Assembly (NCBI GenBank): GCA_012689325.1
Contig: JAAYEA010000547.1
Span: 1-55,953 of the forward strand
DNA: 55,953 bases
Direction of reading: 5' to 3'
Origin: Chloroflexota bacterium
GTDB lineage: Bacteria > Chloroflexota > Anaerolineae > JAAYEA01
In this document: piece by piece, positions 1 through 55,953 of the stretch
How the letters are laid out: each line of letters starts with the position of its first letter
Position numbering within the stretch: position 1 is the first letter of the stretch
The notes under the pieces: generated by a model
What the model was told of the DNA's origin: nothing
Databases searched by the model: none
Seen by the model: the letters and a program-made list of their open reading frames with translations, nothing else
Position numbers and translations under genes: made by a program

Positions 1-2
1 CT

Positions 3-242
3 GCTCTGGCCAAACGTTTCCACGGCACCGTCGTCCTGGACGCCACGCGCGTGGGCCGCGACGCGGGCCGGGTCGCCGATGAGGTGATCGCGCATCTGGT
101 GGGGCTGGTCGGCGCCCGGGTGACGGTGACGCTCGAGATCGAGGCCGAGGTGCCGTCGGGTGTCCCCGAGCATGTCCAGCGCACGGTCACTGCGAACAGC
201 CAGACGCTCAAGTTCGCCAGCCATGGATTCGAGGAGGAGTGA
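3..242 (+). CDS. C-terminal end of a DUF499-type ATP-binding protein (partial)
   Basis: These are the last 79 residues of a protein that begins before the window; the frame is open from base 3 and stops with TGA at 240-242. The tail, with FHGTVVLDATRVGRDAG near its start and TLKFASHGFEEE at its end, matches my memory of the C-terminus of DUF499 proteins. These are large P-loop ATPases commonly found beside DUF1156 DNA methyltransferases and HerA-like helicases in predicted anti-phage loci. The ATPase core is outside the window, so activity cannot be judged. It shares its strand with the tubulin-type operon, but about 510 bp and a separate promoter lie between, so co-transcription is not required. 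Family call moderate to good; the biological role is known only for the family. Confidence 0.7.
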   Translation, partial: ALAKRFHGTVVLDATRVGRDAGRVADEVIAHLVGLVGARVTVTLEIEAEVPSGVPEHVQRTVTANSQTLKFASHGFEEE

Positions 243-493
243 GCGGCCCCGCGGCCGGCCCGTACAAGCGCCGCCGCGCAGATCCGGCTGCCATGCCACC
301 TGCTCTGCCTGCGGCCACACCTGGCGAACATGCTTTGGCTGCCGCGATGCTTCTAAATATCACGTGTTGCGCGCCGTCGCCATTTGACAGCCCGCTTCAA
401 TGCTGGTAGCATGCTTGCCGATGGGCACTTGCTGGCGCCAGCCTGGGTATCTTGCGGGGATCTGCTGGTGAAATGTTGCGATTTGCGAGTTGT

Positions 494-522
494 TTGACAT
501 GGCGTTGGAGCTGCGATAGAAT
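494..522 (+). promoter_or_regulatory. Sigma-70 type promoter for the tubulin-type operon
   Basis: TTGACA at 494-499, a 17-bp spacer, and TAGAAT at 517-522 form a near-consensus housekeeping promoter. The inverted repeat GCTGCGAT/ATCGCAGC (510-517 and 550-557) overlaps the -10 region and start point, so it could be an operator or a 5'-end hairpin. The first gene of the long operon starts at 755. Confidence 0.65.
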
Positions 523-665
523 GCCTTCTGTCGCATTTGGCGCTATCGAATCGCAGCGCGCGGCCGGAGATTCGGGCAACGATTGAGCCTCGGTCTCGCC
601 CGACAGCATGTTTTGCTTGCGCGATGCATCCAGGGTGCAAAGGCCCGCTGATAGGGTGGTCCCAC

Positions 666-695
666 CGGGCCAGCTCTTGTCCGATGGCCCGTTTT
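666..695 (+). terminator. Terminator-like hairpin in the operon leader (possible attenuator)
   Basis: CGGGCCA at 666-672 pairs with TGGCCCG at 685-691 and is followed by TTTT at 692-695. It lies inside the leader, between the promoter and the first start codon, where a plain terminator would silence the operon. A smaller alternative hairpin (GGTG 655-658 with CACC 663-666) touches its 5' arm. Conditional termination is an inference. Confidence 0.35.
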
Positions 696-754
696 CTGCG
701 CCTTGTCAGTTCAGCGGCTCTACATATCTAGTTTGCACAAGAGGCGGGTTGAGC

Positions 755-3700
755 ATGGCTGATTTGCCCCAAGACAGCAGTCTCACGTACTACCTGCAGC
801 AGGCGCGCGCCAAAGCCAAAGAAAACCGCTTTGAAGAGGCGCTCGCCGACGCCGCGACGGCCCTCAACCTCGCGTTGCAGCAGGAGGAAATCGACCTGAT
901 CCAGGCCATCCGGGCCGAGATCAAGCAGGCCCGAGATCGGAGGGTCCAAGAGCTCTCTGGATACCTCCGGTCCCTGCTGGCCAGGCCGCTGGACGACCTG
1001 GATCGCGATGCCCTGCAGAAGGCGAGCACGGGCGGCCAGGAAGCGTTCAGCGAGCTGCAAAGCGTCGATCCCCTCGCTGCTCAGCCCCTCGCTGCCGGCT
1101 GGAACACCCTCAAGAGCCGCATCGAGACGCGGCTCGACCTGCTGATGACCAGAGATGAGCTCAACCGCCTGTGGGCGGCGCCTCAGCTCAAGGTTCTGGA
1201 GTACCGTGCGGCCTTGCAGAAGGCCGATGAGGTGGCCGGGAGGCACCCCGGCGAGATGGAATTCCGGGATCTGCAGGCTGAGGCCCAGAGGCGGCTGGAC
1301 GAGGCCAGGAAACTAGAGGGCGACTTGACCACCCAAGCCGGCCAGGCCGAGTTCAGCCGGCTCCTGGGTGCACTCGAGGGGCTGAAGGAAGCGGGCGAGA
1401 CGCAGTTGCCCTGGTACGAATGGGGCGACCAGAAGCGAGAGGATGGCACCTCTGTGCGCGCCGTCATCAGCACCGACAGGTATGCCCCGGCCCCCGAGGC
1501 CCTGGGTCATGTCCGCCAGTTGGCCCAGGCTTTCGAGGAAGGCAAGGCCAGGGAGTATAGGCAGAATGCGCAGGTGGCGCTGCCCGCGGAGCCGGAAGGG
1601 GCGGAGGAGCAAATAAGGAAAGGTTTGGTCTTTGGCAATTTACTGCCGGATACGCGCCAGAGCCTCCAGGGCTACCTGGATGCCGAGGTCCTGCCCGCCG
1701 TCGCGGTCCGCCAAGCAGCCAAGGCCAAGCTTGACGAGGCGCTGAACACCTTGCGCTCTACCCAAGACGCCGCCCAGGCAGCCGGGAAGGCCAGAGAGGC
1801 CCAGCGCAGGGACGGCCACTGGCTGGGTTTCGCCGCCGAGCTGCACCGTGAGCTGGGCCCAGAGCTCGGCCGCGACTGGGGCGCCAAGCTGCGGGCCGCC
1901 GAAGAGCAGCGCGCGGCCGGCGAGTTCAAAGAGGCGCTGGCGGCGGCGCGGCGGGTTCAGGAACAGGCGGCGGGGCTGCCGGGTTTCGATGAGGTTCTGG
2001 CGCAGGCGCAGGCCCTGGTGGAATGCTGCCAGGCGGACACCGCCCTGTTCGAACAGGTCACCCAACAGGGGAAGGAGATCGTCGCCCTGGCCGACCAGGA
2101 CCTGGGCACGGCGGAGCGCCTCCTGGCAGAGATCGAGACGCTGGTGGCCGGCAGGCCGCAGCGCTTCATGCAGCTCCTCTTTGCCCCCCGCCGAAAGGTG
2201 CAAGAGTGCCAGACCCTCGAGCAGGCGATGGCGCAGTGGGAAAGGCGGCTGGACGAATCCCACCCGGCCAGGCTCGGGGACAGCCTCTACGCCGACGCCG
2301 ACAGGGTGCGCGGTGTTCTGGCTGGACTGCAGGATATCAACAAAGAGATCGACGCCCGCGGGGCGCGGCGCCAGCTCGCTCATCTGCGCGCGCGCGTGGA
2401 TGCCCGCCGTCGTTTCATCGAGGGCCGGGCCGACTGGGAAGTGGGGCGTTACAGGTCGGCTCAAGAGCACTGGCAGTCCGTTCAGCAGCTGAACGGCGAC
2501 GATGCCGCGCTGGCCGCCGAGTGGCTCGGACGCGCCCAGGACGCCAGCGAGGTGACCGAAAAGCTGGCGCAGGCCCAGCAGTTGCGCGCCGAGGGCAAGC
2601 TGTCGCAAGCCGCGGAGGTCCTTGACCCCTGGCGGACCCGCGCCTCGCCTCTGCAGGCCGAGGTGAGAAAGCTGCACCAGGCCGTGATTGCGGAGCGTAG
2701 GGCCCAGCTCGTCCAGGACATCGACGGCATGATCCGCGCGCTGGACGAGAACCCCGTCTATTCGCGCCTGATCCGCCAGGTCGAGGCTCTGGAGGAGATC
2801 GACCATGACCTCGCCAGCGAGTACAAAGCCAGCTATTATCCCCTGATCCACGTTCGCCTGGGCGACCTGGCGCTGAAAGCTGACCAGTACGACAGGGCGC
2901 TCGCGCACTATGAGACGGGCCTGTCATACGCCCAGGATGCGGAGCGCTCGGCCCTCTTGCTGGGGAAACGCAAGGCCGCCACGGCGCGGGCCTGGGGCGC
3001 TGCGGAGGCCCACGAACGGGATGGCCAGCTCGGCCCGGCCTGCCAGGCCCTGGACAAGCTGCTGGGTGACTATGCCGATGACATCAGGACCTTATACTGG
3101 CTGGCCGGGCTGGCGCTGAAGAAGGCGGAGACCGAGCAAGATCCGGCTCTCAAGCGCGCCGAACGGGAGCGCGCGACGCGCTGCTGCGATGCCGCCGAGC
3201 GGCGGCTGAACGAGGCCGAGCGCTGGAACGATCCCGGACGGGTCGGTTTTGCCAGCGCGGACGAGATCCTGGAGTGGCAGGCCCTGTTCGAGTTGATGCG
3301 TATCCGGATCAACGCCCAGGATCGGGCCAGCCGGGCCCTGGAGCGGATCGCCGAGCAATTGCGCCCCGAGGGCAGCATCAGCGAGTACCGCATGGCTCGC
3401 GAAGCCAAGGATGCCCTCCAGCAAGCGCTCCTTCAGCAAGCGAGCGACATGATGGCGGAGGAGCAGCCCGGCGCGCGCCTGCAGGCGCTGCCCCAGGCGA
3501 TGCAGAACAACATCGCCAGGGACCGGGCCGAGACTGAGCGCTATATCCTGGCTCTGGCCAGGGACCGGATAGACGAGGACTATCAGAGGATGGAGGGCGA
3601 CCTGAGCCGCGAGCTGCGCTCGAGCTTTGGCAAGACCGCCGACCCTCCCCTGGAATCCCTGGTCTTCCAGGCTGCTCCTCCCGCTGCCGAGCTGATCAGC

Positions 3701-5458
3701 CGCTGGAAGCTCGGCCTCAAGATCAACGTCCTGGCCGAACCGGCCCGGGAGGGGCAGCAGGCCCGCGCCGAGGTGATGCGCACCGCCAGCCGATTGGGGG
3801 GCACGGTCCGGCAACTGGTGGAGGATGTCCGCGGTCCGCTGACCGGCCTGGACGGGCAGGTGCTCGAGTCTATGGCGGCCCTGGAGACGCAGATTCAGTG
3901 GTGCGGCAACGCGGAAGAATGGGCCACGGAGCTGCGAGATATGCTCAATGCCTTCGACTTTGCCAAGGGCGCCAAGGAGGCGCCGGTCGGGGACTCGCTG
4001 AGCACCCGCGCCTACTGCAACCAGCTTGGCAAACACAAGGGGGCCTTGCTGAACCTCCGCAGCAATGCGCGCAAGGCGGATAACCTCATCGCTGCCGCCG
4101 TCGGCGCGGGGCGCCACCAGTACAACTCGTGGCGTCAGGTGGACTGGTCCAGCATCGTCAAGGAGCTCCTGCTGGCCAATAGCAAGCCCTTGCCCAAGGA
4201 CGTGCCAGAGGTTGGCGGCGCCCCGGATCAGCAGCGAGCGGCCTTCTGGAGCGCCCTGGAGGCCGCGGACGACGCGACGAGGCGAGAGCGTTGGCAGACC
4301 GCCAGCGAGTTTCTCCTGGAAGCCAGATATGGCGACAATCTCGAGCGCGTCCCCTGGCAGGACAAGATCAACCCGATCATTCGCCGAGCACGACTCGACG
4401 AGCGATGGGATGAGGCGCTGGATCCCCTGCACGACGACATGATCCAGTTCAGCGCCCACCGCGTGGTGGAGTGGCTGCGGCAGCGCCGCCACGACGATGA
4501 GCAGAAGCGCAATCGCTTGGTCATCGCCCTGGCGGAGCTATATGCCGCCCTCCAGGCGGACAACTGGCAAGCAGCGCTTGCCAAGATCGAAACCATGAAA
4601 AAAGAGGATCCCCAGGACCAGTACGGCTTCTGGCAACGCGCAGTCATGCGCGAACCTCGCGGGCAGGAACCGCTCTCGCTGGATAGCCTCAAGGGTCAGG
4701 TCGACACCCACCTGGCGCAGTGGCAGGTGCTCAAGGAGTGGTGCGGCGATGACGCCGATAGCGCCCTCAGGCGGTGGAACGAGGGCAAGGATGACGAGCC
4801 AAGCATGCGACAGCAAGTCGTTGAGCTGACTCGCAGCGCGCGATTCGACGAGGCCCTGAAGCTCTGCCACGATGCCCTGGAAGGGGCGGGCGTCGACCAG
4901 AGAACTAACCAACTGGGCGGAGGGTTGTCGCTCGTGGCGCTGCTGGCGCGGCTCGAGGAGATCCCCGAGGCAGTGAGAACGCCGCTGACCAGCCGCCGGC
5001 TGGAGATCGAGCTGGCCCGGATCGATGGGGTGCGGCATGATGCCAACGCGGCCCAGAACGACATCAGGTCGTGGCTGTGGGGTGAGGAAGAGGGACGCGG
5101 TACTGGCGAGAACGGCCAGGAGCTCGAGCCCGGCTCGCCAGTTGGCGAGGATGAACCGGGTGCCGAGTACGGCTCGCAGTACGGCGACGTACAGTCACCC
5201 CCTGCAGCGGGGCCTTTGTTCGTCCCTATCCCCAGCCTGAAGCGCCGCTATCTGCACAAGAGGCAGGCCCTGCTGGGCTATCTTGACCAGATCGCATCAT
5301 ACAACAGGTCCGGCTGCTTGCGAAGGCTTTTCAGCAAAGGCCAGCAGGCGCTGCTGCTGGCGATGTGTGAGGAGACACTGCTAGAGCTCAGGGCCATCGC
5401 GCCCAACTCCCCGGAACTGCCGGAATGGGAGCGGCGCATCCAGGGAGAGGCCAGATGA
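755..5458 (+). CDS. Giant helical-repeat (TPR/spectrin-like) cytoplasmic scaffold protein
   Basis: A 1567-residue protein with no signal peptide and no membrane segment. It is almost entirely charged, Ala/Leu/Glu/Gln-rich helix. Scattered TPR-like helix pairs can be seen, for example RFEEALADAATALNLA near the N-terminus, AEGKLSQAAEVLDPW in the middle and DQYDRALAHYETGLSYA near residues 708-724. No enzymatic motif was found. Such proteins usually act as scaffolds or extended rods. The start was set at ATG 755, just after the purine-rich GAGGCGGG; an upstream in-frame extension to 608 runs through the hairpin leader and is rejected. Its stop overlaps the next start (ATGA), so it is translationally coupled to the phosphoesterase. 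It is the first gene of the operon and so probably a major structural part. Family membership beyond helical repeats is unknown. Confidence 0.8.
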   Translation: MADLPQDSSLTYYLQQARAKAKENRFEEALADAATALNLALQQEEIDLIQAIRAEIKQARDRRVQELSGYLRSLLARPLDDLDRDALQKASTGGQEAFSELQSVDPLAAQPLAAGWNTLKSRIETRLDLLMTRDELNRLWAAPQLKVLEYRAALQKADEVAGRHPGEMEFRDLQAEAQRRLDEARKLEGDLTTQAGQAEFSRLLGALEGLKEAGETQLPWYEWGDQKREDGTSVRAVISTDRYAPAPEALGHVRQLAQAFEEGKAREYRQNAQVALPAEPEGAEEQIRKGLVFGNLLPDTRQSLQGYLDAEVLPAVAVRQAAKAKLDEALNTLRSTQDAAQAAGKAREAQRRDGHWLGFAAELHRELGPELGRDWGAKLRAAEEQRAAGEFKEALAAARRVQEQAAGLPGFDEVLAQAQALVECCQADTALFEQVTQQGKEIVALADQDLGTAERLLAEIETLVAGRPQRFMQLLFAPRRKVQECQTLEQAMAQWERRLDESHPARLGDSLYADADRVRGVLAGLQDINKEIDARGARRQLAHLRARVDARRRFIEGRADWEVGRYRSAQEHWQSVQQLNGDDAALAAEWLGRAQDASEVTEKLAQAQQLRAEGKLSQAAEVLDPWRTRASPLQAEVRKLHQAVIAERRAQLVQDIDGMIRALDENPVYSRLIRQVEALEEIDHDLASEYKASYYPLIHVRLGDLALKADQYDRALAHYETGLSYAQDAERSALLLGKRKAATARAWGAAEAHERDGQLGPACQALDKLLGDYADDIRTLYWLAGLALKKAETEQDPALKRAERERATRCCDAAERRLNEAERWNDPGRVGFASADEILEWQALFELMRIRINAQDRASRALERIAEQLRPEGSISEYRMAREAKDALQQALLQQASDMMAEEQPGARLQALPQAMQNNIARDRAETERYILALARDRIDEDYQRMEGDLSRELRSSFGKTADPPLESLVFQAAPPAAELISRWKLGLKINVLAEPAREGQQARAEVMRTASRLGGTVRQLVEDVRGPLTGLDGQVLESMAALETQIQWCGNAEEWATELRDMLNAFDFAKGAKEAPVGDSLSTRAYCNQLGKHKGALLNLRSNARKADNLIAAAVGAGRHQYNSWRQVDWSSIVKELLLANSKPLPKDVPEVGGAPDQQRAAFWSALEAADDATRRERWQTASEFLLEARYGDNLERVPWQDKINPIIRRARLDERWDEALDPLHDDMIQFSAHRVVEWLRQRRHDDEQKRNRLVIALAELYAALQADNWQAALAKIETMKKEDPQDQYGFWQRAVMREPRGQEPLSLDSLKGQVDTHLAQWQVLKEWCGDDADSALRRWNEGKDDEPSMRQQVVELTRSARFDEALKLCHDALEGAGVDQRTNQLGGGLSLVALLARLEEIPEAVRTPLTSRRLEIELARIDGVRHDANAAQNDIRSWLWGEEEGRGTGENGQELEPGSPVGEDEPGAEYGSQYGDVQSPPAAGPLFVPIPSLKRRYLHKRQALLGYLDQIASYNRSGCLRRLFSKGQQALLLAMCEETLLELRAIAPNSPELPEWERRIQGEAR

Positions 5459-6372
5459 AAGTAGCGCTTCTCGCGGATGTCCACGGCAACGCTCCGGCGC
5501 TGCGGGCAGTGCTCAGAGACTGCGGCGAGCGACAGGTGGATGAACACTGGTTCTTGGGCGACCTGCTGGGCTACGGCCCCCAGCCGGTCTCCTGCTATCG
5601 CCTGCTGGCCGAAAAGCGGCCCGCGGTCTGGCTGCTGGGCAATCACGATTTCGTGGGGCTGGGGATTCTACGCAGCGACTTGGCGAACCTGGACCACATC
5701 GTGGCGCGTGGGCTGGTGCCGGGCCGGGCCGAGTTGGATATCCTCGGCTGGCATGCCCGGCAGCTCGAGGTGGGGCTGGAACCCGGCGAGATTCACGCCC
5801 TCCACGCGCATGATACGTGGGTCAACGCCATCCCCGGCATCTATGCTGCGCACGGCGCCTTGCTGTCCTCCGAAGCAGCATCGGCGGACAATATCAGCGG
5901 GGCGAACTCGTATCTCAGGCTGGGCTCCTCCGGCCCCCAGATTACCGCCCAAGTCCTGGCCGCCTTGCACCTCGACGAGGAGGAGCGGCCCTGGTTGGTG
6001 GTGGCGGGACACGTGCACGAAGCAGCGATCTGCCAGATTCGCTGGGCTCCTCCCCAACAGCCGGAGTGGAAGGGGCTCACGTGGGACGATGGCTCGGCCT
6101 ATGGCGATCCTCCGCCCGCCTGCCTTGGCTTGGCCGGCTGCCTCAGCCTCCTCTGTCCTGGCAGCGTCGGCGGGCGGCTCAACGACCTGCTCACTCACCA
6201 GCCCACCTACGCAATTCTGGACACTGACAACCGGACCGTGCAGTATCGGCGGGTCGCTTACGATGTGCGCGAGACCCTGGCGGCCATGGTACTCCCGCCG
6301 CGCGCGCCGAACTTGGAGAGCGACCTCACGGACTTGATGGAAGACTGGAAGACTCGGAGGCAGATGGCATGA
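5455..6372 (+). CDS. Calcineurin-like metallophosphoesterase
   Basis: A 305-residue soluble protein carrying the full metal-binding signature of the family: ADVHGN (D-x-H) at residues 7-12, GDLLGYG near 40, LLGNHD near 63, a histidine in HAHDTW, and VVAGHVHEA (G-H-x-H) near 183. Members of this family hydrolyse phosphomono- or diesters, including phosphoserine/threonine, cyclic nucleotides and nucleic acids; the substrate cannot be read from sequence. Start and stop codons overlap both neighbours by four bases (ATGA at 5455 and 6369), so it is firmly part of the operon. A protein-kinase-like gene lies downstream in the same operon, which makes a reversing phosphatase attractive, but that is inference. 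Confidence 0.9.
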   Translation: MKVALLADVHGNAPALRAVLRDCGERQVDEHWFLGDLLGYGPQPVSCYRLLAEKRPAVWLLGNHDFVGLGILRSDLANLDHIVARGLVPGRAELDILGWHARQLEVGLEPGEIHALHAHDTWVNAIPGIYAAHGALLSSEAASADNISGANSYLRLGSSGPQITAQVLAALHLDEEERPWLVVAGHVHEAAICQIRWAPPQQPEWKGLTWDDGSAYGDPPPACLGLAGCLSLLCPGSVGGRLNDLLTHQPTYAILDTDNRTVQYRRVAYDVRETLAAMVLPPRAPNLESDLTDLMEDWKTRRQMA

Positions 6373-9300
6373 AGAGACGAGGATGGGGGCGCGTGGCCCT
6401 GGGCATCGCGCTGCTAGGCGTGGTCATCGCCGCCCTGAGCGCGGCGCCGGTTGCCGCCCAGGACAGCTACACCGGCGTGGATGTTGTCTTTGTCGTGGAT
6501 CAGTCGGGCTCCATGGGCGGCGAGAAATTCGGCGGGGAGGAAGGAAGCGTCGGCACCGACCCCAATGGCCTGCGCTTCCTGGGCTCCCAGCAGCTCATCG
6601 AGCGACTGGGCGGCTACCGCGCCAACTATTACCACGATTCGCCGGTCACGTTTCAGGTCGCCGTCCTCTATTTCGGGCGATCGGTCGCACAGATCGTGCC
6701 GCCCACGACCATCTCCGCGAACTCGGCTCAGGAGTGGGCGCCCATCAGCCTCCAGTTGCAGCCCAAGCTTCAGGTGAGCGCCTTCTACAAGTCTCTCGGC
6801 ACTACAGATCATATCGGCGCGCTCGCGGAGGCCAAGCGAACCCTGGATGCCATGAAGCAATCCTGGCCCACAGGGGAGAAGCATTTCCCCGTGATCTTTC
6901 TGATCACCGATGGCGAGTCGTACATCAACTGCGCGACCGACCCGAAATCCCCGTACTGCATCGGCGGGCAATTCCAATACTCGAAATATTCCGAGGACCT
7001 CAAGGCCTATCGATGGAAGGAGCTGCCCGAGCCGCCGTATCAGCTCTACATGGCCTTTGTCAACGTCGATGACAATACCTGGAACAAGAAGGAGCAGTAC
7101 TACAAGGAACTGACCAACAACAAAGTCGACCGGCTTGACACAGACACCATGTGGGCCTTCTTTGAGAAGACGCTGGGCGACATAACCGTGAACAATCCTG
7201 ACCTGCCGCCTGTGGTTCCTGGGAAGGTGACAGAGATCGCGGAGACCGAGGATACGGTCAAGGTGCCGCCGTACCTGCAAGAGATCTCGTTCATCATCCA
7301 CAAGCCCAAGCCGGAAGATAGGGTCAGCTTTACGCAGAACGGCCAGCCGGTGGAGAACGTCTACGCAATCCAGGTTGATGGCGGCGACCAGTACATCGAG
7401 CGGATCACCATCCTGAAACCCGCGCCGGGCTATATCACCATCAAGAGGCCCGTCACCACAGGCAAGCTTCGCATCTTTATGGTCCAATTTGGCGCCGAGT
7501 TCAAGTGCGTCATACCCAGCGTGGCCCAACACGTCCCCACCTGCCTGCGCTGCGAGATCTTGGACAAGGACAACAAGCCCTTTCCGCCCTACAGCAGCGG
7601 CCAGTTTGGGCTGCGGGTAGAGGCGGAGGTGACCGCCGCGGGCTATAGCCAAAAGTTGACCCTCGTCACGCAGGGCCAGAGCATCTGGCAGACGGACCTG
7701 GTGCTGCCAGAGCCGGGCCAGCACACTTACGTGGTTACGGCCAAGACTCAGGACATCGAGGGTCAGGAGATCGTGCCCTTCAGCGCGCCCTCGTACGGCA
7801 TGGGCCAGTTCACCGCCACGGCGGCCGAGCCGCGCCTCGTGGGCGCAGAGGGCGCCACAGCCCTTCAGCCCGTCGATTTGCACATCGAGTTCGCCGATGC
7901 GATGGGCAGCGCGCTGTCCGCTGCGGGCTGCGGCAACCAGTACACGGCCATGATCGCTACCTTCCAACCCGCTTCCGGCGACGCTATTTCGGTGCAACTG
8001 GCCGAAGAGAACGGCGCCTACGCCGGCTCCTTTACCCCCTGGAGTGCAGGGGACTATCGCGTGTCCGTGCGCGCCGAGGTCAAGGACCCCACCACGGGTT
8101 CGGCCTCCGCGGCTTTTGACAAGGAGGTGGGCGCCCTCACGGTCCGAGCGCCGCAGGTGATCTGGGATGGGCAGGGGGATACCTGGCCCCAGTACCAGCC
8201 CGGCATGATCGGCTTCTACCTGGCGGACCAAAGCGGCCAGCCGCTGACCATCGATCCCACGGCCAACCTCCAGGCCGGGGCCCAGATTCGCGACGCTGGC
8301 GGGGGCGCGGAGCTGGTCAACCTGGTGGATCAGGGGCAAGGTCGCTGGGAAGGGGTCTGGATTCCCAGGAACATTGGCAAGTACACCGTGGTGGTCACGC
8401 TGAACGTCTCAGGGCCCAATGCGCCGCAGGCCAAGCTGATCTCCAGCCTCACGGTGCATTCGTTCACGGTCAAACCTTTGACTCCTCGCGTCGCCGATCC
8501 GACGGGCATCACCGCGCTGCAGACGACGCCGCTAAAGATCGTGTTCGCGGACGCCAATGGCCAAGTGGTTCCGGTGGATTCGGGCGCTTCTCAGTACGTT
8601 CGCACGAAGGCCATCGTTAGCCCCGAAGGCATATCGGGCGAAGAGACCGAGATACCGCTGGCCCACGATGGCGATGGCTACGCGGGCACGTTCGTGCCCC
8701 TGCGGGCCCAGCGCTACCGGGTGCGGCTGCAGGGCGTGGTGCACGATCCGGCCAGCGGCGCCAGCAGCATGCCCATCGACCAGGATATCGGGGCGCTGGA
8801 CGTGCTGCCGCCCAAGGTCATTTGGGACGGCTCGCGGGACGCCTGGCCGCAGTACGAGGCAAGCCGCGTGGCTTTTCACCTGGCCGATCAGAGCGGCAGC
8901 GCGCTGCAGGTGGAAGGCGCGACCAACCTGCGCGCCGACGTCCAGCTCAGGGGCCCGGTGGGTGCCGCCGCCGCTCCCGTGAACCAGCTCGCCACGGGGA
9001 CTTGGGAGGGGCAGGCCGTCCCGGACGAGTCGGGCCTGCACGAGCTGCGGGTCAGCATTTCGCACAAAGCCGCCGATGGCTCCGACATCGTGCTGATCAA
9101 CGATCTCGTCCTCCATCAATTCAACGTCGAGGCGGTCACGCTGGTACGCATGGTGGTCGAGGATCCCGAAAGCGAGGGGTCTCGCGCCTGGCGCGACCTG
9201 TTCTGGCGGGTGCGCCCGCTGGACGTGCAAGTCGCCCTGGTGGATAAGCAGGGCAACCCGGTGGATCCTACCAAGATACTGAAGGATCCCTCCGCCATGC

Positions 9301-10025
9301 CCGTCGAGGTAAGTCTCGTGCCGCCCGAGGGTGGCGCGGGAGAACCCCTCGCCCTGGTCCATGGGGCGACGGGGCGCTTCACGGCAACATTCTCCGACTA
9401 TGATGAGAAAAAGTGGTATGCCCATCGCGACCTGGGCTACTATGAGATCCGCATGGCCCCGAAGGCCGAATTGAAGGACACCTACACCTACGGCACCGAA
9501 GAGCTGGTCTCGTCGCGGGCGCACCTCACTAGACATCCGTTCTGGTGGGTGCTTCCGGCCATTGCCGCCCTCGTGGCGATCGCGCTGCTCATCCTGCTGG
9601 GGCGGAGCACCTACCTTCACCTCTGGCCGGCCATCGGGACGGTGCGGGTTGGCAACAAGTGGTCCTACCACCTGCGCGACGCTGGCAAGCATACGATAAC
9701 GCTGGACAAGCGCCATGGGGTGCCCCCAGCGGTGCGCCAGATCAAGGTCCAGCAAAAGCTGCTGAGCGGGCCGCTGGCCAAGGCGCCGCGGATCATCCTC
9801 TCGGTGCAGCACCCCAATGGCGTCTGGGTGCCCCGCAACGTGTCGGTCCCGAACCCCTATAACACGGTGGTCGGGAACACGTGCGTGACCTGGAGCGCAG
9901 GCAGCGAGAAACCCCCCACCGGCGTGGCGCCCGACCTGTGGGCCTACGTCTTTGGCATCCTGGGAGTGGGGGCGCTGGCCGCACTCATTATGGTGATTGT
10001 CGCTATCGTGAGTAGCTTGGGATAG
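6369..10025 (+). CDS. Membrane-anchored vWA-domain surface protein
   Basis: A 1218-residue protein. Residues 1-30 are a signal peptide (basic start, hydrophobic core, AAPVAAQ). A von Willebrand A domain follows, with the MIDAS motif DQSGSMG near residue 44 and ITDGES near 178, expected to bind a divalent metal and a protein ligand. Residues about 480-705 and 706-920 are two tandem beta-rich modules with matching landmarks (ATALQ/ITALQ, VIWDG, WPQY). A membrane helix at about 1058-1080 is followed by a cytoplasmic stretch of about 110 residues and a second helix at the extreme C-terminus (ending IVAIVSSLG). The bulk should therefore lie outside the cell. The start overlaps the phosphoesterase stop. 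Ligand unknown. Linked tubulin-like proteins downstream suggest it couples an external event to a cytoplasmic filament. Confidence 0.85.
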   Translation: MKRRGWGRVALGIALLGVVIAALSAAPVAAQDSYTGVDVVFVVDQSGSMGGEKFGGEEGSVGTDPNGLRFLGSQQLIERLGGYRANYYHDSPVTFQVAVLYFGRSVAQIVPPTTISANSAQEWAPISLQLQPKLQVSAFYKSLGTTDHIGALAEAKRTLDAMKQSWPTGEKHFPVIFLITDGESYINCATDPKSPYCIGGQFQYSKYSEDLKAYRWKELPEPPYQLYMAFVNVDDNTWNKKEQYYKELTNNKVDRLDTDTMWAFFEKTLGDITVNNPDLPPVVPGKVTEIAETEDTVKVPPYLQEISFIIHKPKPEDRVSFTQNGQPVENVYAIQVDGGDQYIERITILKPAPGYITIKRPVTTGKLRIFMVQFGAEFKCVIPSVAQHVPTCLRCEILDKDNKPFPPYSSGQFGLRVEAEVTAAGYSQKLTLVTQGQSIWQTDLVLPEPGQHTYVVTAKTQDIEGQEIVPFSAPSYGMGQFTATAAEPRLVGAEGATALQPVDLHIEFADAMGSALSAAGCGNQYTAMIATFQPASGDAISVQLAEENGAYAGSFTPWSAGDYRVSVRAEVKDPTTGSASAAFDKEVGALTVRAPQVIWDGQGDTWPQYQPGMIGFYLADQSGQPLTIDPTANLQAGAQIRDAGGGAELVNLVDQGQGRWEGVWIPRNIGKYTVVVTLNVSGPNAPQAKLISSLTVHSFTVKPLTPRVADPTGITALQTTPLKIVFADANGQVVPVDSGASQYVRTKAIVSPEGISGEETEIPLAHDGDGYAGTFVPLRAQRYRVRLQGVVHDPASGASSMPIDQDIGALDVLPPKVIWDGSRDAWPQYEASRVAFHLADQSGSALQVEGATNLRADVQLRGPVGAAAAPVNQLATGTWEGQAVPDESGLHELRVSISHKAADGSDIVLINDLVLHQFNVEAVTLVRMVVEDPESEGSRAWRDLFWRVRPLDVQVALVDKQGNPVDPTKILKDPSAMPVEVSLVPPEGGAGEPLALVHGATGRFTATFSDYDEKKWYAHRDLGYYEIRMAPKAELKDTYTYGTEELVSSRAHLTRHPFWWVLPAIAALVAIALLILLGRSTYLHLWPAIGTVRVGNKWSYHLRDAGKHTITLDKRHGVPPAVRQIKVQQKLLSGPLAKAPRIILSVQHPNGVWVPRNVSVPNPYNTVVGNTCVTWSAGSEKPPTGVAPDLWAYVFGILGVGALAALIMVIVAIVSSLG

Positions 10026-10101
10026 CTTGCAGCCCGGATCCGCCTGCTGCGAGCCGTCATCGACGACAGCTCTAGTTCAGACAGAGGGAAGGAGAATATC
10101 C

Positions 10102-13100
10102 ATGTACCGTCCAGCATTGGTCATTGGATTGGGAGGCACCGGCGTGCTCACCTTGCGCCATCTGAAGGCGCAACTGCTCGCCAGTCAGGAACGGCGCTTG
10201 CCGGACTGCGTCAAGCTGCTGGCGCTGGACACGGTCAGGGATAAGGATCGCTCCGCCGAGACCGAGGGCAAGGCCAAGATCGCTGCCCTGCGCACCGAGC
10301 TCGCTCCCGGCGAGTACCACTGGGTCGGCGGCGATGTCTACGACTTTGTGCGGGAGGTCGAGCAGGGCCAGCATCCCCAGATCGGTTCCTGGTTCCAGGC
10401 TCGCCAGTACCTGCAGACGCTGCCCCGGGCCTCTTTCACTCTGGAGGATGGCGCCGGGCAACTGCGTCAGTTCGGCAGGCTCGCCGTTTTTCACGACGTG
10501 GATGCCCCTGCCGCGTCCGCCATCAACAGCCTGCTCAACAAGGCCATTGATGACATCCGCAGGGTGCAGCAGATCACGACGCTGGACGTGTTTCTCGTCG
10601 CCTCCGTGGCGGGAGGCACGGGCGCGGGGATGTTCGTGGATATCGCCTATCTGGTTCGGCAGATCGCCCAGCAGGCGCACCGCACCGCGGTGCAGCTCAA
10701 GGCCTTTCTCGTCCTGCCCGAGGCCTTTAGCGCAATCCCCGGCGGGGTCAAGCGTTCCATGCGCGCCAGGTCCTTCGCCGGCATGCGCGAGAACCGGCGC
10801 TTTATGGTGGACTTTCAGTTCGAGCACGGCTACCCGATGTACTATCACGCCTCCGGCGAGGGCGGCATCTGGCGCAGCGCGATCAAGACCAAGCTCTTCG
10901 ATGTGCTCTATCACGTCGACGGTCAGAGCGTCAACAACCCGCTGACGAGCGTGCTGCCAGAGCTGGGCGTCACGGCGGCCATCGCCGACGCCATCACCGC
11001 CATGCTCGATCGCTCGCCCGACCAGAGCGAGGATGTATACGCCCGCCATACCAAGAACGTCATGGCCGAGCAGAACCGGGGCGAGGACGCGGACCGCACG
11101 GCCTCCTTTGACTCGGCCCTGGGCACCTTTTCCTATATCCTGCCCATGCACCATATCAGCGAGCTGCTGGCCCACCGGCTGGCCGTGGAAAGCCTGACGG
11201 CCTTGCTAGCCCCTGCCGAGAAGGATGAACAGGGCTATCTGCGGTCGCTCAAGCCGGATGCCAGCGAGGAGGCGCCCGGCGTGCGCGGCCGCGATGTGGC
11301 CGCCCGGCTGCTAACATCGGCGGAAATCCAGTCGAACGCGGCACTGGAGCGCATCGCGGTGCCCGGCCTGATCAACGAGTTGGCGCGCCTGGCGCACGAG
11401 TATCGGCCCAATGACGACGCCGTCTCTCAGCAGATCGCCTCGCAGGATGCCGCCTACTGGCAGGGGCAGATGGACCCGCCGGGGGAGGATCAAAAGGTCG
11501 TCAACATCCGCAACCGCGCCATGGCGACGCTGAACAGCCGCCTGATCGACGATGTGCCGGCGAACCAGCGCGGCGAAAGCCCCGCGGGGGCGGTGGACCG
11601 TATCGCCGAGGGCGTCGAGCGGTACAAGGGCACCCACCTGGGGCGCGAGGACCTGCGCACCGGCCAGCGCGTCGGCGGGCAGTACCGCAAGGCCCTGGAC
11701 GAGTACGCCGAGATCCACCTAGACCGCTTCCGCCTGATGCTCGAGACCGAAAGCGAGAACATCCTCAACGGCAGCCTCTTGCCTGATGACCCGCTCGCCA
11801 AGCAGCGCGGCGGCAAGCTCGGACATTATCTCGACTTTCTGGATGGTGTGGAGGGGTTGCTGGGCCGCTTTGTGAAGGCCCTGGAAGGGGCGCAAAAGCT
11901 CCGCGAGGAGCGCCAGGACAAGCAGACCGCCGGGGTCGCGGCCAGGACCGCGCTGGATGACCTGAAGGCCAAGCCAGGCGGGCTCTTTGGCGGGAGGCGC
12001 CGTCAGGCCTACCTGGACGCCGAACAGCAGGTGATTGATGTGGAGAAAGTGCTGATCGGCGAGCAGGCGATCCGTGCCCTGGTCGATCGCATGACCCAGC
12101 ACACCGTGCAGGTGCACGAGAGCGCCATGGCTTGGGCCAAGGCCCTGGGCCTGGACTTTGAGAGCCTGTACGGACGCCTGCTGCGAGGGGAGCGACAGAT
12201 TCAGGGCGCCATCGCCGTGGAGAACCAGGTCCCAGTGCGCCAGGTAGTCTGGGATGAAGGCTACATCGACGAGCTCTTTGCCAGATACACGAGGGCGACG
12301 GAGAGCGAGAAGAACACCGGCGTCGACACCTACCTCGGTCGTCTCTCCTGGAAGGCCGAAAAGCGTCGCGTGGGCGTCCGGGACGAGTACGGCATCAGCC
12401 TCTTGCTGACGCTGCCCAATAGCGAGCCAACTCGGCTTGGACGGGAGAACCTGGACCGCACGCAAGAGCTGCTGCTCGCGCCGGCCCGCCAGGTTTTTGC
12501 CCCCATGTGGCAGCAAGAGTCCATCCTCACCTACCTCAGGATGCGGCTCTACAAGAACGGCGACCAACTGGCCGCCGAGCTCGCGCGCAGGGCGGACGTG
12601 TTGCTTCAGCACCGCGGCAGCACCGTGGTTCCTGCCAACTATTTGCACGCGGCCCACGAGTCGGCGGACGAGAGGCAGTATCTCCGCGTCGTGCAGGGAG
12701 CCCTGGAGGACCTGACCAAGGCCCGGGGCAAGCTCAACGATGTGGTGAACTCGTCTGACCGCTTCGCCCTCCGATTGGTGAACACCAAGGACCTGATTCC
12801 GCTGGACGAGATGGCCTCCTACCAGCAGGCTGAGCTCGACTACTGGTCCCAGGGCGGGGAGGTGGACGACGGGCAGGGGTCGCGCCGCCGCCTGACCCGG
12901 GAGACGCTGCACATCTTTCCCGCGGAGGTTCACGCGGCCCGCTTCGAGGCGCGCATGGGCACCTCCAATCTGGAGATCAAGACGCGAGCCCTGCACAACG
13001 ATGTGGTGCTACAGATGGAGGACCTGGAGCGGTTCCAGCTCTTTGCGCAGGCCTGGGCCTACGGCCTGATCCGGTCCGATATCTCTGAGCGCCAGGGGAC

Positions 13101-13650
13101 GAAGGAGAACTATATCTGTCTGGACCTGCCCGAACGCCGGTTGGACATCATGACGAAGGAGCCGGCGGTCAAAATGCAGTTAACAAAGCCCAAGGCGGGG
13201 CCGGTGGACGTGGTGGATAGCATGATGACCTGGAACTATCGTCAGCTTGACCAGACGCTCGACGTCTTTCGCGAGATCCCCTACAGCCGCGTCGCCGAGG
13301 CCATAGATGAGAAGCGGAAGGAGACCATCGCTGGAGCCGTGGAGCAGCTCAAGATCGACGAGGCGGCCATCTCCAGCGCCCTGACCAAGATGAAGCCGGC
13401 CGAAGCTGACGAATTCAAGCGTCTGTTGGCCGAGAACGCTTACCTCGCGGACCGGCAGGGCGGGATCAAGAAGATCGACCTGCACCTCGACCCGACACGA
13501 CAAGACTATGCAGCGGCCCGTGCTGCGCTGGGCAAGGCCGATCCCAAGCAGGATGCCTATATCGCCCTGTATCTGGCCATGGAGGACAACCGCGAGAGTC
13601 TGGATGTGCGCATGAGGGATATCCTCCGGAACGCTGGCGACCCCCGCTAA
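10102..13650 (+). CDS. Tubulin/FtsZ-like GTP-binding protein (Tubulin_2-like)
   Basis: A 1182-residue soluble protein. It opens with YRPALVIGLGGTGVLTL, a glycine-rich nucleotide loop, and near residues 166-178 carries VASVAGGTGAGMF, which fits the tubulin/FtsZ signature loop GGGTG(T/S)G. These features fit the Tubulin-like family (PF13809 as I recall it). The protein is about three times the length of FtsZ; residues after about 400 are mostly helical and contain a basic stretch GGLFGGRRRQAYL. By family it should bind GTP and may polymerise. The start at ATG 10102 is supported by GGGAAGGAGA at 10086-10095; the frame is open from 10027 but that region has no ribosome site. A gap of 76 bp follows the vWA gene. 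The gene next but one hairpin downstream encodes a second, degenerate tubulin-like domain, suggesting a heteromeric pair. Confidence 0.85.
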   Translation: MYRPALVIGLGGTGVLTLRHLKAQLLASQERRLPDCVKLLALDTVRDKDRSAETEGKAKIAALRTELAPGEYHWVGGDVYDFVREVEQGQHPQIGSWFQARQYLQTLPRASFTLEDGAGQLRQFGRLAVFHDVDAPAASAINSLLNKAIDDIRRVQQITTLDVFLVASVAGGTGAGMFVDIAYLVRQIAQQAHRTAVQLKAFLVLPEAFSAIPGGVKRSMRARSFAGMRENRRFMVDFQFEHGYPMYYHASGEGGIWRSAIKTKLFDVLYHVDGQSVNNPLTSVLPELGVTAAIADAITAMLDRSPDQSEDVYARHTKNVMAEQNRGEDADRTASFDSALGTFSYILPMHHISELLAHRLAVESLTALLAPAEKDEQGYLRSLKPDASEEAPGVRGRDVAARLLTSAEIQSNAALERIAVPGLINELARLAHEYRPNDDAVSQQIASQDAAYWQGQMDPPGEDQKVVNIRNRAMATLNSRLIDDVPANQRGESPAGAVDRIAEGVERYKGTHLGREDLRTGQRVGGQYRKALDEYAEIHLDRFRLMLETESENILNGSLLPDDPLAKQRGGKLGHYLDFLDGVEGLLGRFVKALEGAQKLREERQDKQTAGVAARTALDDLKAKPGGLFGGRRRQAYLDAEQQVIDVEKVLIGEQAIRALVDRMTQHTVQVHESAMAWAKALGLDFESLYGRLLRGERQIQGAIAVENQVPVRQVVWDEGYIDELFARYTRATESEKNTGVDTYLGRLSWKAEKRRVGVRDEYGISLLLTLPNSEPTRLGRENLDRTQELLLAPARQVFAPMWQQESILTYLRMRLYKNGDQLAAELARRADVLLQHRGSTVVPANYLHAAHESADERQYLRVVQGALEDLTKARGKLNDVVNSSDRFALRLVNTKDLIPLDEMASYQQAELDYWSQGGEVDDGQGSRRRLTRETLHIFPAEVHAARFEARMGTSNLEIKTRALHNDVVLQMEDLERFQLFAQAWAYGLIRSDISERQGTKENYICLDLPERRLDIMTKEPAVKMQLTKPKAGPVDVVDSMMTWNYRQLDQTLDVFREIPYSRVAEAIDEKRKETIAGAVEQLKIDEAAISSALTKMKPAEADEFKRLLAENAYLADRQGGIKKIDLHLDPTRQDYAAARAALGKADPKQDAYIALYLAMEDNRESLDVRMRDILRNAGDPR

Positions 13651-13671
13651 TACCGTGGTAGGCTAACCGCG

Positions 13672-13701
13672 CCCCCGGGCTGCCCGAGTGGAGCCCGGGG
13701 G
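13672..13701 (+). other. Strong intra-operon hairpin between the two tubulin-type genes
   Basis: CCCCCGGGCT (13672-13681) and AGCCCGGGGG (13692-13701) form a perfect 10-bp stem with a 10-nt loop. It is followed by TAAAAT, not a T run, so it is more likely an mRNA-stability or partial-termination element than a full terminator. Confidence 0.5.
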
Positions 13702-13755
13702 TAAAATCGCGGGCGCTGCAATTGCATGACGTGTGCGTGGTGAGAGGAGCTGGGC

Positions 13756-16700
13756 ATGAAAGCTGCGAGAACCCTCGGCGCTGTCCTGTGCATCATCGTG
13801 GCGGTGTTATGTCTTCAGTCGGCGACCCTGCGCCCGGCCCTGGCCCAGGGCGCGATCGCTTCCGACCCAGGGTTTGCGCAGGAGGTCATCTACCTGACCA
13901 ACGAGGCTAGGGTGCAGCAGGGCCTGCCGCCGCTCAAGGGCAACGCGCTGCTGGCCCAGGCGGCCCAGGCCCACGCCGAGGCCATGGCCCAACGCAACTT
14001 TTTCGCGCACGCCGACCCCGCCAGCAACAGCGCCCCCGCGGACAGGGCCACCACGGCCGGCTACAAGTGGATGTTCGTCGCCGAGAACATCGCGGCGGGT
14101 AGCGCCACGCCCGCCGAGGTGGTGGCCGGCTGGATGGCCAGCCCTGGGCATAGTGCCAATATCCTCAGCCCCAACGTGCGCGAGATCGGCGTCGGCTATG
14201 CCATCGAGGCACAGGACGCGTTTCCCGATGCCAAAACACCCTATCGCACCTATTGGGTGCAGGTCTTTGGCCAGGACCGCGAGACGCTGCCGGTCGTCAT
14301 CAACGACGAGGCGGCGCTGACGACCTCCCCCGACGTGTCCTTGTATATCCACAACGATGGCAACTGGGCGACCCAGATGCGTTTCCGCAACGACCAGGAA
14401 GCCTTTGGCGCTTGGCAGCCTTACGCCGCAACCGTCAATTGGTCGCTGCCCGCTGCAGAGGGGGTGCACGTCGTCACCGTGGAACTGAGCGGCGCCGATG
14501 GCAAGGTGCGCACCAGCAGCGACGAGATCCTCTATGCGGCGACGCTGCCGACGCCGACCCTTACGGAAACGCCGGTTGTCCCTCCGACAGAAACGCCAAC
14601 TTTCACGCCCACCCCCCCCCCGCCGCCAACGCTAACGCCAAGGCCGATGGGCGATGGGGTGATGCGCCTGGACAAGTCCATCAGCCCATCCGGCGCCCTG
14701 GTCGGGCAAGAGGTGACGGTCAACCTGGTGCTGAGCGTCAACAATGCGATCTGCCCGTCAGAGGTCGTGGGCCTGCCGCTGGACGTGATCCTGGTGATCG
14801 ATCACTCCAGCAGCATGTCGGACTCGCTGTTGGCCCTGTTGGGGCTTTCGCAATCCTCGACAGACAAGATGACCGCCGCCAAGAACGCGGCGATCGCCTT
14901 TGTGCAGCAGATGCAGATGGGTATCGATCAGGTCGGCGTGGTGCAGTTCAATGGTTATGCCGATCTACTGCAGACGCTGAGCCACGATGCCGTGCAGATC
15001 GAGCAGAGCATCCAGGGGATCTCTTCAAGCGGCGGCACTGCCATTGATGCTGGGTTGGATGCGGCTCGCGACGAGCTGCAGCAGAATGGGCGCGCCGATT
15101 CGGCACGGGTGATCGTCATCCTGTCCGATGGGCTGAGCAGCGCGGACTCGGCCATCAAGGCGGCTGACGCAGCCAAGAGCGACGGCATCCGGGTGATCTC
15201 GGTCGGCATTGGCGGGGATGTCGATGCCGCGCTGATGGAGTCTATTGCCTCCAGCCAGACGGACTATCATCACTCGCCCGACGCATCCGACCTGCAGCAG
15301 ATCTATGTTTCCATCGCGCAACAAATTCGCCAGTTCGCCGCCGCCACTCATGTCAAGGTCACGCATACCTTCGACGCGGCGAGGATCGAGCCGATCACGA
15401 ACTCGATTTCGAATGGCGGCGCCCTATCGGGGGGAACGGTGCGCAATATCATCACGTGGGACATGGAGAAACTGGGCGACCAGCCGCAGACCTTGTCGTA
15501 CAAGGCGCGGCTGCTCAGGCCCGGCGAGTTCTATGCCGATGTGGAGGACAAGGTCTCCTACGTCCTTTGCGAGAGCGAGCCTCGCGCCTTTGTCGGGGAT
15601 CCGGCCCTCTGGGTACAGGTGCCTACTCCCGTGCCCACGGCGACCGCCACGAATAGCCCCACGCCTCGCGTGACGGCGACATATACCCTTACCTCCAGCG
15701 TTTGGCCCACTCGGCCGCCCACGGCGACGCCTGACATCTGGCCGACTATCGTGCCGCCCAGTGGGGGAGGGTTTTGCGCTAGCAGGAATTGGTGGATTCC
15801 AGCGCTGCTCTTCCCGCTCTTGCTGGCGCTGCTGGTCTTCCTGCTGTTGTGGTGGTGGTCGCGTCGAAACCATGTGGCCTGGTATAACTTGTGGAAGGAA
15901 TGGAAGCCCACCTGCCGAGTGATGTCGGTCCTGCTGTTGCTCTATCTGCTCTTCCTGACTTTTCTAATCGGCCGGGAGATCTTTGCGGGGCTATGCACAA
16001 AGACCGAAGCCGTGTATTTCTGGCGCATGGATCGCTCTACGGGCCAGTACGGCATCTACCTGACGAGGTTCGAAGAAGGGGCGCGGGCCGTCTCTTTCGA
16101 TCAGGTCAACAGCTACCCTTGCGTTGGCTGCCATGCGGTGTCGAGCTCTTCTCGCCAGATCGCCGCGGTGGTCGGTCCGATGCCCGGCGATGGCATCGTC
16201 TACTCGCTGGGCGGGAAAGAGGTCTCCATTCCCGGGCTGGATGCGGCCTACTACGGTTGGTCGCCCGACGGCCAGCGGCTGGCCTATGCCGATTCCATAG
16301 GGGACATCTATATCCTCGACCTGCAGAGCGGCAGCGTCCAACCTCTGGCGGGGGCCAGCGACCCCGGCATCTCCGAGACCATGCCTGCCTGGACGCATGA
16401 CGGGCAATCCATCGCCTTCGTGCGCAGCCAGACCCCAATACGGACCGGCGGCGCCAGCCTGGAGGGCACTTGCGATCTTTACCTGGTCTCTGCCGCCGGA
16501 GGCCAGGCGGCGCCCATCGCCGGGGCCAGCGGCGACGGGTTCAACTACTATCCCTCCTTCTCGCCGGATGGGCGCTGGCTGGCCTTTACTCGCCACACCA
16601 CAGGCGTCAGCACCTACTCGGATAGCGCGGCCGAGATCTATTTGGTGGCTGCGGGAGGCGGAGAAGCCAAACGCCTGGCGGCCAATGACGCCGCGGGCGG

Positions 16701-19700
16701 CGCGGCCCTGCTCGGCGTGAGCAACTCTTGGCCAACCTGGTCCAGGAATGGCCAGTGGCTGGCCTTCAACAGCAAACGCAACGACCCGGCTTTTGACGTC
16801 TTTTTGACCGAGATTGACGAGAGCGGCAACTCGGGCCCCGCCATACCCCTGCCGGGAGCCTCAGAGCCAGGCATCTTTGAGCACACGCCATTCTGGGGCG
16901 TCCCGCTGGAGGAGCGGCCCCTCATGGCGCGTCTGCTGGACCTGTGGCCCTTCTTGCTGCCACTGCTGCTCTTAGCGTTGTTGCGCTGGCTTTTCTGCCG
17001 AGGAAAGCCTGTCGTCCACGTGGGTCCGATACCACCGGCAGGAGATCCCGTGCTTGACCGAAAGCCCGTCGAGTTCCAGAAGCGGCTGGACCTGAGGCTG
17101 CCCAAGTGGGATCCCGCTCCCACACTGGTCATAGGGCTGGGAGGCTCGGGGCGCTGGGCGCTCACCCACCTGAAAAAGAACCTGGCCGAGGCCGAGTGCG
17201 AGGAGGGCGAGTCTCCAGTGCGCCTGCTGCTCCTCGACACCTCGCCGCAAGAGGTCGTGGGAGGCCAGGATAAGCCGGTCCGAGTCGGCAACGTGGAGCT
17301 GGCGGAGGAGGAGAAACTGATCGTCGGGGCCAACCTGCGCGATCTGATCACGAGCATGGCGCGCGATCGCCGGGCGGAGCCCGAGATGCAGAGCTGGTTC
17401 CCCGCGGCCGAATACGTGGAGAACCGCCACCTGGCAGACGCGCAAATGGATATCCGGCGCACCACCTCGCTGCGCCGGCCGATGGGCCGCGCGGTGGTCT
17501 TCCAGGACATTCACCAATGCGAGAGCTCGCGGATCTGGCAGCGCCTCTCCCGCGCCGTGGGCCAGTTCACGCACCAGGGCCAGGTGCGGGTGATGATCGT
17601 CGGCTCCATCTGCGGCGGGTTCGGCAGCGCCGCCTTTGCCGATGCGGCCTATCTGGTCCGTCGCGCCGTCGAGGTGGGCGGCCGCCGGGAGGCGGGGGCC
17701 ATCATCTCGGCCTTCCTGATCACCGATGGACCCTTTGGGGCCCAAAACACCCAGATCAAACTGAACGCCGGGGCCACCCTGCGCGAGATGAGCCGGCTGC
17801 TGCTGGCGCGCGGGCGGCCCTTCCCCATGGTCTATAACCGCGATTGGCCGAACACGGCCTTTGCGGGCCACATCAGTTGGTCGCTTTTCGATGATGTATT
17901 CTTGCTCGACGGTCGTCGGCCGAACAAACCGCTGGACCTGGTCCAACCCGAGCAGGGCATGTTCCCACTGGTGGCCGACTTGATGACCGCGCTTGTGGAT
18001 AGGGGCAGCCAGCTCGTGGAGCAGGTCCGCGCCAACATGCGGACCGATGCAGCCGACGAGCAGGTGCGCACGGGAGAGCCGGTGGTAAGCACCATCGGCG
18101 GCTATACCTACCACCTGCCCATGCAAGACCTGGTGCGCGCCCTCCGGCTGCGCTTCGCCCACGACCTCGTGCGGCTCGTTTTAGGCGGCCCGAGCGAACA
18201 GGATGAGGCGCTGAGCCTGGCAGAGGAGTTGTGCCAGGATCGGTATGAGGATGGCCTGGATCAGCTGGCCGCGGACCTGCTCCGCGCTACGATCAAGGAT
18301 CCGACCAGGCGCCCCCCTCCGGCGGAACCGGTCAAACCGCGCGGCTGCCTGTTCCGCGCTACGAGCGAGGATCCGACCGTGCGCGCGGACGCAGCGGGAG
18401 CGGAACGCGGCCTGGGCGCCGGCGGGCTCTCGACCTATGTGGCCGACCTGGCGCAGCGCACCGGCCACGCTGAGAGCTCGGCGGCGATGGACGGGATCTG
18501 GCACGCGATCGTCGCCCAGGCGGCGGCCCACGGCGATAGCGGGGAGACGCTCCTGAAGGAGAACATCGTCCAGTTCCGGCAGGCCCTGGCCTCTCTGTTG
18601 CTGCGGTTGGTTAATGGCCATCCCGCCGAGAACGACGTTGTCAAGGCCAGGACCGCCAAGCTAGGCTACGCCAGGGCCTTCCTGCAGACGCTCGCGCAGA
18701 CCATCGAGAGGGCGGGCCAGAACCTGGCCCTGGCCAGGAGCCAGGCGGCGGCCGAGGCCGACACGGGCTGCGCGCTGCTGGCCGAGTTCATCCACAGGCA
18801 AGAAGCCGCGCTCAAGGAGGAGAGCGAGAGCCTGGACAAGACCATCGTCTTTCTGGCGGGCGACCCCGAAAGGACAGCGCGAGCCAGGCAAGGCGAGGCG
18901 ATGGGCGTGCTAGACGATCTGCGGGAACTGGTCCTGCGCGAGAAAGAATGGCGGGCCGAGTTGGGCCGGATACCGGTCCGCAAGACGCTGGCCGACGAGG
19001 GCCTGCTAAATCAGATGTACACCGACTATTTCGCCCCCGCTGTGGTGGAGCAGGGCCTGGAGCGCCTATACTGGCGCGCCGGCGAGAAGGGTAAGCTGGA
19101 GCTGGTGGTGCGCCATCAGCAAGACGTCGCCTTTGCGCCCGAGGCCAGCAACAAAGCCAAGTTCATCGAGGCTTTGCTAGAGCTGGCCGAGAACGTGGGC
19201 CAGGAGGTCTGGAAGCTCGAGTTGGGCCCGATCCTGGACGACCCGGACACGGGACTGTGGGTCGCCCCCAGCGCCCGTCGCGAAGTGGGAGAGGCAGCGG
19301 CCTGGGCCGAGCCCGCCGCAACCGTCCAGGTCGGGAAGGCGCGAGAGCAATTGCCCCATCGCTATCTGTGGGCCAACCGCACCATCGGTCGCGCCGACGA
19401 CTATGCCAGGGAGGTGCAGCTGCAGGCTGCCGCGCAGTCGGGCGTGCAGTCCCTCGTGGCCACCCATCCCTACCGGGCCATGCTGATCACCACGCTGGAC
19501 GTGGTGCCGCTCTCGGCGCTGGATTGCACGGCGCGTCTGGGAGAGCTGTACCTGAGCACCTTTATCAGGCCGCCCGCGGAGAACAGGGTAAACCTGGAAC
19601 CGGTGCACGTCTTTGCGGCGGAGCGCAACGCCCTTAGCTATGAGCAGCGGCTGCGCGAGCTCGCGGAGGCCCCTCGTCGGTTCCACCCGCTGTTCGTCGC

Positions 19701-20157
19701 CGCGCTGGAGGACCTGGAGCGGGCCCGTTGGTTCGCGCTGGCCTATGCGGTGGGCTGGGTGCAGACCGTCCAGGTCCGGGAGGGCGGTGACTGGCGGCAG
19801 CAGTACGTCTTGCGCCTGGAGGGGCAGCAGGAGCGGAAGCTGACCCGCCCGGACGACCCGGGCAACCCGGTGGCGCTGCTGGTGCGAGCGATGCAGGGTT
19901 TTGTGCTGGGCGACGACCCCAGTGCGGAAGTCGATCCGGCGCACCCCGTGGAGGAAGCGGTCCAGGCCGTGCGGATGATCATCGAGGAGCGGGTCGCCAG
20001 CAGCGAGGAGCGGCTCGACAGCTTTGCGCGAACCTTCTCGGCGGCGACCCTCAACGATAGGCGCGCGGGAGCCCAAGACTTGGCCTCCTTCGTGCGGCTG
20101 GTCGTGCATGATGAGATCCGCGCGATCCGCGAGCGGAGCATGAGAGGTGGCGGGTGA
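13756..20157 (+). CDS. Multi-domain transmembrane fusion: CAP + vWA + CxxCH/TolB-like propeller + tubulin-like
   Basis: A 2133-residue protein. Order of parts: signal peptide 1-31; CAP/SCP (YkwD-like) domain about 35-180 with AHAEAMAQRNFFAHADP, AENIAAG and SPGHSANIL; Thr/Pro linker about 262-297; vWA domain about 300-530 with MIDAS-like DHSSSM and ILSDG; second Thr/Pro linker; membrane helix about 678-701; basic loop; helix about 719-742; heme-c motif CVGCH at 789-793; TolB/PD40-type propeller to about 1045 (repeated SPDGRWLAF-like blades); helix about 1060-1080; then a cytoplasmic tubulin-like domain starting LVIGLGGSGRWAL near 1122. The tubulin signature is altered to GSICGGFGSA near 1280-1290, so GTP binding may be lost. 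Charge pattern supports outside-in-outside-in topology. Ribosome site GAGAGGAG precedes ATG 13756. I know of no named protein with this layout. Confidence 0.85.
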   Translation: MKAARTLGAVLCIIVAVLCLQSATLRPALAQGAIASDPGFAQEVIYLTNEARVQQGLPPLKGNALLAQAAQAHAEAMAQRNFFAHADPASNSAPADRATTAGYKWMFVAENIAAGSATPAEVVAGWMASPGHSANILSPNVREIGVGYAIEAQDAFPDAKTPYRTYWVQVFGQDRETLPVVINDEAALTTSPDVSLYIHNDGNWATQMRFRNDQEAFGAWQPYAATVNWSLPAAEGVHVVTVELSGADGKVRTSSDEILYAATLPTPTLTETPVVPPTETPTFTPTPPPPPTLTPRPMGDGVMRLDKSISPSGALVGQEVTVNLVLSVNNAICPSEVVGLPLDVILVIDHSSSMSDSLLALLGLSQSSTDKMTAAKNAAIAFVQQMQMGIDQVGVVQFNGYADLLQTLSHDAVQIEQSIQGISSSGGTAIDAGLDAARDELQQNGRADSARVIVILSDGLSSADSAIKAADAAKSDGIRVISVGIGGDVDAALMESIASSQTDYHHSPDASDLQQIYVSIAQQIRQFAAATHVKVTHTFDAARIEPITNSISNGGALSGGTVRNIITWDMEKLGDQPQTLSYKARLLRPGEFYADVEDKVSYVLCESEPRAFVGDPALWVQVPTPVPTATATNSPTPRVTATYTLTSSVWPTRPPTATPDIWPTIVPPSGGGFCASRNWWIPALLFPLLLALLVFLLLWWWSRRNHVAWYNLWKEWKPTCRVMSVLLLLYLLFLTFLIGREIFAGLCTKTEAVYFWRMDRSTGQYGIYLTRFEEGARAVSFDQVNSYPCVGCHAVSSSSRQIAAVVGPMPGDGIVYSLGGKEVSIPGLDAAYYGWSPDGQRLAYADSIGDIYILDLQSGSVQPLAGASDPGISETMPAWTHDGQSIAFVRSQTPIRTGGASLEGTCDLYLVSAAGGQAAPIAGASGDGFNYYPSFSPDGRWLAFTRHTTGVSTYSDSAAEIYLVAAGGGEAKRLAANDAAGGAALLGVSNSWPTWSRNGQWLAFNSKRNDPAFDVFLTEIDESGNSGPAIPLPGASEPGIFEHTPFWGVPLEERPLMARLLDLWPFLLPLLLLALLRWLFCRGKPVVHVGPIPPAGDPVLDRKPVEFQKRLDLRLPKWDPAPTLVIGLGGSGRWALTHLKKNLAEAECEEGESPVRLLLLDTSPQEVVGGQDKPVRVGNVELAEEEKLIVGANLRDLITSMARDRRAEPEMQSWFPAAEYVENRHLADAQMDIRRTTSLRRPMGRAVVFQDIHQCESSRIWQRLSRAVGQFTHQGQVRVMIVGSICGGFGSAAFADAAYLVRRAVEVGGRREAGAIISAFLITDGPFGAQNTQIKLNAGATLREMSRLLLARGRPFPMVYNRDWPNTAFAGHISWSLFDDVFLLDGRRPNKPLDLVQPEQGMFPLVADLMTALVDRGSQLVEQVRANMRTDAADEQVRTGEPVVSTIGGYTYHLPMQDLVRALRLRFAHDLVRLVLGGPSEQDEALSLAEELCQDRYEDGLDQLAADLLRATIKDPTRRPPPAEPVKPRGCLFRATSEDPTVRADAAGAERGLGAGGLSTYVADLAQRTGHAESSAAMDGIWHAIVAQAAAHGDSGETLLKENIVQFRQALASLLLRLVNGHPAENDVVKARTAKLGYARAFLQTLAQTIERAGQNLALARSQAAAEADTGCALLAEFIHRQEAALKEESESLDKTIVFLAGDPERTARARQGEAMGVLDDLRELVLREKEWRAELGRIPVRKTLADEGLLNQMYTDYFAPAVVEQGLERLYWRAGEKGKLELVVRHQQDVAFAPEASNKAKFIEALLELAENVGQEVWKLELGPILDDPDTGLWVAPSARREVGEAAAWAEPAATVQVGKAREQLPHRYLWANRTIGRADDYAREVQLQAAAQSGVQSLVATHPYRAMLITTLDVVPLSALDCTARLGELYLSTFIRPPAENRVNLEPVHVFAAERNALSYEQRLRELAEAPRRFHPLFVAALEDLERARWFALAYAVGWVQTVQVREGGDWRQQYVLRLEGQQERKLTRPDDPGNPVALLVRAMQGFVLGDDPSAEVDPAHPVEEAVQAVRMIIEERVASSEERLDSFARTFSAATLNDRRAGAQDLASFVRLVVHDEIRAIRERSMRGGG

Positions 20158-20182
20158 ACCAGAAAGGGCTAGGTGATCAGCC

Positions 20183-22645
20183 ATGACCAACTATATGCCA
20201 CCAAGCGATCTGCAAGGCCAGACGCTGCGATTCTCCGCACCCCTGGGCCCGCGCAAGCTAGACAAGGTCCTGGGCGGCGGAGAGAACAAGATGGGCTCGA
20301 CCTCCTGGGTCTTCCTGGGCGTCGACCCCCAGAATCCAGGAGAGGAGTCCAAGCGCGTCGCCGTCAAGGTCTCCAACCCCGACCCCATGTCTCGCGACAG
20401 CCTGGAGGCGGAGTGGAGGTGCCTGAGCACGCTGGCCCGCTGGGATAGCACCACGCATTACTTCCCGCGGGTGCTGCATCCGGCCGCCGCCGAGGGCCTC
20501 GACATGCAGCCAAGCCTGCCCGGGCTGCCGCCGCAGGCCACCTGGCGCATCATCGTCCAGGAGCTCGTCCGCGGCGACTCGGCGGATGACCTGCTGCTCA
20601 GGTTCCCCGGCCTGGTCCTGCCCGAGCCCCTGGCCCTGGCCATGTGGGCGCAATACGCCGATATGCTCGGCATCCTCCACAACGCGGGGATGACCTGCGG
20701 CTGGGACCGCAAGCCCTCTGACCTGCGCTGGGTGCACCACCCGGCGCTGGAATTCGATCCTGAGAAGCCGGGCTATGCTGCGACCTATCAGAAAGAGCTG
20801 CTCTCCCACCTCCGGCAGTCGTGGGAGCCGGGGCGGCTCATGGTGCTGGACTGGAACAAGGTTCGCGCCAAGACCGACGAGAACGTGGCTGCGGACCTCG
20901 TCAAGACCGGGCTCCTCTGGTGCGAGCTGCTGCTGGCGAGTAAGCCGTCCTTCCAGACCCTGGAAGGGGGAGGGTTCAAGCAACTGGAGGAGCCGCTGTC
21001 CGCACAATCGCGCTGGAGCACCCTGTCCGCGGGGACTAGGGCGATCCTGGAGCGGGCGCTGCACCCCCTGCCGCAGAGCCGCTTCGGCAGCGCCAACGAG
21101 CTGCGCAACGCCGTCCGCCAGCAGATTACTCGCTGGCAGATGACGCCCCAGGCCCTCTGGGACAGCGTCCAGCGCACCGACCTGGATCCCAGCGAGGCGT
21201 ACCTTCGGGCCGACTTGCTGCGTCTGCTGATCGAATCCTGGGGAGCGGACCGCAGGGCAGACCTGGACCGAAAACTGTCCAGCCTCAAGCCGGGAATTGA
21301 CCAGGCCTCCTGGGGGCCACTCCACAGGGCCATGGACCTCTCCAACTGGGCCGAGGCGGACCAGGAGCTGGCCAGGCTATGGGCCACCAACCAGGGCGAT
21401 GTTCCAATCGCGCTCTGGCTGAATCGCTGCCGGGCCATCGTCGCCCGCGCCACCCAGCTCAAGGCCCTGTCCACCGAGATCAAGGCTTTGCACGACTATG
21501 CCAACTACACCGAGCCGCCCTGGGAGTGGAGCGGGGGCGAGCAGCGCCGCGCCGAAACCCTCGTGACGCAGTGGAAGGATTCGGGGTGGCAATCCCTCGC
21601 CCAGATGCTGACCGCTGAGAGGATATACCCGGCTCTGCTACACAAGGCGCGCGAGTTGAAAGGCCGCGGCAACATGCGGGAAGCCCTGCCCATATACAAA
21701 CGTGTAAGCGACCGTCGAAATACTCTGGCCCATCCCGACTATGGCGATGCGTTGCGCCTGCTGGACCAGCTTTACGCGGACCCCGAGCCGGAGATGCGCA
21801 GTCTGCGGGACTGGCAAGGGACGCTGGAAAAGATCAACGACTACCTCGGCCTCGCGGTCGAGGCGCTGATCTCCGATGTAGACAGCGACCTGAGCGACAT
21901 CCAACGGAACCTGGCGGGCGCGCAGCGTGTGGATCCGCGCAACCCGGCTCTGAGCCTACTCTGCGCGCTGCTCAAGGCCGAGAGCGAGTGGCGTCAGGCG
22001 AAAGGCGGCTTCCTTTCCTCGCGGATCGTGCGCCTGGGTGCGCTCGACCGCGCCTGGCGCAGCCGAGCCGTCGCCCCGCAGCCGGCGGAACCCAAGCCCG
22101 CCTCGGCTCAGGATGGCGGCGCCCAGGGCCAGGCACTGGTCTGGGAGGAGTGCGAGAGGCTGGTGGGGGCCAAGGCCGGGCAGATCGGCGCCCTGTTGCG
22201 CAACCGCTGGGTCGGGCTGCAGGATGAGCTGGTAAGGCGCCTCATCGCAGCCCCGACCGCTGCTGCCCAAGTCGCCGACGGGCCGCTCTCCGCCGAGCTG
22301 AGCCACGAGACCCTGCTCCGCTGCTATCTGGCGGAGTGCCCTGACGAGAAAGCAGCCGACCAGATCATGGCCGCCCTCCGCGACAGGGCCAGCGAGTTCC
22401 AGCGGGCGGTGCGGGACGCATTGGAGAGCCCCAAGCAAGGCTCGGTAGGTACCATCAAAGACCGGGAAAACCGGCTTGCGGGGATCATTCGTGTCGCAGA
22501 GCACGGCAAGATGCTGGCTGGGCTGGCGAATCAGGAGTGGCCAGTGGACCTCGAGCCAGCAAAGATCGAACAGGCTATGAAGGAGACGAGAGGATGTCTG
22601 ATGGCGATCGCGGAGGGGTTGGGAGTGTACCGGGAGGGTGCCTGA
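20183..22645 (+). CDS. Protein-kinase-like domain protein with long helical C-terminus
   Basis: An 820-residue soluble protein. Residues 30-46 form a glycine-rich loop (GGGENKMGSTSWVFLG), VAVKV gives a candidate ATP lysine at 62, and E75 or E77 may be its helix-C partner. The catalytic-loop equivalent is WDRKPSDL at 174-181: the catalytic Asp (175) and Lys (177) are kept, the usual Asn is Asp (180), and the HRD histidine/arginine are replaced. VLDWNK at 221-226 stands for the DFG region. So it is a divergent kinase that could be active, or an ATP-binding pseudokinase. After about residue 310 it is helical and TPR-like with no known domain. ATG 20183 has AGGTGA six bases upstream. It follows the fusion gene by 25 bp and overlaps the next gene by 52 bp. 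The phosphoesterase in the operon is its logical opponent (inference). Confidence 0.75.
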   Translation: MTNYMPPSDLQGQTLRFSAPLGPRKLDKVLGGGENKMGSTSWVFLGVDPQNPGEESKRVAVKVSNPDPMSRDSLEAEWRCLSTLARWDSTTHYFPRVLHPAAAEGLDMQPSLPGLPPQATWRIIVQELVRGDSADDLLLRFPGLVLPEPLALAMWAQYADMLGILHNAGMTCGWDRKPSDLRWVHHPALEFDPEKPGYAATYQKELLSHLRQSWEPGRLMVLDWNKVRAKTDENVAADLVKTGLLWCELLLASKPSFQTLEGGGFKQLEEPLSAQSRWSTLSAGTRAILERALHPLPQSRFGSANELRNAVRQQITRWQMTPQALWDSVQRTDLDPSEAYLRADLLRLLIESWGADRRADLDRKLSSLKPGIDQASWGPLHRAMDLSNWAEADQELARLWATNQGDVPIALWLNRCRAIVARATQLKALSTEIKALHDYANYTEPPWEWSGGEQRRAETLVTQWKDSGWQSLAQMLTAERIYPALLHKARELKGRGNMREALPIYKRVSDRRNTLAHPDYGDALRLLDQLYADPEPEMRSLRDWQGTLEKINDYLGLAVEALISDVDSDLSDIQRNLAGAQRVDPRNPALSLLCALLKAESEWRQAKGGFLSSRIVRLGALDRAWRSRAVAPQPAEPKPASAQDGGAQGQALVWEECERLVGAKAGQIGALLRNRWVGLQDELVRRLIAAPTAAAQVADGPLSAELSHETLLRCYLAECPDEKAADQIMAALRDRASEFQRAVRDALESPKQGSVGTIKDRENRLAGIIRVAEHGKMLAGLANQEWPVDLEPAKIEQAMKETRGCLMAIAEGLGVYREGA

Positions 22646-24483
22646 GCAGTCCGCTGCCCGACCCTGGCGCGGCTAAGCAGCCCTCGCTCGAAGAGGAGAC
22701 GCTTCGCGACCTTCAGAGCCAGGGCCTCGCCGAGATCGAGAGAGCTTCCATCGGCGATCTGCTCGCGCTGGCGGCGCAGGCCCGGCAGGCGCGGCTGGAG
22801 CTGGAGCGGGCCGAGGCGGCTTTCCGGGAGAGGGATCTGCAGCCCGACGGGATCGAGGAGGTCCTGCGCCGTGCTGAGAGCGCCAGGTCTGCGCTGCAGG
22901 CGCTCTCCTATCCCGACGGCGAGTTCTTCGATCCCCGCCGCCGGGCGTTGCAGGGCTTGGTGGCGCGCGCCGATGCGCTGCTCGATGCCCTTGATCTCTC
23001 GCGGTGGGTCAGCTTTGCCGAAGAGTTGCCCAAGCTCTGGCAGGCCGTGAGCAACTCGGGCGGCCGGGGAGAGGCAGAGGGGTTCTTGGAGGAGGCCAAA
23101 GGGAGCCTCGTGGGCTGGCTGCCGGAGACGAGCCCCAGGCTGGCGCAAGCGCGAGCGGCGCTGGCGCGATTGGAGGACGAACTGGGCCGGCAGGAGGCCG
23201 CCAGGAGCAAGTCGGCCGTCGTCCAGGCCCGGGCCTGGACGGGCTGGGCGCAGGAGGCCCTGCAAAACGACCCCTTCGTCGCCCTGCGCTGCCTGGCCGA
23301 GGCCGAGGCGCTGCTGGGCGAGTTTGGACCTCCTGCGGCCACGAACGAATCTCGGGGGTCCTTGGACCCAAGAACAGAGAGCGGAGCAGCGGCGCCTGAG
23401 AAATCAGACGCTGTGGCGTTGCGCCGCGACATTGATGAGATCAAGGAGCGGGTGCTGGATGGCGAGGCGCGCCAGTGGCTGCTGCAGAAGGGACGAGCGA
23501 GAGTAGATCGAGAGGTCAAGGAGCCTCTGGCTGCCCACTTGATGGATTGGACCAAAGGCGACCATAGCTGGTTGTCGGACAACAGCGAGGGCGCGCGGAC
23601 GGTCCGTCGGCGAGTAGATGAGCTGATCGGCTACTTGGTTATCGACCCCGAGTATCTGGATAGCGAGACTGACGACCCTCAAGCCCTGCTCGGCGCCATC
23701 GAGCAGAGACGCGCAGCAAAGTATCTCGCCAATCTCACTTTCAACCAGGCAGATGATCTGCGCTCAGGGTCGGAAGGTCAAGAGCCAGGCAACATCTATC
23801 GTCGCTTGCGGCTTCTCCAAGAGGCGCTGCGGCATGATCCCGACTATCGTGATGCCCAAGATTGCGCCGCCGAAGCAGAACGGATGTGGAGCGAAATCGA
23901 GCAACAGCTCCAACAAGACAGCGACAAGCTGGCGCAGCAGGCCCAGTCCGTACAGAACCTGCTGAAGCGACTTGGCAGCGAAAGCGATCAATCCGGCGGG
24001 GCTGATTGGTCGAGCATGGACGAGATCTGGGATCAAGCGAGCAACGAGGAAGCCGCCCTGCGGCCGCTCATGGCCGTAGGGGAGGGATGGATGGAAAAAG
24101 GGCTGGCGGATGCCAGCATTCCACCGCCGGGCGGGCAAGAGCTGCAAGACCGGCTAGCTCACGCGCAGGGTCTTTCGAGGCACCTTGGCCGAGTCCGCTA
24201 CCTCCAGGAACGCTGGAACGGCCTGCGCCACGCCCTGACCAGCCCCAAGTGCGCCTTGGACGCCAAGCTTGTCTTTTGGGCCGAGTGGTTTATGCAAAAA
24301 GGTGCGCTGGCCGAGTCGGTGAGGGCCGCGGCCAAGGCGGAACTGGAAGACTTGGCGAAGAAGGCGCTGGAGGCTAATCAGTCAGTGGATCTGGAGGCCG
24401 CCCAGCAGGCCAAGCTGACCGAGATGGCAATTCTGGTGCGCGCGGCATCTTCAGCCAACCCAAGCGGGAGCAAACAACCATGA
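22594..24483 (+). CDS. Helical/coiled-coil protein of unknown function
   Basis: A 629-residue hydrophilic protein rich in Ala, Glu, Arg and Gln, with long predicted helices and coiled coil (for example AEIERASIGDLLALAAQARQ near residue 45) and no signal peptide, membrane helix or catalytic motif. It resembles the operon's first gene in composition and is probably another structural or adaptor component. I chose ATG 22594, preceded by AGGAGACGAGAGG, inside the 3' end of the kinase-like gene; an in-frame ATG-containing extension upstream lacks a better site. Its stop overlaps the next start (ATGA at 24480), so translation is coupled. Function not recognised. Confidence 0.75.
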   Translation: MSDGDRGGVGSVPGGCLSSPLPDPGAAKQPSLEEETLRDLQSQGLAEIERASIGDLLALAAQARQARLELERAEAAFRERDLQPDGIEEVLRRAESARSALQALSYPDGEFFDPRRRALQGLVARADALLDALDLSRWVSFAEELPKLWQAVSNSGGRGEAEGFLEEAKGSLVGWLPETSPRLAQARAALARLEDELGRQEAARSKSAVVQARAWTGWAQEALQNDPFVALRCLAEAEALLGEFGPPAATNESRGSLDPRTESGAAAPEKSDAVALRRDIDEIKERVLDGEARQWLLQKGRARVDREVKEPLAAHLMDWTKGDHSWLSDNSEGARTVRRRVDELIGYLVIDPEYLDSETDDPQALLGAIEQRRAAKYLANLTFNQADDLRSGSEGQEPGNIYRRLRLLQEALRHDPDYRDAQDCAAEAERMWSEIEQQLQQDSDKLAQQAQSVQNLLKRLGSESDQSGGADWSSMDEIWDQASNEEAALRPLMAVGEGWMEKGLADASIPPPGGQELQDRLAHAQGLSRHLGRVRYLQERWNGLRHALTSPKCALDAKLVFWAEWFMQKGALAESVRAAAKAELEDLAKKALEANQSVDLEAAQQAKLTEMAILVRAASSANPSGSKQP

Positions 24484-26099
24484 TCGAAAAACCTCAGAAG
24501 AAGGCCCTTCAGGCGATCAGCAACTGGTGGAGCAAGGGCGGCGACCCGGCGGCGCTGGATGCCCAACTAGATGCCCTGGCCCAGGCGAAGGAACTGGACG
24601 AGGCCCAGCGCCTCGTGCTGCTCCGCGCCGAGTTGGAGCGCCAGGCCAGCCGCCGCGGCGAGGCCTGGCGCACGGTCATCCTGGCCATCGGCGTGGTGGC
24701 CTTGGTGGCGTCCATTGCCTTTGCCGGCTGGGGCGCGCGGCTGTTGCCAGCCAAGCAGGGAACACCCACCCCGTCCGCGCCTACATCCACGCCAAAGGAG
24801 CCTGACCTTCAAAGCGATCTGCTCAAATACGGTGCTGCGCTGAGAGATCTAGAAGCGAACTACCATCTCCTCCGGAAGGATCTTGATGACCTTAAGAGCA
24901 AGCCCGAAACGGAACAGGGCAGCTCGGGTGGGGGCGGTGAGGACATCATGCGGTTGGAAACAAGCATTGAAGATCTACGAAAGGAAATCAACGGGCTGAC
25001 AACGCAGATAGAGGCGCTGCAAGTCACCCCTACTGGTCAGGGACTCCCGAGCAGTGGCCAGTCGTCGGTGCAAGAGACCTCTGCCGCGACCAAGATAACG
25101 CTCAGAGTGGTGGGGATAGAGGCTTGTGGACAATGGACAGGGCCGACGCTGAGGGCCGGAGAGACGTCAGACAAACTTACCGAGCAACCCAGGTCTCCGA
25201 CAAACGGCGACTTCACCTGGGAGCCCTCTGGCAAGGTGTTCGAGCTGGGGCTAGCCGGCCTTGCCGCATGTGGCGGGTATGTCAACGACCCCGTAACGGA
25301 GCCAGGCTGGGTTGTCAAACCCGATAAATTCACCGGGTTCACTTCGGCCCTGGAGAGCAAGGCCGATCTGCCGCAGGAGTCCTTGGTCACCCTGACGCTC
25401 AAGCAGGTGCCGGGAGTGCCAGTGGAGGCAGCAAAGGGGAAAGTGGACAATGTAACTAAAGCCGCCCCGGTTCGCATGTTTCCGAGCGATAGTGACGACA
25501 CGAGGAACACGTCGAGTCAGGACATGGGAGTAGGGACTCCAGTCGATATCTTGGGCCAATTTGAGGATAAGTGGCGATTCGCGCAGGGGCGATTCCCGCA
25601 GGATCCTTCGCGCCAGGTGTGGCTCTGGGCCGAGTTGCTGAACGGGAGGCCCATCCTGGCTCTGGATGACGATGCCGCTGCCTTGCCGGCCCTCTACCTC
25701 CCCGAAGACTTGGCCATTAACTCCGAGCCGAAAGGTTGGAAGGCCGGAGTCACCGATGGGTTGTGGGTGTTGTCTCGGGATATCACCAATTCGGATAGCA
25801 CCGAGCTTGTCTGGTCCCTGGGGTTGCAGCAGGGCTGGTTCGCGATCCAGGTCTGGGTCCCGAAGGGCAGCGCGGCAGACGCGAACTACAAGATCCTGGT
25901 AAAGGTTAGTGATGACGATTGGCCGGAGTTGCCCCCGCTCAAGGGCGCTAGCAGTGTGACGATCAACCAGAGCACAGACAGCAGCAGCTTTGCCGACCTG
26001 GGCACCTATTACCTGCAGAATGAGCATCATGTGCGGGTGTCTCTGAAAACCGATGGCGATGTCAAGACCGGCTGGGTTCGCGTGATCAAGATTCACTAA
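24480..26099 (+). CDS. Membrane-anchored protein with coiled coil, SH3-like and golvesin-like domains
   Basis: A 539-residue protein. The N-terminal 62 residues are cytoplasmic and helical, followed by one membrane helix (about 64-86) and a Pro/Thr/Ser-rich segment, so the rest should be outside. Residues about 110-185 are coiled coil. A beta-rich region follows, then an SH3-like segment at about 325-385 (PVRMFPSDSD, then VDILGQFEDKWRFA and WLWAELLNG). The last about 110 residues (FAIQVWVPKGS, YKILVKV, FADLGTYYL, HVRVSLKTD) resemble the golvesin/Xly C-terminal domain seen in secreted surface proteins, a likely ligand or carbohydrate binder. It is coupled to the upstream coiled-coil gene by ATGA overlap. 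Probable role: envelope anchor that ties the cytoplasmic parts to wall or surface. The domain names are inference from pattern. Confidence 0.7.
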   Translation: MIEKPQKKALQAISNWWSKGGDPAALDAQLDALAQAKELDEAQRLVLLRAELERQASRRGEAWRTVILAIGVVALVASIAFAGWGARLLPAKQGTPTPSAPTSTPKEPDLQSDLLKYGAALRDLEANYHLLRKDLDDLKSKPETEQGSSGGGGEDIMRLETSIEDLRKEINGLTTQIEALQVTPTGQGLPSSGQSSVQETSAATKITLRVVGIEACGQWTGPTLRAGETSDKLTEQPRSPTNGDFTWEPSGKVFELGLAGLAACGGYVNDPVTEPGWVVKPDKFTGFTSALESKADLPQESLVTLTLKQVPGVPVEAAKGKVDNVTKAAPVRMFPSDSDDTRNTSSQDMGVGTPVDILGQFEDKWRFAQGRFPQDPSRQVWLWAELLNGRPILALDDDAAALPALYLPEDLAINSEPKGWKAGVTDGLWVLSRDITNSDSTELVWSLGLQQGWFAIQVWVPKGSAADANYKILVKVSDDDWPELPPLKGASSVTINQSTDSSSFADLGTYYLQNEHHVRVSLKTDGDVKTGWVRVIKIH

Positions 26100-26124
26100 T
26101 CCATGAGTTGCGTTTCGGCCTGAT

Positions 26125-26155
26125 CGCCCCTGCGTTCGTGCAGATACGCGGGGCG
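26125..26155 (+). other. GC-rich hairpin after the golvesin-like gene
   Basis: CGCCCC-T-GCGT (26125-26135) pairs with ACGCGGGGCG (26146-26155) with one bulged T. No T run follows. It sits between the main operon genes and the small membrane-protein genes and may reduce read-through or stabilise the upstream message. Confidence 0.4.
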
Positions 26156-26223
26156 ACCGAGGGAAACTGGTCCGGGCGAGAGCGCAAGCTTGGGGTATAG
26201 AGGCTGCGAGAGGAGGCATCGCC

Positions 26224-26976
26224 ATGTGCTTGGGTGTGTTGGTCGTCATCCTGGCAGGGCTGGCGCTGTTTAGCGCGCGCCGGACCTTTGGCCGGCTCGA
26301 CGGCTTCGTTCTGGCTGCCTGCGGGCTCTCGCTTGCGGGCATCGCGCTGGTCTGGAGTTCCCTGGGCGCGCAGTGGGTGCGCTTCTCCCCTATGCGCAAC
26401 CTGTTTCCGCCGGCGGTCTGGGATCTGCTGCCAGGGGTGCTGAACCTAGGGTTGCGCTTCATTGACGAGCATGTCCCGGGCTGGGTGCTCGCCTTGGTCT
26501 CGCTAGACCTGGGCATCCCGGGCCTGGCGCTAGCCTCCCTTAGCGCGGCCATGGACTCTGTCTCGGCGGTCCGACGGCTTGTGCCCGAGGCGGCCATTGC
26601 CCCCATGCTCGTCCTGGCCTATGCGCTGCTGGGACCCGCGAGCCTGGTCGCGCAGGGACTGGGAGGAGCTAGCTGGAGCGGATGGCTGATACGGGGCCGG
26701 GCCTTGCTCGCCGCGCTGCTGGCGCTGGCCCTGCTGATCATGCTGCCGGCGCTCGATCTTTTGGTGGAGCCTGATCTGCTCTGGGAGAGGGTCGAGCTGG
26801 CATTCAGTGGTCTGCACCTGGGCCCGGGAGTGGTCATGGCCCTGGCGGGGTTGTGCATCTCGGCGGCAGGCGCCGTCGTCGAGTTCGTCGCCCTTGGGCG
26901 GGAAGCGGGCGGGCCTTCAGGCGTGATCTCGCGCCCAGCACGCCTCGCGCCGAGGCGCGGGAGGAAGCCATGGTAG
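26224..26976 (+). CDS. Polytopic membrane protein of unknown function (250 aa)
   Basis: A 250-residue hydrophobic protein with about six membrane segments (for example the N-terminal CLGVLVVILAGLALF, LDGFVLAACGLSLAGIALVW, and LLAALLALALLIMLPALDLL) and a short basic C-terminus. AGGAGG at 26211-26216, seven bases before ATG 26224, gives a strong ribosome site. The 3' end overlaps the next start by seven bases. I see no transporter or enzyme signature. It opens a group of five small membrane-protein genes that trail the tubulin-type operon, and may be a membrane platform for it. Function not recognised. Confidence 0.75.
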   Translation: MCLGVLVVILAGLALFSARRTFGRLDGFVLAACGLSLAGIALVWSSLGAQWVRFSPMRNLFPPAVWDLLPGVLNLGLRFIDEHVPGWVLALVSLDLGIPGLALASLSAAMDSVSAVRRLVPEAAIAPMLVLAYALLGPASLVAQGLGGASWSGWLIRGRALLAALLALALLIMLPALDLLVEPDLLWERVELAFSGLHLGPGVVMALAGLCISAAGAVVEFVALGREAGGPSGVISRPARLAPRRGRKPW

Positions 26977-27770
26977 CCTCGATTGTAGGGCTAGTGGTCG
27001 CTGTCCTAGGGCTGGCTGGCTTGTGGGCCTATCACCTGAACGGCGCGAGCGGCCTTCCCACGCGAGAGACAGCTCGGGTGGTCGTCGTCACTGGCGTCAT
27101 CATCGCCCTGGCCAGCTTGCTGTGGTTGCCCGCCATCTCTTTCCTGCCGCCAGAGATGACGCTGAAACGCGCCCAAGAGGTGGCCGCCAAGGGACCCCTG
27201 CTGGAAGCTCTGAGGCTAGTGCCCGCCTTCCAGGCCAAGGTGGCGCTGCGCTACCCGCCGTCGGCCCACGCGGAGCAGCCCTTTGCGCGAGTGGAGCTGG
27301 AGGAGACGTGGAACAGCGCGAGGACTCGCCGCGGCTTTTCGGGATCCGACCTGTTGCGCCACGTGCCCATCACTGCCCAACCGCTGCGTTTTGGCCTCTG
27401 GCTCGCCTGCATAGCCTGCTTGCTTGGGTTGGCGGCGGTCGCGGTTGGATGGTTGTCCGCCGCGGATAGCGCCGAGTTGTGGATCATGGGCGTCAGCGGC
27501 GCGGCGGCGGTGCTGGCCCTGATCCTGCTGATCGCGCGCCTTCCGACGATGGACACCTTTGGGCTGCGCGGGGATCTGGGCGCCGAGTGGCTGGCGCTGT
27601 TGCTGGGGTCGCGCCTGGGCTTTGGTTTCTGGCTCATCTGCCTGGGGATGCTGTTGCTGCCGCTGGGAGGCGGCGGGCTGTTCCTGCTCCCGGCACCTGT
27701 GCGGAGGCTGCAGATGCAGCCTCCCTACCGTGGCCCGCGAGCGCGATCCAGGAGGTTTCGACTGCTCTGA
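26970..27770 (+). CDS. Polytopic membrane protein of unknown function (266 aa)
   Basis: A 266-residue protein with about five membrane helices: two near the N-terminus (VASIVGLVVAVLGLAGLWAY and a second ending WLPAISFLP), then a soluble loop of about 75 residues, then three more (LWLACIACLLGLAAVAVGW, LWIMGVSGAAAVLALILLI, GFWLICLGMLLLPLGGGGLF) and a basic tail RGPRARSRRFR. The start at ATG 26970 has GGGAGGAAG directly upstream and overlaps the previous stop codon, indicating coupled translation. A longer in-frame reading to 26853 would sit inside the previous gene and is rejected. No family recognised. Confidence 0.75.
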   Translation: MVASIVGLVVAVLGLAGLWAYHLNGASGLPTRETARVVVVTGVIIALASLLWLPAISFLPPEMTLKRAQEVAAKGPLLEALRLVPAFQAKVALRYPPSAHAEQPFARVELEETWNSARTRRGFSGSDLLRHVPITAQPLRFGLWLACIACLLGLAAVAVGWLSAADSAELWIMGVSGAAAVLALILLIARLPTMDTFGLRGDLGAEWLALLLGSRLGFGFWLICLGMLLLPLGGGGLFLLPAPVRRLQMQPPYRGPRARSRRFRLL

Positions 27771-27795
27771 AGTGGGGTGCCTTGCGGAGGCTCGT

Positions 27796-28077
27796 ATGCT
27801 GTCTGCGGATTGGCCGGTGCCGGGGTTCTGGGTGGCGCTATCTATCGGCGTTCTGGTCTTTGGCAGCGTCATGGTCGCCTTTCGCCGCGTCTTCTCGACG
27901 GATGACCGGGTGGTGCTCAAGTCTGGGGCGCTTTTCGCTGGCGCCGCCGGCGTCCTGACCACCCTGTACCTGTTGGAGAGGCCTGATATCCTGGACCGCT
28001 ACGCTTTGCAGATCGTGCTGGCGCTGTTGGGCCTGGTGCTGGCGTTCATCGCCCTGCTGCGCCGCCACGTGCGCTGA
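27796..28077 (+). CDS. Small membrane protein (93 aa, three TM)
   Basis: A 93-residue protein with three hydrophobic segments (FWVALSIGVLVFGSVMVAF, LKSGALFAGAAGVLTTLYLL, LQIVLALLGLVLAFIALL) and a basic C-terminal RRHVR. GCGGAGG at 27784-27790 supports ATG 27796. It lies 25 bp after one membrane-protein gene and 42 bp before another, consistent with one transcript. No function recognised. The earlier in-frame start at 27559 lies wholly inside the upstream gene and is rejected. Confidence 0.65.
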   Translation: MLSADWPVPGFWVALSIGVLVFGSVMVAFRRVFSTDDRVVLKSGALFAGAAGVLTTLYLLERPDILDRYALQIVLALLGLVLAFIALLRRHVR

Positions 28078-28119
28078 ATACCCGTCAGCAGGCCAGTTCT
28101 GTCGTCTGGGAGGAGAGCC

Positions 28120-28632
28120 ATGGGTTCCATCGAGCGCATCGTTTCGCTGATCCTGTTCGGCCTGATTCACGTCCTCGCCGTCTCCAGCATCATCGGCATG
28201 GTCATCTTTATTGTGGGGGTCATCACGGGGGAGGATGACGGCGTGGAGCGCCTGCTGCGGGCCGCGGCGGCCGCCGCCGGACTGCTCATCTACCTGGGCG
28301 GCAGAGCCTACGGGCTATCCATCCCCGACTTGATGGCCTCCGCGCTGGAGGTCACCAAGCCGTTGATCAAGGATTTGGTTAGCATTGTTGCGCCCTTGGC
28401 GAGCGGCAGCTTTGTGGCGTTCTTTTGCATCCAGACCATGAAACGCGATAGTGACATCGGCGCCAGGGGCATCGTCCTCTTTAGCGCCCTGGTCTTTACC
28501 ATGTTCTCGGATACCTATGCCGTGCTCGCCTCGCAGGCCACGCCCAACAACCTGGCCTTAGCCTTGCCCAATATCACCTTTGTATTGGGGGTGATCTTGT
28601 ACTCTATCTTTTCCTACAAGACCGGCTATTAG
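28120..28632 (+). CDS. Membrane protein of unknown function (170 aa)
   Basis: A 170-residue protein with about five hydrophobic stretches, including two near the N-terminus (SLILFGLIHVLAVSSIIGMV), LVSIVAPLASGSFVAFFCI and two at the C-terminal end (IVLFSALVFTMFSDTYAVL, ITFVLGVILYSIFSY). GGGAGGAGAG just upstream of ATG 28120 is a strong ribosome site. It belongs to the cluster of small membrane proteins that follows the tubulin-type operon. No catalytic motif or known family seen. Confidence 0.7.
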   Translation: MGSIERIVSLILFGLIHVLAVSSIIGMVIFIVGVITGEDDGVERLLRAAAAAAGLLIYLGGRAYGLSIPDLMASALEVTKPLIKDLVSIVAPLASGSFVAFFCIQTMKRDSDIGARGIVLFSALVFTMFSDTYAVLASQATPNNLALALPNITFVLGVILYSIFSYKTGY

Positions 28633-28699
28633 CGGAATCAGAAGGCGGCCTGCTGCTATTGCCTGGGCAGGGATCAGCCCCTATACGATCGGTAGGCAA

Positions 28700-28734
28700 G
28701 GACGTCACGCCGCTTCTTGCATCCGGACGTCACG
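28700..28734 (+). repeat. Direct repeat of a palindromic decamer in a spacer
   Basis: GGACGTCACG occurs at 28700-28709 and again at 28725-28734, each with the palindrome GACGTC, 25 bp apart (about 2.4 helical turns). It sits in the 284-bp gap before the next gene and may be a regulator site. No promoter boxes could be assigned nearby with confidence. Confidence 0.3.
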
Positions 28735-28916
28735 ACATCGCCTATCCGGCCGACACCGCGCGCCGGATGGGCGGAATCGGCACCCCGAATGAAGGGCACG
28801 GGTGGCCTATTGGGTAGTATCTGGGTCTGCAGGCGCTGTTGAGGTTGGCGGCGGGTTCGGAGATCCAGTCCGGACACGGAGTCATTGCAGGTTCCGGGGG
28901 AGGAGGTGGAGAGACC

Positions 28917-29369
28917 ATGTTGATGAATTATCTAGGGGGTGCGGTCATATCGGCCCTGATCGGGGCACTGGTCGTCAGCGTCATGGGGACCGCGTTTCGC
29001 AATATTCGACTTCCGATCAGGACGATGCCGAAGGATCCCCCCACATCGTACTCTACCAGGCTACGAGAGCTCGCAACCCAACTGGTCAAAGCTTCTAGCG
29101 ACGTCGACTGCCTGCTGGGCGAGATGTCGAGCGTGGCCTCGGAACGCCAGCAGTCCTTCGAGTCACTGCAGAACCGGATAGACGAATTGGCGCACCGCGA
29201 GAAGGAACTGAAGGATGTCTTGCAGCCGCTCGAAGGCAAGTGGCAGGTGATTGCCGACTATTTCGCACAACAGACCGAAAAAGAGGCGAAGGGCGACGCC
29301 TTTCGCGATTGGCTGCTCTTTTTCCTTGGCGCGATCGTCGGCGTGGTTACCCAGATCCTCGTGCGTTAG
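28917..29369 (+). CDS. Two-helix membrane protein with central coiled coil (150 aa)
   Basis: A 150-residue protein. An N-terminal hydrophobic helix (about 5-25, YLGGAVISALIGALVVSVMG) is followed by about 100 charged residues with heptad-like coiled coil (SLQNRIDELAHREKELKDVL) and a C-terminal helix (DWLLFFLGAIVGVVTQILV). AGGAGGTGGA at 28901-28910 fixes ATG 28917; a TTG-initiated extension to 28839 lacks such a site. The layout suits a membrane-tethered spacer or assembly factor. It is the last gene before the mobile debris at 29.4 kb and probably the end of the tubulin-type locus. Confidence 0.7.
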   Translation: MLMNYLGGAVISALIGALVVSVMGTAFRNIRLPIRTMPKDPPTSYSTRLRELATQLVKASSDVDCLLGEMSSVASERQQSFESLQNRIDELAHREKELKDVLQPLEGKWQVIADYFAQQTEKEAKGDAFRDWLLFFLGAIVGVVTQILVR

Positions 29370-29478
29370 GCTGGCCCGCTCCGTCCGTGGGGGTCCGCGC
29401 GCACGTGTGACCGGTGACTGCAGGACGCCCTTGTTTCTGTCTAGGGAAAACAGGTTCATCCGCAAATCCCGTGATGCC

Positions 29479-29950
29479 TCAGCTGCTCACCAGCACATGC
29501 GACTGCTTCAAGTTGTAGGCCAAGCAGACCAGACACCACTCTCCAGCTACCGCCAACTGGCCCCGCAGCAAGAACTGGCGGAAGCCCAGCGTTTCCTTGA
29601 TGATGCCGATGACTGGCTCCGTCGTGGATTTGCGCAAACCATGGATCCGCTTGCCGATGTCGGTCTCGAGTTTGCAGGTCATCCTGACGATCAGGCTCGC
29701 ATCTTGGAGCAGAGGCTCCGGCTTCTGAGCGAAGCGCTCTTGCCAGCTCTGGTGATGGCGGTCACGGCCGGTGGCAGTATAGGGTTCGATGCCCCGCACT
29801 GTCAGTGCCTCGACGTTGGTCGGGCTCCAGTGGCCATTGTCCAAAGCAGCCGCCTCGGGCTGAGGGTGGCATTGGCGCGCTTGGGTTTGTTTGCCGTATT
29901 CACAGGTCTGTCTATGATCTACACAGCAGTTGTATCTCCAGTGCTTTGCG
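29479..29950 (-). pseudogene. Remnant of an IS1182-like DDE transposase
   Basis: On the - strand the frame that ends at 29479 reads TTEPVIGIIKETLGFRQFLL and then GEWCLVCLAYNLK, the conserved C-terminus of IS1182-type transposases, preceded by DNGHWSPTNVEAL. Further upstream the same frame stays open and reads YNCCVDHR, a worn version of the YNAQ-AVD motif, but the two motifs are too close together, so an internal deletion has occurred. No start, no N-terminal part and no inverted repeats were found. Dead element. Confidence 0.7.
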
Positions 29951-30071
29951 CAGGCGCGCCGCAGGCAGTATGAAGCTACGGTGTTGCAGGGGCTACAATG
30001 CCGTAGAGGCGCGCGTTACGGTCCACGTGGTTTGCGGGTGCTGACCGTGACCGCAGGGGAGAAGCGCCTAG

Positions 30072-30105
30072 CGCAAGTCTTGTGCAACCAGACGCCGAAT
30101 TGGTT
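30072..30105 (+). repeat. Left terminal inverted repeat of the 1.9-kb IS
   Basis: Contains TTGTGCAACCAGA followed by CGCCGAATTGG; matches the reverse complement of the right end with several mismatches outside the core. Confidence 0.7.
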
Positions 30106-30182
30106 TTTTCTGCGAAAGTCTGAACTTTTACAACTGAACCCTGTTCCGCTACACTCTTGGCATCCTTGTGTGGAGGACTGCC

Positions 30183-31958
30183 GTGAGCGACAGCGAGACC
30201 AACGAACTCACTCACCATGCCATGCTCGTTGCCTGGGGCGAGTTTGCCCAAAGCGTCGGCCTGATCCAGGATATCGAGAGCGTGCCCTTGCGCCAAAAGA
30301 CGGTCACCCATCGGCCGCAGACCAAGATCCTGGAGTTCTTCGTCGCCATCCTGGCCGGCCTGGAGTATCTCAAGGATCTGAGCCGGTCCGCGCACCCGAT
30401 TGACCAGGATCAGGCCGTAGCGAAAGCCTGGGGACAACCGGCCAGGGCCGACTACAGCGGCGTTAGCCGTACGCTCACTTCTCTCCGACAGGAAGAGGCC
30501 GAACAAGTTACCAGCGTGCTGCACAAGATCACCAAGCTGATCCTGGACGAAGAAGTCCTGAAAGCCTTGCAGCTCTCCGGACGGCTGAGCTACGATGGCG
30601 ATCTCACCGGCCGGCCGGTGTCCAACAGCAGTACGACCTATCCGAATGTGGGGTATGGCCACATGGACGATGCCATTCGGCTGGGCTACCAGGCGGCAAT
30701 GGTCAGCCTGCACAGTCCCAGCTACAGCCGCTTGTGGTTGTCGGTCACGCCTCATCCCGGCAACACGGCTGCGTGTACGCAGGTCGAGGCCATGGTCCTG
30801 GCCGCAGAAGCCAAAACCGGCCTGCGCCCCTTGCGCCGGACAGACCAGCTCCAAGGCCGATTGCAGCGCGTCAGCCGGGAACGCCAGGGCCGAGAAGAGC
30901 AAGTGCAGGAGATCGAGACGAAGCTGGCCGCCGTGCAGGCTCAAGAGGTGGAAACCCGACAGCTGATTGACGAGCAGCGCGCTTGCGTTGCTACCCTCGA
31001 AGCAGAATACCGAGAGAAACCGCGACCGGAGCGACCGTACAGCAAACTGGGACGGGCGCGGCACAAGCTGGGTGTGCTGGAACGGCGACAAGCACGGCTG
31101 GCGAAAAAGGCTCCCAAGCTGGAGGAGCAACTTGCTCGCCGCAAGGTGAAGCTTGATGTTTGCCAGGCTCAAGAATCACTACTGCAGCAGCGACTGGGGC
31201 AGTTCGAGGCAGACAACCGCACGAACCGATATCCGATCCAGGCGGACTTTCGGCTGGACGCGGGGTTTGGCGTGAGGGAGAATGTGGCCCTGCTGATCGA
31301 AATGGGTTACGAAGTATACACCAAACCGTATGCTGACTGGTTGACACCTCGGCTCAAGCGTCAGGCATCTGGACGGAGTGACTGGACGCGGGTGGGTAAG
31401 AACGCGGAGATGATCGCCTGGAAGGCCACAACGTTGCGTGATCTCCCGTACCCACTCGATGTGGCATTGGAGCGCTTCTGGGTCGGTGATAAACAAAAGC
31501 ACGCCACACTCCTTCACTTCGGCACCGATCCGGTCACCGCCGACCTGACCGCCTGGTTCAATGGCTACAATGCGCGTCAGACCATCGAGGCGGGCATCAA
31601 AGAAGGGAAGGGCGTGTTCGAGATGCACCACCTGAAGGTTCGGTCTGCACCCGCACTCTACCTACAGGAGCAGTTTGCCGTCTTTGCCGCCAACTCGGTG
31701 CGCTGGGCGGCGCATTGGCTGGCGACACAGTGTCCCCGGCTCCCAGCGGGCTGGCAGGACACGGCGCAGCCGAAGGTGAAAGAGCAGGTCAAGGTCGGAG
31801 CGCACACCTCGGCCTGGGTCAACTGGCAGGAACAGGGTTGCTTGTTAAGGTTCACGGACCACAGCGTCTTTGCTGGTCGGTCCCTTAAGCTGGAAAGGTG
31901 CTGGACGGTGCAACTGCCGCTGCCTTTCGCTGAAAGTTCATGTTTTGGCCATTATTAG
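30183..31958 (+). CDS. IS4-superfamily (IS1380/IS1634-like) transposase
   Basis: A 591-residue DDE transposase. The first catalytic Asp lies in LSYDGDLTGRPV (about residue 137), the second in ADFRLDAGFG (about residue 356), and the Glu in YNARQTIEAGIKEGKG (about residue 470), which has the Y-x-x-R-x-x-x-E-x-x-x-K pattern of the IS4 superfamily. Long helical/coiled insertion between the first and second Asp (residues about 215-340) explains the large size. Start GTG 30183 is preceded by GGAGG at 30172-30176; the in-frame TTG at 30168 lies upstream of that site. The gene fills the IS between its inverted repeats. Exact IS family is uncertain; transposase identity is secure. Confidence 0.85.
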   Translation: MSDSETNELTHHAMLVAWGEFAQSVGLIQDIESVPLRQKTVTHRPQTKILEFFVAILAGLEYLKDLSRSAHPIDQDQAVAKAWGQPARADYSGVSRTLTSLRQEEAEQVTSVLHKITKLILDEEVLKALQLSGRLSYDGDLTGRPVSNSSTTYPNVGYGHMDDAIRLGYQAAMVSLHSPSYSRLWLSVTPHPGNTAACTQVEAMVLAAEAKTGLRPLRRTDQLQGRLQRVSRERQGREEQVQEIETKLAAVQAQEVETRQLIDEQRACVATLEAEYREKPRPERPYSKLGRARHKLGVLERRQARLAKKAPKLEEQLARRKVKLDVCQAQESLLQQRLGQFEADNRTNRYPIQADFRLDAGFGVRENVALLIEMGYEVYTKPYADWLTPRLKRQASGRSDWTRVGKNAEMIAWKATTLRDLPYPLDVALERFWVGDKQKHATLLHFGTDPVTADLTAWFNGYNARQTIEAGIKEGKGVFEMHHLKVRSAPALYLQEQFAVFAANSVRWAAHWLATQCPRLPAGWQDTAQPKVKEQVKVGAHTSAWVNWQEQGCLLRFTDHSVFAGRSLKLERCWTVQLPLPFAESSCFGHY

Positions 31959-31989
31959 CAGTTTGGCCTCTGGTTGCACAAAAGTTAGG
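31957..31989 (-). repeat. Right terminal inverted repeat of the 1.9-kb IS
   Basis: On the + strand it contains TCTGGTTGCACAAAA, the complement of the left-end core. It begins at the transposase stop codon. Confidence 0.7.
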
Positions 31990-32193
31990 CTAGCCAACCC
32001 GAAACGTGCAACTAAGGAGGTCGGGGGCGAGCAGATGCTCTGGTGCACGACGGCAGGGGAGGCGGACGAGCAAGAGACCTCACGGATCCCATCTGGCGCA
32101 TGTCGGGGATGGAGACGCGGCAATGGCTGGTGTAGGGTCGAATATGGTTTGTCGGTGACCGTGAGTGGGTACGCTCCCAGGCATTGCTGGGGA

Positions 32194-32223
32194 TTGAGTC
32201 GAACTCCGAGGTTGAAGTATACA
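32194..32223 (+). promoter_or_regulatory. Candidate promoter for the HerA/toxin operon
   Basis: TTGAGT at 32194-32199, an 18-bp spacer and TATACA at 32218-32223, with a ribosome site GGAGAGGAGAC at 32240-32250 directly downstream. The rest of the 260-bp stretch after the IS (31990-32251) shows no gene I can support. Confidence 0.4.
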
Positions 32224-32251
32224 CACTTCCGGGCTCTTCGGAGAGGAGACC

Positions 32252-32386
32252 ATGATGAGCGGATTTCGTGCCAGAAGCGACGGTGTCAGGGCGTATCGCA
32301 TCGGTACCCTATCCTGGTGCGCCTGGGCGGCACATTCTTGGGCCAAGACCCATGATTTGCCTCTTCAGCCCGTCTGGGGGGCCTGA
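32252..32386 (+). CDS. Small hypothetical leader ORF (44 aa)
   Basis: ATG 32252 follows a good ribosome site (GGAGAGGAGAC) and the frame reads 44 codons to TGA at 32384-32386, two bases before the ATG of the HerA-like gene. The peptide (MMSGFRARSDGVRAYRIG, then Trp-rich) has no known motif. It could be a translated leader coupled to the ATPase gene. Evidence is only spacing and ribosome site. Confidence 0.35.
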   Translation: MMSGFRARSDGVRAYRIGTLSWCAWAAHSWAKTHDLPLQPVWGA

Positions 32387-32388
32387 CC

Positions 32389-35307
32389 ATGGGACCAACC
32401 CTACCATTCGTTCACGTACAAGGCCCCGACGTGTGCTATGGCAGTTCCCGTAACCCGCACGAGGCAATGCTAGGTTATCACGCCTTCTTTGTCACTCTTG
32501 TTCCCTTCGTCCCGAGTTTCCTGTCTGATGATTTCACACGCATGATAACTGGCGAGACCAGCCGCATCAAGCTGATCGTAAGCCGCCAAATTCGCTTCCT
32601 GAATGACCTTAGCAGTTGTAGGTCTGATGCCGTGGAAACGTTCGATTTGCGTTTCGTGTCGGTCCCTCAGCCTGGTCAGCCGTTCAATCGTCTTCGCATC
32701 TTTTTCATCGGGAAGGTTTTTCACGAGAACAGAGGCGAAGCCGAACTGCGAGCGGTTGATCTGTGGAGGAGGTTCTGTAGCCACTTTCCGCTGGAGGACC
32801 CGTTCAACTATCCGCTCCAGACAATTACTGGTGAAGGCCAAGTCGGCGGACAAGCTATTCCCTCTGACCAAGATCTGTTCCAGCTCGCCTTGCGGCCGAT
32901 CACGCTGGGCAATGAGCTTCGGCCTCATCTGATCGAGATCCGCAAATACGAAGACCGTGATCCGATGCTGGGCAGGACCGACGACGCGCCGCAGGAGCAG
33001 TATATCGGGTACTATCCACACCCGTTTCGACCTACGATTGACTTCAGCGCCATGTCGCGGTTCCTGGAAACCTTTACGAAGCAGCCGCAGAAGTGCGTGG
33101 TCAGCGTCTGCCTTCGGCCGACAACGCTCTCCCCAAGTGAACAGCAGAACATTCACCGTATGATGCAACACTACCAGCGTTTGTTGGCCAGCGCGGACGA
33201 AGCGAAGAACTGGCTGGCCCTCTATCGCTCCGAGCGGTTCGACGACATCAGGCGCACTTTTGAGCCCATCATCAACCAGCGCAACCACTTGTTCACCGTC
33301 AAAATCCAGATCCTTGGCGAAAGACAGGTCCCCTATGATGTGGTGGCCGCGCTTGGCTCCGAGATCATGAACAACTCGACGCCAGAGCCGAGGCTCTGGG
33401 CAGAAGTTCAACCGAAAACAGACGAGGAGGCAGCGACGGCATGGAAGAACTTTGAGCTAATGGAGTACCGTCCTTGGCAGCGGGCAGATACCGATTCCGC
33501 ACTGTGGCGCTTGTCCTCTCTGGTTACCAGCTATGAGGCCGTAGGTGCCTTTCGTCTTCCGGTTCCGCCAGAGAGCGGACACATGCCAGGAATTGGTGTG
33601 CGCGACGAACCGTTTGTCATGCCTGCCGAGCTAGCTACACCCCAGGCGAGCAAGATTCGCGGCGACGTGCATGTGTCCATCGGCAGAATCATCCATCGTG
33701 GCACGTTGACTGAGACCGACTTCTACATATCGTTATCACAGCTGAAGCGGCATTGCCTGGTCTGTGGAAGCACGGGCAGCGGCAAGACAAACACTTGCCT
33801 TTATCTCCTGACAGAACTATGGCGCACTGCTCAGATCCCGTTCCTGGTGATATATCCGATAGACAAACCTGATTATCGCCTGCTCCAAGCTGATCCTAGC
33901 GTGCGTGATCAGTTGTTGATCTTTACCTTGGGCGACGACACAACCAGCCCGCTCCGCTTCAATCCATTTGAGGTGCCGCCGGGAATTCTTGTGCGAACCC
34001 ACATTAGCCTGCTGATGCGTGCCTTCTCCGCGGCCTTCTCCATGTGGGATCCTCTGCCCGCCGTCTATCGAGCGGCATTGCGCAGGGCATATGAAGAAGT
34101 GGGCTTCAAAGATTTGCGTGTGGCAAAGGGTGGGGATCCCGGCACCTCCGCCCCATTGCTGTGCAGATACTACGAACTGCTGGTCGAGACCGCTGAGCAG
34201 ATGACGCGCGATTATGGCCGTGAGGCCAAGGGTAACATCCGCCAAGGGTCTGAAATCCGCATGCGCGACCTATTGCAGAATGCGGGGCATGTGCTGAACG
34301 TGCGTGAGGGCGTTTCATGGGACCACATCCTCAAGCATCCGACGGTGATGGAGCTTGGCCGTATTGGCAGCACGGAAGATAGTGCGCTGGTTATGGGCTT
34401 CCTGCTCATGTCGCTCACGTCGCACCTCGCAAGTCGCCGCAAGCGCGAGGACCAACCTGAGCAACACATAACCCTGATTGAAGAGGCCCACCGGCTGATG
34501 TCAGTCAGAGGTAGCGGTGGTAGTGATGTCCTGGCTGACCCTCGCGCCAAGGCGAGCGAAGACTTTGCCAACATCCTGGCGGAGGTGCGTGGCTTTAACG
34601 AGAGCATCTTGATCGCAGAACAGATCCCAACCGAACTCGTTTCTGGGGCGATTGGAAACACCTATGTGAAGATCATGCATTGGTTAGAGGAACAGCACAG
34701 CTTCGAGTTGTTTGCCGACATTCTCAGTCTGAATAAACAGCAGCGCGAATACGCCCGAACGCTGCCCACCGGACAGGCTATCGTGCGCGGGCTAAATGGA
34801 CGACCAATGTTGATCAAGGTCCATGACTATCTGAATAGCTTTCAGCACCCTGATGACACACCGGTGATTGACGATTCCGATGAAGCCGTGCGCTCGTTCA
34901 TGCAGGGACAGCTTGCTCGACATCAGATGAGCCTGGCGGAGCCCGTGCCCTTCTCGATTGGTGCATCTGCGAAACAGGGAGGTGCCGGATTTTCCGGATG
35001 GAATACCGAGGCCTGCAAGTACTGCTGGCAGCCGTGCATATATCGCAGCCAGGTCCCCTTGCGCATGGACAGCCAGAAAAAGTGGGACGATATGCTTCCT
35101 GATCTGATGAGGACCGAAAGATGGGACGAGATGCAGGGCGCCGTTGAGAGGTTCCTTGATTCTCTAGGTCTGTCGAGCGCAGGGCCAGGGCATGTGTACT
35201 GCTACCTTGCCTTTCTTGCCAGCCTTACCGAACAGAACCTTCATGCACCCAAGATGCAAGCGGCACTGCGTCACTTCGGTCGGACTGAGCAACGCATGGG
35301 AGGCTAG
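32389..35307 (+). CDS. HerA/FtsK-type ATPase (DUF87-like)
   Basis: A 972-residue protein. A poorly conserved N-terminal half (about 1-400) leads into a P-loop ATPase. A beta-rich HAS-barrel-like segment (DVHVSIGRIIHRGTL) precedes the Walker A motif GSTGSGKT at 460-467; the Walker B region is ITLIEEAHRLM near 695-705, followed by FANILAEVRGFNESILIAEQ and IVRGLNGRP, typical of HerA-like hexameric pumps. Such enzymes move DNA or protein through a ring; here the partner may be the downstream nuclease toxin or phage DNA. A cysteine cluster near 880-890 (CKYCWQPC) may bind zinc. It is followed after one base by the toxin-domain gene (stop 35307, start 35309), so they are one transcript. Base composition is lower in GC than the flanking regions, suggesting transfer. 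Confidence 0.85.
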   Translation: MGPTLPFVHVQGPDVCYGSSRNPHEAMLGYHAFFVTLVPFVPSFLSDDFTRMITGETSRIKLIVSRQIRFLNDLSSCRSDAVETFDLRFVSVPQPGQPFNRLRIFFIGKVFHENRGEAELRAVDLWRRFCSHFPLEDPFNYPLQTITGEGQVGGQAIPSDQDLFQLALRPITLGNELRPHLIEIRKYEDRDPMLGRTDDAPQEQYIGYYPHPFRPTIDFSAMSRFLETFTKQPQKCVVSVCLRPTTLSPSEQQNIHRMMQHYQRLLASADEAKNWLALYRSERFDDIRRTFEPIINQRNHLFTVKIQILGERQVPYDVVAALGSEIMNNSTPEPRLWAEVQPKTDEEAATAWKNFELMEYRPWQRADTDSALWRLSSLVTSYEAVGAFRLPVPPESGHMPGIGVRDEPFVMPAELATPQASKIRGDVHVSIGRIIHRGTLTETDFYISLSQLKRHCLVCGSTGSGKTNTCLYLLTELWRTAQIPFLVIYPIDKPDYRLLQADPSVRDQLLIFTLGDDTTSPLRFNPFEVPPGILVRTHISLLMRAFSAAFSMWDPLPAVYRAALRRAYEEVGFKDLRVAKGGDPGTSAPLLCRYYELLVETAEQMTRDYGREAKGNIRQGSEIRMRDLLQNAGHVLNVREGVSWDHILKHPTVMELGRIGSTEDSALVMGFLLMSLTSHLASRRKREDQPEQHITLIEEAHRLMSVRGSGGSDVLADPRAKASEDFANILAEVRGFNESILIAEQIPTELVSGAIGNTYVKIMHWLEEQHSFELFADILSLNKQQREYARTLPTGQAIVRGLNGRPMLIKVHDYLNSFQHPDDTPVIDDSDEAVRSFMQGQLARHQMSLAEPVPFSIGASAKQGGAGFSGWNTEACKYCWQPCIYRSQVPLRMDSQKKWDDMLPDLMRTERWDEMQGAVERFLDSLGLSSAGPGHVYCYLAFLASLTEQNLHAPKMQAALRHFGRTEQRMGG

Positions 35308-35308
35308 G

Positions 35309-36040
35309 ATGGAATGCGGTGGATCGTGTGGGGGGCAAGAAGATGATGACTTCTCCTCCGAGGCCACTGCTGAAACAGTGGAGGGACAGATGGACTTGCC
35401 TCTGGAAATGGATTCAGGGGCGGTGGCCGACGAAGCAGTTGGCGAGCAAATGGACCTGGGGTTGGAGCCAGATGCAGAGGTGACATCTGCGGCCGCCACC
35501 GAAGCTAGCAGCGCTACGCAGATGGAGCTAGAGCTGGAATCAGAGGATACGGATGCTGACCTGGCCGAACTGCGCGCCAGCGTGGTCACGGAGACTGTGG
35601 ACTCGGCAGAACTCGAGGAGGCGCTCGGGCAAGCTTCCATATGGGGAGCGGGGGCTGTGGGTCAAGGGCGGGATTTCGAGACCCTGGAGAAGGCCAATAT
35701 CGCTGGCAACTATCCCGTGATCGACAATTTCGAGCCTGAAGACGGCTTTGCCACGAGCATGAAGACAATGGATTTGGCTGGCCGGTCCTATGCCGAAGAC
35801 CCTGCAGCAGTTCGAAACACTCTCCTCGATTACATCGACGACCTCAGCGATTTCGAGGGCCGCACCTGGCATCAGGACGACGTAACCATCAAAGTGGCTC
35901 CAGAAGACATTGAGTGGCGCGAGCTAGATCTGGCGATCCCTGCAGGCAAGGCCACAGCAGAGCAACTCGCCGTGCTTGCCGAGTGCAGGAACTACGCGGC
36001 CGATAAGGGGGTTGCGTTGACCATCAAGGAGGTGCCGTGA
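35309..36040 (+). CDS. Protein with acidic repeats and C-terminal CdiA-C-type nuclease toxin domain
   Basis: A 243-residue protein in two parts. Residues 1-100 are very acidic and contain three copies of a short motif: QMDLPLEMD (27-35), QMDLGLEPD (47-55) and QMELELESE (71-79). Residues about 118-243 match my memory of the CdiA C-terminal tRNase/endonuclease domain (PD-(D/E)XK fold): GRDFE with E124, NYPVIDNFE with D139, ATSMKTMDL with K152, then YIDDLSDFEG, ELDLAIP and KGVALTIKEVP. By family the domain cleaves tRNA or other nucleic acid. There is no signal peptide. GGGAGG lies five bases before ATG 35309. The immunity candidate starts two bases after the stop, with its ribosome site inside this gene. 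Delivery route is unknown. Confidence 0.75.
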   Translation: MECGGSCGGQEDDDFSSEATAETVEGQMDLPLEMDSGAVADEAVGEQMDLGLEPDAEVTSAAATEASSATQMELELESEDTDADLAELRASVVTETVDSAELEEALGQASIWGAGAVGQGRDFETLEKANIAGNYPVIDNFEPEDGFATSMKTMDLAGRSYAEDPAAVRNTLLDYIDDLSDFEGRTWHQDDVTIKVAPEDIEWRELDLAIPAGKATAEQLAVLAECRNYAADKGVALTIKEVP

Positions 36041-36041
36041 A

Positions 36042-36503
36042 ATGGCAGGCCCTAGGCGACGAGTGCTGTGTAATCTGCATGTCTACCTGCTAAATGGGCG
36101 CTTCTATGTTCCGACCATGGTGCGCCTCGAAAATGGCGCTTGGGCCGAAGCGCTCCCCGTGGTCGTCGTGCCAGAAGCCGACCGACAGGAGTTGGCTGCC
36201 GCACTGGAGGCCGCGAGACAACATTGCGGCCTGGCGAAGGGAGATCTCACATTCTGGGGCCGCGATGGCGAAGGCGTCTACAGCCATGCGGAGGCTCTGT
36301 GGTCGGTCTACTGGTATTCCGACGGGACGCTGGCGATAGTTCCTGAGCGGCACGTTCCCACGCGCCGCGATCCTGTGTCTGGGGATGTGCTGGATGGAGG
36401 CTGGGCCGACGTCCGGGAGTGGAGCCGCCCGCTGCCAAGCGGGACAGCGATGTCCGTAGTGGCAGAGACGTTGATGATGAGAGACAAAGGAGCGCAGTTG
36501 TGA
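36042..36503 (+). CDS. Probable immunity protein for the CdiA-C-type toxin
   Basis: A 153-residue soluble protein with alternating strands and helices and no signal peptide or membrane segment. I do not recognise its family. The call rests on position: it starts one base after the toxin-domain gene's stop, with AAGGAGGTG at 36026-36034 inside that gene, the standard arrangement for contact-dependent toxin/immunity pairs. Size is also typical of such proteins. It ends in the GTGA overlap that starts the next gene (GTG 36500), so production of all three is coupled. Alternative: a chaperone or adaptor for the acidic toxin. Confidence 0.5.
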   Translation: MAGPRRRVLCNLHVYLLNGRFYVPTMVRLENGAWAEALPVVVVPEADRQELAAALEAARQHCGLAKGDLTFWGRDGEGVYSHAEALWSVYWYSDGTLAIVPERHVPTRRDPVSGDVLDGGWADVREWSRPLPSGTAMSVVAETLMMRDKGAQL

Positions 36504-36853
36504 CCGACTACAGCACCATGGAAGACGACGATGGCGCAGGTGAGGCTGACTCCCTCGATGAAGCCCCTTCTGGAGAGCCGGCGGGCGATATGGCTCTGCC
36601 TCTGGACGAGCCAGAGCTGGAGGGCGACGCGGATCTTCCGCTGGATGAGCCGCAGGCCGAGCTGGAGGGTGAACTGACCCTCGTTCTGGACCAACAGGAG
36701 CCAGAGCCAGAGAAGGGACCAGAGCCAGAGCCGGGTGACCTGGACTGGCAGCCCAGTCCAACTGGGGTGGGTTATCCCAATCTCGAGAAAAAAGAGGGCA
36801 ATGTTGGTGGCCCTGAGCGGCTGGAGGGTTTCCGATCCTTCCGATCGTTGTGA
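36500..36853 (+). CDS. Acidic repeat protein sharing the toxin's N-terminal motif (117 aa)
   Basis: GTG 36500 overlaps the immunity gene's stop (GTGA) and has AAAGGAG at 36486-36492. The 117-residue protein is strongly acidic and Pro/Glu-rich, probably unfolded, with three motif copies: DMALPLDEP (30-38), DADLPLDEP (43-51) and ELTLVLDQQ (58-66). These mirror the three QMDLPLE-type repeats at the N-terminus of the toxin-domain protein. The two proteins may therefore bind the same partner, one with a toxin and one without. The last 35 residues are basic and aromatic (RLEGFRSFRSL at the very end). Function unknown; a competitor, antitoxin-like decoy or export adaptor is possible. Confidence 0.6.
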   Translation: MTDYSTMEDDDGAGEADSLDEAPSGEPAGDMALPLDEPELEGDADLPLDEPQAELEGELTLVLDQQEPEPEKGPEPEPGDLDWQPSPTGVGYPNLEKKEGNVGGPERLEGFRSFRSL

Positions 36854-37107
36854 TAAGCATGGTGCTCCGCTTCCGGCATTCTGCTTCTGGCGCCATCCAC
36901 AGAGCGATGCGGCTACACCGAAAACCGGTTCGCCATCTGCTGCAGAACTACTGTGGAGCCCTTGCAGGGCTTCTGATCTCAGGGTTTGTCCCACTGAGCA
37001 ATCCGTGGGTAACCAATCACCACTCTAGGAAAGATGGGGCAAGAGAATGGGCAAATCCATTTCCTTTGGCCGCGCCACTGTGCGAACCGCATTTGTGCTT
37101 CTGCTAG
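36850..37107 (+). CDS. Doubtful small ORF (85 aa) coupled by GTGA
   Basis: GTG 36850 overlaps the previous stop in a GTGA motif, as in the neighbouring gene pair. The 85-residue product is basic at first (RFRHSASGAIHRAMRLHRK) with one hydrophobic stretch (GALAGLLISGFVPL). It overlaps the next gene's start by 61 bp and has no family. It may only be an open frame in the 193-bp gap. Confidence 0.25.
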   Translation: MISMVLRFRHSASGAIHRAMRLHRKPVRHLLQNYCGALAGLLISGFVPLSNPWVTNHHSRKDGAREWANPFPLAAPLCEPHLCFC

Positions 37108-38516
37108 TGTATGCCCTGGCCGCGCCCCAGCTGTCATCTGAGAGCCCAGGGCCAGTGTTCGCAATGCTGCGATCGTGGCTGGAGGCAATCCCAACAGCGA
37201 CCTGGCTACTCATTGGTGCACTAGCCATATTGGTGCTGTGGGTCGCCACCACGTTGCCCAAGATGCGGGCCGAGGATGCGGACAGCACGCATCAGGCAGA
37301 GAATGTGCCCGCAGTTGCCTTACCAATCGGCGACGCGGTAACCCCCTCAAGCGGCGGCAGTGGTTTGGCCTCAGCTGCCTTTGCCCCGCGCTTGCCTTGG
37401 CTGGGTATCGGTGGATGGTTGCATATCAAGGAGCCTGGGAAGGAGTGTCTCGTCATAGATGCCCGCCACGTGGTGCAGGACACCCGAGTGTATCTTTCCC
37501 CTATGCGTTTGCTGGGCAGACCGTTGACCGCGCGGCGTGTCCTGCTCTCTCCCGCACCACTCAACGACGTGAGCGCCAAGGAATTGACAAGTGACAGACT
37601 CCCATTGACACTCCTCGTGTCTGTTAAGTACGAGGTGGCCGACCCGGTTTATGTTGCAAGCCTCCAAGCACCCCTGTCAGAGCTAACCAATCTTATCACG
37701 GGCAAAGTAGCAGAGTATATCCGCTCTGACACGCTGGAGAACATTGTCAGAGATGACGGCTCGCTTCGCCAGCGGCTCAGGCAACAGATAGAGATGTCGC
37801 CTACTATCAGTGGAACATATAACATCATTGAGGTTCTGAAGGCCCTGCCAACCGGCGATGAGCGCATAATCGAGATCATCCGACAGACGCGCGAAGCTCT
37901 GCAGAGTAGCGCCCTGATCGAGCAAGAGGGACGGAACAGAGCCCTCGCGGCGAACTATGATCTTGCTATCGAGAAAGCCGAGGCCGAGTTGACGGACGAG
38001 TTTGAGCAGCGACAGCATATTCGCGAAATGGCTATGGTGCACCTGCAGCGGCGATTCGATGTGCAGACCGAGCTGGTAAGGACTATCGCGGCCGTTGCCG
38101 CTGCGGGCGGCGACGCAACGTCAGCGATCCGAGAGATCCAGGCTCTCGTGCTCCAGCCGGCGCAGGAATTGCCGGCGGCCCTTTCTGTGGGTGTGATTGC
38201 CGCTGAAAACCTGATCAGCGTGGAGCGAAGGAGCCTGGATCGCATTCAGGCTATACTTGGCATCACCCAGTTCGACATCCAGCCGCACCTTGACGACCCC
38301 GCGAAGCCAGGTTCGGCGCGGGTCGAATTCGATGGTTTCACCGTTCTGATAGAGTGCGCACATGATTACCCGGAGCAGTCGCCGACGGTGCGACTGCGGC
38401 TGGGCCAAGGCGATGCAGCCCTAGTGGCGGTTCCCTGGCGAGAGGGGAGCAACTTGGTCGATGCGATCACTGCCGCCGCGATGCAGGCGCATGCTTCAAT
38501 GGATGACCACACCTAG
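37047..38516 (+). CDS. SPFH/stomatin-like membrane protein with C-terminal RWD/E2-like domain
   Basis: A 489-residue protein. Two N-terminal hydrophobic helices (about 12-30 and 50-68) are followed by a Band 7/SPFH-type domain (PLTLLVSVKYEVADPVYVAS, LSELTNLITGKVAEYI), a long charged helix (about 285-345) as in flotillins, and a separate C-terminal domain of about 80 residues. That domain reads RVEFDGFTVLIECAHDYPEQ, then SPTVRLRLG; the Y-P-x-x-x-P pattern after a strand pair is typical of UBC/RWD folds. No catalytic cysteine is evident. SPFH proteins form ring or cage assemblies in membranes. A second, related gene follows 11 bp later. Weak ribosome site (AGGAAAGATGGGG) before ATG 37047. Confidence 0.75.
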   Translation: MGKSISFGRATVRTAFVLLLVYALAAPQLSSESPGPVFAMLRSWLEAIPTATWLLIGALAILVLWVATTLPKMRAEDADSTHQAENVPAVALPIGDAVTPSSGGSGLASAAFAPRLPWLGIGGWLHIKEPGKECLVIDARHVVQDTRVYLSPMRLLGRPLTARRVLLSPAPLNDVSAKELTSDRLPLTLLVSVKYEVADPVYVASLQAPLSELTNLITGKVAEYIRSDTLENIVRDDGSLRQRLRQQIEMSPTISGTYNIIEVLKALPTGDERIIEIIRQTREALQSSALIEQEGRNRALAANYDLAIEKAEAELTDEFEQRQHIREMAMVHLQRRFDVQTELVRTIAAVAAAGGDATSAIREIQALVLQPAQELPAALSVGVIAAENLISVERRSLDRIQAILGITQFDIQPHLDDPAKPGSARVEFDGFTVLIECAHDYPEQSPTVRLRLGQGDAALVAVPWREGSNLVDAITAAAMQAHASMDDHT

Positions 38517-38527
38517 CGGGAGGTACT

Positions 38528-39757
38528 ATGGCAACGAATAGGCAATTGGAGAGCATGTCGATTTCTGAGGCGGTTCGCCAGCCAGGCGGAAACGGGCTGG
38601 CTTCGCCCGCGTTTCAGGCATCGTTGTTCTTTGGCGTTCTTGGCTGGCAGAATGTTGAGAGCGGCGTCGAGGCCCTAGTCTGTGACGGCGAGTTGGTTCC
38701 GCACACGCGGACGATGGCCGACTTTATGCGGCTGCTCGGGCGCCGACGGTTTGTGCGCCGTGTTATGCTCAGGCCGGCCCCGCTGGAAGTGAGCGCCGCA
38801 GCACTGACATCTGACCAGCGCCAACTGACACTGACGATTGCCGTCAAATACGAGGTGACCAATCCGGTACATGTCGCCTCGCTGCAGAGCCCGCTATCCG
38901 AGCTCACCAACCTCGCTATTGGCACCGTGGCCGAGTACATCCGCACCAAGACATTCGGCGAACTCGTCGGTGGTGGTGACGCGACACGGGCGCGATTGCT
39001 GGAGTGTTTCGGCCACGTCACCAGTATCCGCGATGGCGTAGCCATTCTGGAGATACTAAAGGCGGAAGCCGTGGGTGATGAGCGCCTAATCGAGATCGAG
39101 AGGAAGACGGCTGAAGCGAAAGCTGCGGCAGCTCTGGTGGATACCGAATGGAGGAACCACGTCATCGAAGCGGGGTATCAGGAGCAGATCCGGCGCGGCC
39201 AGGCGGCCATCGAGGAGGAGAGAGCTCAGCGTGAACACGCGCGGGACATGGAGAAGATGCGGCTTGAGAAGCAAGCCGGTCTGATAGAGGCCGGCATCGC
39301 AACCTTGGGCCAGGTCGCCGCGTCTGGAATGGATCCAACCCGACTCACCCAGGAAGTAGCCAACTTGTGGAGGGAGCAGATCCAGAACCCGGGCCAAGAC
39401 GGGGTCAAGGAGATCGCGTCTCCTAAGGCTACCGCCGGACTGCCTGAAGGCAAGGCCGCGCTAGCGGACACTGAACGCACCGCCCTGGCCAGCATCAAGG
39501 ATAGCATCAAAATGGTCTCCTATGAGGTGATCGAGTCCCAAGGGCGAGTCAAGGGCGCGTTGATTCAGATGTCTGGCTATGAGATCGTGTTCAGCTGCGA
39601 CGAGAATTACCCACAAGCGAGGCCACTCGTGACCGTGCGATATCCTGATGGCAGAAGCCTGCAGCCCCAGGTATTCTGGGTACCGGGTATCAGCAACTCC
39701 CTGGCTCAGGCTGTTCTCGTTGTTGCGTCCCACGCCCAGCGCGTCTCTGGTAGCTGA
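38528..39757 (+). CDS. SPFH-like protein, paralogue of the preceding gene, with RWD/E2-like C-terminus
   Basis: A 409-residue protein aligned over most of its length with its neighbour: LTLTIAVKYEVTNPVHVASL and LSELTNLAIGTVAEYIRTKT correspond closely, as do the long charged helix (AAIEEERAQREHARDMEKMR) and the C-terminal domain, which reads MSGYEIVFSCDENYPQARPL. The N-terminal membrane helices of the paralogue are missing, so this copy may be peripheral and join the membrane through the first one. GGGAGGTACT precedes ATG 38528. An unequal pair of SPFH subunits suggests a hetero-oligomeric ring. The RWD/E2-like reading is from pattern (YPxxxP) and lacks the E2 cysteine. Confidence 0.75.
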   Translation: MATNRQLESMSISEAVRQPGGNGLASPAFQASLFFGVLGWQNVESGVEALVCDGELVPHTRTMADFMRLLGRRRFVRRVMLRPAPLEVSAAALTSDQRQLTLTIAVKYEVTNPVHVASLQSPLSELTNLAIGTVAEYIRTKTFGELVGGGDATRARLLECFGHVTSIRDGVAILEILKAEAVGDERLIEIERKTAEAKAAAALVDTEWRNHVIEAGYQEQIRRGQAAIEEERAQREHARDMEKMRLEKQAGLIEAGIATLGQVAASGMDPTRLTQEVANLWREQIQNPGQDGVKEIASPKATAGLPEGKAALADTERTALASIKDSIKMVSYEVIESQGRVKGALIQMSGYEIVFSCDENYPQARPLVTVRYPDGRSLQPQVFWVPGISNSLAQAVLVVASHAQRVSGS

Positions 39758-39821
39758 GCGCCATCACGTCATCTCTCGGATCCCCTAATGTCAAGGAGAG
39801 TCATCAGGAAGGTGGGCTGTT

Positions 39822-40373
39822 ATGGCTGATGCCACTCTGTTCTCGCTCCCGTTCTTGCTCGTAGGCGTGTTCTGGTTCATTGGGCTGCTGGGCACTTGGC
39901 GGGGGGCGGTGGCCAGCTTGGCACTCAGCTACGCGGCGCTTATTGTCGCTTGCCAGCACAATTCTTTTGTGGCAGGAACCGAGCTGGTGTCTGCCTTGTC
40001 GAGCGGCGCGGGGCCCGTGCAAAGAAGCGCCTTGGCGTTTGCCCTGAGCCTGTGTGCCGCCTATCTAGGGTTGCAGGTGCTGTTCGCCGTCGCGTGGGGG
40101 CCAGCGAAGCGAGCCTCAGCACGGGGATGTATGCAACGGCTTGCACAGAGCATGCTCACCAGCGTCGCAGGCTGGGTTCTGGGTGTAATGCTGGCGGCCA
40201 GCATCGTAATGAGCCAGACGGGCGACACATGGCTTCCGGATGCCGGAGCGGAGGTGGTGTTGTATCGTGAAGCCGTCATGAAGACAACACGTGCGACTGT
40301 CGGTCTGGTACTGCCCTGGCTTTCCGACGCCCCCCCGCTGTTTCTGTACCCATGGGAGTCTGCGCTGCCCTGA
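39822..40373 (+). CDS. CvpA-like four-helix membrane protein (183 aa)
   Basis: A 183-residue protein with about four membrane helices (residues about 5-25, 28-48, 68-92 and 110-133) and a periplasmic/extracellular tail. Layout and the early GLLGTWRGAVASLALSYAAL segment resemble CvpA (colicin V production) family proteins, which influence membrane stress and export of small toxins. The call is from topology, not strict motif. CAGGAAGGTGGG lies just upstream of ATG 39822. It is the last gene of the HerA/toxin/SPFH group; a weak hairpin (AGAGAGA 40415-40421 with TCTCTCT 40426-40432) follows. Confidence 0.6.
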   Translation: MADATLFSLPFLLVGVFWFIGLLGTWRGAVASLALSYAALIVACQHNSFVAGTELVSALSSGAGPVQRSALAFALSLCAAYLGLQVLFAVAWGPAKRASARGCMQRLAQSMLTSVAGWVLGVMLAASIVMSQTGDTWLPDAGAEVVLYREAVMKTTRATVGLVLPWLSDAPPLFLYPWESALP

Positions 40374-41170
40374 GGATGATGCCAAGACGGTGTACACGCT
40401 TGTGAGACTCGATCAGAGAGAGCAATCTCTCTTCTGGGAATTGGTCGTTGCATGTCAGGAATGCCGAGTGACTCAGCGCAGCCCCATCCCAGAGGTCGAC
40501 CAAGGCTCACTGGGCACTCGCATCGCAATTGACACCAGGTCACCCGGAAACGGAGAAACGCATCGCTTTGTTAACGGCCCGCCAGAAGCGGCTGGTGCCG
40601 TGACGCCAGTGGGCAGGATCGATGATGCGCCAGTTCTTCGGCCTGGCGCGCCTCAACCAACTTGCGATAGGGATCAGTCTGAGCCTGCTCGTCTCGCCTT
40701 TCGGGCTGGTCTCGCGGCGTCATGCGGCCGACGATGTCGTGCAGCCACTCGGCATTGTGCTGGTTCACAACGCCACCCACGCCCCGCCGTGCATTGGCCG
40801 AGCTGGTTGGCGACCTTGTGCCCGGTGGCGAATCGCCCGCGCGAGTCGGTCGCGGCATTCCGTGCCGAGGAATCCTCTCGTGAACGGGATGCCAATTCGA
40901 TTACGAGGGTTCTCCAGTTCCAACTGAGTCACACCAAGAAGCTGGACCTGCCTGAGCCGTGGCCGGAGGCTGCTGAGAGATCGAGACGGCTCGCGAGGCT
41001 GGAAAAACCTCCGACCCCGCGAGCTCGTGAGAATCGAAAGCATGCAGGGGACATCTTCTGGGGGATGCGCAGGAACCAAGCTGCCATTTGCACCAGTGAG
41101 CACCTGTGGTACAATGTGATCAAGATTATTGGCTCGCTTTGCTGAGCATCTTATGCTGCAAAGCGGAAAA
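40374..41170. other. Decayed or non-coding stretch
   Basis: No intact gene. A small hairpin at 40415-40432 may end the upstream operon. On the - strand, broken frames between about 40570 and 41000 read protein-like segments (NAEWLHDIVGRMTPRD, then YRKLVEARQAEELAHHRS; ENPRNRIGIPFTRGFLG) that shift frame and carry stops, so this is probably an old coding region, perhaps of a mobile element. I could not name the family. Confidence 0.4.
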
Positions 41171-41216
41171 CACAACAGGTAGTAGTATACCGATCAGATA
41201 CATACTACAGGTTGTG
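41171..41216. repeat. Two-tier inverted repeat just before the tRNA-like sequence
   Basis: CACAAC (41171-41176) pairs with GTTGTG (41211-41216), and inside it GTAGTAT (41182-41188) pairs with ATACTAC (41202-41208). It ends two bases before the tRNA-Gly-like sequence and may be an element end, recombination site or tRNA leader hairpin. Confidence 0.45.
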
Positions 41217-41218
41217 GT

Positions 41219-41286
41219 GCGGGGCGATTTGACGGGGACTCTGATTCCCAAGCAGAATGTCGTGGGTTCGAATCCCATCACCCGCT
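41219..41286 (+). tRNA. Degenerate tRNA-Gly(CCC), probable integration site
   Basis: The 3' half is a good tRNA: anticodon loop TTCCCAA (anticodon CCC) with partly paired stem TCTG/CAGA, T-arm GTGGGTTCGAATCCCAT, acceptor strand CACCCGC, then TCC. The 5' half is damaged: acceptor GCGGGGC pairs at only five of seven positions, the D-arm is about five bases short, and the anticodon stem has an A-G mismatch. It may be a pseudogene, or the attachment-site copy of a tRNA 3' end fused to foreign sequence. A tyrosine-recombinase pseudogene lies 250 bp downstream, which fits integration at tRNA-Gly. Confidence 0.55.
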
Positions 41287-41536
41287 CCTACTACCGGTGG
41301 CATGCCTTCGGTCCCTGCGCTGCAAGAGATTGTGGCGCCAAGACCGGAGGCGTTTTTTATTGGCCACGCATCCTATACGAATGCCTCGGTCCTCCCCCGG
41401 CGACCGCGGGCGGTGTCCTTCTGTTGGACGGGAAGTGGCGCGTTGCACGCCCAAGGCCCTGTTGCGCTACCAGTAGCCCACGGGCCACTTCCCGGCGGTT
41501 GATCCCGCAGGGCATCCCCGATGTGGCCCAGATCAC

Positions 41537-42047
41537 CCCCACCTCCGCGCCTACCTCGTCGGCCTGCAGCGCCGCGGCCTCCAGGACACCACGCAGCACG
41601 CCCACGCCCGGGGCATCCAGGCCTGGCTCAACTGGCTGGTCGAAGCAGGCGATCTGGCTCAGTCGCCCATGCCCCGGGTGGCCATGCCCAGGCTGGAGAA
41701 GCGCGTCCCCGCGCCGTTCTCCCAGGCCGAGGTCAGCAGGCTGCTGGAGGCCTGTGACCGACAGACCGTACGCGGCGCTCGCCACTAGGCCATCCTCCTC
41801 TGCTTGCTGGACACTGGCCTGCGCGCCGCCGAGTTCGTCAGCCTACGCGCGGGGGCCGTGAATAGGCGCTCGGGCCTGGCCACGGTGATGGGCAAGGGCG
41901 GCAAACAGCGCACCATCCGCGTCGGCAGCGAGGCTCGCAGCGCCATCGCCCGCGTGTTGGGGCTTCGTGGGGTGGTGGCCAACGGCGATCCTCTCTGGAT
42001 GTGCTACGACATCCGCGGCGCGGAGCAGGGGCCCCTGTCCACCCATG
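41537..42047 (+). pseudogene. Tyrosine recombinase (phage-type integrase), broken
   Basis: One frame reads a SAM-like N-terminal core-binding part (LRAYLVGLQRRGLQDTTQHA, AWLNWLVEAGDL) and the start of the catalytic domain (LLDTGLRAAEFVSLR with the first catalytic Arg; MGKGGKQRTIRVG with the catalytic Lys). A TAG at 41786-41788 sits where related proteins usually have a tyrosine codon, a nonsense mutation. The frame is lost near 42047, before the H-x-x-R and Tyr motifs, where an ISAs1 fragment begins on the other strand. The N-terminus is also missing. Inactive. Its place beside a tRNA-Gly-like sequence marks an old integrative element. Confidence 0.8.
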
Positions 42048-42350
42048 GCCTGTGGATGCCGAGCTTGGCCGTCTTCTGTTTGAGCAGGTTGACGGCAATC
42101 TGTCGCAGGATAGCCAGGTTCTGCGCGGCGTTACTCGCGCGAACCCGGCACTGATCTTCGTCGAAGGTCACATCCAACACCCAAGGCAGCGAGTCCTCGA
42201 TGCTCCGATGGCTGCGCACGGCCGAGAGCAACTGCTTGGCGTTGCCCTCCAGGTGGGTGATGCAATGCCGTGTCAGGGCCTGCCGTTTTTGCCCGATGCA
42301 GCGCCCCGTCGTCACCCTGGCGATGTCGCGCAGAACCTGTCACTGCAGAT
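42048..42350 (-). pseudogene. C-terminal fragment of an ISAs1-family transposase
   Basis: The - strand frame between about 42350 and 42048 reads THLEGNAKQLLSAVRSH, then SIEDSLPWVLDVTFDEDQCR and AQNLAILRQIAVNLLKQ, the conserved catalytic-Glu region and C-terminus of ISAs1 transposases. The rest of the gene is absent, and the fragment abuts the point where the integrase reading frame breaks, so deletion or insertion joined the two. Confidence 0.75.
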
Positions 42351-42544
42351 CATGCAGATGCTCCATGTAGGAAGGCTCCGAGATCGTTGTGCCTGGCTTG
42401 CCCGCCTCGGCTATCCCCTTGTACAGGATGGCCGCTGTTCTACCTCCCTTTCGATGCAATCGCCCTGCCCGCGCGACGACGCGGGACGACCTGTCTTGTC
42501 GGCCAGAGCGGTCTCGCCGTGAGATTGGGAACAAGTGCAGGATG

Positions 42545-42582
42545 GGTACAGTGTCCTATGGACCGGAGACTGTACCTTTTTT
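42545..42582 (+). terminator. Intrinsic terminator
   Basis: GGTACAGT (42545-42552) pairs with ACTGTACC (42569-42576), with an inner GTCC/GGAC stem, followed by six T (42577-42582). It separates the mobile debris from the next genes. It can also pair in the reverse direction only without an A-run, so + direction is favoured. Confidence 0.65.
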
Positions 42583-42606
42583 GTACCCGGGCTGTACCCC
42601 GGGTAC
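42583..42606. repeat. Perfect palindrome abutting a candidate start codon
   Basis: GTACCCGGG (42583-42591) and CCCGGGTAC (42598-42606) flank a six-base loop and end right at ATG 42607. It would hide or replace a ribosome site; it could also be an operator. The GTACC word also occurs in the terminator next to it, so the two elements are built from the same repeat. Confidence 0.5.
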
Positions 42607-44399
<1,793 letters not shown>

Positions 44400-44434
44400 G
44401 CTTCTGAGACTCTGCGTCTCGATGGCCTGAGAGG

Positions 44435-44465
44435 AGCCCTGGGGGCATCAGCCCCCAGGGCTTTC
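44435..44465 (+). terminator. Intrinsic terminator after the collagen-like gene
   Basis: AGCCCTGGGGGC (44435-44446), loop ATCA, GCCCCCAGGGCT (44451-44462), then TTTC. A perfect 12-bp stem. Confidence 0.85.
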
Positions 44466-44579
44466 ATGTCTCTTGACGCGAATCGGGCCGCGGCGCAGCA
44501 GCCAAGTTGTCGCGAGCACAGCGGAGCGATCCCCATCCCGCAGAAGGAGATCGCTTTCCTGCCGTCGCAGTGCGCACGG

Positions 44580-44607
44580 TTGACTCAGCGCCTTTTTCGG
44601 GTAAAAT
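44580..44607 (+). promoter_or_regulatory. Promoter for the 7TM kinase/regulator pair
   Basis: TTGACT at 44580-44585, 16-bp spacer, TAAAAT at 44602-44607; the kinase start is 65 bp downstream. Confidence 0.5.
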
Positions 44608-44671
44608 GGGGTTGCTTGGCGATCTCCGTCTGTCAGTCATCCGGTTGCCCGTGGCCTGGCGGAGGCGGATT

Positions 44672-46363
44672 ATGATCGGAAGCTATGCCCTTACGCCCCA
44701 GATATGGCCATACCTCTTGACGGCCGGGCTGTTGGTCTCGCTCGCCTTCTTTAGCTGGCGCAAGCGGGCCGTACCGGGCGCGCGTTCTTTTGCCGCCGCC
44801 TGCCTGTCTGCCCTGATCTGGGTGGCTGGCACAATCGCCGAGTCCGTGGCGGTCGAGCCCACGGCCAAGATCACCTGGTTCAAGTTTCAGGCCGTGTGGC
44901 AGCTACCCACGATCACCTGCATCACCTGCTTCATCCTGGACTATGCCGACCCCGGCCGCTGGCTGAGCCGCCGTACCCTTGCCTTGCTCTCCATCGTTCC
45001 GCTCTTGGAGTTGGCCCTGGCCCTCACCAACGACCTCCACCACTGGCACTGGCTGGGCTTTTCGGTGGGCGCCTCGGTCGTCCCGCTGCGCGGGCCCGGC
45101 TTCTGGGCCATGTTCGCCTATAGCTTGGGCCTGATGCTGGTCAACCTCATCGCCGTCGCCTGGCTGTTCGTCCGCTCGCCGCGACACCGCTGGCCGGCGG
45201 TTCTGATGCTGGTTGGGAACGTCACGGCCCGGGTCCTGCATGCGCTCGAGTTCGTCGGCGGCCAGGGCGCCACGAGGTGGGATCCCTCCCCTTTCACCAT
45301 AGGCGTTCCCTTCGGCCTCTATGCCATCGCCCTGTTCGGCTTCCGCCTTTTCGACCCGCTGCCGGCGGCCGGGCGGACGGCCATCGAGCAAATGCGAGAG
45401 GGGATGATGGTCTTTGACGCCTCCTGGCGCGCTATCAGCCTGAACCCCGCGGCGGCGGGAATCCTGGGGATCGCGGCGGCACGCGCCCGGGGGAAGACCT
45501 GGGCCGAGCTTATGCCCTCCTGTCCCGAGGCCGCGCTGTGCCTGGGCGCGGGGGAGGCCCCTATCGAGGTCGACCTCGGGGGCGCCGAGGCCCGCTGTTA
45601 TGCGCTGACGCTCACGCCCTTGACCGACCACCGCGCGCTGACCATAGGCTACCTCCTCCTGCTGCACGACGTGACCGAGCAGCGCCGGGCGCAGGCGCAG
45701 GCAGTGGAGCAGCAGCGGGCGCTGGCCATGCTGGGCGAGCGCGAGCAGTTGGCCCGCGAGCTGCACGACGGCATCGGCCAGGTGTTGGGCTACGTCAAGA
45801 TGCAGGCTCAGGCCGCCCGGGACCGGCTGGCTCAGGATCAGGTCGCCGCGGCAGACGCCCAACTGGCCCGACTGGTGACGGTCGCGCAGGATGCCCACGC
45901 GGACGTGCGGGAGTACATCCTCGGCGCCAAGACGTCCGCTGCCGCGGAGCCGGGCCTGGTGGCCGCGGTGGAACAGTACCTGCAACGCTTTAGTCAGCAG
46001 TACGGCCTGCGAACCGAGCTGATCGCCCCGGCCGATGGCGCCGACGACGCGCTGGAACCAACGGTCGAGGCGCAGCTCCTGCGGATCATCCAGGAGGCGC
46101 TGACCAATGCCCGCAAACACGCCAAGGCCCATCTGGTGCGGGTCAGCGTGGAGCTCTGCACAAGCGACGCGCAGGTGATCGTTCAGGACGATGGCTTGGG
46201 GTTCGACCCGGCGGTGTTGGCCACGGCCGAGGGGCAGAGGTATGGGCTGGGCTTTATGCGGGAGCGCGCCGCCGAGGTGGGCGGCAGCGTCGAGATCCGT
46301 TCCGCCGTCGGCGCGGGCACGCAGGTCCTGGTCCGAGTTCCCCGGCGAAAGGAGGGGACATGA
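44672..46363 (+). CDS. 7TM sensor histidine kinase (HisKA_3 type) with PAS domain
   Basis: A 563-residue kinase. Residues about 5-225 hold seven to eight membrane helices in the pattern of the histidine-kinase N-terminal 7TM region. A PAS domain follows (about 235-345: MREGMMVFDASWRAISLNPA, ending LLLLHDVTEQRR). The phosphoacceptor region is ARELHDGIGQVLGYVK near 365 (HisKA_3), and the ATPase part has an N-box (IIQEALTNARKHAKAH), DDGLGF and GLGFMRERA. It should autophosphorylate and pass phosphate to the regulator encoded next, with which it overlaps (ATGA at 46360). ATG 44672 has GGAGGCGG upstream; an open frame back to 44507 includes the promoter and is rejected. Signal unknown. Confidence 0.9.
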   Translation: MIGSYALTPQIWPYLLTAGLLVSLAFFSWRKRAVPGARSFAAACLSALIWVAGTIAESVAVEPTAKITWFKFQAVWQLPTITCITCFILDYADPGRWLSRRTLALLSIVPLLELALALTNDLHHWHWLGFSVGASVVPLRGPGFWAMFAYSLGLMLVNLIAVAWLFVRSPRHRWPAVLMLVGNVTARVLHALEFVGGQGATRWDPSPFTIGVPFGLYAIALFGFRLFDPLPAAGRTAIEQMREGMMVFDASWRAISLNPAAAGILGIAAARARGKTWAELMPSCPEAALCLGAGEAPIEVDLGGAEARCYALTLTPLTDHRALTIGYLLLLHDVTEQRRAQAQAVEQQRALAMLGEREQLARELHDGIGQVLGYVKMQAQAARDRLAQDQVAAADAQLARLVTVAQDAHADVREYILGAKTSAAAEPGLVAAVEQYLQRFSQQYGLRTELIAPADGADDALEPTVEAQLLRIIQEALTNARKHAKAHLVRVSVELCTSDAQVIVQDDGLGFDPAVLATAEGQRYGLGFMRERAAEVGGSVEIRSAVGAGTQVLVRVPRRKEGT

Positions 46364-47004
46364 GGGTGCTGCTGGTTGACGATCATCCGCTCTTCCTGGA
46401 CGGGCTCAAGAACCTGCTGGCCGGGCGCGGCGTGCCAGTGATCGGCACGGCGCGAGACGGCGGGGAGGCGCTGGAGAAGGCGCGCAGCCTGCGCCCCGAG
46501 GTGGTCTTGATGGACATCCAGATGCCAGGGTGCGACGGGCTGGCGGCCACGCGACTCATCAAGGCCGAGATGCCCGAGATCAAGATCGTGATGCTCACCA
46601 TGTCGAGCGAGGATGGGGATCTGTTCGAGGCGGTCCGGAGCGGCGCGTGTGGCTACCTGCTCAAGACGCTGGACACCGAGGAGTTTGTCGCGCGGCTGAT
46701 GGCGGTGGAGCGGGGGGAGATACCGCTCGCGCCAGGGCTGGCGGCCAGGCTGTTGCAGCACTTTGGGCAGCAGGCAGGCGCAGAACGAGCAGCGGAAGAC
46801 CTGCCGCTGCGGGAGCCTCTGACCGGCCGCGAGCTAGAGGTCCTGGCGCTGGTTGCGCAGGGGCTAGCCTACAAAGAGGTCGGGGCCAGGCTGCATCTCA
46901 GCGAGCGGACGGTCAAGTACCACATGGGCGAGATGGTCGCCCGGTTGCAGTTGGAGAACCGCGCCCAGGTCCTCGAGTACGCCCGCCGGGCGGGGTTGGT
47001 GTAG
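46360..47004 (+). CDS. NarL/FixJ-type response regulator
   Basis: A 214-residue regulator. The receiver keeps the acidic pair (LLVDDHPLF), the phosphoacceptor Asp in VVLMDIQMPG and the Thr and Lys of the switch region (MLTMSS, YLLKTLD). The C-terminal LuxR-type HTH reads LTGRELEVLALVAQGLAYKE, then LHLSERTVKYHMGEM. It is the partner of the 7TM kinase upstream, translationally coupled through a four-base overlap. Targets are not visible; the next gene, a secreted nuclease, is a candidate by position only. Confidence 0.92.
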   Translation: MRVLLVDDHPLFLDGLKNLLAGRGVPVIGTARDGGEALEKARSLRPEVVLMDIQMPGCDGLAATRLIKAEMPEIKIVMLTMSSEDGDLFEAVRSGACGYLLKTLDTEEFVARLMAVERGEIPLAPGLAARLLQHFGQQAGAERAAEDLPLREPLTGRELEVLALVAQGLAYKEVGARLHLSERTVKYHMGEMVARLQLENRAQVLEYARRAGLV

Positions 47005-47325
47005 GGCTCACGCCAAGCCGCAAAGGGCGCAAAGAAAGGTTCGTGTCAGACGAGAACAGGCTCTTCCGCGCATTCCATGAAATCGTCGTGCTGAGCCGAC
47101 AGTCTACACCAGGGACTTCGAAAGTCGAAGTCCCTGTGATGGTCGAAACGCTCCGCCCCTAGCTGATCGCCCGAAAGCGGCTCCTGCCTCTTGGATTTGC
47201 CGGCCCCTGGCTTGTGACATACACTGCGCTGGCCGATCGTGATCCTTCCCATCCACGGATCCCGGCCCAGAGTTAGGGGGCACTGTCTCAACCGCGGTCT
47301 CGCACCGCAAAGGGGGATGTCCACG
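47005..47325. other. Spacer with a palindrome and a weak promoter candidate
   Basis: It holds a GCAAAGGGCGCAAAG stretch of the kind found in dispersed repeats, the perfect palindrome at 47110-47136, and boxes TTGCCG (47197-47202) and TACACT (47220-47225) with 17-bp spacing that could drive the nuclease gene. No gene is supported. Confidence 0.45.
47110..47136. repeat. Perfect 12-bp palindrome, likely dispersed repeat
   Basis: CAGGGACTTCGA (47110-47121) and TCGAAGTCCCTG (47125-47136) flank the loop AAG. Not followed by a T run. Short perfect palindromes in a spacer of this kind are often REP/MITE-like. Confidence 0.6.
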
Positions 47326-50300
47326 ATGAAGACATGGAGTAAGCTGCTTGTCCTCGCCTTGGTCCTGGCGCTGGCCCTGGCCATCTTGCCGCCCGCCAGG
47401 CCCGCGCGCGCCGCGGGCTCGATCAGCTTGGCCGCCTTCGGCACGGCCTACACGCAGGATTTCGACACCCTGGCCTCCTCAGGGACGACGAACACCGCCG
47501 TCCCCGCGGGGTGGGCATTCTCGGAAAGCGGCACAAACGCCAACAGCACCTACCGGGCCGGCACGGGATCCGACAATGCAGGCGACACCTACAGCTTTGG
47601 GGCCGCCGGAAGCACGGAGCGCGCTTTTGGCGGGTTGCGCAGCGGCAGCCTGGTGCCGCTTGTCGGCGCCCAGTTCACGAACGACACGGGCGGGACCGTC
47701 AACAGCCTGGCCATCAGCTACACGGGCGAGCAGTGGCGGCTCGGGCAGAACACCACGGGACGCTCGGCGGACCGGCTGGACCTGCAGCTGAGCACAGACG
47801 CCACCAGCCTGACCACGGGGGCCTGGACGGATTACGACGCGCTCGACTTCTCCAGCCCCGTTGTCGCCGGCACGGTCGGCGCCCTGAATGGCAACGCCTC
47901 CTCCAACCGCAGCGCCCTCAGCTTCACCATCACCGGCCTGAACCTCGCCAGCGGCGCCAGCTTCTGGATCCGCTGGGTCGACTCGGACCTGATTCCCAAC
48001 GCCGACGATGGGCTGGCGATAGACGACTTTGCGCTGACGCCCGCTGGCGTGGCCGCCGATAGCGCGCCCGCGGTGGCCAGCACGGCCCCGGCCGACGGCG
48101 CCATGGAGGTGCCGGCCAATGCGAACCTGCGCGTGACCTTCTCCGAGCCGGTGAACGTCAGCGGCGACTGGTTCACCATCCAGTGCCTCACCAGCGGGGC
48201 GCACGCCGCCAGCGTCTCCGGCGGGCCCACCACCTTCTCGCTCAATCCCGGGGCCGACTTTGTGCCGGGGGAGCAGTGCACCTGGACGATCCTGGCGGCG
48301 AACGTGGCCGACCAGGACACCAACGACCCGCCGGACAACCTGACCTCGGACTGGGCCGTCGCTTTCACCGCCCTGGATCCGTGCTCGCGGACCTTTACGC
48401 CCATCTATGCGATCCAGGGGAGCGGGCTGACGCCGGCGATCACCGGGCCCGTGACCACCCGGGGCATCGTGGTGGGCGACTATGAATACCCCGGCGCCGG
48501 CACCACCTCCAACTACCTGCGCGGCTTTTTCCTCCAGGACGCCGAGGGGGATGGCGCCGCCGCCACCTCCGATGGCATCTTTGTCTTCAACGCCAACAAC
48601 GACAGCGTCCAGCTGGGCGACCTGGTCTACGTGACGGGCAACGCCGCCGATTATCAGGGCCAGACCCAGTTGAGCAACGTCAGCCTCATCAGCGTCTGCG
48701 GGGCCGGCCGCGTGGCCCCGGCCGAGGTCACCTTCCCGGTCCCCTCGAGCACCTACCTCGAGCAGTACGAGGGCATGCTCGTCCGCCTGCCCCAGACGAT
48801 GGTCGTGACCGAGCACTATCAGTTGGGGCGCTTCGGGCAGGTGGTGCTGTCGGCGGATGGTCGCCTGTGGCAGCCGACCCATCTGGCCGCGCCCGGCGCC
48901 GAGGCCAACGCCCTCCAGGCGGCCAACGACCTCAACCGGATCATCCTGGACGACGCGACGAACGTGCAGAACCCCGATCCAATCGTCTTCGCCCGCGGGG
49001 GCCTGCCGCTGTCGGCCTCCAACACGCTGCGCGGCGGCGACACCGCCACCGGCATCGTCGGCGTGCTCAACTACACCTGGGCGGGCAACTCGGCCTCGGG
49101 CAACGCCTATCGCGTGCGCCCCGTCCGTGCGCTGGACGGCTACTTAAACTTTGAGCCCGCCAACCCGCGCCCGACATCGGCACCCGACGTGGGCGGCCTC
49201 GTCCAGGTGGCCGACATGAACCTGCTCAACTTTTTCAACACCTTCACGGGCTGCACCGCGGGCGTGGCGGGAGCGCCCACGGACTGCCGGGGGGCCTACA
49301 ACGCAGCCGAATTCGCCCGCCAGTGGCCCAAGACCGTCGCGGCGATCCTGGCGATGGATCCTGACGTGCTGGGCGTCAACGAGCTGGAGAACGACGGCTA
49401 CGGGCCGGAGAGCGCGCTGCAGTTCCTCGTGGACAGGCTGAACGAGGCCACCGCGCCCGGCACCTACGCCTTCATCGACGTGGATGCGCGCACCGGGCAG
49501 CTCAACGCCCTGGGCACCGACGGCATCAAGGTGAGCCTGTTGTACAAGCCGGCGGTCGTCACCCCCATCGGCCGGACCGCGGCCCTGAACACCGTGGCCT
49601 TTGTCAACGGCGGCGACAGCGAGCCTCGCAATCGCCCCTCGCTGGCCCAGGCCTTCCAGGTAAAGAGCCCGGGCGCCGCCTTCATCGTCGACATCAACCA
49701 CTTGAAGAGCAAGGGCTCGGCCTGCGAGGCCCCCGACGCCGGCGATGGCCAGGGCAACTGCAACGCGGTGCGCGTGAACGCCGCCGCCGAGTTGCTGAAC
49801 TGGCTCGCCACGGACCCGACCGGCACCGGCGATCCCGACATCCTCCTGATGGGCGACCTCAACTCCTATGCCCTGGAAGACCCGGTCGCGCTGATCAAGG
49901 GCGCCGGTTTCACCAACCTGATCGATGCCTTCGTCGGCCCCCAGGCATACTCGTACGTCTTTAACGGCCAGTGGGGCTACCTGGATCACGCGCTGGGCTC
50001 TCCGAGCCTCGTTCCTCAGGTCACCGGCGTGAGCAGCTATCACATCAACGCCGACGAGCCCTCCGTGCTGGACTATAACATGGAGTTCAAGTCCGCTGGG
50101 CAGCTGGCGGGCCTCTATGCCCCGGACCCGTTCCGCGTCTCGGACCATGATGCGGTGCTGGTGGGGCTGGACCTACCGGCTATCGGTTTCGTCACCGGCG
50201 GCGGCTGGATCGCCTCGCCGGCGGGCGCCTACGCGGCCGATCCGGCGCTGGCCGGGAAGGCGACCTTTGGCTTTGTGGCGAGCTACAAAGACAAGGCGGC

Positions 50301-50583
50301 CACGCCGGAGGGGAACCTGGAATTCAAGTTCGGCGCGGCCGACTTGGCGCTCAAGAGCACCTCCTACACCTGGCTCGTCGTGGCGGGCTCCGTGGCGCGG
50401 TGCGAAGGAGAGGGGACGATCAACGGCGAGGGCGCCTACCAGTTCAGCCTCTCCGTGACCGACGGGCGTCCCGACACGTTCCGGATGAGGATCTGGACGG
50501 AGGATGCGGGCGTCGAGACCCTGATCTATGACACCGGAAGCGAGCTGCCCAGCGGCGGCGGCTCCATTGTGATCCACCAATAG
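47326..50583 (+). CDS. Secreted ExeM/NucH-like endonuclease/exonuclease with C-terminal post-COAP-1-like domain
   Basis: A 1085-residue secreted protein. Signal peptide 1-29 (KLLVLALVLALALAILPP, RPARA-A). Then a beta-sandwich region (about 30-240), a bacterial Ig-like segment (about 245-350, STAPADGAMEVPANANLRVT), an OB-fold-like region (about 355-600) and a DNase I-like phosphatase/nuclease fold (about 620-955) with VNELEND, DINHLKSKGSAC, LLMGDLNSYALEDP and RVSDHDAVLVGL as metal and catalytic motifs. The last about 130 residues (VTGGGWIASPAGAY onward) resemble the post-COAP-1 domain of secreted Chloroflexota and actinobacterial proteins. By family it degrades extracellular DNA for phosphate or nutrient. 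ATG 47326 is nine bases after AGGGGG; ATG 47317 touches that site and is less likely. Terminator follows. Confidence 0.88.
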   Translation: MKTWSKLLVLALVLALALAILPPARPARAAGSISLAAFGTAYTQDFDTLASSGTTNTAVPAGWAFSESGTNANSTYRAGTGSDNAGDTYSFGAAGSTERAFGGLRSGSLVPLVGAQFTNDTGGTVNSLAISYTGEQWRLGQNTTGRSADRLDLQLSTDATSLTTGAWTDYDALDFSSPVVAGTVGALNGNASSNRSALSFTITGLNLASGASFWIRWVDSDLIPNADDGLAIDDFALTPAGVAADSAPAVASTAPADGAMEVPANANLRVTFSEPVNVSGDWFTIQCLTSGAHAASVSGGPTTFSLNPGADFVPGEQCTWTILAANVADQDTNDPPDNLTSDWAVAFTALDPCSRTFTPIYAIQGSGLTPAITGPVTTRGIVVGDYEYPGAGTTSNYLRGFFLQDAEGDGAAATSDGIFVFNANNDSVQLGDLVYVTGNAADYQGQTQLSNVSLISVCGAGRVAPAEVTFPVPSSTYLEQYEGMLVRLPQTMVVTEHYQLGRFGQVVLSADGRLWQPTHLAAPGAEANALQAANDLNRIILDDATNVQNPDPIVFARGGLPLSASNTLRGGDTATGIVGVLNYTWAGNSASGNAYRVRPVRALDGYLNFEPANPRPTSAPDVGGLVQVADMNLLNFFNTFTGCTAGVAGAPTDCRGAYNAAEFARQWPKTVAAILAMDPDVLGVNELENDGYGPESALQFLVDRLNEATAPGTYAFIDVDARTGQLNALGTDGIKVSLLYKPAVVTPIGRTAALNTVAFVNGGDSEPRNRPSLAQAFQVKSPGAAFIVDINHLKSKGSACEAPDAGDGQGNCNAVRVNAAAELLNWLATDPTGTGDPDILLMGDLNSYALEDPVALIKGAGFTNLIDAFVGPQAYSYVFNGQWGYLDHALGSPSLVPQVTGVSSYHINADEPSVLDYNMEFKSAGQLAGLYAPDPFRVSDHDAVLVGLDLPAIGFVTGGGWIASPAGAYAADPALAGKATFGFVASYKDKAATPEGNLEFKFGAADLALKSTSYTWLVVAGSVARCEGEGTINGEGAYQFSLSVTDGRPDTFRMRIWTEDAGVETLIYDTGSELPSGGGSIVIHQ

Positions 50584-50602
50584 GCAAGAGCGGCAGCCGG
50601 AG

Positions 50603-50636
50603 AGAGCCACAGGGCCCCAATGCCTGTGGCTCTTTC
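50603..50636 (+). terminator. Intrinsic terminator after the nuclease gene
   Basis: AGAGCCACAGG (50603-50613) pairs with CCTGTGGCTCT (50623-50633), followed by TTCC. Confidence 0.75.
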
Positions 50637-50823
50637 CTATGCGTCCGAATCAGGCAGAGCGGACGAGATCGCGTGCAGACGGCAAAGTGGGTAGAGCGGG
50701 TCAGTCTCAAGTGGTATCGTATGACCATCGGCGTCCTCCTGGATATAGGTTGTCGTCACAACTACCTTGTACCCAGAGGGCGTCCTGTCGTCAAAAGTGG
50801 GTAGGTGCCAGCGGGTTGGGGCC

Positions 50824-50852
50824 TTGACAGAGCGCTTGCGCTGTGTTATAAT
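50824..50852 (+). promoter_or_regulatory. Consensus sigma-70 promoter of the LacI-type gene
   Basis: TTGACA (50824-50829), exactly 17 bp, TATAAT (50847-50852): a perfect consensus, so tight control by a repressor is expected. The 320-bp spacer otherwise holds only the terminator and the operators. Confidence 0.85.
50831..50842. promoter_or_regulatory. LacI-type operator palindrome inside the promoter spacer
   Basis: AGCGCTTGCGCT is a near-perfect palindrome (AGCGC-TT-GCGCT) between the -35 and -10 boxes, extended by CA/TG on each side. A bound repressor would block RNA polymerase. It resembles the GC-centred operators of LacI-family regulators. Confidence 0.6.
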
Positions 50853-50853
50853 A

Positions 50854-50883
50854 CGAACAAGAGCGAACAAGTTCGTTTGTTCG
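50854..50883. promoter_or_regulatory. Second operator region: nested GAAC/GTTC palindromes
   Basis: CGAACAA (50854-50860) and TTGTTCG (50877-50883) enclose CGAACAAGTTCG (50864-50875), itself a palindrome. They cover the start of transcription and run up to the ribosome site, consistent with autorepression or a second regulator. Confidence 0.55.
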
Positions 50884-50904
50884 GTTCGTTCGCCAGGAGG
50901 CCCG

Positions 50905-51930
50905 ATGAGCCCCACGATGGAAGATGTTGCCCGACGGGCGGGCGTGTCCAAGAGCACGGTGTCCATGGCGCTCCGCGACAAGCCCAGCGTCTCGGATGCG
51001 CTCAAGGCGCGGATCGTCCGGGCGGCCGCCGAGCTGGGCTACGAGCCTGGTGGCCGGGGCCGCGAGGCGGAGCACGCCCCGCTTGCTTTCACCCTCATCT
51101 ATCACACCACCCAGCCATTGGACGAGCCGGAGGGCGTCACGCTGGGCTATGTCAATGGCGTCCGGGCCTTTGCCCGCGAGCGCGGGATCCACCTCACCAT
51201 CCTGACCGACGATGCGCGGCAGGACCGCCCCAGCATCAGCCTACCTATCCTCGCGGAAGACGTTCAGACCGACGGCCTCATCATCATCGGCACCCAGGTT
51301 AACCGCAAGAGCCCCTTCATCCCCTGGGCCGTCGAGCGGGGCATCCCCATCGTCGCCCTCAGCCGTCGCTGGCCGGGGGGGCCCGTCAGCACCGTCAGCC
51401 AGGACCATGAGGAGCAGGCCCGGATCGCCATGGAGCACCTGATCGCCCTGGGCCACCGGCACATCGGCTTTGTGGCCCGCACGGCCAACATGGATTTCGA
51501 GTGGTTCGCCGCGCGGGTGAGCTGCCACCACCGCGCGCTGGATCAGGCCGGCCTTCCCTACGACGAGGGGCTGGTGGCCGTGGACGAGGACGGCAGGGTG
51601 GCGGCCAAGGCGTTGCTCTCCCGCCACCCCGAGGTGACGGCGATCATGGCCATCTACGATCGGGTGGCCATCGATGTCATGCGGGGCCTCCGCGAGCTGG
51701 GGTTGCGTATCCCCGAGGACATCTCGGTGGTCGGCCTGGACAACGCCAATCCCTCCCCGGAAGGCTATCCGGCTCTCACCACCGTCGGCTTTTCTCACGA
51801 CCACCTGGGTTACTTGGGGGCAGAGCTGCTGTGGAGAAAGCTCCAGGATCCCGAGATCGGGCATGCGCACATCATACTGCATAGCCATCTCGTGGAGCGC
51901 AGCTCCTGCGCCCGCCGGCAAGAGCGCTGA
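50905..51930 (+). CDS. LacI/GalR-family transcriptional regulator
   Basis: A 341-residue repressor. The N-terminal HTH reads TMEDVARRAGVSKSTVSMAL, followed by a hinge helix and a periplasmic-binding-protein-like sensor domain (LAEDVQTDGLIIIGTQ; IALGHRHIGFVAR; EVTAIMAIYDRVAIDVMRG; EDISVVGLDNANPSPEGYPA). It probably binds a sugar or related small molecule and represses its own promoter and the solute-binding gene 86 bp downstream. AGGAGG at 50895-50900 supports ATG 50905. Effector unknown. No sugar-pathway genes are present in the window to hint at it. Confidence 0.92.
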   Translation: MSPTMEDVARRAGVSKSTVSMALRDKPSVSDALKARIVRAAAELGYEPGGRGREAEHAPLAFTLIYHTTQPLDEPEGVTLGYVNGVRAFARERGIHLTILTDDARQDRPSISLPILAEDVQTDGLIIIGTQVNRKSPFIPWAVERGIPIVALSRRWPGGPVSTVSQDHEEQARIAMEHLIALGHRHIGFVARTANMDFEWFAARVSCHHRALDQAGLPYDEGLVAVDEDGRVAAKALLSRHPEVTAIMAIYDRVAIDVMRGLRELGLRIPEDISVVGLDNANPSPEGYPALTTVGFSHDHLGYLGAELLWRKLQDPEIGHAHIILHSHLVERSSCARRQER

Positions 51931-52016
51931 CAGGCAGAGGAGGCGCACATCGAAAAACAGGCGACGCATCGACCCATCCTGACCTACCAGAACAAGCGGT
52001 GCAAAGGAGGCACACA

Positions 52017-54110
52017 GTGAAGACGACATCAACCAGCCAAGTCAGTCGCCGCAGCTTCCTCACCTGGACGGCCGCGTCGGCGGCGGGCATCTTGGCGGCG
52101 AGCTGCGCTCAGCCCACAGTGCAGGTGATTGAGAAGGAAGTGCTGGTCGAAAAGATCGTCAAAGAGACGGTCGTGGTCGAGAAGCAAGTGCCGGTCGAGA
52201 AGGTCGTCAAGGAGACGGTGGTCGTGGAGAAGGAGGTCGCTATCCAAAAGGTGGTGACGGCCAGCCCCGTCCCGGTCAAGTACAAAGAAGCTCCCATGTT
52301 GGAGGCGCTGGTCAAGGCCGGCAAGCTTCCGCCGGTGGATGAGCGGCTCCCGGAGGAGCCCTGCGTCATGAGCAGCACGGAGGGGGTCGGCAAGCTGGGC
52401 GGCGCCATCCGCCGGGGCACCACCGGTCCCTCGGACGGCGCGGGCGTCAGAAAGCTCATCAGGCCGGGCATGGTCTGGTTCGACGCCCACTTGGACCAGG
52501 TGCCCCGCGTGGCCAAGTCCTGGGAGGTCAACGCCGATGGCTCCGAGTGGACCTTCCATCTCCGTAAGGGGATGAAGTGGTCGGATGGCGAGCCGTTCAC
52601 CACCACCGACATCCTCTGGTGGTGGCAGAACACCGAGACGTACAAGGAGCTCAAGCCGGCGCCGTCGAGCTATTGGGTGAGCGGCCCCAACAACAATCCG
52701 GCGACCATCACCGCGCCTGACGACTATACCGTCAAGTTCGCGTTCGACCCGCCCAAGCCCATGTTCCTGCTGCCCATCGGCAACCGGGAGCCCTGGATGC
52801 CGGCGCACTACTCGCGGAATCTGCACATGGATTTCGTCAAGGACAAGGCGGCGCTGGAGAAAGAGTACAAGGACAAGGGGTTCGATAGCTGGGTAAAGTA
52901 CTTTGGCAACCGCCACGAAAAGACCATGAACGCCGATCTCCCCTGGATCAGCGGCTGGGTGCCCCTGAACACGATGAATGAGGAGCTCTTTATCATGGAG
53001 CGCAATCCTTATTACTTCGGTGTGGACGAGGAGGGCCAGCAGCTACCCTATCTCGATCGCATCATCCACCGCCGCGTCGGCGGGGAGGAAGCGCTGCCCA
53101 TGTTGGTGATGAACGGCGAGATCGACCTGCAGTCGCGCAGAATGGGCTTTAGCAACTTTACGCTCTACAAGGAGGCCGAGGCCAAGGGCGACTTTAAGGT
53201 CTTTCTGGGCGTCACCGGCACTCACGTGGGCCTGAACATCAACCACACCGCCAAAGACCCCAAGGTGCGGGCGCTCTTCCAGGACCGCAACGTGCGCCTG
53301 GCCCTCTCCTATGCCGTGGACCGCAACCTGCTCAACGAGCTGCTGTACGATGGCATGAGCACGCCACGTCAGTATAGCCCCCTCAGCAGGTCGGCCCAGT
53401 CCTATCCCAAGCTGAGCAACGTCCATCTGGAGTACGACCCGGCCAAGGCCAACGCGCTGCTGGACGAGGCGGGCTATGACAAGAAGGACAGCGACGGCTT
53501 TCGCCTGTGGAAGGACGGAAGCGGGCCGGTGAGCTTTCTCATCGAGCACTATACGGCGACCGGCACACTAGAAGAGGACTCGATCCTGGTGGTTTCCAAG
53601 TACCTGGCCGACGTCGGGATCAAGGCCACCTACAAGTTCGTGGAGCGCGCGCTCTTTACCGAGCACTACAAGACCAACGACGTCGAGGCGACCTGGGAGG
53701 GCGGCGGATTCACCATAGTCCCGCTGTCCACGCCGTCGATCTGGCTGGGCCGGCAAGACGACCGGATCTGGGCCAACGCCTGGTATTTCTGGGACGTCGA
53801 TCCGGCCAACGCCAACGCCGAGGAGCCGCCGGCGGATCACTGGATCCGCGACATCTGGAACATCTGGGACAACGAGGTCTCCGCGGCGGCGGACAGCAAG
53901 CGGCAGATCGAGGGCTTTTTCAGGATCCTGGACATCTGGGCAGAAGAGCTGCCCTACCCCACCTTCCTGGGCGAGACGCCCACCATGTGCATCGTCAAGA
54001 ACGGCCTCAAGGGCTTCCTGGCGGGCTATCCCCTCGACGACTCGACCAACGACGAGTCGATCCTGAACCTCGAAACGTATTACTGGGAGAACCCTGAAGC
54101 GCACGTGTAG
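52017..54110 (+). CDS. ABC transporter solute-binding lipoprotein, family 5 (peptide/oligosaccharide type)
   Basis: A 697-residue lipoprotein. The leader has twin arginines (SRRSFLTWTAASAAGILAASC) rather close to a lipobox ending LAASC, followed by a stalk of repeated V-E-K units (VEKIVKETVVVEKQVPVEK) typical of Chloroflexota binding proteins. The SBP_bac_5 domain follows (LAKSW-like VAKSWEVNADGSEWTFHLRK; GMKWSDGEPFTTTDI; RLALSYAVDRNLLN; LDEAGYDKKDSDGFRLW). Members bind peptides, oligosaccharides or similar ligands. GTG 52017 is preferred because AAAGGAGG lies six bases upstream; GTG 51999 is upstream of that site. No permease or ATPase genes follow, so it is an orphan, or it feeds a distant transporter or the sensor kinase downstream. 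Confidence 0.92.
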   Translation: MKTTSTSQVSRRSFLTWTAASAAGILAASCAQPTVQVIEKEVLVEKIVKETVVVEKQVPVEKVVKETVVVEKEVAIQKVVTASPVPVKYKEAPMLEALVKAGKLPPVDERLPEEPCVMSSTEGVGKLGGAIRRGTTGPSDGAGVRKLIRPGMVWFDAHLDQVPRVAKSWEVNADGSEWTFHLRKGMKWSDGEPFTTTDILWWWQNTETYKELKPAPSSYWVSGPNNNPATITAPDDYTVKFAFDPPKPMFLLPIGNREPWMPAHYSRNLHMDFVKDKAALEKEYKDKGFDSWVKYFGNRHEKTMNADLPWISGWVPLNTMNEELFIMERNPYYFGVDEEGQQLPYLDRIIHRRVGGEEALPMLVMNGEIDLQSRRMGFSNFTLYKEAEAKGDFKVFLGVTGTHVGLNINHTAKDPKVRALFQDRNVRLALSYAVDRNLLNELLYDGMSTPRQYSPLSRSAQSYPKLSNVHLEYDPAKANALLDEAGYDKKDSDGFRLWKDGSGPVSFLIEHYTATGTLEEDSILVVSKYLADVGIKATYKFVERALFTEHYKTNDVEATWEGGGFTIVPLSTPSIWLGRQDDRIWANAWYFWDVDPANANAEEPPADHWIRDIWNIWDNEVSAAADSKRQIEGFFRILDIWAEELPYPTFLGETPTMCIVKNGLKGFLAGYPLDDSTNDESILNLETYYWENPEAHV

Positions 54111-54118
54111 TATCACAA

Positions 54119-54159
54119 GAGGGGGCGGGCGCGCCCGGGACGAGCGCGCCCGCCCCCTC
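54119..54159 (+). terminator. Very stable hairpin, probable bidirectional-type terminator
   Basis: A perfect 16-bp GC stem: GAGGGGGCGGGCGCGC (54119-54134) with GCGCGCCCGCCCCCTC (54144-54159), nine-base loop. Only a short T stretch follows (GTCATTT). Confidence 0.75.
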
Positions 54160-54311
54160 GTCATTTGGCCGTCGCAAGCGCGAACAACGGTCCCGGTCGC
54201 GAACGACCGTTCCGGTCGCGCTTACTCCCGCCGCCGCCCTGCCTCACACCGTCAACCGGGCAACGTGCTCGACCAACTCCTGCGCGTCGAATCGGGCGCC
54301 TTTGCCGCCAT

Positions 54312-54980
<669 letters not shown>

Positions 54981-54984
54981 ACCG

Positions 54985-55638
54985 ATGAACGCTTCCCAGG
55001 CTCCTCAGATGATCCGCGTCATGTTGGTGGATGACCATAACGTGGTGCGCAGCGGCCTGGCCACCTGTCTGAGCGCCTACGAGGATCTGCAATTGGTGGG
55101 CGAGGCCAAGAACGGCCTGGAGGCTGTCCGTCTGTGCCGCCAAAAGAAGCCGGACGTGATCCTGATGGACCTGCTGATGCCCGAGATGGACGGCATCGCG
55201 GCCACCCGGGCCATCCTGGAGGAATGCCCGGACATCAAGGTCATCGCCATGACCAGCTTTGACGAGGAAAAGCTGGTCCATGGCGTGCTGGCCGCGGGAG
55301 CGATCAGCTATCTGCTCAAGAACGTCACCTCGGACGAGCTGGTCAAGGCGATCAGGGATGCCGCTTTGGGCAGATCGACGCTCTCCCCTGAGGCCGCCAG
55401 GGTGCTGGTGCAGGCGACGCGCGGCACGAAGGACCCGCTGGTGGACCTAACGGAGCGCGAGCGGGAGGTGTTGAACCTGGTCGTGCAGGGTCAGAGCAAC
55501 CAGCAGATCGCCGAGGCCCTGGTCATCAGCATCGCCACCGCCAAGGCCCACATCAGCCATATCCTCGCCAAGCTGGGGGTCTCCAGCCGGGCGGAGGCCA
55601 TCGCGTACGCGATCAAGCGCAAGATCGCTTCCCCGTAA
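54985..55638 (+). CDS. NarL/FixJ-type response regulator
   Basis: A 217-residue regulator with receiver motifs IRVMLVDDHNVVRSGL, VILMDLLMPEMDG (phosphoacceptor Asp) and ISYLLKNV, and a C-terminal LuxR-type HTH (LTEREREVLNLVVQGQSNQQ, then SIATAKAHISHILAKLGVSS). It starts four bases after the kinase gene and is its likely partner. Targets unknown; the orphan solute-binding gene upstream is a positional candidate. Confidence 0.92.
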   Translation: MNASQAPQMIRVMLVDDHNVVRSGLATCLSAYEDLQLVGEAKNGLEAVRLCRQKKPDVILMDLLMPEMDGIAATRAILEECPDIKVIAMTSFDEEKLVHGVLAAGAISYLLKNVTSDELVKAIRDAALGRSTLSPEAARVLVQATRGTKDPLVDLTEREREVLNLVVQGQSNQQIAEALVISIATAKAHISHILAKLGVSSRAEAIAYAIKRKIASP

Positions 55639-55953
55639 ACGGGACACCCTGCGGCGCCTCGGCCAACCAGGTTACGACGGGCGGTGGGGGGCCCTTGGCG
55701 CGCTTCTTGCGCCGAGGAGTCTCGCGCCGCGCGGCGGTGAGACTCCTCGCTTCGCTCGGAATGACCAAGTAGCTCACAGATCGCCGCGGCATGACAAAAC
55801 TGTGGCCTAACGTGGCCGGATACTACGAGACTGCGTAATCGGCGTTTGTGGAGACGATGGCACTACACATAGGCTTGAGCCCGTCGTGTACGTCCTCTCG
55901 TCGAACGGGCCGCTTGCAGAAGGGGCGCGTTGTCTCCGACTGTCATGCGCCGA
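55639..55953. other. Spacer at window edge with a dispersed-repeat-like inverted repeat
   Basis: CGAGGAGTCTC (55713-55723) and GAGACTCCTCG (55739-55749) form an 11-bp stem, followed by CTTCGCTCGGAATGACC, a phrase I recognise from intergenic repeats of several bacteria. No gene seen before the end of the window. Confidence 0.5.

Follow-up and report, generated by a model that had tools for sequence, protein, structure and literature searches.

Operons that link a tubulin-like FtsZl1 protein (Tubulin_2 family) with a vWA protein and a kinase were described in 2010 (Makarova & Koonin, PMC2875224) and extended in 2020 (Kaur et al., PMC7159879). In the earlier account, no T6-H7 region or tubulin-type C-terminal domain could be recognised in FtsZl1, so that filament formation by these proteins is not assured. 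Association of these systems with a P-loop GTPase was frequent, not universal; joining of a family member to a membrane region is mentioned only among the archaeal members, for a disrupted Sulfolobus gene, and a propeller is not mentioned (PMC2875224). The passages of the 2020 account used here report Firmicutes with two tubulin and two vWA genes, one vWA being extracytoplasmic, and link tubulin and vWA neighbourhoods to a multicellular habit (PMC7159879).

The locus analysed here lies in a window of 55,953 nucleotides (Chloroflexota bacterium, GCA_012689325.1, contig JAAYEA010000547.1) and belongs to this known FtsZl1/Tubulin_2-vWA kind; the preliminary description had called it an undescribed system, which is too strong. 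As in the operons of Makarova and Koonin (PMC2875224), a Tubulin_2 protein with a long helical C-terminus, a MIDAS-intact vWA protein, a kinase and membrane proteins are encoded in one operon, the DxSxS vWA gene adjoins the tubulin gene, and the organism also has a true FtsZ, like the FtsZl1 carriers of that study. Unlike those operons, the one described here encodes a second tubulin, dead in its GTP loop and joined to TM helices and a CAP/vWA/CxxCH propeller region, as well as a metallophosphoesterase and a divergent DRKxxD/LDWN kinase. No P-loop GTPase family or OmpA protein was seen among the operon genes of the window. The features that look new are the asymmetric tubulins, the joining of the dead tubulin via three internal TM helices to CAP, vWA and propeller, and the CxxCH propeller.

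Tubulin and vWA genes are also shared with the GAP1-N2 GTPase-centred systems, and related themes in the passages used here carry a kinase and PP2C; in contrast to this locus, an inactive tubulin, a tubulin-TM-ectodomain fusion and a heme-motif propeller are not described in those passages (PMC7159879). The operon was found to encode no GAP1 GTPase, the component by which GAP1-N2 conflict systems are recognised, and neither an HSP70 nor an FNIII component. Canonical Chloroflexota FtsZl1 triads of the same class share the order vWA-tubulin-dead tubulin and have kinase, PP2C, FHA and SH3 genes nearby, but their dead tubulin is encoded by its own gene as a soluble protein (a separate lineage by tree), and they have no propeller and no CAP. 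TolB-type PD40 propellers share fold and repeats with the propeller of the fusion (Foldseek E 2e-14), whereas TolB lacks the TM anchor, the tubulin and the CxxCH; neither Pal nor TolA is encoded in the operon.

A 28-kb system at 494-29369, on one strand and joined by ATGA overlaps and short gaps, had originally been proposed. The arrangement was borne out (co-directional genes with 4-base ATGA overlaps at 5455, 6369 and 24480, otherwise short gaps), but the extent had to be reduced to ~755-26099, about 25 kb, comprising a helical scaffold, a metallophosphoesterase, vWA1, Tub1, the fusion, a divergent kinase and coiled-coil proteins (Table 1). The scaffold begins at a conserved ATG at 755, and position 494 does not mark the start of a gene. 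The last five genes, small membrane genes at 26224-29369 that had been counted as parts, have no convincing counterparts in the operons of relatives and on present evidence do not belong to the system. Co-occurrence as neighbours in other Chloroflexota, which had been suggested as a check, was found: the order phosphoesterase-vWA-Tub1-fusion-kinase is repeated in eight Chloroflexota genomes spanning several families and another class of the phylum, and on this comparative evidence the locus is a real, conserved system. The next island of the window holds a HerA-like ATPase and a CDI-toxin-like nuclease.

Table 1. Features of the locus, with positions in the window (all on the + strand) and the evidence for each
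Feature	Positions	Evidence
Scaffold: giant alpha-helical TPR-like protein, about 1567 aa from conserved start	755..5458	34% identity over 1581 aa to same-place G012 gene
Calcineurin-like metallophosphoesterase	5455..6372	Metallophos E 3e-14; same place in 8 genomes
vWA1: signal peptide, vWA, beta-rich repeats, two C-terminal TM helices	6369..10025	VWA_2/VWA (VWA_2 E 1.9e-5), Filamin-like repeat, TM scan
Tub1: soluble tubulin-like protein, intact T1 and T4 loops, long helical C-terminal region	10102..13650	Tubulin_2 E 1.3e-44
Tub1 T4 (GTP-phosphate) loop, SVAGGTGAGMFVD	10603..10641	Alignment
Fusion: signal peptide-CAP-vWA-TM-TM-propeller-TM-pseudo-tubulin-helical C-terminus, 2133 aa	13756..20157	Pfam domains, one uninterrupted ORF
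CAP (YkwD-like) domain, predicted extracytoplasmic	13891..14268	CAP E 3e-20; some orthologues only
Fusion vWA domain, DxSxS MIDAS, predicted extracytoplasmic	14782..15303	VWA E 1.3e-20
Two TM helices (aa 680-698, 720-738), short basic cytoplasmic loop between	15793..15969	Hydropathy scan
TolB-like PD40 beta-propeller, predicted extracytoplasmic	16009..16905	PD40 E 5e-17; AlphaFold model vs TolB E 2.4e-14
CxxCH (CVGCH), putative heme-c attachment motif	16120..16134	C789, C792, H793 invariant
Last TM helix (aa 1063-1081), leading into predicted cytoplasmic tubulin domain	16942..16998	Hydropathy scan
Pseudo-tubulin domain (Tubulin_2), degraded T4 loop at 17602-17637, GSICGGFGSAAF	17125..18171	Tubulin_2 E 8e-27
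Divergent protein kinase, helical C-terminal half; VAVK, DRKxxD, LDWN	20183..22645	Family profile vs PknB 4.5e-8
Helical/coiled-coil protein, weakly conserved	22594..24483	31% over 131 aa, E 4e-4, to same-place G012 gene
Single-pass membrane coiled-coil protein, extracytoplasmic C-terminal domain	24480..26099	TM 65-83; 28% to G012, E 7e-22

The proposed CAP-vWA-propeller-tubulin fusion was recovered with all four domains, and orthologues were found in about 14 Chloroflexota genomes. The propeller is its best conserved part and dominates the AlphaFold model of the fusion, so the fold match bears on the propeller and not on the tubulin part. The CAP motif GHxxNI/L was found in six distinct loci. 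Agreement among the TM positions, the positive-inside loops and a CxxCH motif, heme c being attached on the outer side of the membrane, supports the layout predicted at the outset, with CAP, vWA and propeller outside and tubulin inside. A relative in G538 encodes a simpler vWA-TM-dead-tubulin protein that has neither propeller nor CxxCH and may represent a simpler intermediate.

The CxxCH motif, which the preliminary description did not mention, is unchanged in all fusions whose propeller is complete, even among fusions only 35% identical. Of 82 other PD40 homologues, 3 have such a motif; the nearest relatives without a tubulin are secreted propellers of other phyla that also carry CxxCH. An invariant CxxCH in a domain that the TM layout places outside is the pattern looked for in a c-type cytochrome, and the propeller probably carries heme c. 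Cytochrome c maturation genes were detected in all 13 carriers tested, but given that they are present in 94 of 100 genomes of the class, they are only permissive for heme and barely informative. Some proteins with a cytochrome-like fold or motif are known to carry no heme, and with maturation genes near-universal in the class, a disulfide, metal or structural role for the motif, which would make the fusion a plain adhesin or anchor, is judged unlikely without being negligible. Invariance of the three residues down to 35% identity, the scarcity of the motif in other propellers and its location on the membrane side where heme c is attached all speak against it.

The scaffold, metallophosphoesterase and vWA protein of the preliminary description were each upheld. 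Profile matches to the scaffold were obtained in G127 and L099, and its TPR match is weak. Metallophosphoesterase motifs DxH, GD and GHxH are intact in all orthologues, and five of the six also keep GNHD, G090 having GNND instead. The MIDAS of vWA1 (DQSGS, DxSxS type) is invariant among orthologues. The kinase sequence alone gave no Pfam match, and a family profile was needed in order to reach PknB. Residues K62, E77, D175, K177, D180 and D223 are invariant, and those by which an active kinase is recognised (VAIK Lys, alphaC Glu, HRD Asp and DFG Asp) correspond to K62, E77, D175 and D223, the same in seven orthologues; relative to the canonical motifs, the HRD His is lost, the Asn is replaced by D180 and DFG has become DWN. 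Given that these catalytic residues are kept and that kinase, PP2C and FHA genes accompany the canonical relatives, phospho-control of the predicted system is plausible, with any substrates of the metallophosphoesterase being putative.

Kaur et al. (2020, PMC7159879) predicted conflict (anti-invader) systems of GTPase/tubulin/vWA type, in which an invader signal would lead to tubulin assembly and then to envelope change or cell arrest. That this locus is one of them appears distinctly unlikely. The tubulin and vWA neighbourhoods (two tubulins in Firmicutes) and multicellular habit reported in the passages used here would agree with it, as would the content of the window's next island, a weak similarity of the kinase to the defence kinase PD-T4-6, and the patchy distribution of the system among genomes. 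However, the conserved core has no effector, GTPase or peptidase, PADLOC gave nothing except a generic kinase fold, and the gene set is kept as whole operons whose modules are not swapped, CAP gain and loss excepted.

A redox core, in which the CxxCH propeller would be a surface electron-transfer protein or heme enzyme and the tubulins would merely position it along the membrane, is improbable. Strong conservation of the propeller with its motif, and the secreted CxxCH propellers found as nearest tubulin-free relatives in other phyla, are in its favor, but the operon has just one CxxCH and lacks any further cytochrome or redox partner, its kinase, phosphoesterase and vWA genes suit regulation better than catalysis, and the G538 relative dispenses with both propeller and motif.

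Membership of Tub1 in the Tubulin_2 family is secure at the level of sequence (153 bits, curated cut-off 27). Its GTP-binding loop is of the GGGTG(S/T)G-like type of the FtsZl1/Tubulin_2 family, with GGTGAG in most orthologues; GLGGTG is likewise kept in orthologues. In a direct comparison of profiles, the alignment to FtsZ was confined to the T4 block (E 0.006). The AlphaFold model (six sequences) was poor (GTPase-domain mean pLDDT 62), Foldseek returned only chance matches (none with E <= 0.001), and long helices were predicted at 527-707 and 1061-1177, the first mostly with pLDDT >80. Tub1 was rejected as the division FtsZ; a true FtsZ is encoded on another contig of the genome (E 6e-132).

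The fusion is likewise a Tubulin_2 homologue (95 bits, same cut-off), although it does not have such a GTP loop: the canonical GGT core of T4 is absent in all fusion orthologues, which carry GGFGSA, GGFGSG, GGM-SG or EGM-SG. With this loop broken, the fusion tubulin is probably not a GTP-binding subunit. Tub1 keeps T1 and T4, all fusions lose T4, and the two proteins are paralogous in their C-terminal regions too, as expected for subunits contacting each other. A similarly dead second tubulin is also contained in canonical Chloroflexota FtsZl1 operons. A single ancient origin of dead tubulins is disfavored (AU p 0.010 against one clade, with a long-branch caveat), and loss of the GTP loop seems to have occurred more than once, deep relations resting on long branches. 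The dead tubulins in ordinary FtsZl1 operons suggest that, in Chloroflexota, this family as a rule pairs an active tubulin with a dead one. That the tubulin-like proteins are GTP switches or structural adaptors of a signaling complex, and not filament formers, would fit the unrecognisable T6-H7 region and C-terminal domain of FtsZl1 (PMC2875224) and the fold search for Tub1 (from a poor model), but is hardly probable in view of the recurrent active/dead paralogue pairs and long helical C-terminal regions, which suggest repeated subunit-subunit contacts.

The reading tentatively preferred, whose likelihood falls a little short of even, is a membrane-spanning vWA/tubulin machine in which the fusion would act as receptor or anchor, its dead tubulin would cap or nucleate Tub1, and the kinase and perhaps the phosphoesterase would exert control. 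The outside domains would bind the cell wall, the surface of a partner or a small ligand with redox activity, and heme c is probably carried by the propeller. Fixed at the inner membrane face, the dead tubulin would enter Tub1 assemblies as cap or nucleus without needing GTP of its own; assembly of Tub1-GTP would cluster or anchor the receptors, coupling the outside signal to the inner filament, at a level set by the kinase and perhaps the phosphoesterase. Since a true FtsZ is encoded elsewhere in the genome, the machine would more likely serve to remodel the envelope, mediate adhesion or organise filaments than to divide the cell.

Known tubulin relatives in bacteria and archaea depend mostly on separate adaptor proteins to reach membranes. 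A bolder form of the same machine is a single-polypeptide TM receptor ending in a dead tubulin, through which an outside heme/redox or wall signal would pass straight to a tubulin-like filament, the membrane-fixed subunit templating GTP-driven assembly of its active paralogue; such pairs would have evolved repeatedly in bacteria, as a counterpart of the alpha-/beta-tubulin division of labor. This is speculative and on balance unlikely, if worth keeping in view. A tubulin joined to an outside sensor, dead beside a live partner, would be a direct surface-to-cytoskeleton route, and the sixteen-year-old prediction of FtsZl1-vWA membrane remodelling would become testable with two soluble proteins, Tub1 and the tubulin end of the fusion, and a heme stain.

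A 3513-aa ORF in G484, which appeared to join Tub1 and the fusion in a single Rosetta protein, was discarded as an artefact, given that the frame runs across an assembly gap of 100 N. The start of Tub1 was placed at ATG 10102, not TTG 10027. The product of the last gene in the operon (24480..26099) has a weak Golvesin_C match (7e-5).

The window spans an entire contig (G000:C482) of a metagenome-derived Chloroflexota genome of 5.29 Mb (96.8% complete). In it the genes for a helical scaffold, a metallophosphoesterase, vWA1, Tub1, the fusion, a kinase, a helical protein and a single-pass membrane coiled-coil protein are co-directional. The one-strand coupling claimed in the preliminary description was seen as ATGA overlaps at 5455, 6369 and 24480 or as short gaps. 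Domain searches bore out its phosphoesterase (Metallophos, 3e-14), vWA (VWA_2, 1.9e-5, with a Filamin-like repeat, 1.8e-14), tubulin-like (Tubulin_2, 1.3e-44) and CAP-vWA-propeller-tubulin (CAP, 3.2e-20; VWA, 1.3e-20; PD40, 5.5e-17; Tubulin_2, 7.7e-27) parts. The five small membrane genes that it had also included did not hold up as parts, as no convincing homologues were found in the operons of relatives.

Positions of features in the window and in related loci (G, genome; L, locus; C, contig)
Sequence	Positions	Feature
Window	755-26099	Co-directional gene set
Window	6369-10025	vWA1, vWA protein with signal peptide
Window	10102-13650	Tub1, soluble Tubulin_2 protein
Window	13756-20157	Fusion, 2133 aa
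Window	26224-29369	Five small genes
Window	29440-30000	Possible insertion-sequence remnant directly past last small gene, at border to lower-G+C DNA
Window	32389-36037	Lower G+C; HerA/DUF87-type ATPase, then CDI-toxin restriction-endonuclease-like domain protein (PF21111, 3e-15)
Window	43092-44396	Single protein, collagen-like repeats then sulfatase-modifying-factor-like domain (3e-58 and 1e-14)
L064	12124-15009	Hidden GTP-loop-less Tubulin_2, canonical third gene (11 similar loci in addition to L064, L067 and L073)
L067	6762-10067	As L064
L073	11310-14510	As L064
L102	3953-5545	CxxCH PD40 propeller without tubulin; a bacterium
L103	2778-4355	As L102; Elusimicrobia
L104	9122-11245	As L102; Myxococcales
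L198 (G484:C83)	~12400-12900	Zinc-ribbon-like tandem repeats (CAG.DHHPLAEGVNFCPICG) at Tub1 end, interrupted by 100-N gap

Conservation as neighbours was found for phosphoesterase-vWA1-Tub1-fusion-kinase, an order retained in eight genomes (G000, the window's own; G012, G127, G136, G196, G090, L099 and G484). Three genes are inserted between Tub1 and the fusion in G136, with the order otherwise retained, and in G484, from another class, the order spans a 100-N gap. Cut contigs (G175, G244, L095-L098, L100 and L101) have the same order within their extent, or local changes. The scaffold was recognisable in G000, G012, G127 and L099, and other large proteins occupy its place elsewhere. Tubulin_2 (PF13809) was present in 54 of 249 genomes of the class, in two operon layouts; the named genomes of this class are Anaerolineae or Caldilineales. 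Scanning 84,980 species with a fusion profile yielded eleven fusion loci, all labelled as Chloroflexota lineages, followed by a sharp drop to plain propellers, and a phylum-wide search at E 1e-40 added one fusion (G484). Because the order is kept across genomes while the fusion is confined to few loci, the vWA/Tub1/fusion operon is a real, conserved and rare system.

Alignment of Tub1 orthologues showed the GTP-binding loops T1 (GxGGxG) and T4 (GGT[GC][AS]G) to be intact in 10/10. In the fusion tubulins T4 was degraded in all ten (GGFGSA, GGFGSG, GGM-SG, EGM-SG, EAMGA, DDVGSG) and T1 was mostly intact; Tub1 and the fusion have a C-terminal region in common. The canonical Chloroflexota FtsZl1 operon consists of a vWA gene, an 820-980-aa tubulin and a third gene, mostly without a Pfam tubulin call above the cut-off. 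Profile-profile comparison identified this third gene as a dead Tubulin_2 protein (probability 99.8, E 1.8e-28, 323 columns), and no T4 motif was found in it. Since the fusion tubulins group with Tub1 in a tree (98/98), apart from the canonical dead tubulins, and a single dead clade was rejected (AU p 0.010, with a long-branch caveat), the asymmetric active/dead pair probably arose at least twice. Sequence search found no solved Tubulin_2 structure, and a structure search with the weak predicted model of Tub1 returned no match.

By transmembrane scanning, the fusion has a signal segment (7-25), transmembrane segments at 680-698, 720-738 and 1063-1081, and basic loops at 699-719 and past 1081. 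These positions support the trans-envelope split proposed earlier, with CAP, vWA and propeller predicted outside and tubulin inside. The vWA carries a MIDAS (DxSxS). CAP occurs in only some orthologues, the G127 and G136 fusions starting with vWA, and the G090 and G196 fusions (L050/L052 region) have a second vWA, predicted to be cytoplasmic, between the last transmembrane segment and the dead tubulin. A simpler vWA-TM-dead tubulin protein in G538, without CAP, propeller or CxxCH, is a plausible intermediate. Within the fusion, conservation is highest in the propeller, whose predicted model matches TolB (E 2.4e-14). At its start, CxxCH is invariant in all fusions with a complete propeller and is naturally read as a putative heme c site; it recurs in only 3 of the next 82 PD40 homologues, the three nearest ones, which come from a bacterium, Elusimicrobia and Myxococcales. 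The tubulin-free propellers of L102-L104 are probably secreted and apparently form a heme-c propeller subfamily without a name so far. Two Cytochrom_C_asm genes, of the sizes of CcmF and CcmC, are present in the window's genome; such genes occur in the other fusion carriers too, but likewise in 94% of the class.

The window kinase alone gave no Pfam match. A profile of seven orthologues matched PknB over the whole domain (4.5e-8), with K62, E77, D175, K177, D180 and D223 invariant, in agreement with the kinase-like call made at the outset; the G127 orthologue has weak ABC1 and Pkinase matches. By these comparisons the kinase is divergent. Canonical relatives encode strong Ser/Thr kinases (to 4e-53), PP2C, FHA and SH3 proteins; in the window a calcineurin-like phosphoesterase, weakly similar to ApaH and protein phosphatase models, occupies the phosphatase-like place. 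The membrane-placed dead tubulin may cap or nucleate Tub1-GTP assembly, the outside domains would detect or hold on to the wall, a neighbour or a redox ligand, and the kinase could tune this. A division-ring role is unlikely because a true FtsZ is encoded in the genome.

We know of no prior description of the active/dead asymmetry. The claim of an undescribed system goes too far: by membership the system is of the known FtsZl1/Tubulin_2-vWA kind, and it is a variant whose architecture looks new. In the accessible text of PMC2875224, PMC7159879 and PMC9871819 no description of the asymmetry was found, this being open-licence literature, and one in a subscription journal is possible. As far as the accessible text describes them, both published systems (PMC2875224, PMC7159879) include a GTPase, which is absent from the window's system, and Kaur et al. 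(PMC7159879) report two tubulin genes in Firmicutes systems. On contig G012:C754 (L081) lies a divergent FtsZ-like gene of 360 aa (TIGR00065, E 9e-13), in addition to the true FtsZ and the Tubulin_2 pair. The HerA/DUF87 ATPase and PF21111 protein of the window appear to form a pair of their own for defence or conflict.
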